A stretch of 64,000 bases of DNA, taken from contig CM049315.1 of assembly GCA_026874595.1 (NCBI GenBank), positions 37,774,164-37,838,163 of the forward strand, in the 5' to 3' direction. This DNA comes from Sipunculus nudus (taxonomy: Eukaryota; Annelida; Sipuncula; Golfingiida; Sipunculidae). Shown here piece by piece: positions 1 through 64,000 of the stretch. A program made the translations under genes and the position numbers. The notes under the pieces were generated by a model. That model saw nothing but the letters and a program-made list of their open reading frames with translations, was not told the DNA's origin and did no database searches. Every line of letters starts with the position of its first letter. Positions within the stretch are counted from its first letter, which is position 1.

Positions 1-360
1 GGTATGATGGCTCTTGAGTACTGTTCAGGTGGTGAATTAGTATAGTACCTTCTGCTTGATTAATCAGCTGTTAAACTACATTAATCTATCAATATCAGGT
101 CACTGCCCTGTATTTTTATATAAAGCGTTTTGAAGGTGATGCATCCAAGTAAACATCAAGTGTTATTTCTATCTATTACAACTGTTGTTAACACTGTCAA
201 CATGTATTTACTTGCTGCTACTGGTATGGTGGCTCTGCTCTTCTGTTCTTTAAGCTACTTTTTTGCTGTTATCTGTGTCTAAAAAAAACCCCTGTCATAT
301 TTACTTTAATTGGCAGATGTAAAATACAGGTCACCTGGTTAGTCCTGGTCTGTTTTGGTT
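1..360. other. No recognisable feature
   Basis: AT-rich single-copy-looking sequence. I see no open frame, terminal repeat or tandem structure here. Confidence 0.5.
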
Positions 361-840
361 GATAACTTGCATAATGGATTTTTGGACATGAATTGTCAAT
401 ATGTGCATAATGGGCTTGTGGGTATATCAGCATGTGCATAATGAATTGTTTAACATTCAAAACTTATGCATTTATGCATTACATGATTAGTCCACAGTGG
501 CCTGTTGGACACATGAACATGTGATTTAAGGACTGTTAACTTTATGAAAATGTAACTAGTGGACTATTGGGGACATAGGTACTTGCATAATGGACTGTTG
601 GACATGTGGAATGAACATGTGCATAATGGATTGTTGGACTCGTGGAAAAGTACATAATGGACTGTTTGATATATATGAGCATGCAAGTGCAATATATGGA
701 CTGCTTGACACAAGAACAGTCCATATAAATATGTGCATAATGGATTGTTGGACACATTGACAATTGCAAATGACTATTGGATACATGAGCTTTTGCATAA
801 TGGACTTTTGGATATATAAGCATTTCAATAACAAACAGTC
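361..840. repeat. Degenerate minisatellite, ~31-37 bp period
   Basis: A motif close to TGCATAATGGAYTGTTGGAC recurs at about 369, 400, 432, 585, 621, 653, 690, 735 and 795, separated by short variable linkers. The spacing drifts between about 31 and 37 bases, so the array is old and imperfect. The minus-strand open frames of 63 to 112 codons over this array, rich in repeated 'IHYAH'-like peptides, arise from the repeat. The period is not a fixed multiple of three, which argues against coding. Confidence 0.75.
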
Positions 841-1659
841 AGACACTTTGATAACGGACATGTTGTCTCTTAAATATTGAAAGGTGGGACACAAAAAATT
901 GAATAATGAACAGTGGGAAACCTTTTTGCTGACCTTAGAGAGTGAGCAGTGAGATGTGTTGGACCAGTTGGAAAATAGAGAGATGCACAGATGAGATTAC
1001 ATGGATGAGGAACAAATTAGGCAATTAAATAGTTGACAAGGAACAGTAGGATTAATATGTGGTTGTCTTAATACTTCTCAGTTTACTAATATAGAATGAG
1101 CATTTGTTTGGAGGTATGCAGGCAGCATGCTTATTATCATGTACATTTGGTTACCTAACAGCATTGATAACCTATGTCTGCAGATAACTGATGGTATGAG
1201 CTCATATAAAACTCCATCCCTGTGACACCAGATGTTTGTGATTTATGGATTATTGTTAGTTTCAAAGTCAGCTAGCTGCTTCTGAGTCAAGAGTCCAAAA
1301 GATGGACCTTGGGAATCAAAGGTACTGTTCTGCCCATTGGCCTCGGTCCTTTTGATCACACAGAGCCTGAAACAAGACCAGTAGTGGTTGGCACAGGCAT
1401 CCATGGCAGTGAGACTGACCCACGGGAATATGATGGCATTCTACAGGCTCAGAGGAATAAATTATCACAGACTTGGTGGTGAATTAGTGAATTCTAAAGT
1501 GACTTTGCAGGCTTGCTCCAGGGGAATTGCTAAAAGCCAGAGAAAATTATGAAACATTAATTATATGGTGTATGATTTATTAGGGCCCTACTTCAAAAGT
1601 GGTGTGGTATACATGTAGTGATCACTGTGTCTTAGCATCTGTCTGTCCTTATGTCCATC
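841..1659. other. Mostly featureless stretch with one short + strand open frame
   Basis: No repeat structure is visible. A 68-codon open frame without a defined start runs 1276-1482 on the + strand. Its composition looks protein-like, but its length is what chance gives in a window this size and I recognise no domain. Confidence 0.4.
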
Positions 1660-2395
1660 AGTGATGCTTTACTTCGTGCACAATATCTTAAAAAGAACAT
1701 GCTAGATCTTTCTCAGATTCACAGAGATGATTGGTAGCTATGAGGACTCCATCCATGTAGAATAAAAGGTCTGTCAATATTCAAGTATGATGCCAGAGCA
1801 CAGTTGGTGATTTTCTTTCCCATGCTGTATCTCAGCAAGAACATGCTTGATCCTTCTCAGATTCACAGGGATCATTTGGGCCAATGAGTGCTCCAGACAT
1901 TTTGAATTCCAGACCTGTCAGAATTCCAATATGGCTGCCAGAGCCCAATCGGTGATTTCTTTAGCATGCCATATATCAACAAGGACATGCTAGATCTTTC
2001 TCAAGTTCAAAGAGATGATTAGTAGCTTTGAGGACTCCATCCCTGTAGAATAAAAGGTCTGTTAATATTCCAATATGGCTGCCAGAGCACAATTGGTGAT
2101 TTCTTTAGCATGCCATATATCAACAAGGACATGCTAGATCTTTCTCATATGTGCAGGATAGATTGGTACCCATGAGGGCTCCATCCCCATCACACTACAC
2201 ACATGCCTAAAATCCAATATGGCGGCCAGACCTCAGTAGGAGATCCTCTGTCACAAACATTTTCACAAACAGAATACTTTTGATCTTTTCAAATTCACTA
2301 GGATGATTGGTGCCTATGAGGACTCTTTCCCTATACAGTCCTGCTTAAAAAAATATGGCTGCCAGAGTACAGTGGGTGATTTTGAAATGCACACA
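1660..2395. repeat. Tandem array, ~144-bp unit, five diverged copies
   Basis: The unit contains ATGCTAGATCTTTCTCA, then a segment near GATGATTGGTAGC, GAGGACTCCATCC, then AATATGGCTGCCAGAGC and GGTGATTTCTTTAGC. Equivalent positions fall at about 1705, 1848, 1992, 2137 and 2282, giving steps of 143 to 145 bases. Copies three and four are the most alike. The array looks like a satellite-style expansion of a dispersed repeat. Confidence 0.85.
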
Positions 2396-2579
2396 GTATT
2401 TTAGACATATCTTCTTTAATATGATTTGAACCAGTGGGATTTTTGTTCCCTTATGCATATTGATAAAAACCTGTTTCTGTTTGTCATATTTTTAAACTAT
2501 AAACTTTACTTTTCACCCATGTGTGAACTAGTCATGCACTACCAGAAATACTTTTAGCAGTAATCCTACTATAATTTGA

Positions 2580-2840
2580 AGAAGTGTTATTCTGCTCTGT
2601 CTCTGCAGATAGATGCTCACCTGGATGCTCTCTTTGGAGCACTTTCATTTTGCATCCCTCCGTTCTTGTGAATCCTGACAAGTTTATTACTCAGTTTCTT
2701 GAAACAAAATTCTCTCTGCACACAGATTCTCATCTGAGCACTGGCCGTGGAATACATTCATGTCACTATGCGCACTTGTAAAAATTATGGGTTTACTGCT
2801 AGTGCAGTTTAACATGATCTTCCCTGTCGTTAACAAAGTA
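2580..2840 (+). repeat. Dispersed repeat family A, copy 1 (diverged)
   Basis: This copy shares blocks with 17085-17370, 47935-48185 and, inverted, 38905-39150: GTGTTATTC near the left end, CTCTGCAGATAGAT, TGACAAGTTTATT, and AAAATTATGGGT...CTGCTAGT near the right. It is the most diverged of the four copies. No terminal inverted repeats or target duplication are visible. Confidence 0.6.
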
Positions 2841-2864
2841 GAAATGGAAGTAGAACATAATCCG

Positions 2865-2950
2865 GTGGCTAAGCCTTTGGTCTTTAGAGCTAAGGTCCTT
2901 AGTTTGATCCCTACAAGTGCCTTAGAGGCATAATGGTTAAATCTGAACAT
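2865..2950 (+). repeat. Possible tRNA-like remnant
   Basis: GGTGGCTAAG near the left and TTAGTTTGATCCCT resemble decayed A-box and B-box promoter blocks of a tRNA-derived repeat. No cloverleaf can be closed, so this is a weak call. Confidence 0.25.
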
Positions 2951-3029
2951 CAGAAGTTCATTGAGGTGCCTGAACTATAGGTTGAAATATTTTATTTTTT
3001 TCTAAGCCCCATAAATAAAAAAAAAGGCC

Positions 3030-3215
3030 TGGACATTTGAGGAGCAAAAAGCCTTTCCACTCGGCTTGGGACCGGTGTTCGATCCCCGGTGTGGCTATAA
3101 GAGTGGGTTGCACTGATCTGTCTAGGATGAGTGATCTTCTCCGGGTTCCTTGGTTTCTTCTACTTCCAGATATTACAGAAATCCATCATCAGTGCCATAG
3201 AAAGTGCCTGAATCA
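3030..3215 (+). mobile_element. tRNA-derived SINE relic
   Basis: A B-box-like segment, GGTGTTCGATCCCCGG, near 3072-3088 is followed by a body containing CTCCGGGTTCCTTGGTTTC. That layout is typical of tRNA-headed SINEs in marine invertebrates and vertebrates. The tRNA head is degenerate and no functional anticodon arm can be drawn. Classification below 'tRNA-derived SINE' is not possible here. Confidence 0.55.
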
Positions 3216-3243
3216 GTTGTAATAACTATTTGTATGATTGCCA

Positions 3244-3560
3244 GCTTCTTTGGCTCAGGGGTAGAGCACAAGACTCAAAGCTGGGAGGTGAGATTTTGAC
3301 AGTCGGCCCCCACCCAGGGTGAGCACTCTGCAGGCCTTACAGGAAGGCTGTGCTCCACAGCCGTGTATCACTAAAAATCGAGTGTGTCTTTTGGGGGTTC
3401 CTAGGTGTTATGACCAAGCAATGGGGATGATTACACACCAAGGACTTCAGGTGCGTTAAACACCAGGCCTGGGTGACAGCATGATACAAAAATAGTGGAA
3501 GCGAGTGTTACCTCCATGTTACCTAGTCCCAAACTGAAATAGAACTCTGCAGATGTACAA
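3244..3560 (+). mobile_element. Second tRNA-derived SINE relic
   Basis: TGGCTCAGGGGTAGAGC at 3251-3267 is a near-canonical RNA polymerase III A-box as found in tRNA heads. The expected B-box downstream is decayed. The body contains GTGCGTTAAACACCAG, a SINE-body style motif. It lies directly after the other SINE relic with a short gap, so insertion sites cluster here. Confidence 0.55.
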
Positions 3561-6500
3561 ACTTGATTAAAAATTAGTTAGGAGAGCATTAAACAAATGG
3601 AGGTGATTACCTCCTAAAAAAAACTGTTAAAAAATATTTGTACAATCCAGGTAAAATTAATAAAAGTTTATATTTTTTATGTTCATTAAAAAAAATGTAT
3701 GGTTATCTCCATCCTCAGTCAATAGACTTCCACTAGCAGGTAATGGACCTAGCATATAAAAAACACACCAGAAAGGTCCTGTCTGTAAATCATCCATACT
3801 TGGTTTGTGGAGATAAAGAATGTCTTAGGATTATTCCTTTATCTCAATCTGACAACACAAAAAAAGAAAACAAAATACCTGAAGGTTTTCTTCTGGAGGG
3901 TTGTGAAAGCAGACCCTGCAGTTGCTGGAGGAGGATGAGGACATCTGAAGGCTAGAGAACCTGATGGCTCAGCTGTTAAAAAAGCACATTGTAAGTCTGA
4001 GCACAAGATGATCAAAGGATCTCCCTTCGTGTCTCTCTGTAAGAAATGATTGTACCTTCCTATACAGACCAAGCAAGGAAAGAGACATTGTGTTTAACCT
4101 TTCACAGCCACAAGATTTCTTGTTATAGATTGTTTCTATTCAAGTCAGTTCTGTCTTTCTTTTATGTATTATTATATCTTATGTTATTCCTTGCTTGATT
4201 TAGATGTCACTTTTTCCCATGCAGGACATTTATAAAAGGGGAATATTTCAATGACACATGCTTGGTATAGCACATAGGCCAAAAGTCACTGTGAGTGGCA
4301 GAATGCTCAAACAGAAGTGGGCAGCATATCTTGATCTTCTCTAAGTTCATGTTTCATACCGATGATTTTTGTGAAAGTATATGTTTATGAGGAATACAGT
4401 ACTCCTTTGATGCATTGTAATATATTTAAATAAACATCATAAAATTTCACCGAAATGTGACAAGCAGCAAAATACTGCTCAATGCACTGAAGTGGCTACT
4501 AACTGCTGCTTTGGCACCTACTTTCTAACAACACAGGTGTCTTGTTTTATGTTTAATAGCTAGCAGTATGGGGCTACTTACTATGCATTTCCTGCTTGCT
4601 GCCCACTGCTTATTTATTGCCAATGTGCTGTTTGTATCGGAGTGTTTCAGCTTGACCTGTACTTGAGTCACTGCATAAGTGTCATGAAATATTGATTCCA
4701 TCCATCAGATTGTCCTGCTTGAGTTGTGTGTCATATTACTCTAGCTTTGGATGAAAAGCTTATGGTCATAACTTTGGTTTATTGTTAAGAATGGTTGGAA
4801 TGCCTCAAGCCTTACTTGTCTGACTATTAATTCTAGTTATATTTTGAGTTTATAACCTTATGTGCATGTTGTTTGAAAGTGGTTGAATACCAGTTCATAT
4901 GGTGCAAAGTAACATCCAATTTAAAAAACCTCTGGTGTAATGTATTTGTTTTATCCTACCATTCTGGCTGTGTATTTATTATAACTGTTAAAACACCTAA
5001 AGCAGAATATTAATAACATTGTCAAAAATACAACGCTGAGATCACTTATGTGTAAAACCTCCATGAATAATAATCTTTGCATTGCAGTCCCTATAACTAC
5101 ACACCCACCTTCTGATGTTCTCACTCCCACTGCAAATGGTATGGAAAAATTCTGATTTGAAGTAACTTAATTAAAACTGTATGAAGTTAGTTTCTAGAGC
5201 CATGCTTTTCATTGAAGTACATGTGTCAGTTATTAGTCAAGTATTGTAGTGGTAGATTATGAATAAAATTTGAATGATAATAAGGTAAAATAATCTGCAA
5301 AATTTGTTAAATGGAAAAGTAATTTTTCCTTAAGGGTATAAAATTTGTTCCCAGCAGAAGCAGTACTGGATGCACCTCATTTGTAGATGAATCAGCTGCA
5401 TCTAATTGTATTAAAATATCTTGAGAGATTAAAATGTATGTCCTTATTTGATTGTTTTCTTTGGATCATAGATTAAAAATTAACAAAAATGTGATCTGTC
5501 CATTGTCCTAGTTAATAGTTCTGATTTAAAATATTATTCCCTGCCAGAGTAATTAATAAACTTGTTGATCTAGCAGCATTGATCAATATGTATATTATAT
5601 GTATCAGTCCTGTACATGGGTATATCATATCAAGCACGCTGTGAGCCATGAAGTAGGCATTTACTGCCAGATCACACTCCCATCATCGCTAACATTGACT
5701 CTCAAGTCGTGTCAATCACGGAAGATCTTGTTACCATGACAACAAGACATCTTGGGTTATGATTCCTCCTATATATAGAAGGCATTTCCCAGTAAGGTGC
5801 GTTATTGAAAATTCATCTGGTCCTTTGAAAATGTTAAACAGACCAGTCACGATCTTGTTGTGTCTGTGATTGTGACTAAACAAAGAATTTAATATCACAT
5901 TGGACTTTCAAAGCAAAATAAAGGAGTTATTAGAATAAATTTATATGATTAACTTGTGGACCATTATTTGCAAGGGTAACATTATTACTGTAAACGGGAA
6001 AGTTTATCTTGCAGGAAAAGTTCTAAGTCTTAACCAAGCTACTTGTTATAGTTATGTCACCCTGTCCTTAGAAAAGGTTGACATTTGCAAGTGCCATTTC
6101 TATATCAGTACTTGCAGAGATGTATAGACATACAATATGATCAAAACATAAGAGGAGCTAGAAAATCATACCATTAACATCAATAAATAGAAAATTGTAT
6201 CAATCAATACATGAGGATAAATATATATGTACATAATTGCTTGTCTGTATAACATCAGATGCGATTGCGAGTTTAGGTTTGTGGATCTTACTGATTGACA
6301 GCCGTTTCTGATATGTACCAAATGACATGGATGATATGGTTTGAGGTTACACACACGGCTGCACACAGCTTCACACCTGGTGCAGAGGAGATTCTCCTGC
6401 GACCGCATCCCTTGATCACTTGCAAACTAGTTTTATTTCAAAGCTATGGCTTGATGGAGTTTCATGTTACTTGCTTGACTTAATTATCTTTCCCAGGATT

Positions 6501-7239
6501 CCAAGATCTGGGATTCATTTTTCAAGTACTAGCTCTTGGCCTGGGGACTTGAGCAAAATTCATATAATTACTACAGCAAAAAGGGATTCCTTTAAATTAA
6601 TTTTGGTATTTAATCACGTACTCAATTACCTATCAAACTGTAAATTTATGCATGGTTTGAATCATTAATGTTCTGATGCTGAACATTGTATTATGTTATA
6701 TCAGTTCACTGTATTTCTGAGTTGAAATAACTCATTTGTTAGCTTAGCTTTTAAACAAAATATAAGGTTTAATGTTCATATATTCTAGCTTGTATCACTT
6801 TTACTGGTTACTGCATTCCTGTAAATTATTCATCGACTGGATGAATTCAAGGCACCGAGTCATGCCATCTGTGTAATGGATAAATTGTCTTATCCAAATA
6901 GTTTACCTGGGTTTACAGTAAGATTGTATGCTCATGTTTTCAGGTACAGTCCTGTTAGACCTTTATACACCTTTAATTTCCAGCAAATTGCTTATGTGAT
7001 AAAGGTTACATTTGTTTATGTTAAATTTTCCAAAGATGGCACCTTTGAAAAAAGCTGCCAATTTTTAGTTATATAATTTTATTAGATAAAGTGTGAATTA
7101 AAATCATTAGGCACTAAAGGCAGGCTTCATGCAGTCAAAAGTTGTTAATTAAAATACAGGTCATTCAGAAATTGCAATTTTGCCATATCATGATATGTGT
7201 AAGCCTGTTGTAAATTAACATGATTAGGCCAAAATAAAA
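3561..7239. other. Long AT-rich stretch without identified features
   Basis: Only short open frames are present and none is recognisable. An imperfect inverted repeat (CTTGTT...AACAAG) lies at about 5728-5748 around an RFX-like motif, with a TATATATAG run some 20 bases downstream; I do not call a promoter from this. Confidence 0.4.
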
Positions 7240-7555
7240 AAAAAAGTATGGTTCTCAGGCACTTTTTTTTCAGAAATCAATGTGGGCGGGCGGTTTTTTT
7301 ATTTTTAATTTTTTGGTATGTTACGATAAAAATGACAAATGATTAGGGAAAAGCATGAAAATAACAGATTTATTTTGCCAAACGAGTAAAAGCCCTACAT
7401 AAAAAAAGGAAATTGTGTGATTTTATCTCATTGAAAGAAATGTCCAAGCGGTTGCAGCCCAAAATTGGTAAGTTTCTGTTGAATATCAAAATAAAAATTT
7501 TTGATGCGGGGGTTTAAAATTGATGCGGGCGGTGCCTAAGAACCATACCTTTTAT
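7240..7555. mobile_element. MITE, TIR AGTATGGTTCTCAGGCAC, copy 1
   Basis: The left end AGTATGGTTCTCAGGCAC (7245-7262) is inverted at the right end as GTGCCTAAGAACCATAC (7532-7548). The body is about 310 bases, contains no coding frame, and has GCGGGCGG-type tracts inside each terminus. A diverged copy lies at 37920-38215. This is a non-autonomous DNA transposon; the superfamily cannot be told from the ends alone. Confidence 0.75.
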
Positions 7556-9044
7556 TTTTTTTGGCTTACCTTTACCTTTAACTTGACCACCCATAACATA
7601 TGAAATTTTATTTTGCTTCTAGTGAATCTGCATTTTCCTGTTATATTGTATTTTTGTCAGCATCTTCCAGACCCAGCCTTGCAGTGTTGCATACACACTG
7701 GTGTTCTTTATATTGATTCAGTGGGGATGTTGGTTTTCTAGTCAGAGCATGCAGACAGGCCTGGTTTAGGATGCATGATTCTTGTACAGGAATCGTGATC
7801 TGGATATAACAGAATTAACAGTATGTTCTCAAGTGTCACTCACAGCTGGTTCACTGAGCTTACATTATTTATTACAGATATCTTGGGCAAGACAGTGCCT
7901 GCAAGATATGTATCTAATCTGCGATATAAGAAAAAAAAATCTTATCTTATTGTTTGTCTATTCAGGTGATGTGGTTGAAATATAAGTTGTAAATTAAACC
8001 AATATATGATATCTTGAAATAAATCTAAATTTTATCATATTATTCTCATAAATCCTGTCAATTTTTGGGCAAACATTATCCATGTTTACTGATTCTGTCC
8101 CAATATTTCTAAACTCCTGTGTGTATCTTTCAGTTTAATTACTTGAAGAATAGTTGTTTCACTTTCTAATGAATTACATTTTTATGTGAGGTAATTCAAA
8201 ACCATCTGATGAACTTAAGAGTGTAATGTGATGAACTTTGTGTGGACTTATGAAAGTTAATTAATGTAAATCTGCCTGTTCATATCTTCTGATCTGGAGA
8301 CTAAATTCTCCATACAATTTGCTTTATATTTGTAAGTTTAATGCAGGTATATTATTTTAAATTGATAGACAGGTGTGTAGACAGACAGATGGACAAAGGG
8401 GATGATCTCTGCATATATTCAGTGGTTATAGATATAATATAAAACCTGTTTATGACAATACTACTATACATTCAGGTGAAAGGAAATGTAAGGTTGCCAT
8501 GATATGAGCCAGGTATGCATATTTATTATTACAAATACATTTATAGTTCACAAGTCTTCTTGACTGTCAGTGAGTGTAAGTTGACCAGGCAGTGGTCTGT
8601 TACCTGTCAAAATCATTCAGGCATATTTAAATGACAAGTTTAACTCAGCAGGGGTATACAAGCTCTAGTTATAGGTAATAGGTTGTGTTGTATTTCTCTG
8701 TGACCCTTGCACTGTAGTTTTAACATACGGTACTTGGAAACATTGAACGCTTGAGACAGAGACATTTAAGTACAGTGAAACTTATTGTCAAGCTCATTAA
8801 AGTTTAATAACCTTTTGCATTGTTATAGATTCATTGAGAGAAATTAATTTCTATATATAATTTCCAAATACAGCTTGATACATTGACCTATCTGTCCCTT
8901 GCATTTTGATACAAGCAGGTCTACTGCACCAACAGTTGTGTAGACAAATTCCATTTATACTTGATTGATCACTTAAATTTATCATATATGTTCAGACTAA
9001 CGTATTTCCTCATTGTCAAGGGCAGTGAATTCCCATGAATGAAC
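7556..9044. other. Unannotated AT-rich stretch
   Basis: No exon, tandem array or paired terminal repeats seen. A short ORF-free region with ordinary AT-rich composition. Confidence 0.4.
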
Positions 9045-9050
9045 AGAGGT

Positions 9051-9062
9051 GGGGGGGGGGGG
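9051..9062. repeat. Poly-G tract
   Basis: Run of twelve G on the + strand. Similar long G runs occur at 38220, 40304 and 48088. Confidence 0.9.
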
Positions 9063-9378
9063 ACAAGAAAGTGCAAATTGTGAAGGGAGGAGTAGGCGTT
9101 GTAGTGCAGTCTTTGGCAGTTTCAGTAGCATTTTTTGTAGTAAATATGTATTTATCTATTTTCAAAATGAATTAAGTTAAAAAGTATTTATTAGGTTAAA
9201 AAAAAGTGGAGTATCAACCCCCCTTCCAACCCTGATCTTCCCCTGATGAAAGATGCTTGTAATGTTCCTCTTTCCATAGCAGGCAGAGCCACCTACAGGT
9301 CTCTTTCCTTACTAAACCAAGTGTAGGCATCACATGATCAGTTTGTTAACAAGATTTTCAATAATGTTTTATTGAATT

Positions 9379-9610
9379 CTAATTTTGATATCATAGGACT
9401 TCTGTGTTCTGGGAAATCCCAGAGTTCACATTCCCTAGCCACTGGATTTTGCTGTATTCTATACATTCAAAAGGTCTGTTGTGTATGATAAGATAGTGCC
9501 TTGGATATATCTAATCGGAAATCCTAATTTTGATATCTCAGCTGCTGTGTTCCAAGAAATCTCAGAGTTCTCATTGTCCTTTACAGATTCCAGCTGTTTG
9601 CTTACACTGA
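9379..9610. repeat. Two-copy tandem repeat, 145-bp period
   Basis: CTAATTTTGATATC begins at 9379 and again at 9524, followed in both copies by CTGTGTTC, AAATC(C/T)CAGAGTTC and further matching blocks. The 145-base step resembles the unit lengths near 1.7 kb and 21.7 kb. Confidence 0.65.
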
Positions 9611-9844
9611 GGAAATAATACTATGTTAACTATATACTTGGCTGCTGTGCTAAAGCTGAGTGTTTATTTCACGAAAATTTTAGGCGACCAGAGCCCTTTC
9701 AAAAGGCTTGAATGGTAAGGTTCCCAAGTAAGGGAGACTTGTTTGGATTATCTTATGAATAGATCAGTTTGGAATATTGTGTAGGCCTTTCACTGTATAA
9801 AGCTGCTTCTCCGCACTGTGCATCAATTGTCCTGACCATGCATG

Positions 9845-9858
9845 GTAACCATGGCAAC
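9845..9858. promoter_or_regulatory. RFX X-box-like motif
   Basis: GTAACCATGGCAAC matches the RFX consensus GTNRCC-N2-RGYAAC at every specified base. There is no gene start nearby, so occupancy is unproven. Confidence 0.35.
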
Positions 9859-11313
9859 AGTTATGTCAGTCAGTGCGGCTGGGTTATCCCTTTTGGATCC
9901 TGATGATGTCACAGTGAAAGGACAGCTTTTTTTTCTCTTGGCTGATGGCAGGACTGAGCCTAAGATACAGTAGCCATGATTAGTACAGGATATACAAGAG
10001 CTCATCTCACGGATTATTTCACAATATTCTTCTAAAGTACATGCTTATGAGAACAGGTTCATGTCATGCATAGAAATGGGATTATTAATATCTGTGTGTT
10101 CATTAAGAGACCACCGCAAAGTATATAGCCATTCCAATATATGTTTCACAAATATCAATTTTTTGCCATACAAAAATTAAATCAGGATTTTTTATTATAT
10201 TGCATGACTCCCTTTTTGCTTTACTATACCACAGCTTGCCTTAGCATGGTGTGTTTGGTTTCAGCACCAGGTAGCTGGCAGGGGGCCAAGAATATATTCA
10301 TACCAATGAGAGTGGGGTATTATACATTGTGCATGCAAGTTTTAAACCTGTGATACTCCTTATTTCAGAAACAGACATTTCCACAGCCCACTTTATAAAT
10401 ATTATCTCAACATTTTTCAGGATGTGGACATAGAAATAAATGAAAAATTGGGATTTCTTTTGTTTAATGTTTAAAACTGTTACTAAAATCAGGTAGTTTG
10501 TAGATATTTCTGATGTTTTAATGAAAATTTTTAACAAACCATTTAAGCATTTTAACCATATGTTTATAACTTATTCACCTCCTGGTATAATATCATTATT
10601 TTAGGGAAACTCGGAGAGAACAAACAATAACTCTATCTGTGATTTGAGATATAGAGTGTAGTTCATACATGTCCACTCTTAGATGAGACTCTTCAGAAAT
10701 CAGATATTTCAGAGACAAGAAAGCAACTACATCTGATGTATGCTTGCTGTAAACCCACATTTCTACAGCAATGAATTTCAGCAATAGAAGCCCCTTCGTT
10801 TGTTCTTATTAACCACTTGATTCCGCAGTCAGATGGACCTTTTGCAGAATATGAATCACTGAAAAAATTTGTCGGTGTAACATTAGCACCTCTGATCATG
10901 CTGACAGTGACAGCGACTAACTGAACAAACGGAGGAGCTTTTCCTTGACATTGGTCTCAGGGGAGTAGGGTTTAGACTGTTGTTATTGCTTAGGAGATGT
11001 GAAAGCTATGCAAAACTCCTAATAAGCTCGTCTGGCAGCCATTTTTTTGGCCCAGAGCAACGAGAGCCTTCAAAGAGTCTTGTTGTTTACAGAATTACAC
11101 GGCGTTTTCTTCAGTTGCAAGAAAGAGACATTCTGTTTAGTGATCTTTTATATGTCTGGGTTGAATCAATAGTAGTTGTGTTCCAAGCAGTGCTGGTGTA
11201 GGTTTCTCGATGATTTGGTTAAACTTAATTTCAGCAGATAAGGATACTTGGATGCTGCTCCCTTTGTGTCATTTAGTCATGAATTTGTTTGAGTCTTGAA
11301 TATTATGTGAAGC
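9859..11313. other. Unannotated stretch
   Basis: Short open frames only, none recognisable. No repeat pairs noticed. Confidence 0.4.
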
Positions 11314-11554
11314 AGTGGACAGTGATATAGGATTTATTTCACTCCAGAAGCTGGGGGTCCAGATGGGGGGTCCAGGGGGTCTGGACCAAATCCTCCCTTT
11401 TTCAGCCACAACCTTTTTTTTAGGGCTTTCAGACAAAATTTTGCAGGCTGGACCCCCCCCCATCTTTTCTGGACCTAGGGACCTTTTCTATGGTAAAATT
11501 ATTAGTCCTCCTGGGTTTGACCCCTCCTTTTCCTAAATCCTGGATCCGCCCCTG
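11314..11554. mobile_element. MITE with CAGGGGCGGATCCAGG-type end
   Basis: The right end reads CTGGATCCGCCCCTG (11540-11554). The left end, near 11314, is a diverged inverted version (CAGTGGACAG...AGGATTT). The body has G- and C-rich blocks such as GGGGGTCCAG and GGACCCCCC. The segment at 20589 begins with the same terminus. It is a short non-autonomous element, possibly hAT-like by end sequence. The overlapping open frames on both strands are by-products of the repeat. Confidence 0.6.
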
Positions 11555-12931
11555 CATTCTGTACTCCATCTATAAGTACAGTCTTGATTGTTTTAACATT
11601 GAGTAAATCTTGGTGTATTCATTAAATTTTCTGTGCAGGTATCTTTAGTTGCACTGCCCAAACAATTGAAAAATGTACTTTATGCTCACAACCAAGTTCC
11701 GGTTATTCTTTTGGCAAAGCATTTCAAAGTGCATTGTCATCTATATTATATAAAAATATAATAAAAATTAATTTAACAGAGTTGAAGAGAAAAGAAAATG
11801 AGTTTTATTATTTAAATTGATTATTATGAATGACAAATGATTCATTAACCACTGCTGATAAAATGGATTTATAATTTTTCATAAAATTTATGTATTTTCA
11901 GAAAAAAATGTGCTAGTGGTCCAGTAAATTTCTTAAACCAGATTTCACCAGCCTGCTGGGCAAAATCAACCTTAATAGATTTATTATTATGTGCATATGT
12001 ATGAAATAATATATTTTTGTAGCTGAAGTAAAATAAGTTTCTAAATTTAAAGAATACATGATAATTTGATGCAACAGGAACACCTCTTGAATGATGGTGT
12101 TGTTGATAGGTTATAATTGTATAAGATAATACGTACTGTCTGTCCTCATTAAGTCTCCAGAAGATCATGTTGCATGACCAGTGGTTAATAATACCTCCAG
12201 TATCACCAGACCCTGCTTGACCTGTCTGGTGTGGTCAGTCCCTGGGCCTTCATAAGCCATCTGATGTTCCCCTGTCAGGCATAGCTCATGGTCATATCGC
12301 ACTCCTTAATGCTTGGTGTGAATGGATCAGACATTGAATCACCTTGTTTCAAGATTCGTTATAAATGACCATTCTGAACTGTACTGTATAGATATTAAGT
12401 ACTCAATTCAGATCAAGTTCATGATTTGACTTGCAAAGGGATATTCAGAAAAAAAAATAAAAAAAAGACAGCATAATGATATTGTAAATTGGTGATACAA
12501 TATGATACCGATAACATTACAGTGCACATACCTAGGTTAAAGCATGATACAAGAGAAACATGTAGTCTTAGATTTAATGGGATGGTAAGCTGTGGTATAC
12601 CAACTGGTATTACAAAGTACTTTTCTGTATCATAGATACCATCATAAAATTGTAACACAATAGCATTTATGAATACTGCAGTGGCTTTATCACCTTTGAT
12701 GCCTCGTATCTAGCACTTTTTTCTTGATATAGCCTGAATCCAGTACATATATTGTAGATGAGTAGATCTGTAGATAAAGATATATAATAAACTGTCCCAC
12801 TGGGCCAGCTGGGGAAACCATAGGCCTACACCTTTCCCAAGATAACATTGATATTTAACAATTCAGATCACTTTTTTAAGCCATTAGGAAAGTTGGTTGT
12901 ATTTATGTTTTTGTTTTCAAAGAAACATTTT
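11555..12931. other. Unannotated AT-rich stretch with one small hairpin
   Basis: An 8-bp perfect stem, CACCAGAC (12204-12211) with GTCTGGTG (12224-12231) around a 12-base loop, is the only structure I noticed. Confidence 0.4.
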
Positions 12932-13350
12932 TATGGTGTAACATTATAATTTATAATTCAACACTATGGTTTGTACTTGTAATAATACATTATGATTTGC
13001 AGTGTAACACTATGATTTGTAGTGTTACTCTTTGATTTGCAATGTAACACTGTGATATTTAATGTAACACTGATTTGTAGTGAGACACTTCGTGTAACAC
13101 TATGATTTGTAGTGTAACACCATGATTAGTAGTGTTACACTGATTTATTGTGTCACACTATGGTTTTTAGTGTAACACTGATATATAATATAATACTATG
13201 ATTTGTGGTGTAACAATATGATTTATATTGTAACACTGTTACATATAATAAAATACTATGATTTGTGGTGTTACAATATGATTTATGTGTCACATAATGA
13301 TCTGTAATGTAACACCACCATGAAAACACCACTATAATATATAATGTAAC
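12932..13350. repeat. AT-rich minisatellite, ~20-22 bp unit
   Basis: GTGTAACACTATGATTTGTA and variants are repeated many times with spacing near 20-22 bases and frequent small indels. The whole 0.4-kb block is built from this motif. Confidence 0.85.
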
Positions 13351-14089
13351 TCTATGATAACACTACGCACCAAATAACCACCAGGCTTTTGGTATTTTCC
13401 TCCTGCTTATTGGATGAGTAAATATATGAAAAAATTCTCGTTTGGCCAGCAGCCCCATACAGTTCAGTCTGTGCTTTATATGACCTGTACACATGGGAAT
13501 ACAGCCAGACAGTCTGCTTACTTTGATGTTGGTCAGGTTTGCACGAGAGGCTCCTCTGGTTTCAAAAACATCAATTTCTCAAAAATTTAATATTCTTAAG
13601 ATATCACATTCCAATCTGGTTCTGATTTTACAGTTCTCTGGTAACTCCTTTTTCTGACATCATGATGCAGTTTCTGAGAAATTGAATGTACACGAGTTAC
13701 AGTTATCAGGTCCTTGAACAATCACATATTTGTCTGATGTTGCTTGCATCAGATTCCCTGCATTGGGTCTCCATATCAGTTTCTCAGTGGTATTTATTTC
13801 TTATAATTCCATAAGTGCATAATTAGTTGTCCTAGATGTGTGAGGTATAAAAGCAGAGGAATTCCAATAATAATTATTTAAGCACTCAGCTTTAATTCTT
13901 GTCATTTCAGATGATTTCTGCAACCTTACCTATCCTTTATACAAAAATACATTAGTCTTATAAAAATTTTAAATCTCTTATTATACACCTACATAGAGGT
14001 GGGGGGGGGAGGTATACTTGTCAAATTCTTATGAAAAAGCAACAAGCAGAGAGTGGCTGATAAAAGGAGTGGCTTTAATACTGAACATT
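13351..14089. other. Unannotated stretch
   Basis: No recognisable gene or repeat structure; a short G run lies near 14001-14009. Confidence 0.4.
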
Positions 14090-16430
14090 TTTAGCTCAGC
14101 TGACTATAAGTCATCTGAGCTATAGTAGTGGTCCATTGTCCGTCATCCGTCCGTCTGTCCGTAGATGTGGCACGTTTTGAAACCGTAAGACCTAGGAATC
14201 CAAAATTCGACATAATGTTAGATGTCCCCAAGATCTCCTACCAAGCCGAAAACTGGGTCTTTGCGAATTCGTTCCTATGAGAAATTAAGGAAAAACCTCA
14301 ATTTTTATTAAAAACCTATTTTCACACTTCAGGACTGCCTAATATCAAAACCACTCATCTGTTTTTCCTCATATTTATCATAAATATTCCTCTATATAGT
14401 TCCTATGTACATGCCAGAAATTAGGTCTGTATTATATAATTTAAAAAAGTTATGGGCCCAAACATAATGCATTTTGTAAGAAATCAGGAAAGATATTTGA
14501 AAACTTAACACAAAACATGTTAAAGCTTTGGACTTTTTTTCCAGTAATATAACTTTAATTAATCAAAATTAAATTGTATACCCAAAATTAGATCAAAATC
14601 TTTTAAATTTTTAAAAATATTAACAAAAATAAAAAATTGGTACCTTAAATTTTGTCCAATTTTGACCATGGCACGTTTTTTTCCTGTTAGTACTGTTGAT
14701 CTAATTTTCACAGCATGTACTAATAGGGATTTAATCTGTTACAATCTGAAATTTGAAAATAAAAGCTGCAAAATTAGGCTAGTTATTGAATTTTTTTATA
14801 GGCTCTTGTTGTATTCCCTTACATTGTCAAGCAGTCCACTGTGGTCACTGCTGGTCATTCAGTGCAGCTCTGTATGCCCCCAAGGTTGTTGGCATAATGT
14901 TAGATGTCCCCAAGATCTCCTACCAAGCTGAAAACTGGGTCTTTGCGACTTTGTTCCTTTGAGAAATTAAGGAAAAACCTCAATTTTTTATTAAAAACCT
15001 ATTTTCACATTTCAGGACAGCCTAACTACGAAACCACTCACCTGTTTTTCCTCATATTTACCATCAATATTCCTCTATATAGTTTCTATGTACATGCCAG
15101 AAACTAGGTCTGTATTATATGATTTAAAAAAGTTATGGGCTCAAACATTATGCATTTTGTAAAAAATCAGGAAAGATATTTGATCACTTAACACAAAACA
15201 TTTTAAAGCTATGGACTTTTTTCCAGTAATATATTTTATTAATCAAAATTAAATTGTATACCCAAAATTAGATCAAAATCTGTTAAATTTTTAAAAATAT
15301 TAGCAAAAATAAAAAATTGGTACCTTAAATTTTGCCTAAATTTGACCATGGCACGGTTTTTTTTTTTTATAAGTACATTTGGCCACAGCACAATTTTTTC
15401 CTGTAAGTACTGTGGATGTTATTTTCACAGCATGTACACATAAGGAATAAATCTGTTAAAATCTTAAATATGAAAAATAAAAGCTGCAAAATTAGGCTAG
15501 TTATTGAATTTGTTTTGAGGCTCTTGTTGTATTCCCTTACATTGTCAAGCAGTCCACTGAGGTCATTCAATGCAACTCTCTATGCTCCCCAGGCTGTTAT
15601 GTAATCCCATCACTCCGGCAAGCCCTCTCTCTTGTTGAGCTTGATCAGGCTGCCAGCATAAATACCACAGGGAGCCTTTCTCTCTTCCCCCCCCCCCCCA
15701 CCCCATTCTGTTGACAGACCTGTACTCTAAACAAGATGAATCTTATAATTTCAGCGATGAACAGTAACAACAGAGACCCCTCACTGAACCCACCGCTTCG
15801 ATACACAGGACTAATATACAAGACAAAGCTGATAATTTTAATGTTAAAAAATTCTTTTTGTTGAGACTTGGACAATTTTGATTTTTTTAAAGAAAAAAAT
15901 GTTCAGGAATTAAATCCTAATATTCATATATGGTAAAATATTAGGACCTAATGAAAGTGCTAACTGACAAGATTTAAGAAGACATAAATACTTTGTAGCA
16001 TTTCGTTCATATCTCTTAAAGTTGGTGGGGCCTAGTTATCTAGTTTTTAAAATTAGAAATATTGGTCAAACTTTGTGGGATTAATTTTTAACTCATATGG
16101 CCATATATTTAACTTTTGAAAAATTAATTACCTTCACACATTATTTGTTTATGAAATGGAACTTTTATATGACACTTACCGTAAGCCCATTTTTTCCCTT
16201 GGTGCATCACTAAATGGTTTCAGGCCAAAGGTTTCATTTATTACTCAGTCCATATGCTTTAGCTCATGTCCATTATTCTATAATTTACAGAGTTTCATTT
16301 AAGCTGGGCCATTTTCTCTTAGCTTTTCATATGGTAATATACATGGAAAAACCATATGAAACAAAAATATTTTGCAGTTACTAATATTTTCCAAAATTCA
16401 GCTGAGCGACGTGACCCATAGGTCCCTTGT
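14090..16430 (+). mobile_element. AGCTCAGCTGAC-headed non-autonomous element with internal duplication
   Basis: The head contains AGCTCAG...CTGAGCT as an inverted pair (about 14093-14122), then a GTCCGTC-type tract. GCTCAGCTGA (14094-14103) is inverted as TCAGCTGAGC (16398-16407) near the right end. The end carries a weak hairpin GACC-CATA-GGTC (16413-16424) and then CCTTGTTTT. Inside, a segment of about 685 bases is tandemly duplicated: AATGTTAGATGTCCCCAAGA occurs near 14214 and 14897, with a third partial unit after 15370. No transposase frame is seen. Subterminal inverted repeats plus a 3' hairpin suggest a Helitron/Helentron-associated non-autonomous element, which is inference. Other family heads are at 62770 and 63757. 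Confidence 0.6.
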
Positions 16431-17084
16431 TTTTACTCTGGATGCTTATTATATTCAACTGGACTCATTTCCCTCATTGATCAATTTAGAACATCCTTTG
16501 TTTTTACGTTTTGTTTATGATTATTTCTTTGAGCTGTTATGATCTGCCATGTACGCACTAAGTTTCTGTTATTGGCCTTTTGCAGCTGATAATATGAGCT
16601 CTTTTTCCAGTTGTTCCCCGCATTATATTGTCTATAGTCACACAAAGAACAGTTAACTTTGTTAGCTAGGTTTGTGATTACATTTCCGTATGTTAGAATT
16701 ATGGTTATAGTGTCAGTGGTCTGTTTGTGAATCAGGTGTGTCTTTGAGTGTTTTTTGCTCTCAATATGTATTGCAGCTACCATATCAAAACAGCTGTTGA
16801 TTGAACTAGGTGTTATTAGAACATGACAAGGCAAGCTAATGAAGAATCAACTATACTTGTATTTCAGTTAAGGAAATGTCATCTCTTTCACTTCAACCTG
16901 GTTTCTTGTTGCTTTTTCTGTCTTGTGAATCAATTTTTTAAACAGCTGCAGTTGTTAACATACAAACATTATAATTTTTGCTAGAATTATATAAGATGTA
17001 CTTGAATGGCTGTATATATTCAATCACGCCTGCTTTCTAATTTGTCTGTCTGTGATAGTAAAAAATCCTACTGTAATTTGAGAA
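16431..17084. other. Unannotated stretch with a 117-codon minus-strand open frame
   Basis: A minus-strand open frame at 16481-16834 has no recognisable motif and no coding signature I can point to. I do not call it a gene. Confidence 0.4.
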
Positions 17085-17370
17085 TTTGGACGTGGTCCAA
17101 AAAAGTGTTATTCTACTCTAAACTTTGTCAATATACACATCTCCATGCCACCAAACTGTCTCTGCAGATAGATTCTCTCCAGGATGCTGTTATCCGAGTA
17201 CTATCATTGGACACCCATGGGCCCTTGTTAAGTCATGACAGGTTTACTTTGTCACAGTTTACTTCAACCACTCATGCCATATGGGCTGCCAATTTGCATT
17301 TACACTCAAACCTGGATGTCACAGGTTGCATGTCGAAATCATTTTGTACCACTAGTATAATGGACAGTTG
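17085..17370 (+). repeat. Dispersed repeat family A, copy 2
   Basis: The most complete copy: GGACGTGGTCCAAAAAAGTG at the left, GTGTTATTC, CTCTGCAGATAGATTCTC, ATGACAGGTTTACTT, AAACCTGGATGTCACA, and CACTAGTATAAT at the right. The 130-codon open frame across it (17006-17398) is a repeat translation and not a conserved protein. Confidence 0.7.
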
Positions 17371-20300
17371 GGTACTGAGGCAAGGAAGAATCTGTTGAAT
17401 GTTTGCGTTCATCTAGATCCAAATGTCAATGCAGGATCATTGTGTTTGTTCATCTGGCATTCAGATGTTTGGAAAGGACTACCTCTTGTGCTGACATCTA
17501 GTGTAGAAGTTATAAACCAATTACACAGGTGGGTTTTGGGGGAGGTAGTGTTGACTAATGTTGGAGTTGATATTTTGTACAGGTTTTTGTTTTATTTTTG
17601 CTCCTATTGGTTGCTCCATATCTTTGTGTGATTTTCGATTTTCATCCCTTTTGCTGGGGTTGATGATAGTGCTGCTTTACGTAAGAAGGTTGGCAATCAC
17701 ACTCTGTACAGATGGTCAGAGCTTAGCTCCTCAATGAATCAGTGAATTTCTTCAGAACGTCCAGTCGGATGTGATGATATGTACACACAGTGACTTATCT
17801 GAACATTGGCTGTCTTAGAAATGCTTTTATCAGGTTTTATTAGCTCTGTTTATTTTATTTATTTCTTTATTAGACACAGAATATTTGGGATTTACAGATA
17901 ACACAAACCTAATCCCAACAGTATATATATAATCAGGATATTCCTCAACACAGGGTAAGCATCTCTGATGCTATAAATCTCTGTCAGACACTCAGTTCTG
18001 GGGGTCCAAGCATCCCATAGGATACACAAATTTCTGGCTGTAGGACTGAGAGGATCAGAATTGGCCCTTGAAGAAGGCACTAAGTATTGCTGACTGCCTA
18101 ATAAAAAACAGTCAGTTGTGTTAACACTGGCCTGACAACTAACACATACATTTTCCTGTATTAAATCATATAATGGCATGTTTTCTAATGCTATAATAAT
18201 ACCAAAAAAAATATTTAAAATATTTAAAAAAAATTTAGTTTTACACAACCCTGCAATTTTTGACACAGGTCATCTCTCATTGGGATAATCCAATCTTAGA
18301 TGTGACTTTCCAATATTTTAGCCTGAACTTCCTGGACTCTTCAAATTTTCCTTCCTGTTGAAAGCCTTGATAAATGTACTACTGTGAAAATATTTCAGTG
18401 CAGATGGTCAGGGCTGAGATCTGTTGATCTATGGAAAATATTACCTAAGCTGCACTTTTTCATTTAAAAGTTGAAAACCAGACCTAAAGGCCAGAAATTT
18501 CTAATATGGCAAAGTGATGAGTTGCTGTCAGATTTGCATTTAATCCATATATCTCCATTTTTTCCTGCTAATCTTATTCCATTATACTCCATATAATACC
18601 ACTGACCAATGCTGACTACTGTTACATATAATTAGACATATATATGCAGTCAGTATCTAAGTCTGTTTCAGCAGTGGTAATTTTGTCACTATAACCCAGT
18701 TTGCATCTTCAGATACAGCCAGGTTATTGCTGTTGGTACTAGAGATATTCTCATGTATTCTCATGACATATAGTAAAAACATATATTTATCAATCTAGAG
18801 TAATATGCTATTGGATGCAGTGTTGAAAATTAAATGGTTATGGAAAAGTGAGAGTAACGTACGTTCCTTCTTCTTCATGTTCTTTTTTTTTTGTGTGAGT
18901 GTTTTGTGTCAGTGTGTGATAATGTGATTGTTCATTGATTCTTGTACTGATTATTGAGTGTTTGAAACAATAATCAAATCCAATCAAATGCTTATTGCAG
19001 GTCAGTTTTCAATGAACATACGCTCGGACATGCTCAAGCCGTCGTTGGATAGGCAAGGTGTGTATGTTTTATATGCATTCACCTCTGGCTCATGGTTAAG
19101 GAATACTCTACACAAGCCTCTACACAACCTGATGCATCAAGTGCTGGTCATATTGAGTTCTTACATATGCAAGCAATTTTTCAGATTAATTGTAATCGCA
19201 TATACCATTGTAACAGGAGGAGGTTACCTTATATATGTTTTATGTGAATTACTCTTTTGAAAAATTCTTGTGTAACAAACAAAAATCCAAATAAAAGTCA
19301 GTAACTGAATTTTAAAGTGGAACTTTTGGCAATATTTGGTCATTATCCTGTGTATGTATTAGTTTGAATATGGTTTAATAGTTTACATAAATGTAAAACG
19401 GAACATACTGTTTCAGCAGATGAGGTAAGAAAATGAAAACCACACATAGTTCAACCATTTACATTTTGAATATTATTGGGAGGCCTTTTTGGGTTTTTTT
19501 TCTGTCAAAACTATGAATTTTTGTTATCAGTCTGCAAATCATTTTGTGAAAAATACAAAGATCTACATAAAGCAGTATTTGCCGGTTCTGTTTAGTATAC
19601 CAGATCCATGCAATATATGGAAAAAATAGCACGCTGCCACTCTGGTGGGCTTGGTACTTATCAAATCTATTTTCATGCCTTCCACATTCTGCCCTCCATA
19701 TACCACATTCAGCATGGCGTGCACATGGAATCTTTGCTTAAAACGGATAAATGCCATGAGCCAGTTTTGGTGTCTGCATATAGTGGGTGTTCAGTGTTGT
19801 GATAGTGACACTTGTAGAGTCCCTTTCATCAGCTTGACTGTTATACACAGCTACAATTATCATTGTTAGTGAATTAAATTAATTTCTTTACAGGTGTCAG
19901 CCATATATTTTTCATATGTATTTCAGTTCTCTTGATATTTAGAATGTTAAGAATGGTAGGAGTGATGGGTTAATTAATACTGGAGTATATAATGCTATGA
20001 TGCAACTCATATTTATATAAGTTCAGCAACCATTTCACAGCAGTCACATGCATCACTCCCTCAAGCTGACCAGTAACCTGCTGACCATCATCAGGCCTCT
20101 CCTTCGGAGCTGACCAGTAACCTGCCCAGTTGGGCAAGAAGGAACCCACTTTTGGTTGTCATACCAGTGATACCACCATTTTCTGGAACTTTCACTTGCT
20201 CAGGGAAAGTGGGTAACTGTTGATGTTGAGCCTTGATCACATACATGAGACTGGTCACTATTCACTAAATTAACTATAACTTGGATCCAGTTAAGGAAAT

Positions 20301-20588
20301 TGATCCAACTTTAATCAGATAATCATTGCAAATGAGAGATCACGAAGTTAATATTTGGAAAAACATTTAAATTTCTTAACTGTTACCTTTGATTTATCTT
20401 TTAAAGCTTAAAAAACTGCATAAAATTTACGAAACAGGAAAACAGGGATTAACAAACAATTACCACAAATCAACATTTGATGTAAAAATGCTTCTTTTTG
20501 TATCTGTTATTGGATCAGTTTGTTGCATAAATTCCCTTGTTGTATTCATCAATTGGCTGCATGACTTTCTTGAAAAAAAGACTCAAAG
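17371..20588. other. Unannotated stretch
   Basis: Contains a 124-codon minus-strand open frame at 17892-18266 that is Cys-containing and protein-like but unrecognised, and overlapping short frames on both strands around 19.6-19.9 kb. No terminal or tandem repeats were noticed. Confidence 0.4.
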
Positions 20589-20830
20589 CAGGGGAGGATA
20601 CAGGATTTTAGAGTATGGGGAGGCAGATTGGGAAGGTTTTGGAGTTGCTAACCCCTTCCTTTTGCATTGAAACATTTTGAAAATTTAGCCTGCAATAGTG
20701 CTACCATTAGACAGTTGTAAAAGCATCATAATACAGTTGAAATGGAGGTATGTTTTTAGGGATTAAGTGCTTATATTTTTCTATTTCCTAGAAAATATTT
20801 AAAATTAAAAATAAGAGGGGTGGGGGTGAA
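20589..20830. mobile_element. Partial MITE, CAGGGG-ended family
   Basis: CAGGGGAGGATACAGGATTT at 20589 matches the inverted right end of the element at 11314-11554. The right boundary is unclear; G-rich sequence continues to about 20835. Confidence 0.4.
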
Positions 20831-21499
20831 GGGGATGCCATGCAAAACTGTAGTGCAAGAAGATGTGATCATGTCAACCAAATTTGCCTTTAGCAGGTGT
20901 TACTTTTATTTTCTACAACAAATTAAGAATTGCAGTTTTGACCCAGCTGTGAGCAGGTTAAGTGAGTAGCAGTCCAGTTTGAACAGCTGTGTACAATATC
21001 TGATCCATATTGTAGTGTATCAGGCTATGCCAAACAGTATATGAAAATAAATGGACCCATGGGTGGGTATTTATATGCATATTTACATCAGATGAAGCTT
21101 TTCAGACTGCTGTATAAAATAACTATGCTTTTGTAGTTCCCTGGAGTGTAGTGATGTGGTCACTGTGGTGACATCATTAACTGTCATTAGTTGCACTGTA
21201 TTATGATTTCTCTCTGCCAGAGTTCCAGTGTTTGGTGTTTTCATGCATTCAGATGTGTACATGTGTCATCTTTGTATATCAACAGGAGTTATATAAGATC
21301 CTAATTTTAAGAAGTTGTTTTTTATCTAGCACTGTGTGCATGGCACTTTACACCTAATTTGAGAAACATCATTGCACGTTTTAATCAGATTTGCTCCAAA
21401 ATAATTTTAATGAGCTTTAAAGTTTAAGCAGTGACTTGTAATCAAAGTCTGGATATTGAAGATGATATTTTGAGCTTATTTTTATTATATGTCCATCTA

Positions 21500-22040
21500 A
21501 GACGAGAGGTATTATTGTATACTCACGGTCCATCCATCAGTTAACTTTTAGTGTCAGCACGATAAATTACCAGCGGTTTGATTGATTTTCATGAAACTCA
21601 CCATAACTACTTACCAATAGATTATCTTGCCCAAGTTCAACTATGTGTAATATCAATGCATATTTAATAAGGTCAGAGGTCATGAGGCTACTTTGTGATG
21701 TCACTGCAATAACTTATGAGGAATATGATTAGATTTTATAAAACTCAGCAGCAAAATATTAATCAGTATGATATCTCACCTTAATTTGATTTCCAGCAAA
21801 ATCTAAACATATTTAATAAGGACAGAGGTCATCAAACTTTGGTGGCAGCATGGTTACTTACAAAAAAAATCTGATTGGTTTCCTTGAAACTCATTATGCA
21901 TATATTTACCAAAAGAGTTTCTCATCTAAATTACATTCTCTCAAAATTCACGCATATGTGTGGTCAGAGGTCATCAGATACACGATAGGTGTATTATGCA
22001 CCATTTGCGATGCTCATGTTAAAGCATTGTTTGTAAGCAA
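21500..22040 (+). repeat. Dispersed repeat family C, three ~145-bp units
   Basis: The head has CCATCTAAGACGAGAGGTAT and a GTCC-rich remnant. Three internal units follow, each with a block near TGATTTTCATGAAACTCA and a block ending in GGTCAGAGGTCAT. The latter recurs near 21671, 21820 and 21962 (steps of 149 and 142). The first unit contains a perfect AGGTCAGAGGTCA at 21670-21682. The family also occurs at 48849-49240 and 52430-52996. Confidence 0.7.
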
Positions 22041-24639
22041 ATAAAACTGGAACAAATATAGTTAGGGCCTACAAACATCCACCAGAATCTTCCCATCAGA
22101 CTTCCACATGTAACACAGGTTCACCTGGTGAGCAGCTGAACAAATGCTGCCCCTAATACCTATGAATGGACAGCCTCTATCTGAGACAAAGGAAAAAAAA
22201 TATATTGTGGTGATCCAGATTACCTCCTGAATTTAATGAATGGTGAAGGAGAAAGGCTATGTGCACAGAAAAATTATCCTAGTACTAAAGCTTAGCTGAA
22301 ACCCATATTAACAGTTCTTATACTATTAAAATGACAGATTAATTTTATTAAATTCCTTTGACTGTTCTTTTAGTTGGTCTTATGACTGGTCAGCAAACAC
22401 TGGTGACAACGTAGCTTTCTATGGAGGAGGAAGTATTTCTTCATTGGTCGTCATATATTTATATCTTTGGAGCTCCAATTCCCAGGGTCCTCTATTGAAA
22501 GGACCCTGTTGTTATGGACGTGACAATAGATGTGATCACCACTGGCAATAAGTATTGCAGGTGTGTTAGTAAGAGTCACCAGGCATTTCCTTTTATGATA
22601 TATTATTATAAACCTGGAATCACATCACTCATCTTGCTGCTTTTCCAAATGATGCATTACCCTTCTGCTGTCTTTAATCAGATGTTAATTGACTGCAAAG
22701 GCATCCTGTAGCATCAAAACTGTATACCCTGGATGATGTTTCCATGGCAACCAAACCATATATGAATTATTCATGAATTATAGGCATGCTCTTATGATTA
22801 TGGATGACCTCACTTGAGTTCTAGGGTTCTAACATATGGTGCCAAATATGGCAACTTTAGCATTCCTGTTCTCCTGACAAAGATGAATGCAAATCAAGAT
22901 GCATGTCTCTCAGATAATGCAGAAATGATTCATGCATAGGCTATTTACACATCGCTATGTTCTGCAATTTTTCTAAAAATTTTTAATTCATATATATTAT
23001 GTTTGAGAAAAAATAAACTGAGCCGCTTTGCTGGCTATGATTTTATGATTTAATAAGCCATGTGGAACCTGTGTTACAAGACCTACCATGAGACCAGCCG
23101 AAAGTGCACTTCAGTCCAAAGGTGGTCGAGATCATAAGATAGGTCAGTTATAATCAATGTGAATGCTTCATTCAAGTTAGGTGTTTATTGGCAGGTTGTC
23201 TTATTGTACAGTTATTCATTCAGACAGGTTCCATTCTATATTTTGGAAATAGTCCAGAGGTCATGACATGTATTCAGATTAGAATAAACCTCAACCAAGA
23301 CAACTTATGATACAAAAATGGTGTTTAGATATTAACATGTGATAAAGTGGAATATTATCATTTCATCTCAATATTATCTCATTTTGTTGATCAAATTACA
23401 TAATAACTAAGATCTTTAGATTCAGTGATATTTTGCATTCACAATTTTGTATATTTAGACATATTCTGTAACAAAAACAAGCATTGGTGGTAGGGTATTA
23501 ATGAATCAGTTACCTAAGCCATATAACAGTATAAGAGCTTAAGTGTGTAATTCCTGAGAGTACCATATATAAATTTGTATATCCAGTGCATAAGTTTATT
23601 GAACTGTCATGCTAACTGTTGGATAAATTACCTATCAACCCAGCAGATTTCGCATAATAGGAAGTTCTTCATGCCTAGGGATAACCATTAAATTTTATGA
23701 CTGCTTGTGCAATCATGTTTACATCAGAACACATGGCAGTAAATTGACCGGTTTAACTGGTGTAAGTGGCTGCTTATTTTGGCTGTTGTGGTGATCCTTG
23801 TATACCATGCTATGTACACATTACATATCTTACAGAGATGAATTAACGATACAAAGAGACCGATTTGTGTCGGTGCCAGCGTAGACTAGCCATCTTATGG
23901 TCCTATAGTGATATCAGATGAGATGTTTTACAATTTGCCTTTTTTGCATTTATAGATGGATTCCTTCACCAGTAACGCTGATGGTAGTGGCCTCTATAAT
24001 CGTAAAAGTCACAACCCCAATCAGTGTGATATCGGCAAGAAAGTAAAATTGATGCGAGGCAGAACAAATGAAATGACCTATTCTCTTTGTTATAAAGTCG
24101 TTTAGGAATGTATGAGGAGTGAGGGACTTTTATCAGTAGGTCTTTGTGGCCAATTCTTGTTGTTTGTTAAATGGCTCGTTAAAGTAATGATTGGAGAAAC
24201 CTGAATTAATTTGCGAGTAAATGGTATGTATTTCTGTGGAGTCATGTTACCATTTGTTAAATTTTAATCAAAATATGCTGTTGTTGAAATCCTGTGTGCT
24301 AAGTCCTAAGTGCCAAATATCATGGAGTTATAATTAGATTACAGTGAAACCACCATTGAATATCACTCATCTAGCATGGCCACCATGCTGTGATGATCAC
24401 TTCTTTTACTTCATATCTGAACTGGTCATAACCTGACCACCTGTAGAGGTTAGAGGTAGGATATGGGCTGGTGGACAAGGGATGAAGATCCTAGCTTGAT
24501 TCTATCCCCACCTGGGTCTCAAAACGAAAATGGTAGTAAATCAAAAGAACCTCAGAGATTCATAACAGTGTCTTAAAGGGGCCCAATCACCTATAAAGCA
24601 TGTTGAATTGACACAAATAAAAGCTTCTTCCCAAAATGT
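22041..24639. other. Unannotated stretch
   Basis: No exon recognised. A 49-codon ATG-started frame at 23955, preceded by an acceptor-like TTTATAG, is too short to call. A sequence resembling a mariner-type terminus (ACAGTGAAACCACC) lies near 24341 without a convincing partner. Confidence 0.4.
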
Positions 24640-24990
24640 TGGCCTGAAACCGTTTGCTTACTCCTTTAAACAAGTGTTAAAAACAGTGGACCGAGCGCGA
24701 TTACAGGTGTCATCATAAATACAGCAGGTGCGTCGCCCAGGCCACAAATGTGTCAACCAGGAGATGCCCTGACTGACTTGGCCCAAAAAATTTAATACAT
24801 GTTCTTGCTGGCTGAAACATTGCCTGTTGAGGGTAACAATCGGATCTCTGCTCATGTGGCCTAATTATGATAAACAGCCACGTGGACTGTGTTTACCAAC
24901 ACGCAGAACAAAAACAAGCTGTTAACCAGCCGTATACCAGGTGCTGATGCTGTGCACTGGAATGGTTTAACTTTGAAACTTTTGTATAAG
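24640..24990. promoter_or_regulatory. GC-richer unique block, candidate non-coding conserved element
   Basis: Composition is more balanced than the flanks and no repeat structure is visible. It includes a CACGTG E-box near 24882. Function is inferred only from composition and the absence of repeats. Confidence 0.2.
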
Positions 24991-25649
24991 GCAAAACTAA
25001 ACTGATGGTGTGAAATAATAGGCATAACATTGCTCCTGATTATGTCCCTTTAATGATGGGTTGTAACTACGTGATAGCCAAGTGTATAAATATAAAACCT
25101 GATTTCCAGAAAGCTTAACAATAACATATCCCTGTCATATAGGTACTTTCATCTAAGTTCAGTAGACAGCTAGAACCATAAACAGGCCATGGATTTATCT
25201 TTGAAATTTTATTGGACCCATATAGGTTATTGTCAGTGAGGTTTTACTATATGAAAATGTTTTATAATAATGGTTCAAGGTTTGGATTGTACTGATTTAT
25301 GTATAATGTTTACATTGATCAATTACAGAAGATTTTGGGAGGCTACAGGGATCCCTAGCTCGGCAAACTAGCTCTTAAAACAATAGAAGTTGTATAACGG
25401 TGAAGTGTTCAATTTGAGACCCCTAAGGTCTGATTTGACGGTGAGGTGGCAGTTTTCATAGCGCACAAGAGCAGTATCAATGACAGGTAAATTAACACTG
25501 TATTATGGTGAACCATAGCGGCTTTTGATGAAATTACCGAACGTGCACCATGGGTCATCTTAAAAGGAATCCCTGTACCCATCAAACTTGTGTTTTTCAT
25601 AAAACTGTTGCAGAGTAAATTACAACAGCGTTTCTGTTAACCCATGGAA

Positions 25650-25990
25650 TTAGCTTTCGTGGCATGTCTAAGGTTGCGTTCACACTGCCAACGACTGACA
25701 CATGACCAGCGAGGCGCGCTAGGTCCCTGGAGCCTGTTTAGTGTTGATAACAAGAATTCTGACCACCGTTGCTAGCTAATGCTTGTAAATGATGTCGAGG
25801 GCAGTATCGGTTTTACTGAAGCGATTCATCAGGTAAGGCATATCAGCTCACGGTGGATGTATTGATCCACTATCACTGGTAGAACGTGATGTAATGCTTT
25901 ATGTTGTTTAATAACCACTGTAACATACACCTCCAAATGCCACCGCCGGCCTGTAAATTACTAAGCTGATCAGGTTACATGACATGCTGC
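25650..25990. promoter_or_regulatory. GC-richer unique block
   Basis: Unique-looking sequence with several CpGs (for example GAGGCGCGCTAGG) inside AT-rich DNA. No open frame of note. Possible cis-regulatory sequence, weakly supported. Confidence 0.2.
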
Positions 25991-26339
25991 ATTACAATCA
26001 ACTTCTCTCATTTCTCATAGGCCAAAACTCCCTGTGAATCTATGCCTGTATCTAGTGCTAGTTACAGCATGTAGACACTAAATATACATGCCCTTCACTT
26101 TATAAGCTTCACAGTTAAGCTTATTCTTAATCCTTTATTCAGTGGCCGGGACTTCTTAGATATTGCAGAGCTCCTTTGCATGTATCTAACTGGAAATATT
26201 TTGAGTACTTGCTGTGCAAAGAAAACAAGAATTGTCTCATGAAATCAGTGTTTATGAGCTGTAATGCCATCTGACCATGCAAGCTTGTTCTCATCTGTAA
26301 TTTATTTTGTTCATTATAATGCTCGGAGGAGATTATCAG

Positions 26340-26415
26340 ATTGATGAAGGCTCTTAATTACATCCATTAAGTGAATGTTAATTGATTTGAAATGTTTCTG
26401 AGGTGATAATTAGGC
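26340..26415. promoter_or_regulatory. Cluster of homeodomain-type motifs
   Basis: TTAATTA (26354), CATTAAGTG (26365, NK2-like), GTTAATTGATTTG (26378) and GATAATTAGG (26405) lie within 75 bases. The density is reminiscent of developmental enhancers, though AT-rich DNA produces such motifs by chance. Confidence 0.25.
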
Positions 26416-26419
26416 TAAG

Positions 26420-28264
26420 CACTTCCTGGTCAGTAAGCAGGTCTATCCTTGGATAATGAAATGTTAGGAAGGATTGTCCATAATGGGTTCTCCATGAAGT
26501 CCACAAATGATACATTTTACAGGACTGAAGTTATGATTATTTTACGTGGTTTCGGCCGTGATGTGCAGTTGCAGCAAGGCTAATTCCTTTTAGGTGTTCG
26601 AGGTTGCAGATAAAATATGTGTATACGTAAGACACATAACATCTTTGCATGTATCTGACTGGACTAGTTACTACATGATCTGAAAAAAATTTTGTCATGT
26701 GACAGGTTGGATGCGCAATCACATAAAAGGAATCGATCTTTCATAATATCCTATGTTTGGCTTCATTCAGAACCAAGACCATTTTGCAGCGGCAATGGCA
26801 TATAAAGAATCATAGCCTTTATAGCCTTGCAAACCAGCAACAAGACATTGTCTTCATTGTGATGTTTTGTTGTGGCAGATTTGTGTTCAACAAACATTTC
26901 CCTTTCACTGGAGGATTTCTTTTTAATTCATTTTCTGCCTGATTTGAAAAAGTAGTCTCATATAATCTGTAGGGAGTTGGTCTACCAAACTGTAGAGAAA
27001 AGGCAGGAATTATCAGTCCATTATCTCTGAGGACAAAGCATTTTTCATCATTTGCAGAAATGATATATATATTTTCATGTAGAACTATTACAAGTAAACA
27101 AGCTTTTTATATGTAAGCTTGCAGGAATTAGCTCAGTTTTATCAATTAAGATAAGATTCTATATGCATGGTATGTGCATCCGGCTTGTAGGATGCAGATA
27201 AAAATCGATATTTCCTAAAATTATAAATAGATAAAGTGAGAGTCCATTTTTGTACAATCTTGTGTATTTACATAACTGGTAAATTCTCTCTCAGTTTTGG
27301 GCATATCATCACCAAATTTTCCACGGTAAATACAGAGAAGGTTTGCTCTATATTATAGGTAAATATAAATATTTTGAACTGAAAACAAATAAGCAGTATG
27401 TTTGACATCAGGATAACTGGCCCCATAATGGAGTTTCAAAAGAGGTGTCAATCTTAAGTGATCTTGAGTGGATCTCTGAGTAGTAAAGGGTAAAACATTC
27501 CAAAATCAATAAAACAATGAAATGGTAAATTATTTTTCTAATACCAAGGAAAGTATAAAGTATTCTGCAGTCCTCCAGAGTAGCTCTTGATGTTTATGCC
27601 TGAACAGCTACTATGAGACCCAGTACTTGACATACTACAGGGAGGTGTGGGCTGTATGAAGGTCATTTCTGATAGTTCGTTGATTTATTGTTACAGTCAC
27701 TGTGTGGCTGTCAGGAGGTACAGACTACAGATGCAGTGCTTCTTAGAGCTAGAGTAGCTCTTGGGCAACAGTCCAGAGGTCACAGTATCAATTTTTTTGT
27801 CTCATTCACTCTCATTTTTGTGCATTAGAAACAAAAGACAGTCCCTGATTGGTCCAGACCAAATCCTGATCAAGATTCAGTCCAACCTAAGCCCTGATTC
27901 GGATACACATGTATATTAATTGTTATCTGGCCCAGTAGTAATGTGTCATTTGATACATTTTATAAATTTTAAAACCAGGTTTGGCATGACAGGCTGACCT
28001 TTAGTAGAGCAAGTTTAGGCCTCTGAACTGTTACATTATAATCTTTTTTTGCAAATTTTAGAGATTCACCATCTTTTTCAGATGTCATATTGTCTTGGCA
28101 ACATGTAAATTTCATGAATTCTTCTTTTTCATTGGATAAGGTCACTAACCTCAACAGTAATAGCCATACCTATCCTGGTTTAGTGTGACATTTTAATGCA
28201 TATTTTCAAGATGCAAATCAAAATACAAACAGGATGGTAACTACTTCTTTGCTTTTCAACTTAT
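26420..28264. other. Unannotated AT-rich stretch
   Basis: No recognisable gene, tandem array or terminal repeats. Confidence 0.4.
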
Positions 28265-29976
28265 TATTGTATCCGCCAAAACAGAGTTTTGCGGATACTA
28301 TGTTTTCAGCTGGCCGCCGCCGCCGCCGCGGCCGCGTAGGTGTCCGGAGAACTCCTCCGTAACCGCTGGGCGGAATTTTCCGAAACCCGGGATTATGTTC
28401 GGGTCACATGTGAACTGCTGCGCCCCGATTTTGTTTTGACCTCTGACCTTTCCTCTGCGCTCTGCGTCCGTTTGTGCGTCTGTTTCCACACATAAACCCA
28501 CATATCTCGGGAACCGTTTGACCGATCAGGAAAATTTTTTTGCACAAATGTAGCCCTCGGAGAGCTTTATAACATACACCAAAAATGGTGGCGCCACCTG
28601 CAACCATGTTTGCACAGTGTCCATCTGTTCGTCTGCCTTGGGTTAAAATCACTCATATCTCTGCAGTGACTTGACTAATTGACCTGAAATTCGGCATGCG
28701 CAAACATCCTGGATAGCTTTTCTGATTTTATGACAGGTGGCGCCACCTACATTCACGTTTACGCTGCAGACATCCAAGCTCATATCTCGGGAACCGTTTG
28801 ACCGATCAGGAAAATTCTTTTGCACAAATGTAGCCCTTGGAGAGCTTTATAACATACACCAAAAATGGTGGCGCCACCTGCAACCATGTTTGCACAGTGT
28901 CCATCTGTTCGTCTGCCTTGGGTTAAAATCACTAATATCTCTGCAGTGACTTGACTAATTCACCTGAAATTTGGCATGCGTATACATCCTGGATAGCTTA
29001 TCTGATTTTATGACAGGTGGCGCCACCTACATTCACGTTTATGCTGCAGACATCCAAGCTCATATCTCGGGAACCGTTTGACCGATCAGGAAAATTCTTT
29101 TGCACAAATGTAGCCCTTGGAGAGCTTTATAACATACACCAAAAATGGTGCCGCTACCTGCAACCATGTTTGCACAGTGTCCATCTGTTTGTCTGCCTTG
29201 GGTTAAAATCACTCATATCTCTACAGTGACTTGACTAATTCACCTGAAATTTGGCATGCGTATACATCCTGGATAGCTTTTCTGATTTTATGACAGGTGG
29301 CGCCACCTACATTCACGTTTACGCTGCAGACATCCAAGCTCATATCTCAGGAACCGTTTGACCGATCAGGAAAATTTTTTTGCACAAATGTAGCCCTTGG
29401 AGAGCTTTATAACATACACAAAAAATGGTGGCGCCACCTGCAACCATGTTTGCACAGTGTCCAGCTGTTCGTCTGCCTTTGGTTAAAATCACTCATATCT
29501 CTGCAGTGGTTTGACTAATTCACCTGAAATTCTGCATGCTTATACATCCTGGATAGCTTTTCTGATTTTATGACAGGTGGCGCCACCTACAATCAAGTTT
29601 ACGCTGCAGACATCCAAGCTCATATCTAGGGAACCGTTTGACCGATTGGGCCAAAATTTTGCATGTGTATAGTTCTCACAAAGCTCTTTATCATACGCTA
29701 AACTGGTGGCGCCACCTGCAACCCTTTTTTGCACAGCGTCCATCTGTTTGTCTGCCAAGGGCAAAAATCACCCATATACAATATAGTGGTTTGACTTATC
29801 TGCCTTAAATTTTGCATATGTATACAACTTGGACGGCTTTCTGGATTTTTTGGTAGGTAGCGCAACCTACATACACAATTTGGCTGCAGACATCCATGCT
29901 GATATGCAACACTTCACCCGTTCCACTCTGATTTAGGCGGATACAAGTAGTCGCTTGTCGACTACCCGTATTCTAG
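28265..29976 (+). mobile_element. Rolling-circle-like (Helitron/HINE-type) non-autonomous element, copy 1
   Basis: The 5' end holds a hairpin GTATCCGC...GCGGATAC (28269-28298) and then a CCG-repeat microsatellite (about 28316-28334). GTATCCGCC (28269) is inverted near the 3' end as GGCGGATAC (29936-29944). A perfect 7-bp hairpin GTAGTCG-CTTGT-CGACTAC (29947-29965) follows, and the element ends in CTAG (29973-29976) before T. A 3' hairpin about ten bases before CTRR and a flanking T is the classic Helitron end. The subterminal inverted repeats, 5' microsatellite and central tandem repeats fit Helentron-associated elements. No Rep/helicase frame is present. The second copy at 60968-62404 has the same ends. 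Confidence 0.75.
28501..29780 (+). repeat. Central tandem array, 280-bp unit
   Basis: CATATCTCGGGAACC-type sequence starts at 28501, 28781, 29061, 29341 and 29621, exactly 280 bases apart. Each unit has two GGTGGCGCCACC palindromes (a few copies mutated). Short + strand open frames at 28737, 29017 and 29297 are the same peptide in successive units. Because 280 is not divisible by three, no frame can run through the array, so it is not a coding repeat. Confidence 0.9.
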
Positions 29977-30724
29977 TTTATTATTTATTATTATTATAGT
30001 CTGTTTCATCCCCTCATGTCCACCTGATTTTTGCTATGAAAATTTTTATTAGGTACATTTCAAGGGAAACAATTATAGTGTAAAGGAGAGGATTACAGAA
30101 CCTAATTTTCAACTACGGTAGGTAACTAAATTCCTACCTTGTGCCATATTTGAATAACAGAATTTTCTGAAAATATGAGAAATCAGTCTACATTTTACAA
30201 CATATCAGACCCACTTATGGTGGTCAAGGTCATTGGTCACATGCAAAAACAGCCTCAACTGACAGCTTCTGATTGGATGATCTCATGTAAACACTTTAAA
30301 AAATATAACCAGTTAAAACAAAGATGGCCACTTATGGAGGGACACACCATATGTGCCAGATCATGATAAAGAGACTAAAATGTTGTGAAACATAAACGGG
30401 GGATTTATTGTAAAATTCTTAACTGCCATATTAGGTTGTCACTTCCATATGTTATTTATTTGGAAAATATTGAAAAATATAAACTTTTAAGTAAATCATT
30501 GACAAAAAACAGGTGGACAGCAGGTGGTGAAATGGACTATAGGTATTTCACCTGGAAGTGAAAAGGGCCTATTATGATATCAGACATGTATCAACTGAAG
30601 TAAATACCTTGAACCTATTATAAAAATATTAAAGAAAACACCTATTTTATAACTTTTATTTTGTTTGTATCTATATGTTAATATCCTAGTTGGAGGTAGG
30701 GGGAATCCAAAATAATTAAAACAC
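29977..30724. other. Unannotated stretch
   Basis: AT-rich with no recognised feature. Confidence 0.4.
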
Positions 30725-31000
30725 ATTCAACAAGGACATCTTGTGGCATTTCAGACAAACCAGAGTTTTGCAAAGGCTGTTACCACTTTAGTATCCAACA
30801 ACCTTAGGTATAATGATTTTTTCTGTTTGTCAACATCGCTGTGAATAACAGCATATACATAAAGAGTTTTATACATCAGTCACAGAGGCATTATAAGAAC
30901 TTTTCTTAACTGGAATTACCCATAGTTGTTCATTAATATGTAAGCAGAGTAAGCCAGAAATCACGTAAATTCCATAAAAAATTGAGTGAATAGCTGGCTT
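30725..31000 (+). repeat. Dispersed repeat family B, copy 1
   Basis: Shares with 41755-42065 the blocks ACCAGAGTTTTGCAAAG, TTTTCTGTTTGTCAACAT, CACAGAGGCATTATAAGAAC, TGGAATTAC and TTCATTAATATGT...GCAGAGTAA. An inverted partial copy lies at 33505-33690. No termini can be defined. Confidence 0.65.
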
Positions 31001-32644
31001 TAATGGTCAGAATGATAGAATCATTCACAAAAGTATCTATCAGAGATTCAAACTTCTCTTCCATTGAGAGTAAGAAGTAAAAATCCCATCATGGCTGAAA
31101 CCTGAGGTGTGTTCAATGTGATTTATAATTGGCTGGTGTAATTGTGTAATCTTTTTCAAGTTGGCCTCAGGGTCTTGGTGTCAAAAGGACTCATTTCCTC
31201 GCAGTCTCTTTGACATTTAGAGAGTGATGGTTCCAAAATACATTGTCTCTGTGATGTAAAGGCTGGCATTTCTTTTAAATAAGGAAAGCTATCTCATCTC
31301 TTCAAACTCAGTGGAGCCCAGTGAAATTTCACTGTGCTTGTGCAACAAACCAAATCATGGCAATGTTTGAATTGCCACCAGTAAATTTGCTCTGAATGAC
31401 TGCATAACAAGTGAAAGAATATAAAAGTGCCTAGTAAATATGTAAAAATTACAATTGATAAAGTTTCTTTGAAACCAGTCTGTCAGTAAATAAAAAAAAC
31501 ATGGGTATTATGAAAACTTGATTGTTTTATCTCATATAGATAAATAAAAAGGGAGAATTCTTAAGATTTCACATATACATCCTCTGTCAGAAAGAGGATG
31601 GGGAACCATTTGCAAGATTTATTGGTTACTATGGTAACTGCATTTGCAGCTGGTCAAAAACAGTTTGAGTGCCAGAGCATTTTGTCACTTAGTATAACTG
31701 ATGTATTTGGATGGAGTGAATCATATCATATACAGGCCAGCATTTAACCATTGATTTTCTGAGGCACTTCGTCCGTGCTGAAATAGAAATCAATACCAGT
31801 GACTCAGGCGTGGTTGATGAAGCAATTCTGTATCCATATTTAAAATTTAAATTCCAGCACAGAAGCTCTGCAGGCTGGAAGTGCTTGTCAGCTGTGATTG
31901 CTTCTTCCATGGAAGGAAAAATGCTTTCATCTGCATGATTAGTTGGGGCATAGAGTACGCTTGCAATGGGAGAATTTCCGGCAGGTAGCACAAATAACAT
32001 ACATGGTCCTTTAACCAAGCATCAGCCTGAATCCGTTAGTGGAAAATTACAATTACCCCATCAATTTGGTGACTGGCGATTATATACGAGCTCAATGCCA
32101 GCAGAAAATTGAGGTTTGATATATTTCTGTGACGTGAATAAATCCGCAGCCATTGTGACCTATAATTGTACCAACAAGTAACACAGCAACCTCCAGTATG
32201 TCTTTAGGGACTCATACTTCTCCTGTGGTCTGATTGACATGGCGTCTGGACCTGTTCCTTTTATGCCATGTGGAGTGGTAAAATAATAGAATTATGGGAT
32301 ACCAGGGGGTATAACTTAATGGGGATTAATGAAAACCCTTTGCTCAAACAAATATAAAACATAGATTAATCAATCTGGGGAGTTTACTGTGTCAGAGAAA
32401 ACTATTTATTATTTCAAGATAAACATAACCTTATACTGGGAGTATAACTATGTTGTTGAGTAGTTCATTTCTGGTAGAGAATAAAATTATGTGTTACTTA
32501 ACCAGTTGCTGTGCAATGAAGATCATAAGTCTGCTTTCGTTTCCATTGTACTAGTGTTAGAGAATAGTTTGCTGAATGGTATTGTAATACATTGAATGAA
32601 TATAGGCTTAGACACTCATGTTACACTGGAGGAGAGACAGTAAA
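31001..32644. other. Unannotated stretch with moderately low stop density
   Basis: Around 31690-32020 both strands are open (109 codons on the minus strand, 72 on the + strand at 31720-31938). No domain is recognised. Being open on both strands suggests compositional bias and not a gene. Confidence 0.4.
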
Positions 32645-33116
32645 ATTCCTCCTCTTTTTGAGCACAGGTCCCTCCTTAAATCATTTTAAGAGAGTGCAAG
32701 TCCCACAGACAGTACTGGTAGAGCTTAAATCCTTCTGTTAAGAGAGTGCAAGTGCCTCCTCCAGTACAGCTCAAATCCTTCCATGAGAGCGCAAGTTCCT
32801 CCTCCAGTAGAGCTCAGGTCCTTTCAAAAGGGTTAAAGTCCCTCCTCCAGTAGAGCTTACATCCTACTTCCAAGAGCGTGCAAGCCCTCCTCCTCCAGTA
32901 GAGCTCAAATTCTTCTTCCAAGTGAGCGCAAATCCCTCCTCCAATAGAGCTCACATCCTTCTTCCAAAAGAGCACAAGCCCTCTTCCTGTAGAATAAGTC
33001 CCTCCACAGGAACTGAAATCTTTCTTCCAAGATTGCACAAGTCCCTCCTCCAAAAGTGCAAGAGTACTCCAGAGGAGCACAAAACTGTCCTTCCTCAGAG
33101 TACAAATCCCTCCTAA
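32645..33116. repeat. Minisatellite, ~43-48 bp unit
   Basis: CTCCTCCAGTAGAGCTCAAA followed by CCTTCTTCCAAGAGAGCGCAAG-like sequence repeats about ten times. CCAGTA-type anchors fall at 32761, 32804, 32847, 32895, 32941 and 32986 (steps 43, 43, 48, 46, 45). The 107-codon minus-strand frame (32814-33137) with repeated 'LEEG/YWRR' peptides is the translation of this array. Confidence 0.85.
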
Positions 33117-33225
33117 AAAAAAATACATGATTTTCATTGAGTGATTTTGGGTTGACAGGATATTTTCATAATATAAGGCTGACCTCTTTCATGTGAACAA
33201 ATAACAAGTCCACTACTACCATATA

Positions 33226-33409
33226 CAATAAACCCTCATTGTGTCGAACTCGCTTAAGTCAAATACCCCGCTTATGTCAAAGTTACAGACTTGATATTCT
33301 GGACACCTCTAGTTATATTATAACCAAATAAAACCGGCTTGTGTCAAAGCTCAGATGGGTCATAGTTTTCTGAGGGTCCCTTCGACTTCAGCACAACGAG
33401 GTTTTACTG
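33226..33409. mobile_element. pogo/Tigger-like MITE with TA target duplication
   Basis: The left end CAATAAACCCTCATTGTG and the right end CACAACGAGGTTTTACTG are inverted copies of a CAGTAAAACCTCGTTGTG terminus. Both sides are flanked by TA (33224-33225 and 33410-33411), the target duplication of Tc1/mariner and pogo elements. The body is 184 bases with no coding capacity. Confidence 0.8.
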
Positions 33410-33504
33410 TATTTACTGTAGGAAAGCTTTCAACAAGAGGTTATAAAAACTGTATTTATAGAAGTACTTTAACTTAAAGCAAGTTATTCATCTTAATTTC
33501 CTTT

Positions 33505-33690
33505 CCATACACTTCCTATGACATCCAGCATACTGTGCTTTACATATTAGTGAACTGTAAGTAATTCCTATTAAGAAAAGTTCTTATAAGCCTTTGTGAT
33601 GGATTTATGAGCTTGTTTATCTACAAGCTGTTGGTTAACATAGTACATGCACAAGTGTTAACAAACAGGAAAAAAAATGTTACCTAACAT
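33505..33690 (-). repeat. Dispersed repeat family B, inverted partial copy
   Basis: The reverse complement carries CAGCTTGTAGATAAACAAGC, CATCACAAAGGC(T)TATAAGAAC and GGAATTACTTACAGTTCA, matching 41925-42020 closely. Confidence 0.65.
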
Positions 33691-34981
33691 TACATAAATG
33701 CAGAAGTTGAAAGGTCATTAGTTGAAACACACACTATTTGCAAAACTCTGATTTGACTGACTTGTCAGCTGATGTCCTTTTTGAATGTGTTTGGATTATT
33801 TTGGTGAGACCCCTGTTATAAACACTTTGTGGATATAACCAAAATGAACAGCCTGTGTGTATATAATTGAACGGGCCTTTTCTGGCTTATTTTATAAAAG
33901 GCTCAAGGGATTATCTTCATTTAATAGATGACAGGTATCAGAATAGGCCCCTTTAAGGTCAATCAGTGTAAGTTGAATCTGTAATGGTGGACTTTGCATT
34001 TCTGGTGAAGATATTTATACAGTAAGGACTACCGGTATATATATTTACCCTGATGTTTCAACCCCGGAGGATGTAGCTCAGTATCAGAGGGCAAGTCATG
34101 AAAGTGGCTATTCCATCCATGTAAAAAAGAATGAAGAGAAATTTTAAAAGCTAACTTTTCTTTGGGAGAAGGTCAAGTGCCGTTTTAGTATTGATTTGGT
34201 GCTGTAGGTTCAGCAATGACAGGAGCCTTGAGTCTCGCTACAAGAAGATAAATCGCTGCTGGTCTGCAGGTTGACAAGTAGTTGCAATAAGACCAATCTA
34301 GGCATATCCAAGCAGCAAGGTGGAGGGAATACCAATACAGTAGGATACTCAGCTATACATTGAATGATAGGAAGGGATAAAATAAGTGTTTCCCTCAGTG
34401 TCAGAGGGCGTCCCCAGGGTGTGTGCTGCCCATCTAAGCTTAAAATGAAGTCTTTCTCATTAGAAATGATGCCTGCAGACAGACTGTATTTTTTTTCTGT
34501 CCAAGTGTCCACTAGCTTGTGATCAGGATTTTCATTTTTCTATGGTGTTGAAAATATCAGTTATAAATATATTTCAGTTTGATGGAGAGCATGTTTCTCT
34601 GTTCAGCTGCTGGTACATATTTTATGTGATTTCACAACAGGGAGCTAATTTTTTGCCCATGCTTATAATTCTCCTGTCTGGTGAAATCTTTGAAACATAA
34701 AACATAGGTCAGTGTGACCAATATTCATTCTGCAAACTATTGGCAAAACATGATTTTTAACACTCTAGAAGTCATTCTTAACAATGTTAAATGTTGCTTA
34801 ACATATTTTATAAAAGAAAAAATAATATGCCAAACATTTAAACCTGTCAGAATGTACAATTTGAATAAATGAGCCCATGGGGCCAACCACTTGTACAGAA
34901 ATGTCACAAAAACTTGTTAAAATTCACTAAAATTATTCCAGTTTTATTAAAATTGAATCATGCACTTAAGTAATATAAATG
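33691..34981. other. Mostly unannotated; one tRNA-like A-box
   Basis: GGATGTAGCTCAGTATCAGA near 34078 resembles a tRNA A-box and may be a SINE head remnant. A 100-codon minus-strand frame at 34210-34512 is unrecognised. Confidence 0.35.
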
Positions 34982-36875
34982 TCGAGGCCCAGATTAGAAT
35001 CTGGTCCAAGTTAAAACTGGGCCAGCCCAGATCAAAAGTTTGATTTGGACCAGCCCAGATCATAATTCTAATCTGGGCCAGACCAGTTTTAAACTGGGCC
35101 AGCCCAGATAAGAATTTTGATCTGGGCCAGTACAGATTAAAATCCAGTGGTGAAGACTTCAGGATTTATATCTGGTTTGGACTGATTTTAAACTGGGCTG
35201 GCCAAGATTGGAATTTTGATCTGGACTGGTTAAGTTTACAATCCTGTTGTGGACTGATTTTAAACTGGGCCGGCCCATATTAAAATTTGAATCTAGGCTA
35301 GTCATGATTACAATCCTGTGGTGGACTGATTTTAAACTGGGCCTTACCAGATCAGAATCCTAATCTAAACTTAGGCTAGCTTGATTTTTATCATCCTAAT
35401 TCAGATAATACATAAACATTTATTTCAAATACACCATTTTGAAGGGCACAAAACACATTATGAACAAGACCATTTAAAATATTTCAGTGAGAAAAAGGTA
35501 AACGAACAAATGTAAAGTGCTACTTTGGTTTCATCTATTCTTCAAGCATACAAGTTCACATTTGAACTTCACCTAAACCAACTACCATAATTAATCACAG
35601 TTTAGAATATGTGTCAGTTTTGAGACATCTACTTGACTTATTATCAAAATTTTCAACTTAACTGAGATAATTTTCTGTTCTGAATATCAAAATTACATGC
35701 ATAATATTAAATATATACAAGCATGATTAAATACCAGCTTTACTCATTTATAAGTGAACAAAAGTATTTTATCAGTCTTGATGCTCATTTGGGTGAGCAG
35801 CATGACATTGTGCCCTAACATAGGGCTAGGGAGAGGTTTGTGATACAATTACTGTTATTTTCAATAGCAGAAAAACACTGTTCTATCTAAATACATTATG
35901 ATTGTGTTAATAATTCACACAAATTATCAAATATCAACCTAATTTGTGTACACGAGATATATTTTTTTCTGTTTGCTAAATTTTGGTCACCTAATTTCAA
36001 TGACTTAAGTTCAGGTATCTTAATAGATGTTTCAGGGCCTTCTTTCCTTAATATGTAGTACGTTATAAGTTCTAGGTCCAGTGTTACAGAATGTGCAAAT
36101 TTTTTAATGGGTGACTGGGGGTGTGGGGTGGGTAGGGATCACAGACCAAAAACCTCAACTTATGATAAATGATAAATAACTTTAAATAACAAATAAAATT
36201 TTGAATTTACAGGTCTTGGATCACAAGCTTAACATTGTGTAACATATATATTAATAATCATTGAGTAAATTTTGTTTTAATTTGTTGAATTAATGCACAT
36301 GTTCTGCAAGCTATATTTGTAGTTTTTAGTTGTAAAATACTGATGTTTAACATGATTATTTTATAATTATATTTTAGACATTTCACATAAGAAGTAGAAT
36401 TACAAAATAAATATGACAGGAGGCCAACCAATGATATTTTTACAGAATACAAAAGAAATTCATAAAATATTTAAAATTATTATTGACTTACAATGTTTTA
36501 CAAATTCTTTGAATTGATTAAAGGCCAGCTAGGTATATATAGTGTAATTGAAGCCAGCCTAGGAGTAGATAAGGATTCTGATCTGGGCTGGTCCTGTTTA
36601 AAATCAGTCCACCACAGGATTGTTAACCTGACCTGCCCAGATCAAAATTCTAATCTCGGCTAGCCCAGTTTAAAATCAGTCCAGACCAGATTTAAATCCT
36701 GAAGTCTTCACCACTGGATTTTAATTTGGACTGGCCCAGATCAAAATTCTAATCTGGGCTGGCCCAGTTTAAAACTGGTATGGCCCAGATTAGAATTATG
36801 ATCTGGGCCGGTCCAAATCAAAATTTTGATCTGGGCTGGCCCAGTTTTAAATTGGGCCAGCTTCTAATCTGGGTC

Positions 36876-36879
<4 letters not shown>
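34982..36879. mobile_element. Foldback-type element with ~0.4-kb subrepeated inverted termini
   Basis: The left end TCGAGGCCCAGATTAGAATC is inverted at the right end (TCGAGACCCAGATTAGAAGC on the minus strand, from 36879). Both arms (about 34982-35400 and 36515-36879) are built from tandem variants of CTGGGCCAGCCCAGATCAAA, itself a 6-bp inverted repeat around CA. Non-repeat blocks, such as a TGAAGACTTCAGGATTTA-like segment, are mirrored in matching order, showing the arms are true inverted copies. The central 1.1 kb is AT-rich with no transposase. A clean target duplication is not visible. It resembles foldback or long-TIR non-autonomous DNA transposons. Confidence 0.8.

Positions 36880-36930
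<51 letters not shown>
36879..36930. repeat. (AT)n microsatellite
   Basis: About 26 uninterrupted AT units abut the right end of the foldback element. The microsatellite may have been the insertion target or may have grown afterwards. Confidence 0.95.
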
Positions 36931-36933
<3 letters not shown>

Positions 36934-37919
36934 TAATTAATGCATAAATTGCTTAAATATCAAATTCAGTGTAGCATCATGGCCCATGGGCAGCTTATTT
37001 TTGTGTTAAATCTAAAGTTGCAGTACCATTAGGAATAATACCAGCATATTAAAATACAAAATTCAAATTTTTCATTTTTGAACACTTAGAAGTACATTCT
37101 TTTGTAACTGCACTAAACAGGTAGCGTTTCTTTAGTGAAACTCTTCATGACATCATCAAATTTTCCAGGTGAGATGAGGCTATGGAAACTTTCAGCATAA
37201 ACAGGTACCTGGATTTACCAGATGTTAATGTAGAACAAAATTCACTCAGCTGTGAATATATATGCATATTAAGTTGTAATAGTTATACCTGTTCAGGGCC
37301 TCAGTGTTTACATGAGGTCTCTTTCAGGGTGGTCTCATTATACTGGTACTTACCTGAAAACACAATATATATTTACACATATTGTGTCACAACGTGTAAA
37401 TTACTGGGGATGTGAACACAATTTTGTAAACTCAATATTTTTTAATGATAACACTTATCATTTATAAAATATTTAACTTTAAATAATATATAGGTAGTAT
37501 CGTTATCTTTTGAAAAAGAGGTTATGGGGATCATTAATTTCATTGTCACACCTAGAGAAAAGCATAATATGTCTTAAATGTAAATCAGCTAGTCATCAGG
37601 TAAAATCATGAAATCAAACTTTATGCTCTAATAGGCATACTCTGATACAAACTGTATGGAGCATCATTTGCATTGTGATAATTTGAAATGAAATATAACC
37701 AGGGAAAATTCTGAATATGTACTGCTTAGTTATAATTACACATAAATTTTCATGCAAAATTTGCTTTCAGTTCTTGATTTCGTAGACATTGAGTCGCAAA
37801 ATTTAAAACCTACCAATGATTCTGAATCCAGAGTTTACAATTTGCAAACTATATGTGTGAATATATATGTATGTACATGGTTACTGTAATACAATTTTAT
37901 ATTTTATGACTATTTTTAG
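36931..37919. other. Unannotated AT-rich stretch
   Basis: No recognisable feature. Confidence 0.4.
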
Positions 37920-38215
37920 TAACCAGTGCGCAAGGGCGATATTTTTTTTACCTTTTTTGTATGTTTCAATAAAAATAGCCTATGATCAGGAAAAAGCATT
38001 TTTATAACAGAATTGTTTCGCTAAACAGGTAAAAGCACTATATAACAAAGGAAATCTTATCAAAATTGTATTATTGTATCTTCTTGACAGATTTCCATGC
38101 GCCTGGAGCTCAAAATTGTTAAGTTGCTATGGAAAATAAAAAAAAATTGTTGATGCAGGTGATTAAACTTGACATGCGCCATGCCTGAGAACCCTACCTT
38201 TTTTCCCTTTTTTTT
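37920..38215. mobile_element. MITE of the AGTATGGTTCT family, copy 2
   Basis: Body blocks match 7300-7550: TTTTTGTATGTT, AAAAATAG...GATCAGGAAAAAGCAT, AACAGGTAAAAGC, GGAGCTCAAAATTG and TTGATGCAGGTG. The right terminus reads ATGCCTGAGAACCCTACCTT; the left terminus is eroded. A T run and 16-base G run follow at 38209-38235. Confidence 0.6.
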
Positions 38216-38399
38216 TTTTGGGGGGGGGGGGGGGGCTTTGCTGTGAATGTAAAGCTTGTCAGGGTGGCATGTTTCCATTTATATGTATAGATATATATAA
38301 ACACAGGAGTTTGACGTGACAGTCTGACATGATAATGATATGCTCGTCCAGGGATATGCTCTATTTGTGATAAGGTCAGTGTACTGAGCTTTAACTGTG

Positions 38400-38585
38400 T
38401 ATATAAACAAGGCCTCCTGGCAGGAACCCAGCATGTATACTAGTACTGGCTGTCTGGTGTATAAGGTTTACCATAGTAATGTGATGTGCTTGCCTCTCAA
38501 AGCCAACTTCCTGTTTATATAAACTTCAGATTATCATAACGGTCAGCCATGTCCACAGACTTTGACTTGGTCACCACAACAACAG
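38400..38585 (+). promoter_or_regulatory. Speculative TATA and short initiator exon
   Basis: TATATAAA at 38400-38407 precedes, by 142 bases, an ATG at 38549 that opens a 12-codon frame (MSTDFDLVTTTT) ending at a GTGCGT donor-like site after 38585 in phase 1. The phase would fit the exon at 53468 but not the one at 42774. These short motifs arise easily by chance. Confidence 0.12.
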
Positions 38586-38904
38586 GTGCGTTTGTATATA
38601 TCTGTGTTTTATTATTAATATTTTGTTTGTCTGGGAGGCTTGTGTAATCATGTCTAGGACTAGTTTTTCTGCCTGTGCCTATGGAGCTGTCTTACGCTGC
38701 ACTGCTTGCGTACAAAACACAAAGATCTAGAACACTCGCACTGCGTATCACATTACATAAGTGCAGTGACCTCACTGTCTGCCACAAACACTTTCTAGGC
38801 TGAATGATAGCGGCATTAGCAGTGAACTATTAATACCTGCATTCACCATGTTAAGGTACCAATTCCACTCTGAACATAAAGAATTACCATCTTACTAGCT
38901 AGTG

Positions 38905-39150
38905 GTTTACACATAATTTCAACATGCGACCTCTAACATCTGTGTTTTAATGTGTATGCAAAGTAGCTGCCCTCCTGAATGTTTCCAGAAAATGGGAGAA
39001 ATAAACCTGTCAGAGTTTGATAAAGTCACAGCTATGTGACACGAAGCCCAGGCGAGGATATTTGTGAAGGGGAGTGGGATAACACTATTTTTGGACCATG
39101 TCCAAATACTTTTTTTTAACCATGTCCAAATCCTCAATTTAGGGTAGGGT
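38905..39150 (-). repeat. Dispersed repeat family A, inverted copy
   Basis: The reverse complement carries ACATGGTCCAAAAATAGTG, GTGTTATCCCACTC, TCTGACAGGTTTATTTCTCC and the CACTAGCTAGTA-like right end, in the same order as the copies at 17085 and 47935. Confidence 0.65.
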
Positions 39151-41754
39151 TACAATACCTGTTGTAAGGAGGGTTATGTTAACACTTGTGTTCTATGATT
39201 TCATATCTCTGAGTTCAGATCCGAAAAGGTAATTCTTTCTAGGAAAATAGTATATAAACTGTCAGTCTTACCTGAAATTGGGACAACTTTGGATTAATTT
39301 TCCAGTTTGGCTTATTCTTTTGCTCATTTGTTATTGCCTCAGGTTGTGTTCCACAGCTGAGCACCATGACACGGGGGTCACTTTGATCTGAATGTTTTTC
39401 ACCTGTTCCTGAATGTGTGCATTTAGGCTCTTCCAAGTGCTTATTCAGTAATTTATTAGCAAAATTATGATTATAATAATAAATAATAGATATAATAATT
39501 AAGAGTCCTAAGGATTAATAAACATTTTTATGCAGTATTGTAGGCACTCTAAATGTAGGAATTTGTCTGTTTTATATTGTTGCTGTGATTATTCTGCCAG
39601 CACTAAAATGTGCTACTGAAATATTCAATGGCCTCCATCAATTTTAAATGGTAAACTAAAAGTGTAATTTGTCAAACAGCTGACAGTGTCTCTGTAGGTG
39701 TGAACATCACAGACACAGAAGCTATTTTGTGATGGAGATTTTTCTACTCAATAATTATAATGTCCTCAGTATAAAGTGTATACTGTGTCTTCCTGTAAGA
39801 ACTGTTATACATAATCATAATTTCTCAAGCATGGTGCAATCTCAGTTGGCCATCATTCATATCTGCTATGGTTTATCATGCAAGCTGATCACAATGACTT
39901 TGCTTATATATATATTTTTCATATTTATGTTACCCATATGACTACTCATCTTTGACAGAAATAGTTACAAGAGACACTGATCAAGCTATAATTATTTTAT
40001 CTGCTTAATTGATTTTGTTGACCAGTTCATAAATCACCATTTGTTACCACAGATGATGATTTGCCAACTGAGTCATCATATGCAGGGTCCTTCGTTATTG
40101 TAAGATTCTATTTGTTTGCCATCATTTGTGGCAGCACAGGCATCCAACTTCTAATTTGGCAGTACTCGACCCTGGCCTTAATAACAGATAGCCAACTTTT
40201 AAGGCATGAGAAAATCAGCTAAGCTACCTAAACTGGTGCTAATGTGAAGCAATGACCCTCTTGTGTTCTGCTGTGTTCCATGGTGATGTTTTTTTTAAGT
40301 AGCGGGGGGGGGGGGGGGGGGGGGTGTTATGGGCAATAGATAAACCAGCCCCCTTCCCCTTATACATTGTGGAAATTTTAAAGAAAAAGTTATTGAAAAA
40401 AGTGCCTTTATTCATTTGATTTTTTTGCCAATTGAGTATTATAGGTGTTAAAATAATGTTTAAAAAATGCACCATTGAAATATGCACCATTAAGATGAAT
40501 AGATAGGGAATAACAGTGAAATGTTCCACATCCAGAGTGAACATGTATGAAAATTGCTTCTCATTTTGTTGCTTCATTTTCCTTTACAGTCTACAGGAAC
40601 AAAGCCAGAGTCTAAATCTCACTCTACAAAGTTTGCTGACAGTTAATATACAGAGTGCAGTGTTTACAGAGAGTGCAGGGTTAAGTTTATGGAATGACCA
40701 TTAACATAATTACCAGTCATGGAACCTAGCAATTTTGTCTGCATGGAATATCACTGTTGAGTTGAAGCACTGTGTTTTTATTATTGCTGACCGGATACAA
40801 TCTATTTTGCCTGTCTTGTGTGTGCATTAGGCCAAGTTTGTCCATTTGTCAAATTGGCCATTTTGTAATACAGGCTTTATGGACATATAAAACATATAAA
40901 TAACATCAGCAGTGGTAATTAGCTCTGTGTAACCACTGACTGTGTGGACCATTAAGGAAAGCATGTCTGTCACCAAATAATGCACCACTTAGTAATCAAC
41001 AATCGTGGTTTTATGTTTTGTGATTTTTCTTCAGTGAATATTGTCTTCTGGTCACATTGTGGTTTCTACAATGGTTGTTTTCTGATTGGTCGTTTTCTTT
41101 CATAATCAATTAAATTGATTGCATTTTTGCATAATCCATCACAACTGATTTTGTATGCATATCCAAAGAAGTTATATTATCCTGATAAAATATTCTTATT
41201 TTGTCCGAGATATAAGAAAGACGGGACACAAACAGCATTAGAACTTGACCTTTGTGCAACGATTAATTGTCAACAAACCAGCCATAACCTTTTCGCATGA
41301 CTTTTCGCATTATGTTAGACTGAAGGTATTCTTCCAATATTTAAGGTATAATTCAATACAGCATAATTCACGGTAATATAGATGATTCATAAAATGATTG
41401 ATTATAGTAACTGATCATCGGTTGTTTTCCATCTTCGGTATTTGAATATGATTTTATAAGTGATTTCTACCACTTGTGGTTACTAGGTTGTGTTCATCAT
41501 TTATTGCTGCTTTAGCACCAGCACAAGTTTTAATGATCACTTCCTTCCTTGTTTATAAGTATTTTTAATATTACATATGTGATTGATTTGTAAAACATAT
41601 AATTTTTCAGAATCTGAACTTATTTCAGTTGGAAGCCTATTCCAATATCTGATGTTTACAAACTAAAAATAACCCCTTGAACCTTTAATACAAATAGGCC
41701 AGAAAACACTGATTCCTCCACACACAGGCTGTTTATAACATGTGGGGGGTCTGT
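39151..41754. other. Unannotated stretch with a poly-G tract
   Basis: A 21-base G run occupies 40304-40324. Otherwise no gene, tandem array or paired termini were recognised. Confidence 0.4.
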
Positions 41755-42065
41755 CAAGATTATCCAAACACATTCAACAAACCATATCTGCATGGTGGAA
41801 ATTAAACAAGATGAACCAGAGTTTGGCAAAGAAGGTTTTGTAACATGTGACCATTCAACATCTGCATATATGCAACCAACCGCCTTAGTTCTCATGTTTT
41901 TTTTCTGTTCATCAACATTGCAGGGTTTACTAACAGCTTGTAGATAAACAAGCTCATGCCTCCATCACAGAGGCGTTATAAGAACTTTTTTACATGGGAA
42001 TTACTTAGAGTTCATTAATATGTGCGCAGAGTAAAAAAGAAATCGCATATTTCTTCAGAAAGGGT
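41755..42065 (+). repeat. Dispersed repeat family B, copy 3
   Basis: Longest family B copy, with CAGCTTGTAGATAAACAAGC, CATCACAGAGGCGTTATAAG and TTCATTAATATGTGCGCAG. It matches 30725-31000 in direct and 33505-33690 in inverted orientation. Confidence 0.7.
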
Positions 42066-42773
42066 AGGTAAATAGCTGGTTAACATAACTATATAGGTAT
42101 ATATGCTACGCACCAAATGTGAAATTGTCCATTTCATGATTCCCATTTCCCATTAGGGACATTATACATATATAATTTATAACTGGTTATGAATTAAAAA
42201 TCTGTATAGTGTTAACCAAGTAAAATTTCATTATTTTTAATAAATGAACAATTTTATGATTTCTCTAGAATTTTTATTTTCTTCTGTTACTTGCATTGTA
42301 AAATCATGCCTTCAGAATATTTGAATATTTAAATTAGATGATGATATGTTATATATCATGAGAGACCAATTAAGCTGGGAAGGCTGACAGCCAAAGCTGT
42401 GTGTACATACAGGGCTGTGTACAGAATAAGAAGAAGTTATTGATTTATCTGGTCTGAGTTGAATCTAGTGTGGCACATAGGGCCCCTCTGGGCTTCTGGA
42501 AACACAATACTCTACAAAATGAAGATAAAATGTAACAAGATATTGTGATGTTATCTCGTTGGATCACTAAATGTGTGCATTCAATCTGGAAGGGTCACCA
42601 AAATATACCCAATCTGTGGCTCTGCATTGAAGTACAATAAACATTTGATTTTACTTGTGGCTGTGATAACCAGAACTTTGTGATTAACAGTCCTTGAGAT
42701 TATAGTAAAATTTCTTGTTTTTTGATCAAGTACATCACTTGATATGGTGATGTATTAATTAGTATTGTCTCAG
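42066..42773. other. Unannotated; probably intron upstream of the 89-bp exon
   Basis: AT-rich sequence ending in the acceptor-like TTAGTATTGTCTCAG just before 42774. Confidence 0.4.
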
Positions 42774-42862
42774 TGACCGGCCAGATGCTAGGAAATTGAA
42801 CATGTTCAAGGATCATCTCATGGAGAACTTCACCAATAGCAAAACGACCCCAGAGCAGGGAG
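42774..42862 (+). CDS. Probable internal exon of a Goliath-family E3 ligase (PA-domain loop)
   Basis: An 89-bp segment bounded by acceptor TTGTCTCAG and donor AG/GTAGGA. Only one frame is open. Starting with T as the third base of a split codon, it reads DRPDARKLNM, continues FKDHLMENFTNSKTTPEQG, and leaves a single G at the end (phase 1). The exon at 53468 starts with TG, so the junction makes GTG (Val) and reads on into EHVVSVFIPKD without a break. Third positions are G/C-rich against AT-rich flanks, a coding sign. In Goliath-type proteins a variable loop follows the PA-domain 'VVIYN' strand, and a split Asn codon (AA/T) would suit the phase here. I infer this is that loop. The sequence itself is not conserved enough for me to recognise, so the call rests on phase, splice sites and codon use. 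It includes one potential N-glycosylation site (NFT). Confidence 0.6.
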
Positions 42863-43065
42863 GTAGGATTTTAATTCATTGGTGTGTCATATACTCATTA
42901 TTTGCCCATCATATTTATGGGACAATTCTGGTAATGGAAGACATATTGTAATACACAGACTGTGGATGAAAACTAGTAGAGAAGCACCTTGGATGTATGG
43001 TGATTGTGCAGAACATATAAATGGAGACAGATGGCAGGAGAACCAGGATTGATAGGCTTCTGCTT
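42863..43065. other. Start of 10.6-kb intron
   Basis: Begins with donor GTAGGATT after the 89-bp exon. Nothing else seen. Confidence 0.45.
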
Positions 43066-43850
43066 GTTGCCATGGTGACAAGAAGCCAGGTTTAGTAACA
43101 GCAGGAATCCTTGTGGTTGATATCAGAGATTCAATGCCCATGTTGTCTGTTGATGCTCGTTCATGCACCTAATTGTAGTCCAGTGAGCTTGTGCTTCATT
43201 TGCTTTTCGCTCTTTACACAGCACTTTAACTATAGGCCTAGTACCCATATCGTAAGCGCTGTTTATGGCCTCGTATCCTGAATTGCTACACCAGAGGGGA
43301 GCACTGTATTTTTGTCCAATCAGGTGGGACTTTGTGCTGGAAGACACTGCCAAGCGAGGAATACACAGAGCATATCATGTTCATTTCGTTTTGATTGACA
43401 GCTCATTGCCCCGGTAACAGGCCACAGGCTCAGAGAGAATAGACCCAGGCGTGGTTTGCTTAGGGCCTTGGGCACATAGGATGCCCTGCCGGCGAGCTGT
43501 AATTCAAACAAAACGTAACAACAAAGGCTGCTTGCACATCCCGCTGGCTGGTTTCAGTTCTGCAGACAACAGATACATGGCTACTCTAACACAGTCATAA
43601 TGTCATAATCGAATCGGTCGACAATGCGAGAATGCAGAGGGAGCAATTAAAATTCGACCGTAAACTCATCAAGCGGCGCTTGAAGCACAGCTATGGGCGG
43701 AGCCTGGATGCCTGTCGAGTGTTCGTTTATTGGCATCTGGTTGGCTGCTTGTCACATCATACGCACGTATTTTTCAGCGGACAACGAACCGACATCTGGT
43801 GTCTAAATATATCATAAACGGTCAAAGCTGGCAGCGTGAAAATCACTTGC
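43066..43850. promoter_or_regulatory. GC-richer unique island, candidate intronic enhancer or promoter
   Basis: About 0.8 kb of balanced, non-repetitive sequence in AT-rich, repeat-filled DNA. It contains an RFX X-box-like GTTGCCATGGTGAC (43066-43079), a CCAAT motif near 43316, the PBX-PREP/MEIS composite TGATTGACAG (43392-43401), a GC-box GGGCGGAGC near 43696, and Hox/Fox-like TTTATGG and GTAAAC motifs. Short minus-strand frames overlap it without recognisable protein. It lies just after the 89-bp exon in the likely Goliath intron. A regulatory role is inferred from motif density and lack of repeats. Confidence 0.35.
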
Positions 43851-43967
43851 TTCTTTAGAAGCACAAGATTTCCGCTGCCTCAGGAGCATACATTTGCTTT
43901 TAAAATCCATTGGTACCAAAATGATAGATTTTCTTTAAAAATCCATTTACCTCCAATGGATTAGTTT

Positions 43968-45000
43968 TTAGCCTTCAGCCTTAGGCTGATGGGCTATTGT
44001 CGTCACCCAAGCTGTCCGTCCGTCCGTCCGGTGTCCGTTAACTTTTAACTTGTGAGCGGGATATCTTGAAAAGGATTCACCGTCAGAATTTTATTTCCTC
44101 GGTAAAGATGTATATCGACAAAATCTCGGTCAAGTTCAAAGATGGGTGACCTTGACCTATTTTTCTACATTTTAGAGCTGATAATAGAAAAACACTTAGA
44201 TGCTTATTACTCAGGAACCATTTGGTGGATTTTCACAAAACTTACTATGATTATTTGGACTGATAGTCTGTACCTGCTAAACAAGTTTGGTGGCGCCACC
44301 TACAATTTCTGATTTTTAATGAATTTTTATCGGATTTTTCAACTTTGGGCTTGTGAGCGGGATATCTCGAAAAGGATTCACCGTAAGAATTTTATTTTTT
44401 TTCGGTGAAGATGTATATTGGCAAAATCTCGGTCAAGTTCGAAGATGGGTGACCTTGACCTATTTTTCTACGTTTTAGAGCTGATTATAGAAAAAACATT
44501 TAGAAGCTTATTTCTCAGGAACCATTGGATGGATTTTCACAATACTTTCTATGATCATAGGGACTGATGGTCTGTAACTGCTGCACAAGTTTGGGGGCGC
44601 CACCTGCAATTTCTGATTTTTTATTCAATTTTTCTTGGATTTTTCAACTTTGGCCTTGTGAGCGGGATATCTCTAAAAGGATTCACAATAGGAATTTTAT
44701 TTCTTTGGTGAAGATGTATATCGACAAAAATCTCTTTCATGTTCGAAGATGGGTGACCTTGACCTACTTTTCAAGGTCACAGAGCTTATAATAGAATAAA
44801 ACTTAGAAGCTTATTTTTCAGGAAGCATTTTGTGGATTGTTATGAATCATGGTACATACCGCCCCATTTTAAATTTATAACTGAGACATGTACAGATATA
44901 CATCCATGTGAGAACAGATATTTAGTACTTGTTACTGTTACCACCTCTAAACACTGTTGTTTTGGCTGAGGGCTTTTGTCAGCTTTTGCTGATATTCTAG
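43968..45000 (+). mobile_element. Rolling-circle-like non-autonomous element, second family
   Basis: The head has the inverted pair TCAGCC-TTA-GGCTGA (43975-43989) and then GTCCGTCCGTCCGTCC. GCCTTCAGCC (43971) is nearly inverted as GGCTGAGGGC (44964-44973). A hairpin TCAGC-TTTT-GCTGA (44979-44992) is followed by TATTCTAG, ending at 45000 before T. This matches the terminal layout of the 28.3-kb element although the sequences differ. The interior holds three units of about 300 bases (CTTGTGAGCGGGATATC at 44049, 44350 and 44655), each with a TGACCTTGACCT motif. No coding frame for Rep/helicase is present. Confidence 0.7.
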
Positions 45001-46090
45001 TTTATAGAAGATGAAGAGCAGGGGAAGAGTTTCTTATGGTGTGAGATAACAAAAGAGTGCAAGCATGCAGTGTAGTTGTCACATGTTTTTCTAGCCAACA
45101 GCTGCCTTTTTGTCAGAGTTTATTCACCCCAAATATTATGAAATTGGGTGTGTTTTTTGTGAATTTTCTTTCCAATTTTTGTTCTTATCCAGAATCGACC
45201 ATCAGTTATTTTTTTGTGTAACCCCAGAAATTGTTTTAGTCTTATCAGTATAGATCAAGTTCTACCACCCCCCCCCCCACCCCCCCCCACCCCAAAAAAA
45301 AAAAACAACTGGAAGGAACCTTTTACTTAAAATGGCCTTTTTCTGTGGCATCAGGTTTAAATATTAGATGTATTTATTTAAAATATAAAACAGGTGGACA
45401 CAGGTTGGTGGAACAGAGTATCTACTGTGCATGTGATGATCATTGATCTTTGGGCCAGAATATTCAGAATTTACCACAGAATGTTTGGATGATTTCACAA
45501 CATGATAGTCATGACAGAATTAATGTATTCATTTAGTTGACCAGCAGTATACCCTTAATTCTTAAGTCAGGGCCTGATAAGGGCACAGAAATATGGCAGG
45601 AGAGTACCTTAGGCACAGTCTCAAGGTGTGAATCTATCTGCAGAGAGAGTTGGTGGCCATTAGTCCAATATATTCAGAGTAGAAGCTGGAGGAACGCTCT
45701 GAGGATGACCATGCCCTAATGCACAAAATGTATTTATTATAATTTCAGTGTTAATTCCCCTACCAATTGGGTTCTGTTTTCACTTATTTCTGTTTGTTTA
45801 TCTGTTTGCAGGATTTAGCAAAGATTAAATCATGTAGGTCCAGATGAAAGAAAGTTTCAATAAATTGTTTGCCATGTTAGAGTTGTGGTTGGCTGCATAT
45901 GTATTATGTCAAAATTTCCCTACATCCACCTTTCCAGTGTTTCCCCAAGGTTCGATTTTTGTGATTGCACCATATAGTAAAACTAGATGTAATGTTTCCT
46001 TTATTGCATGAAATATTTGATTTTGAAAATTCTTAACTATTTGTGAAGGACCAAGGGAACATTGAAGAATTGGAAATACTTGTTAGGAAA
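45001..46090. other. Unannotated apart from a C/A-rich tract
   Basis: Near 45268-45304 there is a poly-C tract interrupted by A followed by poly-A. Nothing else was recognised. Confidence 0.4.
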
Positions 46091-46095
46091 GGTTT

Positions 46096-46190
46096 TAGTT
46101 TCGCAGTTATTTCTCTTTTGCATTGCAAATATCACGAATTTGTAAACTCACACAAACAAAAATCAAACCACAGTTCTTCTAGTGAAGACC
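46096..46190 (-). mobile_element. Single arm of the AACTGTGGTT MITE family
   Basis: The reverse complement carries GAACTGTGGTTTGATTTTTG, AATTCGTGATATTTGCAAT and GAAATAACTGCGAAA, matching both arms of the element at 57553-58025. The opposite arm is not visible. Confidence 0.5.
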
Positions 46191-47934
46191 TTAAATTAAT
46201 AGCTCTGCACATACATGTGAGATTTTTCCATTAAAGCCAAGTACAGCTACAGCTGCAATGGGCATTTTACAGCAAGACGAGCCATTTAAAGATTTAAACT
46301 CCTATATTATCCACAGCTTTTGGTTCCTAGCTTACTTTGAATCATTGGTGTAGTGAGAAACTGCATACATATGGTCTGACAAATTTAGAAACCGTTTATA
46401 ACTTGGAAATTATACAAACTTAAATAACCCAGTGCAGGAACTACTAATTTATCAGAGCTTAAGCCTGATTTTCTTTTTTAAAACTCTAATGACATACCAT
46501 TCAGTTGCTATGTAATGAATCTTTGTAATCTTTTTATCTCAAATGGCAGTGCAAGGCTTCCGGATGTTATAAATACTTTAATATAGGACCAAAACCATGG
46601 CTATATATCACAGTGTTATTACATTTCACTTGATTAAAGATTTCACCCTCTGGGAATATGGTAAAGAAAGTCAGATTGTTCATGATAAATAGTCTGTTTC
46701 TGCATAAATAACAGTAGAATTGCATTTATTGCTCTGTTACTTATACATTTTCACCCATTAGCTACAGGCAATACTTAAGATATTGATTGACTCAGGGAAA
46801 CTTTTAATCCTCAAGATAGTATATCCAGTTCCCCGCAAAATGTAAAATTATCACGAATCGTAGAATGGCAACTATAGATTTGACATGACAGTTCTTTTGT
46901 GTGACAGTAGTGCTCCAAGGATCAGCCATTAAATTTTAGCGTGTCATAGTTGATTTGATGTTATGGCCTTTGCAGAAATACGAGCGGATTCCCATTTCCG
47001 CCGGTCAGTAAACCAGCCTTCCCCTCATGCTTTACTGTCTTTTGGTTTAACAAAATGATCCATGAAATAAAAACTGCCGCAGGAAATAGTTCAGAATGTA
47101 TTAAGTCAAACACGCTTTGTTGATTGATAGAATTGTATAAAATGACAAAACTGATGAAATTGTTGAATAATCTTCTTAGGTTGATATATATATATATATA
47201 TACTATTATAATATGTTGTAATGACCATTGAAAGTCTTTTATTTGATTTGACATGAATTGTAATTCAGTCATAGTTGTGCCCACCTGAAGACACATTGAA
47301 AAAAAACTGAATAATTATTATATGTTCCAATACATTTATCTTGAAATAATTTAATTGAAGAAATAAATTTTTAATTTAATGGACATCTAAAATAACGTTA
47401 TTCTTTAAATTTAAATAACCTGTCAAGTAAATTAAACATTTACCAATTATAATATTACAATTTTTAATAAAAACGATTTGACTAAAAATGTACTTAGTTA
47501 TTCTAATTAATATCACAGCACTTGATAGATATAGCTTTGTCATTCTCCTGTGATGTTTTCTAAATAGCCCAACATGATAGATTGAAATAAAGGTACTGAA
47601 CCTGCAACAGGATATATTGAAATTAAGGTATTGAACCTGTTGTAATTTTGTTTTACCTTATTATAGTTCAGTAATTTTGGTGCTGGTATTGGTGTTTGAT
47701 ATTTGTTGGTGCACATTCAGTTGATGACCAATCAAAGTTTAATTAAAGAACTTCACTGATGTCTTGAATAACCTCACTGATGTCTTGGTTACTATATCTT
47801 TGATATAAAAATGTGAAATTATTTATTGCCACCTTTTCATCATACAACAGCTGTTGTCACCAGCAAACCATCCTAATCTGACCTTAATCTGTTAAAAGAT
47901 CCTATTATTTTTTGAGGATTTTGGATTGGTAAAT
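46191..47934. other. Unannotated AT-rich stretch
   Basis: Contains a short (TA)n tract at about 47184-47202 and small local duplications near 47590-47645 and 47750-47795. The minus-strand frame at 46961-47296 crosses the TA tract and is not a credible gene. Confidence 0.4.
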
Positions 47935-48185
47935 ATAAAAAAGTTTATCCCGCTCTAAGCTCCTTCACGCAATCAAAACTATCTTTGCAGATAGATTCTT
48001 GCCTGACGCTGTCCTGGGACCACCTTTGTATAGTGTCCTTATGGAACCCTGACAGGTTTATTTATCCCCTTTTCTCAAAACAGTTCAGGGGGGGGGGGGG
48101 GGGCTTCCATTTTCTGTACACCCTAAAACCTGGATGTCACATATCAAAATTATGGGTATATACTGCTAGTATAAAATAATGTAGA
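47935..48185 (+). repeat. Dispersed repeat family A, copy 4
   Basis: Carries CTTTGCAGATAGATTCTTGC, CCTGACAGGTTTATTTATCC, a 16-base G run at 48088-48103, AAAACCTGGATGTCACA and TATACTGCTAGTATAA. Order and spacing match the copy at 17085. Confidence 0.7.
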
Positions 48186-48848
48186 TATTCGGCATGATCT
48201 AAATATAATTATTTTTCCATTAGTCATGTCATAGTATGAATTTTCTGGGAGTTGGGTTTTATTAGATTTGCCTTTCTTCAGCTGGTATTTTTACACAAGC
48301 ATTAAGTAAGAGGAACATGGGAGTGAAGGGGGTATATATATTCACCATGGGATTATATTAACAAGTTTTTCTTAACAAAATGGTTGAGGTTTTCATATTT
48401 TCAGTGCTTTTTAGCAGGAGTAATAAAGTTAATGGAACATGGCAAATCTTTTTTTTTTTAGGAATGATATATGGAAAAAAGACATACAAACTTATTTTGT
48501 TCATAAAATTGTATGGGGACCATTTTATGGCAAGTTATTATTTGCCAACGTATGAATTAAACTCTGGTTGAACACCAGCCATTACATATACCTTTTACAT
48601 TCTCCTGTGGTTTAGGAATTAAGACACAGTTTCAACTATCCTGGTATCAGAGATAAATAACATAAAACTATATTCCTGAAGCACTAACATTATCAAGACG
48701 ATCCCATCTAATTTCTGGGTAGGCGTAGACTTTTTGTGATCTTGTTAGCATTGATATTCCTAAAGAAAATCTCTGTGTATAAACCGGGGGGATCACAGGC
48801 AAAATGGAAAATATGATGAAAATGAGGAGTACTTTTTAGAAGTGGAAG
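48186..48848. other. Unannotated intron-like stretch
   Basis: No recognised feature. Confidence 0.4.
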
Positions 48849-49240
48849 ATCTTCATGATTGAAATTCATAGAAAGTAAAACATGACAAGAACCTCAGGGT
48901 GAGTGAAGCTGGTTTTTGATCTGTTATATACCAGTGTCATTTTGCCCATAGACAGAACCAAACTTAGGCATCATGTGACTCATTCCCCAGTGTCAGTTTG
49001 AGGTGTTTTATATGCTCATCTGAGAGGGGATGTACTATTGTACACCCACAGTCTGTCCGTCTGTTTACTTTTAGTGTGCTGAGATAATTAACTTACCAGG
49101 GCTTTCATGGATTTACACAAAACTCACTTTTACTACTTACCAATATATTATCTTGCCCAAGATCAATTCTTGGTAAACTCCACACATATTCAATGAGGTC
49201 AGAGGTCACCAGGCTTATTTGTGGAGTTTTACGTTAGCGT
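48849..49240 (+). repeat. Family C repeat with 5' flank, first of a duplicated pair
   Basis: The first part (48849-49010) and its order are repeated at 52608-52790: ATGATTGAAATTCATAGAA, GAGGCTGGTTTTTGAT-type sequence, TTGCCCATAGACA and CAGTGTCARTTTGA. Then comes the family C head with GTCTGTCCGTC, a module with ACACAAAACTCACT, and a perfect AGGTCAGAGGTCA at 49196-49208. Confidence 0.65.
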
Positions 49241-49754
49241 CATATTGACCCTCTGGCATTACGACCAGATTACTGGAGCCAGAGTGTCATGACATCTACG
49301 TCTGAGGATCGCATTATAAGGCCTTATAAAGATGCAAATATTTTCGTCATTTCTGACAACGCTTCATGGGCTACAGGTACACTGTCAATCAACATAAACC
49401 TGACCATTCTTTATCATTTTTTGTGTACTTTCTAATAATACCAAATATGAGCGAGAAAAGTTCATGTTTAACCCAGCACATTGGTAAACCCCTCGGCATG
49501 TTTGTTGAATTTATGACCGCATGAACACATGCATGGCTCGCACGGATTACATTACGCAGGCAACTTGCAGGTGACACAGGAAATGACCTGTGTCCATGGA
49601 GACGGTGTTTCAGTTTGGGTTGCGAGCTCACATATATACTGTTGTGTTTATTTACCATTCTAAGCATAACATTGAGATTATGGGCCGTTTACCACAATAT
49701 GAATGCAACCAGATGCAAGACCACTGCGATACATTCCTCCATATTACTAGTTAA
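49241..49754. other. Unannotated, somewhat GC-richer
   Basis: An inverted pair CTCTGGC / GCCAGAG lies at about 49251-49289. A 92-codon minus-strand frame at 49389-49667 is unrecognised. Confidence 0.35.
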
Positions 49755-52303
49755 CAGGGTTTCCGCCAGAAGGGTAAATGGGTAAAATTACGTACCCAAA
49801 TAAAATGCTAGGGTAAAGATACGTACCCAAAATGTGGTCTCAGAATAACCTTTTTATACAAAGCAATATTTAACATAATGAAGGAAAAATACTCCGTCAA
49901 TGAACTTTTTTATCTGAAGTATATTCTTAAATATAAACCGCTGCCGATAGTTGTACTATAGAGTCTATATCATTTACGTGTCACGGCTCACGAGGTAGCC
50001 TAGTCCTCACTCTAAAATGAGTGAGTCGGCCGTTGTATGCATGACTGTAGCGTGTGTATAAGGAATATCAACTCCAGACCACGACAAGTCCTGAAAAACG
50101 CACAGTGTGTAAGCCGAAATATCTACAGGTCCCATGACTAACGGCAGCCCTGGTACGATTCAGTCAAATTCAAGATTAAATTCAGGGTGTCTGTAAACGG
50201 ACATTTTCTCATTGATCAATCGAGGGCGTTCTTTTCCCCTGCCTCCTCTGAACTTTAGGAGAAAAAGTGTTGGTTTACCCAGATTAATCCCAAGTTTATC
50301 ATGTCAGATATGAATGTACCGAATGGTGAGAGCTGCGTTCCTGCCAATAGTTCCACCGCATTACATGTCATTTAGCCTTTGGCTTCCGCGTAGGAAACCC
50401 TGGTACGACTTTATCAAGTTCAGGACAAAATTTGAACGACTTCAAGAAAGAAACAAAGGGAAGAATAGTCCGTAAAATAGAGGAAAATGTATATGCGTTT
50501 TTGTTTTCATGGTTTCCATTCAGTTAAATTGAAAAAGGTAATTGGAAAACCGTGTCAATGTACACATAATCGTGATTTAACAAGTCGGCTGACAGCCACC
50601 CCGCAATATTAATTATAATTACGTCGTATTGTAATCACGCGATAAGTGTCAATCGCATAATACCGAAGTATAAGTGAAGAATATAAGGGTCATACAAATC
50701 AAGAGCAGGAATAAGCTTGCGTTTTGGAGGGTGTGACGTGTTGCGCAACTTGCAGTTAAACCGCGAGATTCTGTTTCATACGTACACCTGCGGACATCGT
50801 CGGCCTCCATCTCTGACAAATTTGCTGTCCCACGTGAACTTGCCGACAAAGTATTAATATGAATATTGAAAATGAATGTGAGAGGGTGCAGAAAAACAAG
50901 TACTGACGATCTCTGTTAAGATTTCTCAGTTGTAAAGCAATGTTTTATACTACTTCAATAAGGAATTCACTATACGCGATTTTAAGTTGTTTCTTTTTAT
51001 GAGTATGGTATGATTATAATAAAAACTCTGACCGGGAGTGATTTTATTCGGTCAGTCTGTTGAACAGACTTACGTTTAGTCTGATCAAGGAAACTTTTTG
51101 TTGATGATTACTTCCCATATTGTTTTGACTTGCGTATAGGGTAGCCGCACTCGCGAGTGACATAAAGTTCTTAAATTTGGTTTGCATCTTTTTGTAATTG
51201 AACATATTATTATTTTTTTCAGCACTCGAAACAAGCGGTATCGCATCGCAATTTGCGATGCAAAATTGACCCTCTGCGAACCAATTTCCATATCCTAACG
51301 CTGTGTTGCGAAACCGCATGTCTCGCCTTTTTAGGAGAACGATTTCTCTGGCACCAATGCGTGGTGAAATATAGCCGTAATAAAACAGTAAACATGTATA
51401 TCAGACACACAGGTGCATGACAAAAGACCGCAGCGTGCGCCGTTTGGTCAATTTTCATGTGAGCGAGCTGTATTGAAAGATGTATAAACTTGCTTGCAGC
51501 ATGCGTTCCTGAAAAGCTAATCCTATTGACACCTGTGACACCTAACCCCCACACCTATTGGTTGATATTGCATCGACATCACTTGACCCATGCGTCGATT
51601 GGTTGACCTCGACTTTATCTGAATAGAAGTCACCTGACCTCCGACCCCATGGTCTGTCTGACTGTCGTGTTTTTCACTGACAAAAATTCCGTTTCGACTG
51701 AGGCACCTATTTCACTCTGTGTACTTGTTCAATTCAATATACAAATTTCATGCCGCTTCACAATTCCCCGCGTGGTACAATGCAAAGTGAGGCACTGGAG
51801 GGGCACTGCGCAACAGCACATGCTTGTTCATTAAGTCACAACGTTTAAAGTTAGTACCTGAAAACTGATTTTTTGCTGATCAAAATATATAAGCCCATCG
51901 ATACTGTTTCAACGAGCCCTGAATGCAAATGAGCGCGCGAGATCAGTTGCGCAGCGGATTACAACTTGAGCAATAATATGACTGATATCTCAATAGCACT
52001 GATACCTGACCGCCGCGCCTCGTCTGTCCATGATGCTTTTACTTATTAGCAATGTAAGTTCATATCGCTTGAGAGTCATGACCATCAATGAAATGAATCA
52101 CCACCTGTCAAAACGGTATGAAGAAAATCAGATTCATTTCTAACTGATCAAATTAGCGCTCAGGCATCACCAAAACACGTAATTTTCAGATCTGAAATTC
52201 AAAATTTTCTCACACCGTGGAAGGGGGGAACCCCCCTCCCACACCCACCCCCTCATGTGCTCGCCGCTCCGTACCCATTTATTTTAATCTGGCGGAAACC
52301 CTG
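49755..52303. mobile_element. 2.55-kb TIR DNA transposon, non-autonomous or decayed, hAT-like ends
   Basis: CAGGGTTTCCGCCAGA (49755-49770) is perfectly inverted as TCTGGCGGAAACCCTG (52288-52303), and AAATGGGTA follows at both ends just inside. The interior is GC-richer than its surroundings, with pieces resembling the termini (for example GTAGGAAACCCTGG near 50391). It has only short open frames, so no intact transposase. The CAGGG start suggests hAT, but no matching 8-bp flank duplication is seen (CTAGTTAA versus TATAAGTA), so the superfamily is uncertain. It lies between two parts of a duplicated family C repeat. Confidence 0.75.
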
Positions 52304-52429
52304 TATAAGTATCACGACTCGAAGTAGGCTTACCAGCCCAATTATGCGATTGCCTACTGAGTCGGGATGTCACGGTTAGTTTTACGTAAGTTCCATCCCC
52401 TGACAAACCCCTGCATAGAGTGAAATGAA

Positions 52430-52996
52430 GACTTTTTGTGGCACTGTGAAGACTCAGCAAAGTTCTGTTTGATTTTCATGAAACTCATTGTATAAGTATT
52501 TAACAAAAGTGTTTCTCACCTGAATTAAATTCTCTGCAAATTCCATGCATATTTAAGGAGGTCAGAGGTCAAAAGACATAATATTATGTACTCTTCCGAT
52601 GTTCTTGTTGATGATTGAAATTCATAGAAGGTAAAACCTGCCCTCAGCGTGGTTGAGGCTGGTTTTTGATCCATTATATATCTGCAGAAGTCCTTGAAAC
52701 CAGTGCCTTATTGCCCATAGACAAAACTAAAATTAGGTCTTGTGGGACTTATTTCTCAGTGTCAATTTGAAGTGTTTTTTACATCAATCTTAGATAGGAC
52801 GTATTACGGTATACCCACTCTTGTCTGTCTGATAACCTTTAAATGTCGCTATGACAGCTTACCAGATTTTACAAAACTCACTATAAGTACTTACCAATAT
52901 ATTATATTACCTGAGTTCCATTCTAGGTAAAACCTACGTATATTTAATGAGGTCTGAGGTCACAAGATGGATATATATGTGCTCTTGCGGTCCTCT
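52430..52996 (+). repeat. Family C repeat, second of a duplicated pair
   Basis: Contains TTTGATTTTCATGAAACTCA, a perfect AGGTCAGAGGTCA at 52559-52571, the duplicated flank shared with 48849-49010, and then another head plus module ending in AGGTCTGAGGTCA (near 52952) and CTCTTGTTTT. The arrangement implies a tandem duplication of flank plus element. Confidence 0.65.
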
Positions 52997-53467
52997 TGTT
53001 TTGTTTGGTCAAAGCAGTTTAATAGTTCTGTTTTGAAAATTAATTGTTTCCAGTTTCTGAATGACAGGATACTTAGCAGAGTGCCAAGTGATTGCCCCCC
53101 CTCCCCCCCAAAAAAAATTATAAATCTGGAACACAGGTAGGCTATGCCATCAGTGTTATTCAGTCTCTTGATCTGTGTTGTCATGGTTGTATTTGATATA
53201 AACATTTATGTTTCAAATCAGCACTGTAGAGAGATCAATTTGATTAGTCCTGAAAGTGTTAAAGAGTTTTACCGGATACACCAGCCATGAATGATGGTCA
53301 GTAATAGCTAGTGAGTTGGTTACCATTGACTAAGATACTGATGAAAGGACAAAATGATTTCCAATAGGAAATGCTGAAATGTTGTATCTAGAGATCAAGA
53401 TAGTCAACTGTACATATGTTTTGGTTTAACTTACCACAAATCCTTACCTTCTGTTTTATCATTTCAG
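52997..53467. other. 3' end of the intron before the TM exon
   Basis: Contains a C-rich tract near 53093-53110. It ends with a good pyrimidine-rich acceptor, TTCTGTTTTATCATTTCAG, directly before 53468. Confidence 0.7.
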
Positions 53468-53718
53468 TGGAACATGTGGTCTCTGTGTTCATCCCAAAGG
53501 ATACAGGAGAACAGATTGCCCAGCTGGTTGACAACCAGACCCGTGTACACATTACCATCTCGATGGGACGGCAGATCCCAATCAGCAGCAGCATGGATAA
53601 ACCCAGCGTTCTCTTTGTCTCCATCTCGTTCATTGTTCTCATGATCATCTCACTGGCATGGCTCGTCTTCTACTACATTCAGCGCTTCAGATATGCACAC
53701 GCTAAAGAAAGACTTGCT
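53468..53718 (+). CDS. Goliath-family RING E3 ubiquitin ligase: exon for end of PA domain and transmembrane helix
   Basis: A 251-bp exon with acceptor TTTCAG and donor GTAAGT, starting in phase 1 and ending in phase 0. After the split Val codon it encodes EHVVSVFIPKDTGEQIAQLV, then a hydrophilic stretch with NQTRVHITISMG, then VLFVSISFIVLMIISLAWLV followed by FYYIQRFRYAHAKERLA. The VSISFIVLMIIS...W..FYYIQRFRY helix with basic cytosolic border is the signature of RNF130/RNF150/goliath proteins: endosomal membrane E3 ligases with a lumenal PA domain, one helix and a cytosolic RING-H2. The exon covers the last PA strand(s) through the start of the cytosolic linker. NQT is a lumenal N-glycosylation site. 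The next exon should begin the linker before the RING; no RING exon (C-x2-C...H-x2-H) was found to the window end. The mollusc paralog cannot be assigned, so no symbol is given. The minus-strand frame here is an antisense shadow. Confidence 0.93.
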
Positions 53719-53856
53719 GTAAGTATCATAAAGTTTCTCCTTTGACCAGTGATGTATGACTTGTTTCTGGACTTGGATTGGAGTCTGGACTCAAGTCAGG
53801 GACTCGGAAATGAGGGTCCTGGACCCAGGAGAGCAGGTTGAGTCCATTCAAAGGTG
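53719..53856 (+). other. Intron start with GACT-rich dispersed repeat
   Basis: After the donor, TTCTGGACTTGGATTGGAGT and GACTCAAGTC-type sequence appears, related to the block at 56930-57075 in the same orientation. Confidence 0.45.
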
Positions 53857-53964
53857 ATTGAATTGCTATAAATGTAGATATCGGTTAAATTTGTTATTTT
53901 TCTGGGTCATTTCCTTATAACTATTACTTATCTGACATTTTCCTAGAGTTTTTCGCACTGTATG
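53857..53964 (+). repeat. Left arm of a ~108-bp inverted repeat
   Basis: GGTTAAATTTGTTATTTTTC, GGTCATTTCCTTATAACTAT and TACTTATCTGACATTTTCCT here are inverted at 55731-55838 with a few mismatches. Confidence 0.8.
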
Positions 53965-54045
53965 GTCCCTCTCTTTATTAATTCCTTAATATTTGATATA
54001 GGCAGGCAAGAATTAAGCCCCCCATCATTAGGTCTGACAGCCATG

Positions 54046-54985
54046 GCCTAGCAACCGAGGTTGGGCTTGAAAAGCGGGTGCCCTATAGTAATCGACCTGT
54101 CCGTCAGTCTGTTGGTCCGTCCACAAATTCTTTTCCGGATGATAACTCCAGTTAGGATTGAAGGATAGAGTTCAAACCTGAAACATGTATTAACCATCAT
54201 GGAAGAGCCCTATCGATTTTGGGGTCCAGAGGTCAAAGGTCAAAAAAGTTATTCACAGTTTGGTGTTAAATTTAAGGTCCCTCTTTCAGCAGGGCAGAAA
54301 TCATAATTGTAACCATAATTGTTTGTTCCACCTTAACAGTAGGACAGGTCCTCATGTCAACAGCAACGAGGCATGATATATGGTCATAGTCAGCCATTTT
54401 TTGGTAAGTTATGTGGTAAAAACCATTACTTAACACCTAGTAAGGTTGTGCTCTCTTAGCAAATATGCATGCAAAAGGACACACATTGTTAACACAATAA
54501 CTCGTAAAAAGTATTTCTTATAAGGTCCCCAGACTCACGGCAGTGATGGACCTTTTGATGGGCTACATCATGTTTGAAGATGGGTGACCTTGATGGATTT
54601 TCAAGGTCTCAAAGGTGATAGTGCTAAAGTGATGTTAACCAAATAGCTTGCAGACAATTTGACTAACACTCACTGAACTTGCACCAGTAATGTATGTTAT
54701 GAAGGGCTAGGTCAAGTTCCAAGATGGATGACCTTGACAGAGGCGATAATTCTCAAATGATGTTAATGCAATAACTCGCAAAGAATTGATGAAAAATCAA
54801 ATACATTTCTGCATAATAACTCCCCTAACATATGATGGATAGGATTCAAACAATATATGTATCACCTATGGCCTAAGGGAGAAGCTTATTGATAGTTGGG
54901 TCAGAAGGAAAAAAAAAAGTAATACACAGTTTGGTGTTCAGTTGCTGGTGTCTCCTTCAGCAGGCCAGAAATGGATGAATCTTTT
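54046..54985 (+). repeat. GTCCGTC-headed repeat family D with two modules
   Basis: The head GCCATGGCCTAGCAACC is followed by GGGTGCCCTATAG and CTGTCCGTCAGTCTG. Two internal units about 0.69 kb apart share GATAACTCC...GATAG(A/G)(A/G)TTCAAAC and CACAGTTTGGTGTT...TTCAGCAGG. It has a perfect AGGTCAAAGGTCA (54230-54242) and two TGACCTTGA motifs (54585, 54729). The inverted repeat arms at 53857 and 55731 bracket it. The 3' boundary is uncertain. Confidence 0.6.
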
Positions 54986-55730
54986 TCGAGTCACTCGTGT
55001 CCAGCAGCATTACATTTTCACTGCATATTTTGTACAGGCAATTTGAAGATTTCCCAGAAAACAAATCTATCTCCACTTCCAACATCTCAAGGAATGTGAA
55101 CCTATTATAGTGACATCAACAAATTTACATTGATATTCATATGTAGCCATTCTACACAACACAGCGCATCTGTAGACCCAAGCCCAAGAACAGCTGAATC
55201 TCAGTTCAAGAGAATGACCATTTAACACTACTAACCAGCAGCTGACTCTCTCTAATACTACAAGGTTCATGTACAGACTCAAGCCTCACAAATAATAAGG
55301 CTGATTGAACATACAAATACTGGAAAAATATTTGACACAGCCCAGCAGAGACTTCAACCAAGAATAATTGGCACAGGTAATACACAAATACAGAAACTAA
55401 AAATGCATGCAGTTCTTTTATATCATTATTTTGATAGCTTTGAACATTTTCACTTTAGCATATCTTTTCTTCCAGTTTATACATGTCAGCTGTTCTTTAC
55501 AGGTTCTTTAATTTTCAAATATCACTCTATCAGCCCATGCTACCAAAGTACACCAAATTCACAGTACTTCAATTTATAATGACTGCATCTTTTGCGGGCC
55601 CTTCCTGACCTGTCAATTTTCTAGTTTGTTGATATGTCTACTAGTGGTGTTTTCTGATGGTGACACTGCTGACGTAACAATGGTTCAGCCAATCACGCAT
55701 GTACTTCAAATTTAGCCTGAAACTGATGTG
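54986..55730. other. Unannotated stretch inside the inverted repeat
   Basis: No recognised gene. The 71-codon minus-strand frame at 55067-55282 has no known motif. Confidence 0.4.
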
Positions 55731-55838
55731 CCATATAGTGTGAAAAATTCCAGGAAAATGTCAGATAAGTAATTGTTATAAGGAAATGACCAAGAAAAGT
55801 AACAAATTTAACCAAAATCTACACTAATAGCAATTCAA
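55731..55838 (-). repeat. Right arm of the ~108-bp inverted repeat
   Basis: The reverse complement reads TGAATTGCTATTAGTGTAGA, GGTTAAATTTGTTACTTTTC, GGTCATTTCCTTATAACAAT and so on, matching 53857-53964. The 1.77 kb between the arms would form the loop of a foldback structure. Confidence 0.8.
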
Positions 55839-56019
55839 GCGCCTGTGGTCCATCTCAAGACCAGCAGAAAACAACTTTGTCACACAAGGCCTGAAATTCA
55901 ATTTAAAAATCCCACCATAAAGACATATATGCACAGACTATGACAAAATATTACAAAAACAAGTTTATACTATGTACATAACTCAATCTGTGCATTGGAA
56001 GTTAAATATTATTCAATAT

Positions 56020-56700
56020 TGCAGTATGTCACACCACACAGGCAGCAGACATATATTCCCAAGTTCTTTCACACTGAAAAGTCCAAAATACCACTCGTTG
56101 TCTGAACTAAAGAACAAAGTTTATTCCGGTAACATCCAACAATTGGCCACCGTCATCGTTGACTGGCTCCAATCTCGCAATAACAACGTCTTCAACAAAT
56201 ACAAATCACGTATATCTTCTAACGCCCTGATCGGCTGCAACTATATATATTTTCTCCAGGACTAATACTGTCCTCGCGGAATTTATGACACACCCCGCTC
56301 GGTGTTCACTATATCCGTCGTTGACATAGAATGACCCGTCACCAGTTTATGGTAACTTCCAAATTCATTCACTGCTTCTCCCTCCTAACCGGCCTTGACA
56401 CCGCCCTATTTATACCTGGGTAACCGAAACTTCTAGAAGTCTCTAGAATAATCAAGTCGTTTCTTGTCAAGACAAGCACCTACTGGATTTTCTAGAATTT
56501 ACCTATTGGAAACTACACATTACCTGAATTCTCTAGAACCTTCTGTCATCATATTATAATAAATCGTGGTACAGTAAGTCCATTTACTTACATAATAAAC
56601 AAAATACTATCGAATAATCCACCAGCATCGTCGGCACGGATGTAAACAAACCGGATGACAACAACAGCTGGCAACTTTACCAAATATTAATAACTCCGTC
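56020..56700 (-). mobile_element. LTR-like transcription unit on the minus strand (solo LTR candidate)
   Basis: A GC-richer block, distinct from the AT-rich flanks. Read on the minus strand it has upstream heat-shock elements, a TATAAATA box (56414-56407) and, about 290 bases downstream, an AATAAA signal (56125-56120). This TATA then AATAAA order over a few hundred bases is the layout of an LTR (U3-R-U5). A possible terminus TGTCACACC lies at 56027. I could not fix the other end, a target duplication, a primer-binding site or a polypurine tract, so it may instead be a decayed heat-shock gene promoter. The 97-codon + strand frame across it is antisense to this reading. Confidence 0.45.
56407..56543 (-). 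promoter_or_regulatory. Heat-shock-type promoter: TATA plus stacked HSEs
   Basis: TATAAATA on the minus strand (56407-56414) is preceded 12 bases upstream by GAA-ac-TTC-ta-GAA-gt-CTC-ta-GAA (56426-56448), five alternating 5-bp HSE units with one base off. Further upstream are TTC-ta-GAA (56490-56497) and GAA-tt-CTC-ta-GAA-cc-TTC (56526-56543). Strict 5-base alternation is the definition of an HSF1 binding array. Confidence 0.75.
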
Positions 56701-56929
56701 TCTCCAACTACACACTATGATCTGATATTCCAATTTAATATACACTGACCTGTTAATGCACCGCATAAATTATGTTTTCCCTAACTTATTTCTTTATTTT
56801 ATGAAATTCCATTTGACATACACTAGGTAGGTAGCACATTTGTGTCACAGTAAAACCCTTTGTGTAAACTTACTTTCAAATGCAAATGATGATGTGAACT
56901 TAGAATTTTAAGGTGTTTTAAATAAAAAA

Positions 56930-57075
56930 ATTTTGGACTCTGACTTGAACTTGTTCCAAAAGAATCAGGCTTGGAAAGGGCAGACTTAGACTCAACCTCA
57001 AGGACTTGGACCTCGAGTGGCTTCGACTCAGACTTGCACTCAGACCTGGATAGTGTGGACTCTACTACAACACTG
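56930..57075 (+). repeat. GACTTGGACTC-type dispersed repeat
   Basis: Repeated GACTTGGACCTCGAGTGG, TTCGACTCAGACTTGCACTC-like phrases, as also seen at 53760-53830. The Ser/Lys/Glu-rich minus-strand frame at 56823-57137 is a translation of this low-complexity repeat. Confidence 0.5.
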
Positions 57076-57552
57076 CTTTTGACAACAGGACTAATATTGG
57101 AGTGGTGAAAGCCTTGGAAGGTGTCTGTCTGGCACATCCTGCAAAAGCAGGTTTCAAGACTCAGATCTGTTGTTGAGTGCAGGTTGCTTTATTCCACTTT
57201 CTCACTCCAAATATGAAATGGTTTGTTTTTGCGTGCATTTAGGACTCCCATGACACTGCAGTGCCAAAATATCTTTATATGTGCAAAATTTAGCATTTTA
57301 AACTTCAAATAAACCATCTTGAATTGTGTGAAGAAGTTGGTTTCAAAATGGATTATATTTCAGGATGTTGCTGCATTAGTTTGGTAGCAAGTACCATGTC
57401 CCTTTTAAGAAACCCTTAGAGAGTGTAAGCTGTTTCCTTATGTCTATATGTTAGAGATATTTCACATTATTTTAACTGAAAAAATTTACAACTTACCTTC
57501 TCTTACCCAAAGTCCATACCACCCTCACTTACCTCAACTCAGTCACACCCAA

Positions 57553-58025
57553 ACACTCTGAAAACTGTGGTTAGCTTTATGTTCGGGTGGCTGAAATTTC
57601 GCAATTTCTTCATTTTGAACGTTTTGCGAGGGTTTCATCTTCGCGATTTCACAAGAACTAAAAAAATTCAGTACAACAGAATTTGTATGTCTTATAAGAT
57701 AAGAATATAACCTACAATACCTCATATGTTTCTGTTACAATCATTATATTAAGATATTTGTAACAGTCAATTTATCCCAGGGGATATTAAGATTGACAAT
57801 AATTAATGGGTTTTTGCATGGTTCTGATACAATGTACAGGTTAGATTGCTGATTAAGAACCATGTTTTCATGGGCTTCCCGATACTACAGATGCATCATC
57901 AACTCTCATTTATCTTGGATGACAGGGCGTCTTATTCCCAAGGGTTTCCTATTTGCAGTTATTTCCCATTCGCAAATATCGCGAATTTAAAACCCTCACA
58001 AACCAAAAGGCAACCATAGTACTGC
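57553..58025. mobile_element. MITE, AACTGTGGTT-type inverted termini
   Basis: The left arm begins near AACTGTGGTTAGCTTTATG; the right arm, inverted, begins near ACTATGGTTGCCTTTTGG and continues GTTTGTGAGGGTTT, AAATTCGCGATATTTGCGAA. The arms pair over roughly 60 bases with mismatches. No coding sequence lies between. A single related arm is at 46096-46190. Confidence 0.55.
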
Positions 58026-58744
58026 CATCGTATATTGTTAGTGGAAATATTTAGGAGAGAGTCAAGGTAAGCTTTGCACTTGCACTCGAGTAGCTTGCAC
58101 TCAATCCTAGTGATGCTTGTATTATGTGATATATATGTGCATATTCAGTATCAATAAAAATATCTGGAAAAAAAAAAAAAATATGTTTCACATCATGATG
58201 GCAGACACTCGGGAAGGACAGGCTGTGTTACCACAGAAAGCATATTGAAAATGCTTGTATGCCAAACACTCCGAATAGTTTAAAACTGGTTTGTGAGTTA
58301 AATAAGAATAAGACTGCTTTAGAATTTAAGGGAAGTGTGGACTGCACTCCAACGACAGAATAAATGAGATGCCAAGGTTTTGTCCATACACAGCATCCCT
58401 GCAGAGCATTTTCATCCTGTTAAGCAGGAAGAGGAGGACAGGACATTTTCACCTTCGCCATCTGAGTAAAATATTGTCCAGTAGCTTTGAACATAATCCT
58501 ATCAGCTAAATATAGAATCCACTCAGGCTGGTGTTAAACCTGTCTAGACAACACTGGCATCCCTGTCTCCAGAATTAACAAGATGAGAAATTGTAATTGA
58601 AATCATGCCATGTGTTCTAGAAGCTGACAAGATTTAATATTAACAGTACTTAATAACATGTTCATATGTCTGGCACCTAATCCTGATTCTGATGGTAGCT
58701 CTGATTCTGAGCTTGTCAGAAAAAAATACCTAATGGCAGTTTGG
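58026..58744. other. Unannotated stretch
   Basis: Nothing recognised beyond a 13-base A run near 58168. Confidence 0.4.
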
Positions 58745-59050
58745 CAAAAAATATTTTATTGTTATGGTAGAGACTTTTTTTCTTATGATAAATTTTTTTT
58801 TCTTATGATAAGAGGATTTTTTTAATCAGAAAAAAGATATCTTATGGCAAGAAATAATATCCTAGGATATTATGATGAAGAAAATGTTTCTTTAATAAGA
58901 TATTATATCTTGTCTTATAATAATCTAGATCTATTTTCTTGCCCCATGAGCATGCTGCCTATAAATCAAGAAAAAAATATCTGGATGATTTTTTGTCAAC
59001 AGAAAAGTTTTCTTTGGATGAGAAATATAGTATTTTTAGCAGTGCATACT
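58745..59050. repeat. T-rich, palindrome-rich AT block
   Basis: Repeated TTTTTTTCTTATGATAA phrases, and a perfect 20-bp palindrome ATAATATCCTAGGATATTAT at 58854-58873, followed by TAAGATATTATATCTTGTCT. It may be a decayed MITE, but I could not define termini. Confidence 0.5.
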
Positions 59051-60240
59051 CTGTCAGGTAAGGTTTTAAGCTCAGCTGACTGTAATTAATTGAATCTTTG
59101 TGATCAGCCAGAGTTCATTGCCTGTCCTGTTAGACAGTGTTATCTCCTAAATGCTGGGCATACAGATTTTAAATTAGTGACTAACGTTTTTACAAGGTCT
59201 CTTGCAACATGACACTATAATTATGACCTCATTTCTGAAAGTTATGGCATAAGTTTAGTGTTATGGCCCAGTGGTCACTTGATTTATGATTAAAGTTTTC
59301 TGTTAAACAAGAATTTTATGTGAAGGCGAATTTTTCCATGAATTGTAACAGAAAACTTGAATTTTGGACTGTGATAGTTAGCCACTGCAAAACTTACATT
59401 ATAAATTGAAAATACATAATAGCCATATCTGTGTTCTTTCTAAATATCAGTTACATTTGCCACCACTAGTAAAACAGAATGAATAAATGGGTTGTTGACA
59501 TTGCAGGAAATTTAAAACAAATATTAATTCAATGAAGCAGTTACAAGACAATTCGTTGCCAGACAGGCTGTTAATTGATATGAGAATTGTCCTTGGTAGC
59601 CTTCCCTTATTGATAACCAGATGTGAGAAGAAGTGAAGATGGTTTGTATTATCTCTGCCTTCCCATGTTTCATGAAAATCATTTTCAGTAATTCTATGAA
59701 CAGATAGAGAACACACAAACAAAGAAATGCCAGGGAAAAATGATTTCTTTAATAACACAACCATCTACACTAGATGATGTTTAATTTAGGCCTGGCCTGG
59801 AACTACTTCTTGTCAAACCAGGTAATTGAGGTTGTTGACATGGAGTTCCAGGTACATTTTTTTTATCCAGGTTAGAAACTTTGCCATTTCATCCACTTAT
59901 TGATGATGAAAAATGTAATTTAAAAGTGTGAATATAACAAGTAATCCCGGTTACCTATCACTTGCATTTAATTGTGTTTACTATGTCCTGACATTTAAAG
60001 ATAAACATGTCATGTATGCAATTTTGAATAGTTATTAAGTTTCATTGTATTTTTTCTAACTAATAGGTTTCAGGAAAGAGTATCTTTTTTAATTTCCACT
60101 GTATATGATGATTCTCTTGTGCCTTGTTTGTGAAGGCTTATGCTCAGCTAAAAAGACTGCAAAAGGCCAGCCTTTAGAATCATAAAATTGGAAATCTTTT
60201 GGACATCTTGGATGATCAAATGATGTGGAATATATTATTC
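59051..60240. other. Unannotated intron-like stretch
   Basis: No exon for the Goliath linker or RING was recognised. A 105-codon minus-strand frame at 59447-59764 has no known motif. Confidence 0.4.
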
Positions 60241-60640
60241 CAGCTAGCACTGCCCTAACGGATGGCTGAAAGAAATATTTGATGGAGTCTGAAAACTAAA
60301 GCTTCATCACAGCGGTTTTTGCTTTGACTTCTGGGATAGATTTTCCACTGGTCTTATCGCTGTAACACAGGAGGGACAGGGCTGACTTTTACGTGAGGTG
60401 CTGCTATATTGTCACGCAATTGTCAATGGGAGATGCTCCACTCATCCCGGCAAATTGGCAGGAGTCTGGAGTTTTGATTCCTCTGACAGCTTCGTCTGAT
60501 TAGAACGTGTATACTGGTTTTGTGACGTATTCCACTGGCTTGTCTAACAATGTGGTCCCCGGCTCTGCTTCTAGACTCAGACAATTTGTTACACAGGATT
60601 ACAGGACTTTGCTGATAATCAGGTCATTTGTGTATTGTCA
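60241..60640. promoter_or_regulatory. Balanced-composition unique block, candidate conserved non-coding element
   Basis: Non-repetitive sequence with a GTGACGTATT CRE-like motif near 60521 and no useful open frame. Weak call, by contrast with the neighbours. Confidence 0.18.
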
Positions 60641-60967
60641 AGACTGAATTCACATAGTCTTCAAAGTAGGACCAAATAAGAAGATTATATTATGAGGTCT
60701 TGTTGCATGTGACCCAAGCCATTTTCTCCTTTTTATCAGCAGATACACCCAACAGCTGTGACAATAGATTTTACCAAGATCATTTCCCAAGTTTACTAAA
60801 TAATTCTTTGCCTTAAACAAATTAAAACAAAAGGTTCAAAAGATTAATTCAAAAGAATTCTAGCAGTACCAGATTCTTCCAGTAGAGGTCAGAATCAGTA
60901 GCGGGTCCTCACTTGGAGATGTGTACAAACATAAAAATGGTCCAGCCTCACTGAACTCAAGCATTTT

Positions 60968-62404
60968 ATTTGTATCCGCCAAAACAGAGTTTTGCAGATA
61001 CTATGTTTTCAGCTGCACGCCGCCGCCGCAGCCGCCGCCACCGCCACCGCCGCGGCGGCGTAGGTGTCCGGAGAACTGCTCCGTAACCGCTGGGCGGAAT
61101 TTTACGAAACCCGGGGTTTTGTTCGGGTCACATATGAACTGCTGCGCCCCGATTTTGTTTTGACCTCTGACCTTTCCTCTGCGCTCTGCGTCCGTTTGTG
61201 CGTCTGTTTCCACACATAAACCCACATATCTCGGGAACCGTTTGACGGATCAGGAAAATTTTTTTGCACAAATGTAGCCCTTGGAGAGCTTTATAACATA
61301 CACAAAAAATGGTGGCGCCACCTGCAACCATGTTTGCATAGTGTCCATCTGTTCGTCTGCCTTGGGTAAAAATCACTCATATCTCTGCAGTGATTTGACT
61401 AATTCACCTGAAATTCGGCATGCGTATACATCCTGGATAGCTTTTCTGTGGCGCCACCTACATTCACATTTACGCTGCAGACATCCAAGCTCATATCTCG
61501 GGAACCATTTGACTGATTGGGCCAAAATTTTGCATGTGTATAGATCTCACATAGCTCTTTATCATACGCAAAACTGGTGGCGGCACCTGCAGGGATTTTT
61601 GCACAGCTCCCGTCTGTTTGTCTGCCATGGGATAAAATCCCTCATATCTCTGCAGTGATTTGACTAATTCACCTGAAATTCGGCATGCGTATACATCCTG
61701 GATAGCTTTTCTGATTTTATGACAGGTGGCGCCACCTGCAACCATTTATACACAGCGTCCATCTGTTCATCTGCCTTGGGATAATATTACTCATATCTCA
61801 GCAGTGGTTTGACTTATCCACCTGAAATTTTGCAGGTTTATACATCCTGCACAGCTTTCTTGATTTTATGACAGGTGGCGCCACCTACATTCACGTTTAC
61901 GCTGCAGACATCCAAGCTCATATCTCGGGAACCGTTTGACCGATTGGGCCAAAATTTTGCATATGTTTAGATCTCACATAGCTCTTTATCATACGCAAAA
62001 CTGGTGGTGCCACCTGCAGCCATTTTTTCACAGCTCCCGTCTGTTTGTCTGCCATGGGATAAAATCACTCATATCTCGGCAGTGGTTTGACATATCTGCC
62101 TAAAATTTTGCAGGTTTATACATCACCGACAGCTCTCTTGATTTTATTACAGGTGGCGCCACCTGCATTCTAGTTTATGCAGCAGACATCCAAGCTCATA
62201 TCTTGGGAACCGTTTGACCGATTGGGCCAAAGTTTTGCATGTGTATAGTTCTCATATAGCTCTTTATCATACGCAAAACTGTATATGCCAATATGCAACA
62301 CTTCACTCTATTTCCCCTTGCCACTCAATCCATGCCTCACTTCACCCGTTCCACTCTAATTTAGGCGGATACACGTAGTCGCTTGTCGACTACCCGTATT
62401 CTAG
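60968..62404 (+). mobile_element. Rolling-circle-like (Helitron/HINE-type) non-autonomous element, copy 2
   Basis: Same family and orientation as 28265-29976. GTATCCGCC (60972) is inverted as GGCGGATAC (62364-62372), with a longer CCG/CGG microsatellite (about 61018-61062) after the 5' hairpin. The 3' hairpin GTAGTCG-CTTGT-CGACTAC (62375-62393) is intact and the element ends in CTAG (62401-62404) before T. The central array is irregular (module starts near 61225, 61492, 61919 and 62197), so copy number and unit length have changed. A perfect TGACCTCTGACCT lies at 61161-61173, as in copy 1. Short frames on both strands are repeat translations. Confidence 0.75.
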
Positions 62405-62769
62405 TTAACTCTTCTGTTCCTTAGGGCACATCTCCCCACACAGTTTAATTAAAATGCATTATATAGTTCTGTTAAAATGTCTCCATCTGCCAATATTGGT
62501 CAAACTGGAAGGGGTATGAAAGAGGGAATAATGATCCCTGTGATAAACTGAGAATTGTCATTCTGAGAAATGGCATCCTTGGTGATTGGTTTATATTAAT
62601 GTCTGTGTACAGTTTATCTGAAAATATATTGCTCAACAACTCATGTGCAACGGAGCACACCAAAATATACATGCAGACAGCATGCAGACACAAATGTGCA
62701 TTTCTGCATAAGCCACAAATTTTAAGGACATATTCCAACTTTTTCAAACCTTCTGAGAGCATTAAATTT
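62405..62769. other. Unannotated stretch
   Basis: A 96-codon minus-strand frame at 62472-62762 has no recognisable motif. Confidence 0.4.
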
Positions 62770-62880
62770 TAGGCTCAGCTGACTATAACTCGTCTAAGCT
62801 AAAGTTATGGTCCATTGTGATTGTTCGTTGTCCATCCGTCTGTGGGAGAGTAAACAGTCACCTCCTGCATTCATTTGAAG
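62770..62880 (+). mobile_element. Truncated 5' end of the AGCTCAGCTGAC family
   Basis: GGCTCAGCTGACTATAACTC, then TGGTCCATTGT and a GTCCATCCGTCTG tract match the head at 14093. The body breaks off into unrelated sequence after about 100 bases. Confidence 0.65.
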
Positions 62881-63756
62881 TATTTTGGTTTCGTTGTTTA
62901 TAAAATGAGTTTTTTTTTTGTAAATTCACAAACTGTTTTGAAGCTGTTTGTTTGAATCCATCTTTATCTATTTGCTGCATTGAAGGGACAATCAATTAAG
63001 TCTTGAGTATTAGTACATCAGTCACTGGCAGTGATATCCATATTCAAGAAAATTTACGGAGTAAAACTTAGATATATAAAGCCTTAAAATTGTCACTATA
63101 TGGTCCCTAATTTACTCTTTTGTTTTTACATTGAGTGACAGAAAAAGATCCTTGAAGACACCAGGATCTTTTTATTAACCTGACCCTATTTGTCCACTTC
63201 CTTAAATGTCTTAGTGACCTTGTGCACAGTCAACATTTAATGGGTATTATTGTCTGCTGCAATATCATCCCTGGATATTTACACATAAGTTTGACAGATT
63301 GTTCATCTGATATCTGGACATTTGTATTCAGACACATATATTATTTACAAAAAATGTAATAATTGCATGTCTGATTTTTCAAGAAATAAACACCAATATT
63401 CTGAAGGAATACAACTTTTTTTGTGTGTCTAAGGGATATAACATTTGTTGTGTGCACCCAGGCTGTCATTGTTACGTGAGAAATAATTCAAAAGATTCCA
63501 TCATTTTGTAATTTTACCTCATACAGCCTCTCACACAGATTAACAGCCACTTTTGTATTATGGGAAATGCTTCACTCACTAAATGATTAAGAAATGAAGA
63601 AACGCCTGCTGCTGTAAGTGGTCACATGACAGGAGGATGTCTGATGGTAAATGTCATGTTCATGCTGGATCAGGTGTTCTGAGATAATTGTTGTGTGACT
63701 TCAGGTGCAATGGTGAAAGTGGGAACTTACCACAAACCCAAATACACTTTAGTTGC
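62881..63756. other. Unannotated stretch
   Basis: No recognised feature. Confidence 0.4.
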
Positions 63757-64000
63757 CTTTTTAGCTCAGCTGACTATAAGTCATCTGAGCTATAGTCGTG
63801 GTCCATTGTCCGTCGTCCGTCCATCTGTCTGTTCGTCCGTCTGTCCGTCCGTAAGACTAGCACGTTTCGACACCATTCGACCTACGAATCAGAAATTTGG
63901 CATACAGTTAGATGTCCCCAAAATCTCCTACCATTCTGAAAATTTGGTCAATAGTACTTTGTTCCTTCGAGATATTAAGGAAAAACCTCAATTTTTTTAT
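63757..64000 (+). mobile_element. AGCTCAGCTGAC-family element, cut by window end
   Basis: TTTTTAGCTCAGCTGACTAT, GTCATCTGAGCT, TGGTCCATTGTCCGTC and a GTCCGTC array, followed by TTAGATGTCCCCAAAATCTC and AAGGAAAAACCTCAATTTTT, match the element at 14090-16430 in order. The head here is better preserved than at 14.1 kb. Confidence 0.8.

What the first reader, a model, noticed from the sequence alone, without database searches (positions are those of the whole stretch)
21670..61173. Unrelated repeat families all carry perfect nuclear-receptor motifs
AGGTCAGAGGTCA or AGGTCAAAGGTCA, a perfect DR1 (two AGGTCA half-sites, one-base spacer), occurs at 21670-21682, 49196-49208, 52559-52571 and 54230-54242, and on the minus strand at 28437-28449 and 61161-61173. 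The 44-kb element has AGGTCAAGGTCA (which includes TCAAGGTCA, an ERR/FTZ-F1-type site) three times on the minus strand, at 44147, 44450 and 44754. Family D adds two TGACCTTGA sites. A 12-fixed-base motif is expected about 0.01 times in 64 kb, yet six perfect copies appear, all inside repeats. This suggests mobile DNA distributes RXR/HNF4- or ERR-type sites through the introns of a gene. Motif identity is seen; binding and function are inference.
Basis: partly seen in the sequence, partly recalled or inferred. Interest (0 to 1): 0.75.

Follow-up and report, generated by a model that had tools for sequence, protein, structure and literature searches.

The report
Repeat families spreading nuclear-receptor-like DNA motifs
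Several unlike families of repeated DNA in this animal genome carry the paired AGGTCA sequence that hormone-type (nuclear) receptors recognise, and their multiplication has put tens of thousands of perfect copies in the genome; whether any receptor uses them is untested.

Summary
The motifs are real: six perfect DR1, three DR0, seven TCAAGGTCA. The window is ordinary for its genome, which holds 65,466 perfect DR1 against 251 for the reversed control; in RGKTCA form 82,284, the printed human count being 11,230.

The six DR1 are three family-level events: F1 twice, F2 three times, an F3-like repeat once. F1-F4 pairs show no similarity above shuffles outside the half-sites; a looser clustering joins F3 with F4, and a very loose one nearly all. 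In 20 blind pieces AGGTCA has the most direct repeats of 440 comparable hexamers, though 23rd in abundance.

Copies found by motif-free anchors carry DR1 in 31/40 (F1), 15/40 (F2), 11/20 (F3). Within copies the motif is not significantly better kept than neighbouring windows (combined P 0.17); between F1 subfamilies and F2 monomers it is kept 13/13.

Reading: an inherited module of several amplifying elements, decaying roughly neutrally afterwards. Receptor genes of DR1-binding type exist; binding is untested. Inverted sites are enriched too.

The parts
28269..29977 (-). F1 element, copy 1 (about 1.7 kb): 5' end ACTAGAATACGGG at 29965-29977, tandem core with 280-bp period, 3' palindrome at 28269-28298; DR1 at 28437-28449
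   Evidence: ends located; tandem array 28501-29905; DR1; flanks compared
28437..28449 (-). perfect DR1 AGGTCAGAGGTCA in F1 copy 1
60972..62405 (-). F1 element, copy 2 (about 1.4 kb): same ends, DR1 at 61161-61173
61161..61173 (-). perfect DR1 AGGTCAGAGGTCA in F1 copy 2
21544..22020 (+). F2 repeat of diverged monomers (142-147 bp in the family consensus); DR1 slot three times: perfect at 21670, one mismatch at 21819 and 21961
   Evidence: monomer spacing
21670..21682 (+). perfect DR1 AGGTCAGAGGTCA in F2
49089..49227 (+). F2 fragment with a perfect DR1 at 49196-49208
52434..52609 (+). F2 fragment with a perfect DR1 at 52559-52571
52865..53002 (+). further F2 fragment with a one-mismatch DR1 at 52950-52962
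54120..54243 (+). F3-like repeat with DR1 AGGTCAAAGGTCA at 54230-54242
   Evidence: similarity to F3 Z 7.8 with half-sites masked
44040..44838 (-). F5, the '44-kb element': 304-bp tandem array with three DR0 (44147, 44450, 44754)
54568..54738 (-). 'Family D': two stretches (54568-54620, 54707-54738) similar to F5, each with a TCAAGGTCA site (54585, 54729)

Best explanation
Several high-copy, satellite-like or mobile repeat families (F1 to F5 and others), several of them built of units of about 130-150 bp or twice that, carry closely spaced AGGTCA half-sites in their consensus. Amplification of these families, not point mutation or selection at each locus, made perfect DR1/DR0 sites so common. 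While the elements were active the block was retained between lineages; single copies then decay roughly neutrally. The sites have the sequence that NR2-class receptors (RXR, HNF4, COUP-TF, TR2/4) bind (established knowledge, recalled), and the genome encodes such DNA-binding domains, so binding of accessible copies is plausible. Shown: motifs, families, genome-wide excess, lineage-level retention in two families, receptor genes. Inferred: binding. Not shown: any effect on host genes.
For: DR1 65,466 vs control 251; DR0 62,800 vs 343; DR2 17,385 vs 277. One spacer (G) gives 21,401 of the DR1 and the chain AGGTCAAAGGTCAAGGTCA is found 22,468 times. 40 DR1 clusters from the start of contig C1: 27 F1, 6 F3, 3 F4, 2 F2, 2 other (families). 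All 3 DR1 met in 150 kb taken blind to the motif fall in F2 or F3. Motif-free anchors: perfect DR1 in 31/40 F1, 15/40 F2 and 11/20 F3 copies. F1 subfamily consensuses share DR1 13/13 while 83/160 other columns right of the anchor are identical; with copies clustered only on the 3' segment, 13/13 vs 61/110. F2 monomers: 13/13 in both comparisons vs 0.64 over 148 outside columns. DNA-binding domains match HNF4, RXR, COUP-TF and NR2C2 best.
Against: Within copies DR1 is above the window mean in 8 of 8 overlapping tests, but only one P is under 0.05 (range 0.035-0.45); combined over three families P 0.17. In F1b it is below its flanks (0.925 vs 0.968). The lineage-level tests rest on two families chosen because they carry the motif, and conserved blocks extend beyond it (a 20-base run in F1; left flank 0.85-0.90 in F2). 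A second F1 block (CAGTTCACATGTGACC) is equally invariant. About a third of the DR1 (neither spacer G nor that chain) were not assigned to families beyond the 40-cluster sample.
Confidence: 0.62

Rival explanations
1. Element-level selection for receptor binding: receptors active in germ line or early embryo (TR2/4, RXR, COUP-TF, GCNF-type) bind the AGGTCA arrays and open or transcribe the elements, so unlike families keep or converge on the same sites.
For: Families with no similarity above shuffles outside the half-sites share the motif. Of 440 comparable hexamers AGGTCA has the most direct repeats but is 23rd in abundance. DR1 is retained between subfamilies and monomers. DR0 and DR1 are the most numerous geometries counted, and the 50 inverted sites listed are all IR0 or IR3, geometries I recall as classical.
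Against: No occupancy data. Numbers fall steeply with spacing (DR0 and DR1, then DR2, then DR3-5), which short tandem duplication would also give. F1 looks non-autonomous, so it is unclear what its own transcription would bring.
Confidence: 0.25
2. Common descent plus short tandem duplication: the families are remote relatives of one old repeat with a unit of about 145-150 bp in which AGGTCA was duplicated at 6-7 base steps; sharing reflects ancestry, not function.
For: Similar unit lengths (F2 142-147; F3 about 144/288 from site spacing; F1 149 and 280, F5 304). Links between clusters at E 6e-3 to 4e-5, and 81 of 87 segments joined at E 1e-2. Raised scores F1-F5 Z 5.3, F1 and the F3-like window repeat Z 3.8, F5 and that repeat Z 4.1, F2-F5 Z 3.0. 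Chains with spacings 2, 1 and 0.
Against: Pairs among F1, F2, F3 and F4 are at shuffle level with half-sites masked (Z at most 2.2; rough shuffle). Two- to four-copy, unequal spacings are not a plain microsatellite. IR3 palindromes are not explained by tandem duplication.
Confidence: 0.3
3. Host exaptation: many copies are working enhancers or silencers of host genes and are kept by selection.
For: Precedent in primate Alu DR2 and HNF4 sites, with ChIP (PMC1785376, abstract and passages; PMC3252374, abstract and outline).
Against: No significant excess conservation of the motif within copies; no expression or binding data here.
Confidence: 0.06
4. Chance or artefact.
For: None found.
Against: Shuffles, reversed-pattern controls and the 440-hexamer comparison.
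Confidence: 0.01

Closest known systems
Alu-borne DR2 retinoic acid response elements in primates (PMC1785376; abstract and passages seen)
   Same: A repeat family's amplification makes one nuclear-receptor arrangement by far the commonest in a genome (108,582 DR2, about 90% in Alu).
   Different: There one SINE family and chiefly one geometry, produced largely by CpG deamination. Here several dissimilar families and several geometries, with the motif already in the consensus of F1, F2 and F3; how it arose was not tested.
HNF4 sites in Alu repeats (PMC3252374; abstract and outline seen)
   Same: Receptor sites carried by repeats in very large numbers.
   Different: Binding was measured there by protein-binding arrays and ChIP; here it is inferred from sequence only.
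Helentron-associated interspersed elements (HINE) of the Pacific oyster (PMC7492417; passages seen)
   Same: F1: satellite-like tandem units inside a short element, subterminal inverted match, 3' palindrome, no consistent target-site duplication.
   Different: The G+C-rich triplet run lies at the right, not the left; the 5' subTIR repeated inverted before the palindrome was not found as described; no autonomous partner was sought.

Membership tests
Repeat-propagated nuclear-receptor response elements (Alu-DR2 kind) | perfect site in the repeat family's consensus | tested here: met
   alignment consensuses of F1, F2 and F3; copies found by motif-free anchors 31/40, 15/40, 11/20
Repeat-propagated nuclear-receptor response elements (Alu-DR2 kind) | genome-wide excess driven by those repeats | tested here: met
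   65,466 vs 251; 38 of 40 sampled clusters and 3 of 3 from the motif-blind sample in F1-F4; no full repeat annotation was made
Repeat-propagated nuclear-receptor response elements (Alu-DR2 kind) | receptor occupancy in cells | not testable with these tools
   no binding data held
Repeat-propagated nuclear-receptor response elements (Alu-DR2 kind) | origin of the site by CpG deamination | not tested
   no ancestral sequence available
HINE / Helentron (for F1) | central satellite-like tandem repeats | tested here: met
   periods 280 (28501-29905), 149 and 278 (61576-62281); GGTGGCGCCACC spacing mostly 129-149, partly below the 140-180 bp typical of oyster
HINE / Helentron (for F1) | 3' terminal palindrome | tested here: met
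   GTATCCGC...GCGGATAC in both window copies and many of the sampled copies
HINE / Helentron (for F1) | 5' subTIR with nearby complementary IR, and the same subTIR inverted at the right before the palindrome | tested here: inconclusive
   5' stem GTAGTCG/CGACTAC present; best inverted left-right match is 9 bp exact (13 bp with one mismatch) but lies in the palindrome itself (one window copy)
HINE / Helentron (for F1) | no target-site duplication | tested here: met
   12 copies examined: 10 share at most 4 bases near the junctions, one 6 and one 8 in A+T-rich sequence; 5' flank ends in A in 12/12, 3' flank starts with A in 12/12
HINE / Helentron (for F1) | microsatellite in the left flank | tested here: not met
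   no tandem repeat listed at the left ends of the two window copies; a triplet run (61018-61053) lies near the 3' end of copy 2
HINE / Helentron (for F1) | mobilising Rep/helicase of an autonomous partner | not tested
Receptor side: NR2-class DNA-binding domains | the genome encodes receptors of DR1-binding type | tested here: met
   PF00105: 67 matches; 10 fetched, 4 searched: best solved relatives HNF4, RXR, COUP-TF, NR2C2

The most novel reading that the evidence does not exclude
A community of unlike repeat families has separately kept or acquired AGGTCA arrays because nuclear receptors present in germ line or early embryo license these elements, turning one hormone-receptor code into a shared amplification signal and leaving tens of thousands of DR1/DR0/ERE-like sites across the genome.
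Probability: 0.17. Interest if true: 0.85.

Novelty: new variant of a known kind. Interest (0 to 1): 0.55.

Why it matters
If receptors bind them, they form a very large reservoir or sink of response elements in what looks to me like a non-vertebrate animal (not determined), a counterpart to Alu-DR2. The split between retention across element lineages and near-neutral decay in copies gives a testable way to separate use by the element from use by the host.

Tried and rejected
Rfam scan of the window at gathering scores: no match. Pfam on 10 of the 269 stop-to-stop frames of 55 residues or more: none over a curated cut-off; a PDB search of the exon-like frame gave only E 0.18 or worse; a regular-expression look for a RING exon gave one short CAVCI match (4624-4638) without the rest of a RING. 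The first conservation test with flank permutation (P 0.021 F1a, 0.026 all F1, 0.056 F2, 0.077 F3, but 0.48 F1c and 0.96 F1b) was replaced by a sliding-window null that keeps neighbour correlation, which removed significance. A plain microsatellite origin was rejected because spacings are unequal and arrays have 2-4 copies. Literature searches: in the listings shown (15 of 116, 15 of 28, otherwise all) I saw no paper on nuclear-receptor sites in molluscan or other invertebrate repeats; only open-licence PMC papers are held. The species was not determined: 'mollusc-like' rests on recalled resemblance of the repeats and is not used as evidence. One search was my own script error, repeated.

Dropped rows and sampling: L065 and L067 (F1) and L156 (F3) were left out of alignments but counted as misses in 31/40 and 11/20. 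F1 copies are 40 consecutive listed places on C1 beyond 2.9 Mb; F2 copies are 40 of the 100 listed places (39 on C1, 1 on C2); F3 copies are 20, one per array, from the first 3.4 Mb of C1. In one search the F1 subfamilies were defined by words just right of DR1 (10 of 40 copies fitted none), which biases against those columns; one search repeats the test without that. The 40 DR1 clusters are the first listed on C1; the printed list is not complete for the minus strand (compare), so their family shares are rough. In one search the rank depends on the measure: by number of pieces AGGTCA ties with the shifted word GGTCAA among the 440, and among all non-simple hexamers, A+T-rich ones included, it is third with 8 ties.
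Full report
OBSERVATION. The six perfect DR1 (AGGTCANAGGTCA), three DR0 and seven TCAAGGTCA sites are in the window at the stated places. Dinucleotide shuffles give 0.03 DR1 on average. Allowing one mismatch there are ten DR1; nine lie in the same families and one (30227) does not.

GENOME CONTEXT. The window is C10:37774164-37838163 of a 1.43-Gb genome. Counts over both strands, each with the reversed pattern as control: DR1 65,466 vs 251; DR0 62,800 vs 343; DR2 17,385 vs 277; DR3-5 together 9,142 vs 1,134; RGKTCANRGKTCA 82,284 vs 2,725. The human count for the last pattern is 11,230 (PMC1785376, Table 1, passage seen). So the window (six found, 2.9 expected from the genome mean) is ordinary for this genome, and it is the genome that is unusual. 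Inverted AGGTCAN{0,3}TGACCT has 18,298 sites vs 431 (the pattern is its own reverse complement, so one strand is quoted). The 50 sites listed are all IR3 or IR0, which I recall as the classical oestrogen and palindromic thyroid elements. This weakens a reading limited to DR1.

IS AGGTCA SPECIAL? In 20 pieces of 7.5 kb taken at round coordinates on 11 contigs, AGGTCA gives six direct repeats at spacings 0-5 in four pieces. By number it is first of 440 hexamers of equal G+C without CpG; the shifted word GGTCAA has four (also in four pieces) and the next word three. Among all non-simple hexamers, A+T-rich ones included, it is third by pieces with 8 ties. In plain abundance it is 23rd of 440. The arrangement, more than the half-site, stands out.

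FAMILIES. 40 DR1 clusters from the start of C1 were fetched and lined up: 27 F1, 6 F3, 3 F4, 2 F2, 2 other (families). Single-linkage clustering of 87 direct-repeat segments with half-sites masked gives 17 clusters at E 1e-12, 14 at 1e-8, 10 at 1e-4 and 6 at 1e-2, the last with 81 segments in one. With half-sites masked, pairs among F1, F2, F3 and F4 score at shuffle level (Z at most 2.2); the F3-like window repeat scores Z 7.8 with F3, 4.1 with F5 and 3.8 with F1; F1-F5 scores 5.3 and F2-F5 3.0. 'Family D' belongs with F5. Geometry goes with family: F1 and F2 DR1 with spacer G; F3 and F4 chains mixing DR1 and DR0 (and DR2 in F3); F5 DR0; others DR3 (spacer ACA) and DR4.

ANATOMY. Both window copies of F1 run from ACTAGAATACGGG (5') through a tandem core to the 3' palindrome GTATCCGC...GCGGATAC. 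Twelve copies with both ends show no consistent target-site duplication. This resembles the HINE elements of oyster (PMC7492417, passages seen), but one feature was not met and one is unclear, so I do not file it there. F2 is a run of monomers 142-147 bp apart in consensus, each with the DR1 slot.

DOES THE MOTIF OUTLAST ITS SURROUNDINGS? Copies were chosen by exact words that do not include the motif: F1 18-mer, 6,797 places; F2 16-mer, 909; F3 14-mer, 16,342. I fetched 40, 40 and 20 of them. A perfect DR1 is present in 31/40, 15/40 and 11/20. Under a sliding-window null DR1 is above the mean in all eight (overlapping) tests, but P is 0.035-0.45, and one value per family (the least favourable for F2) combines to 0.17. 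Hence no good evidence for selection on copies after insertion. Between lineages it differs: three F1 subfamily consensuses share DR1 13/13 against 83/160 other columns right of the anchor, and 13/13 against 61/110 when copies are clustered only on the 3' segment. The F2 monomers share 13/13 twice against 0.64 elsewhere. Caveats: families were picked for the motif, the conserved blocks are wider than it, and F1 has a second equally invariant block (CAGTTCACATGTGACC).

RECEPTORS. PF00105 gives 67 matches. Ten were fetched and four searched: best solved relatives HNF4, RXR, COUP-TF and NR2C2/TR4. That these classes bind DR1 is established knowledge (recalled). ERR was not looked for individually.

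VERDICT. The best reading is an inherited module spread by amplification of several element families, of the Alu-DR2 kind but with several families and geometries. Gene context: the frame at 53404-53742 looks to me like a transmembrane exon of a goliath/RNF130-type ligase (recalled; not confirmed).

Noticed in passing
genome-wide; e.g. G000 C1:114023-114037: Inverted AGGTCAN{0,3}TGACCT sites number 18,298 against 431 in the control; the 50 listed are all IR3 (such as AGGTCACAGTGACCT) or IR0 AGGTCATGACCT.
   Followed up: partly
F1 copies, 32 bases 3' of the DR1 start; window minus strand 28402-28417 and 61126-61141: Second F1 block CAGTTCACATGTGACC, containing an inverted pair of receptor-like half-sites, identical in the three subfamily consensuses.
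   Followed up: partly
G000 C1:291422-308421 (L181): Tandem array with a period of about 1.3 kb, most units with the chain AGGTCAAAGGTCAAGGTCA; the two units read fall in F4.
   Followed up: partly
window 28587-29705, 61311-62152 and 44289: Palindrome GGTGGCGCCACC 12 times in the two F1 arrays and once inside F5, a possible link between the two families.
   Followed up: no
window 34973-35295 and 36566-36888: Inverted arms of 323 bases, 90% complementary, 1.27 kb apart, rich in TGGGCCAGCCCAG-like words.
   Followed up: no
window 53404-53742 (+): Open frame resembling a transmembrane exon of a goliath/RNF130-type ubiquitin ligase (recalled); no Pfam hit over cut-off.
   Followed up: partly
G000 C1:218283, 335873, 371191, 1268543 (L189-L192): A dispersed family of closely similar copies carries DR3 AGGTCAACAAGGTCA, which is 50 of the 100 places listed for DR3-5 (hand count; copies).
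   Followed up: partly
L172 and L043: The word AACATGGATATTATT occurs on both sides of one F1 insertion, not directly at its ends.
   Followed up: no
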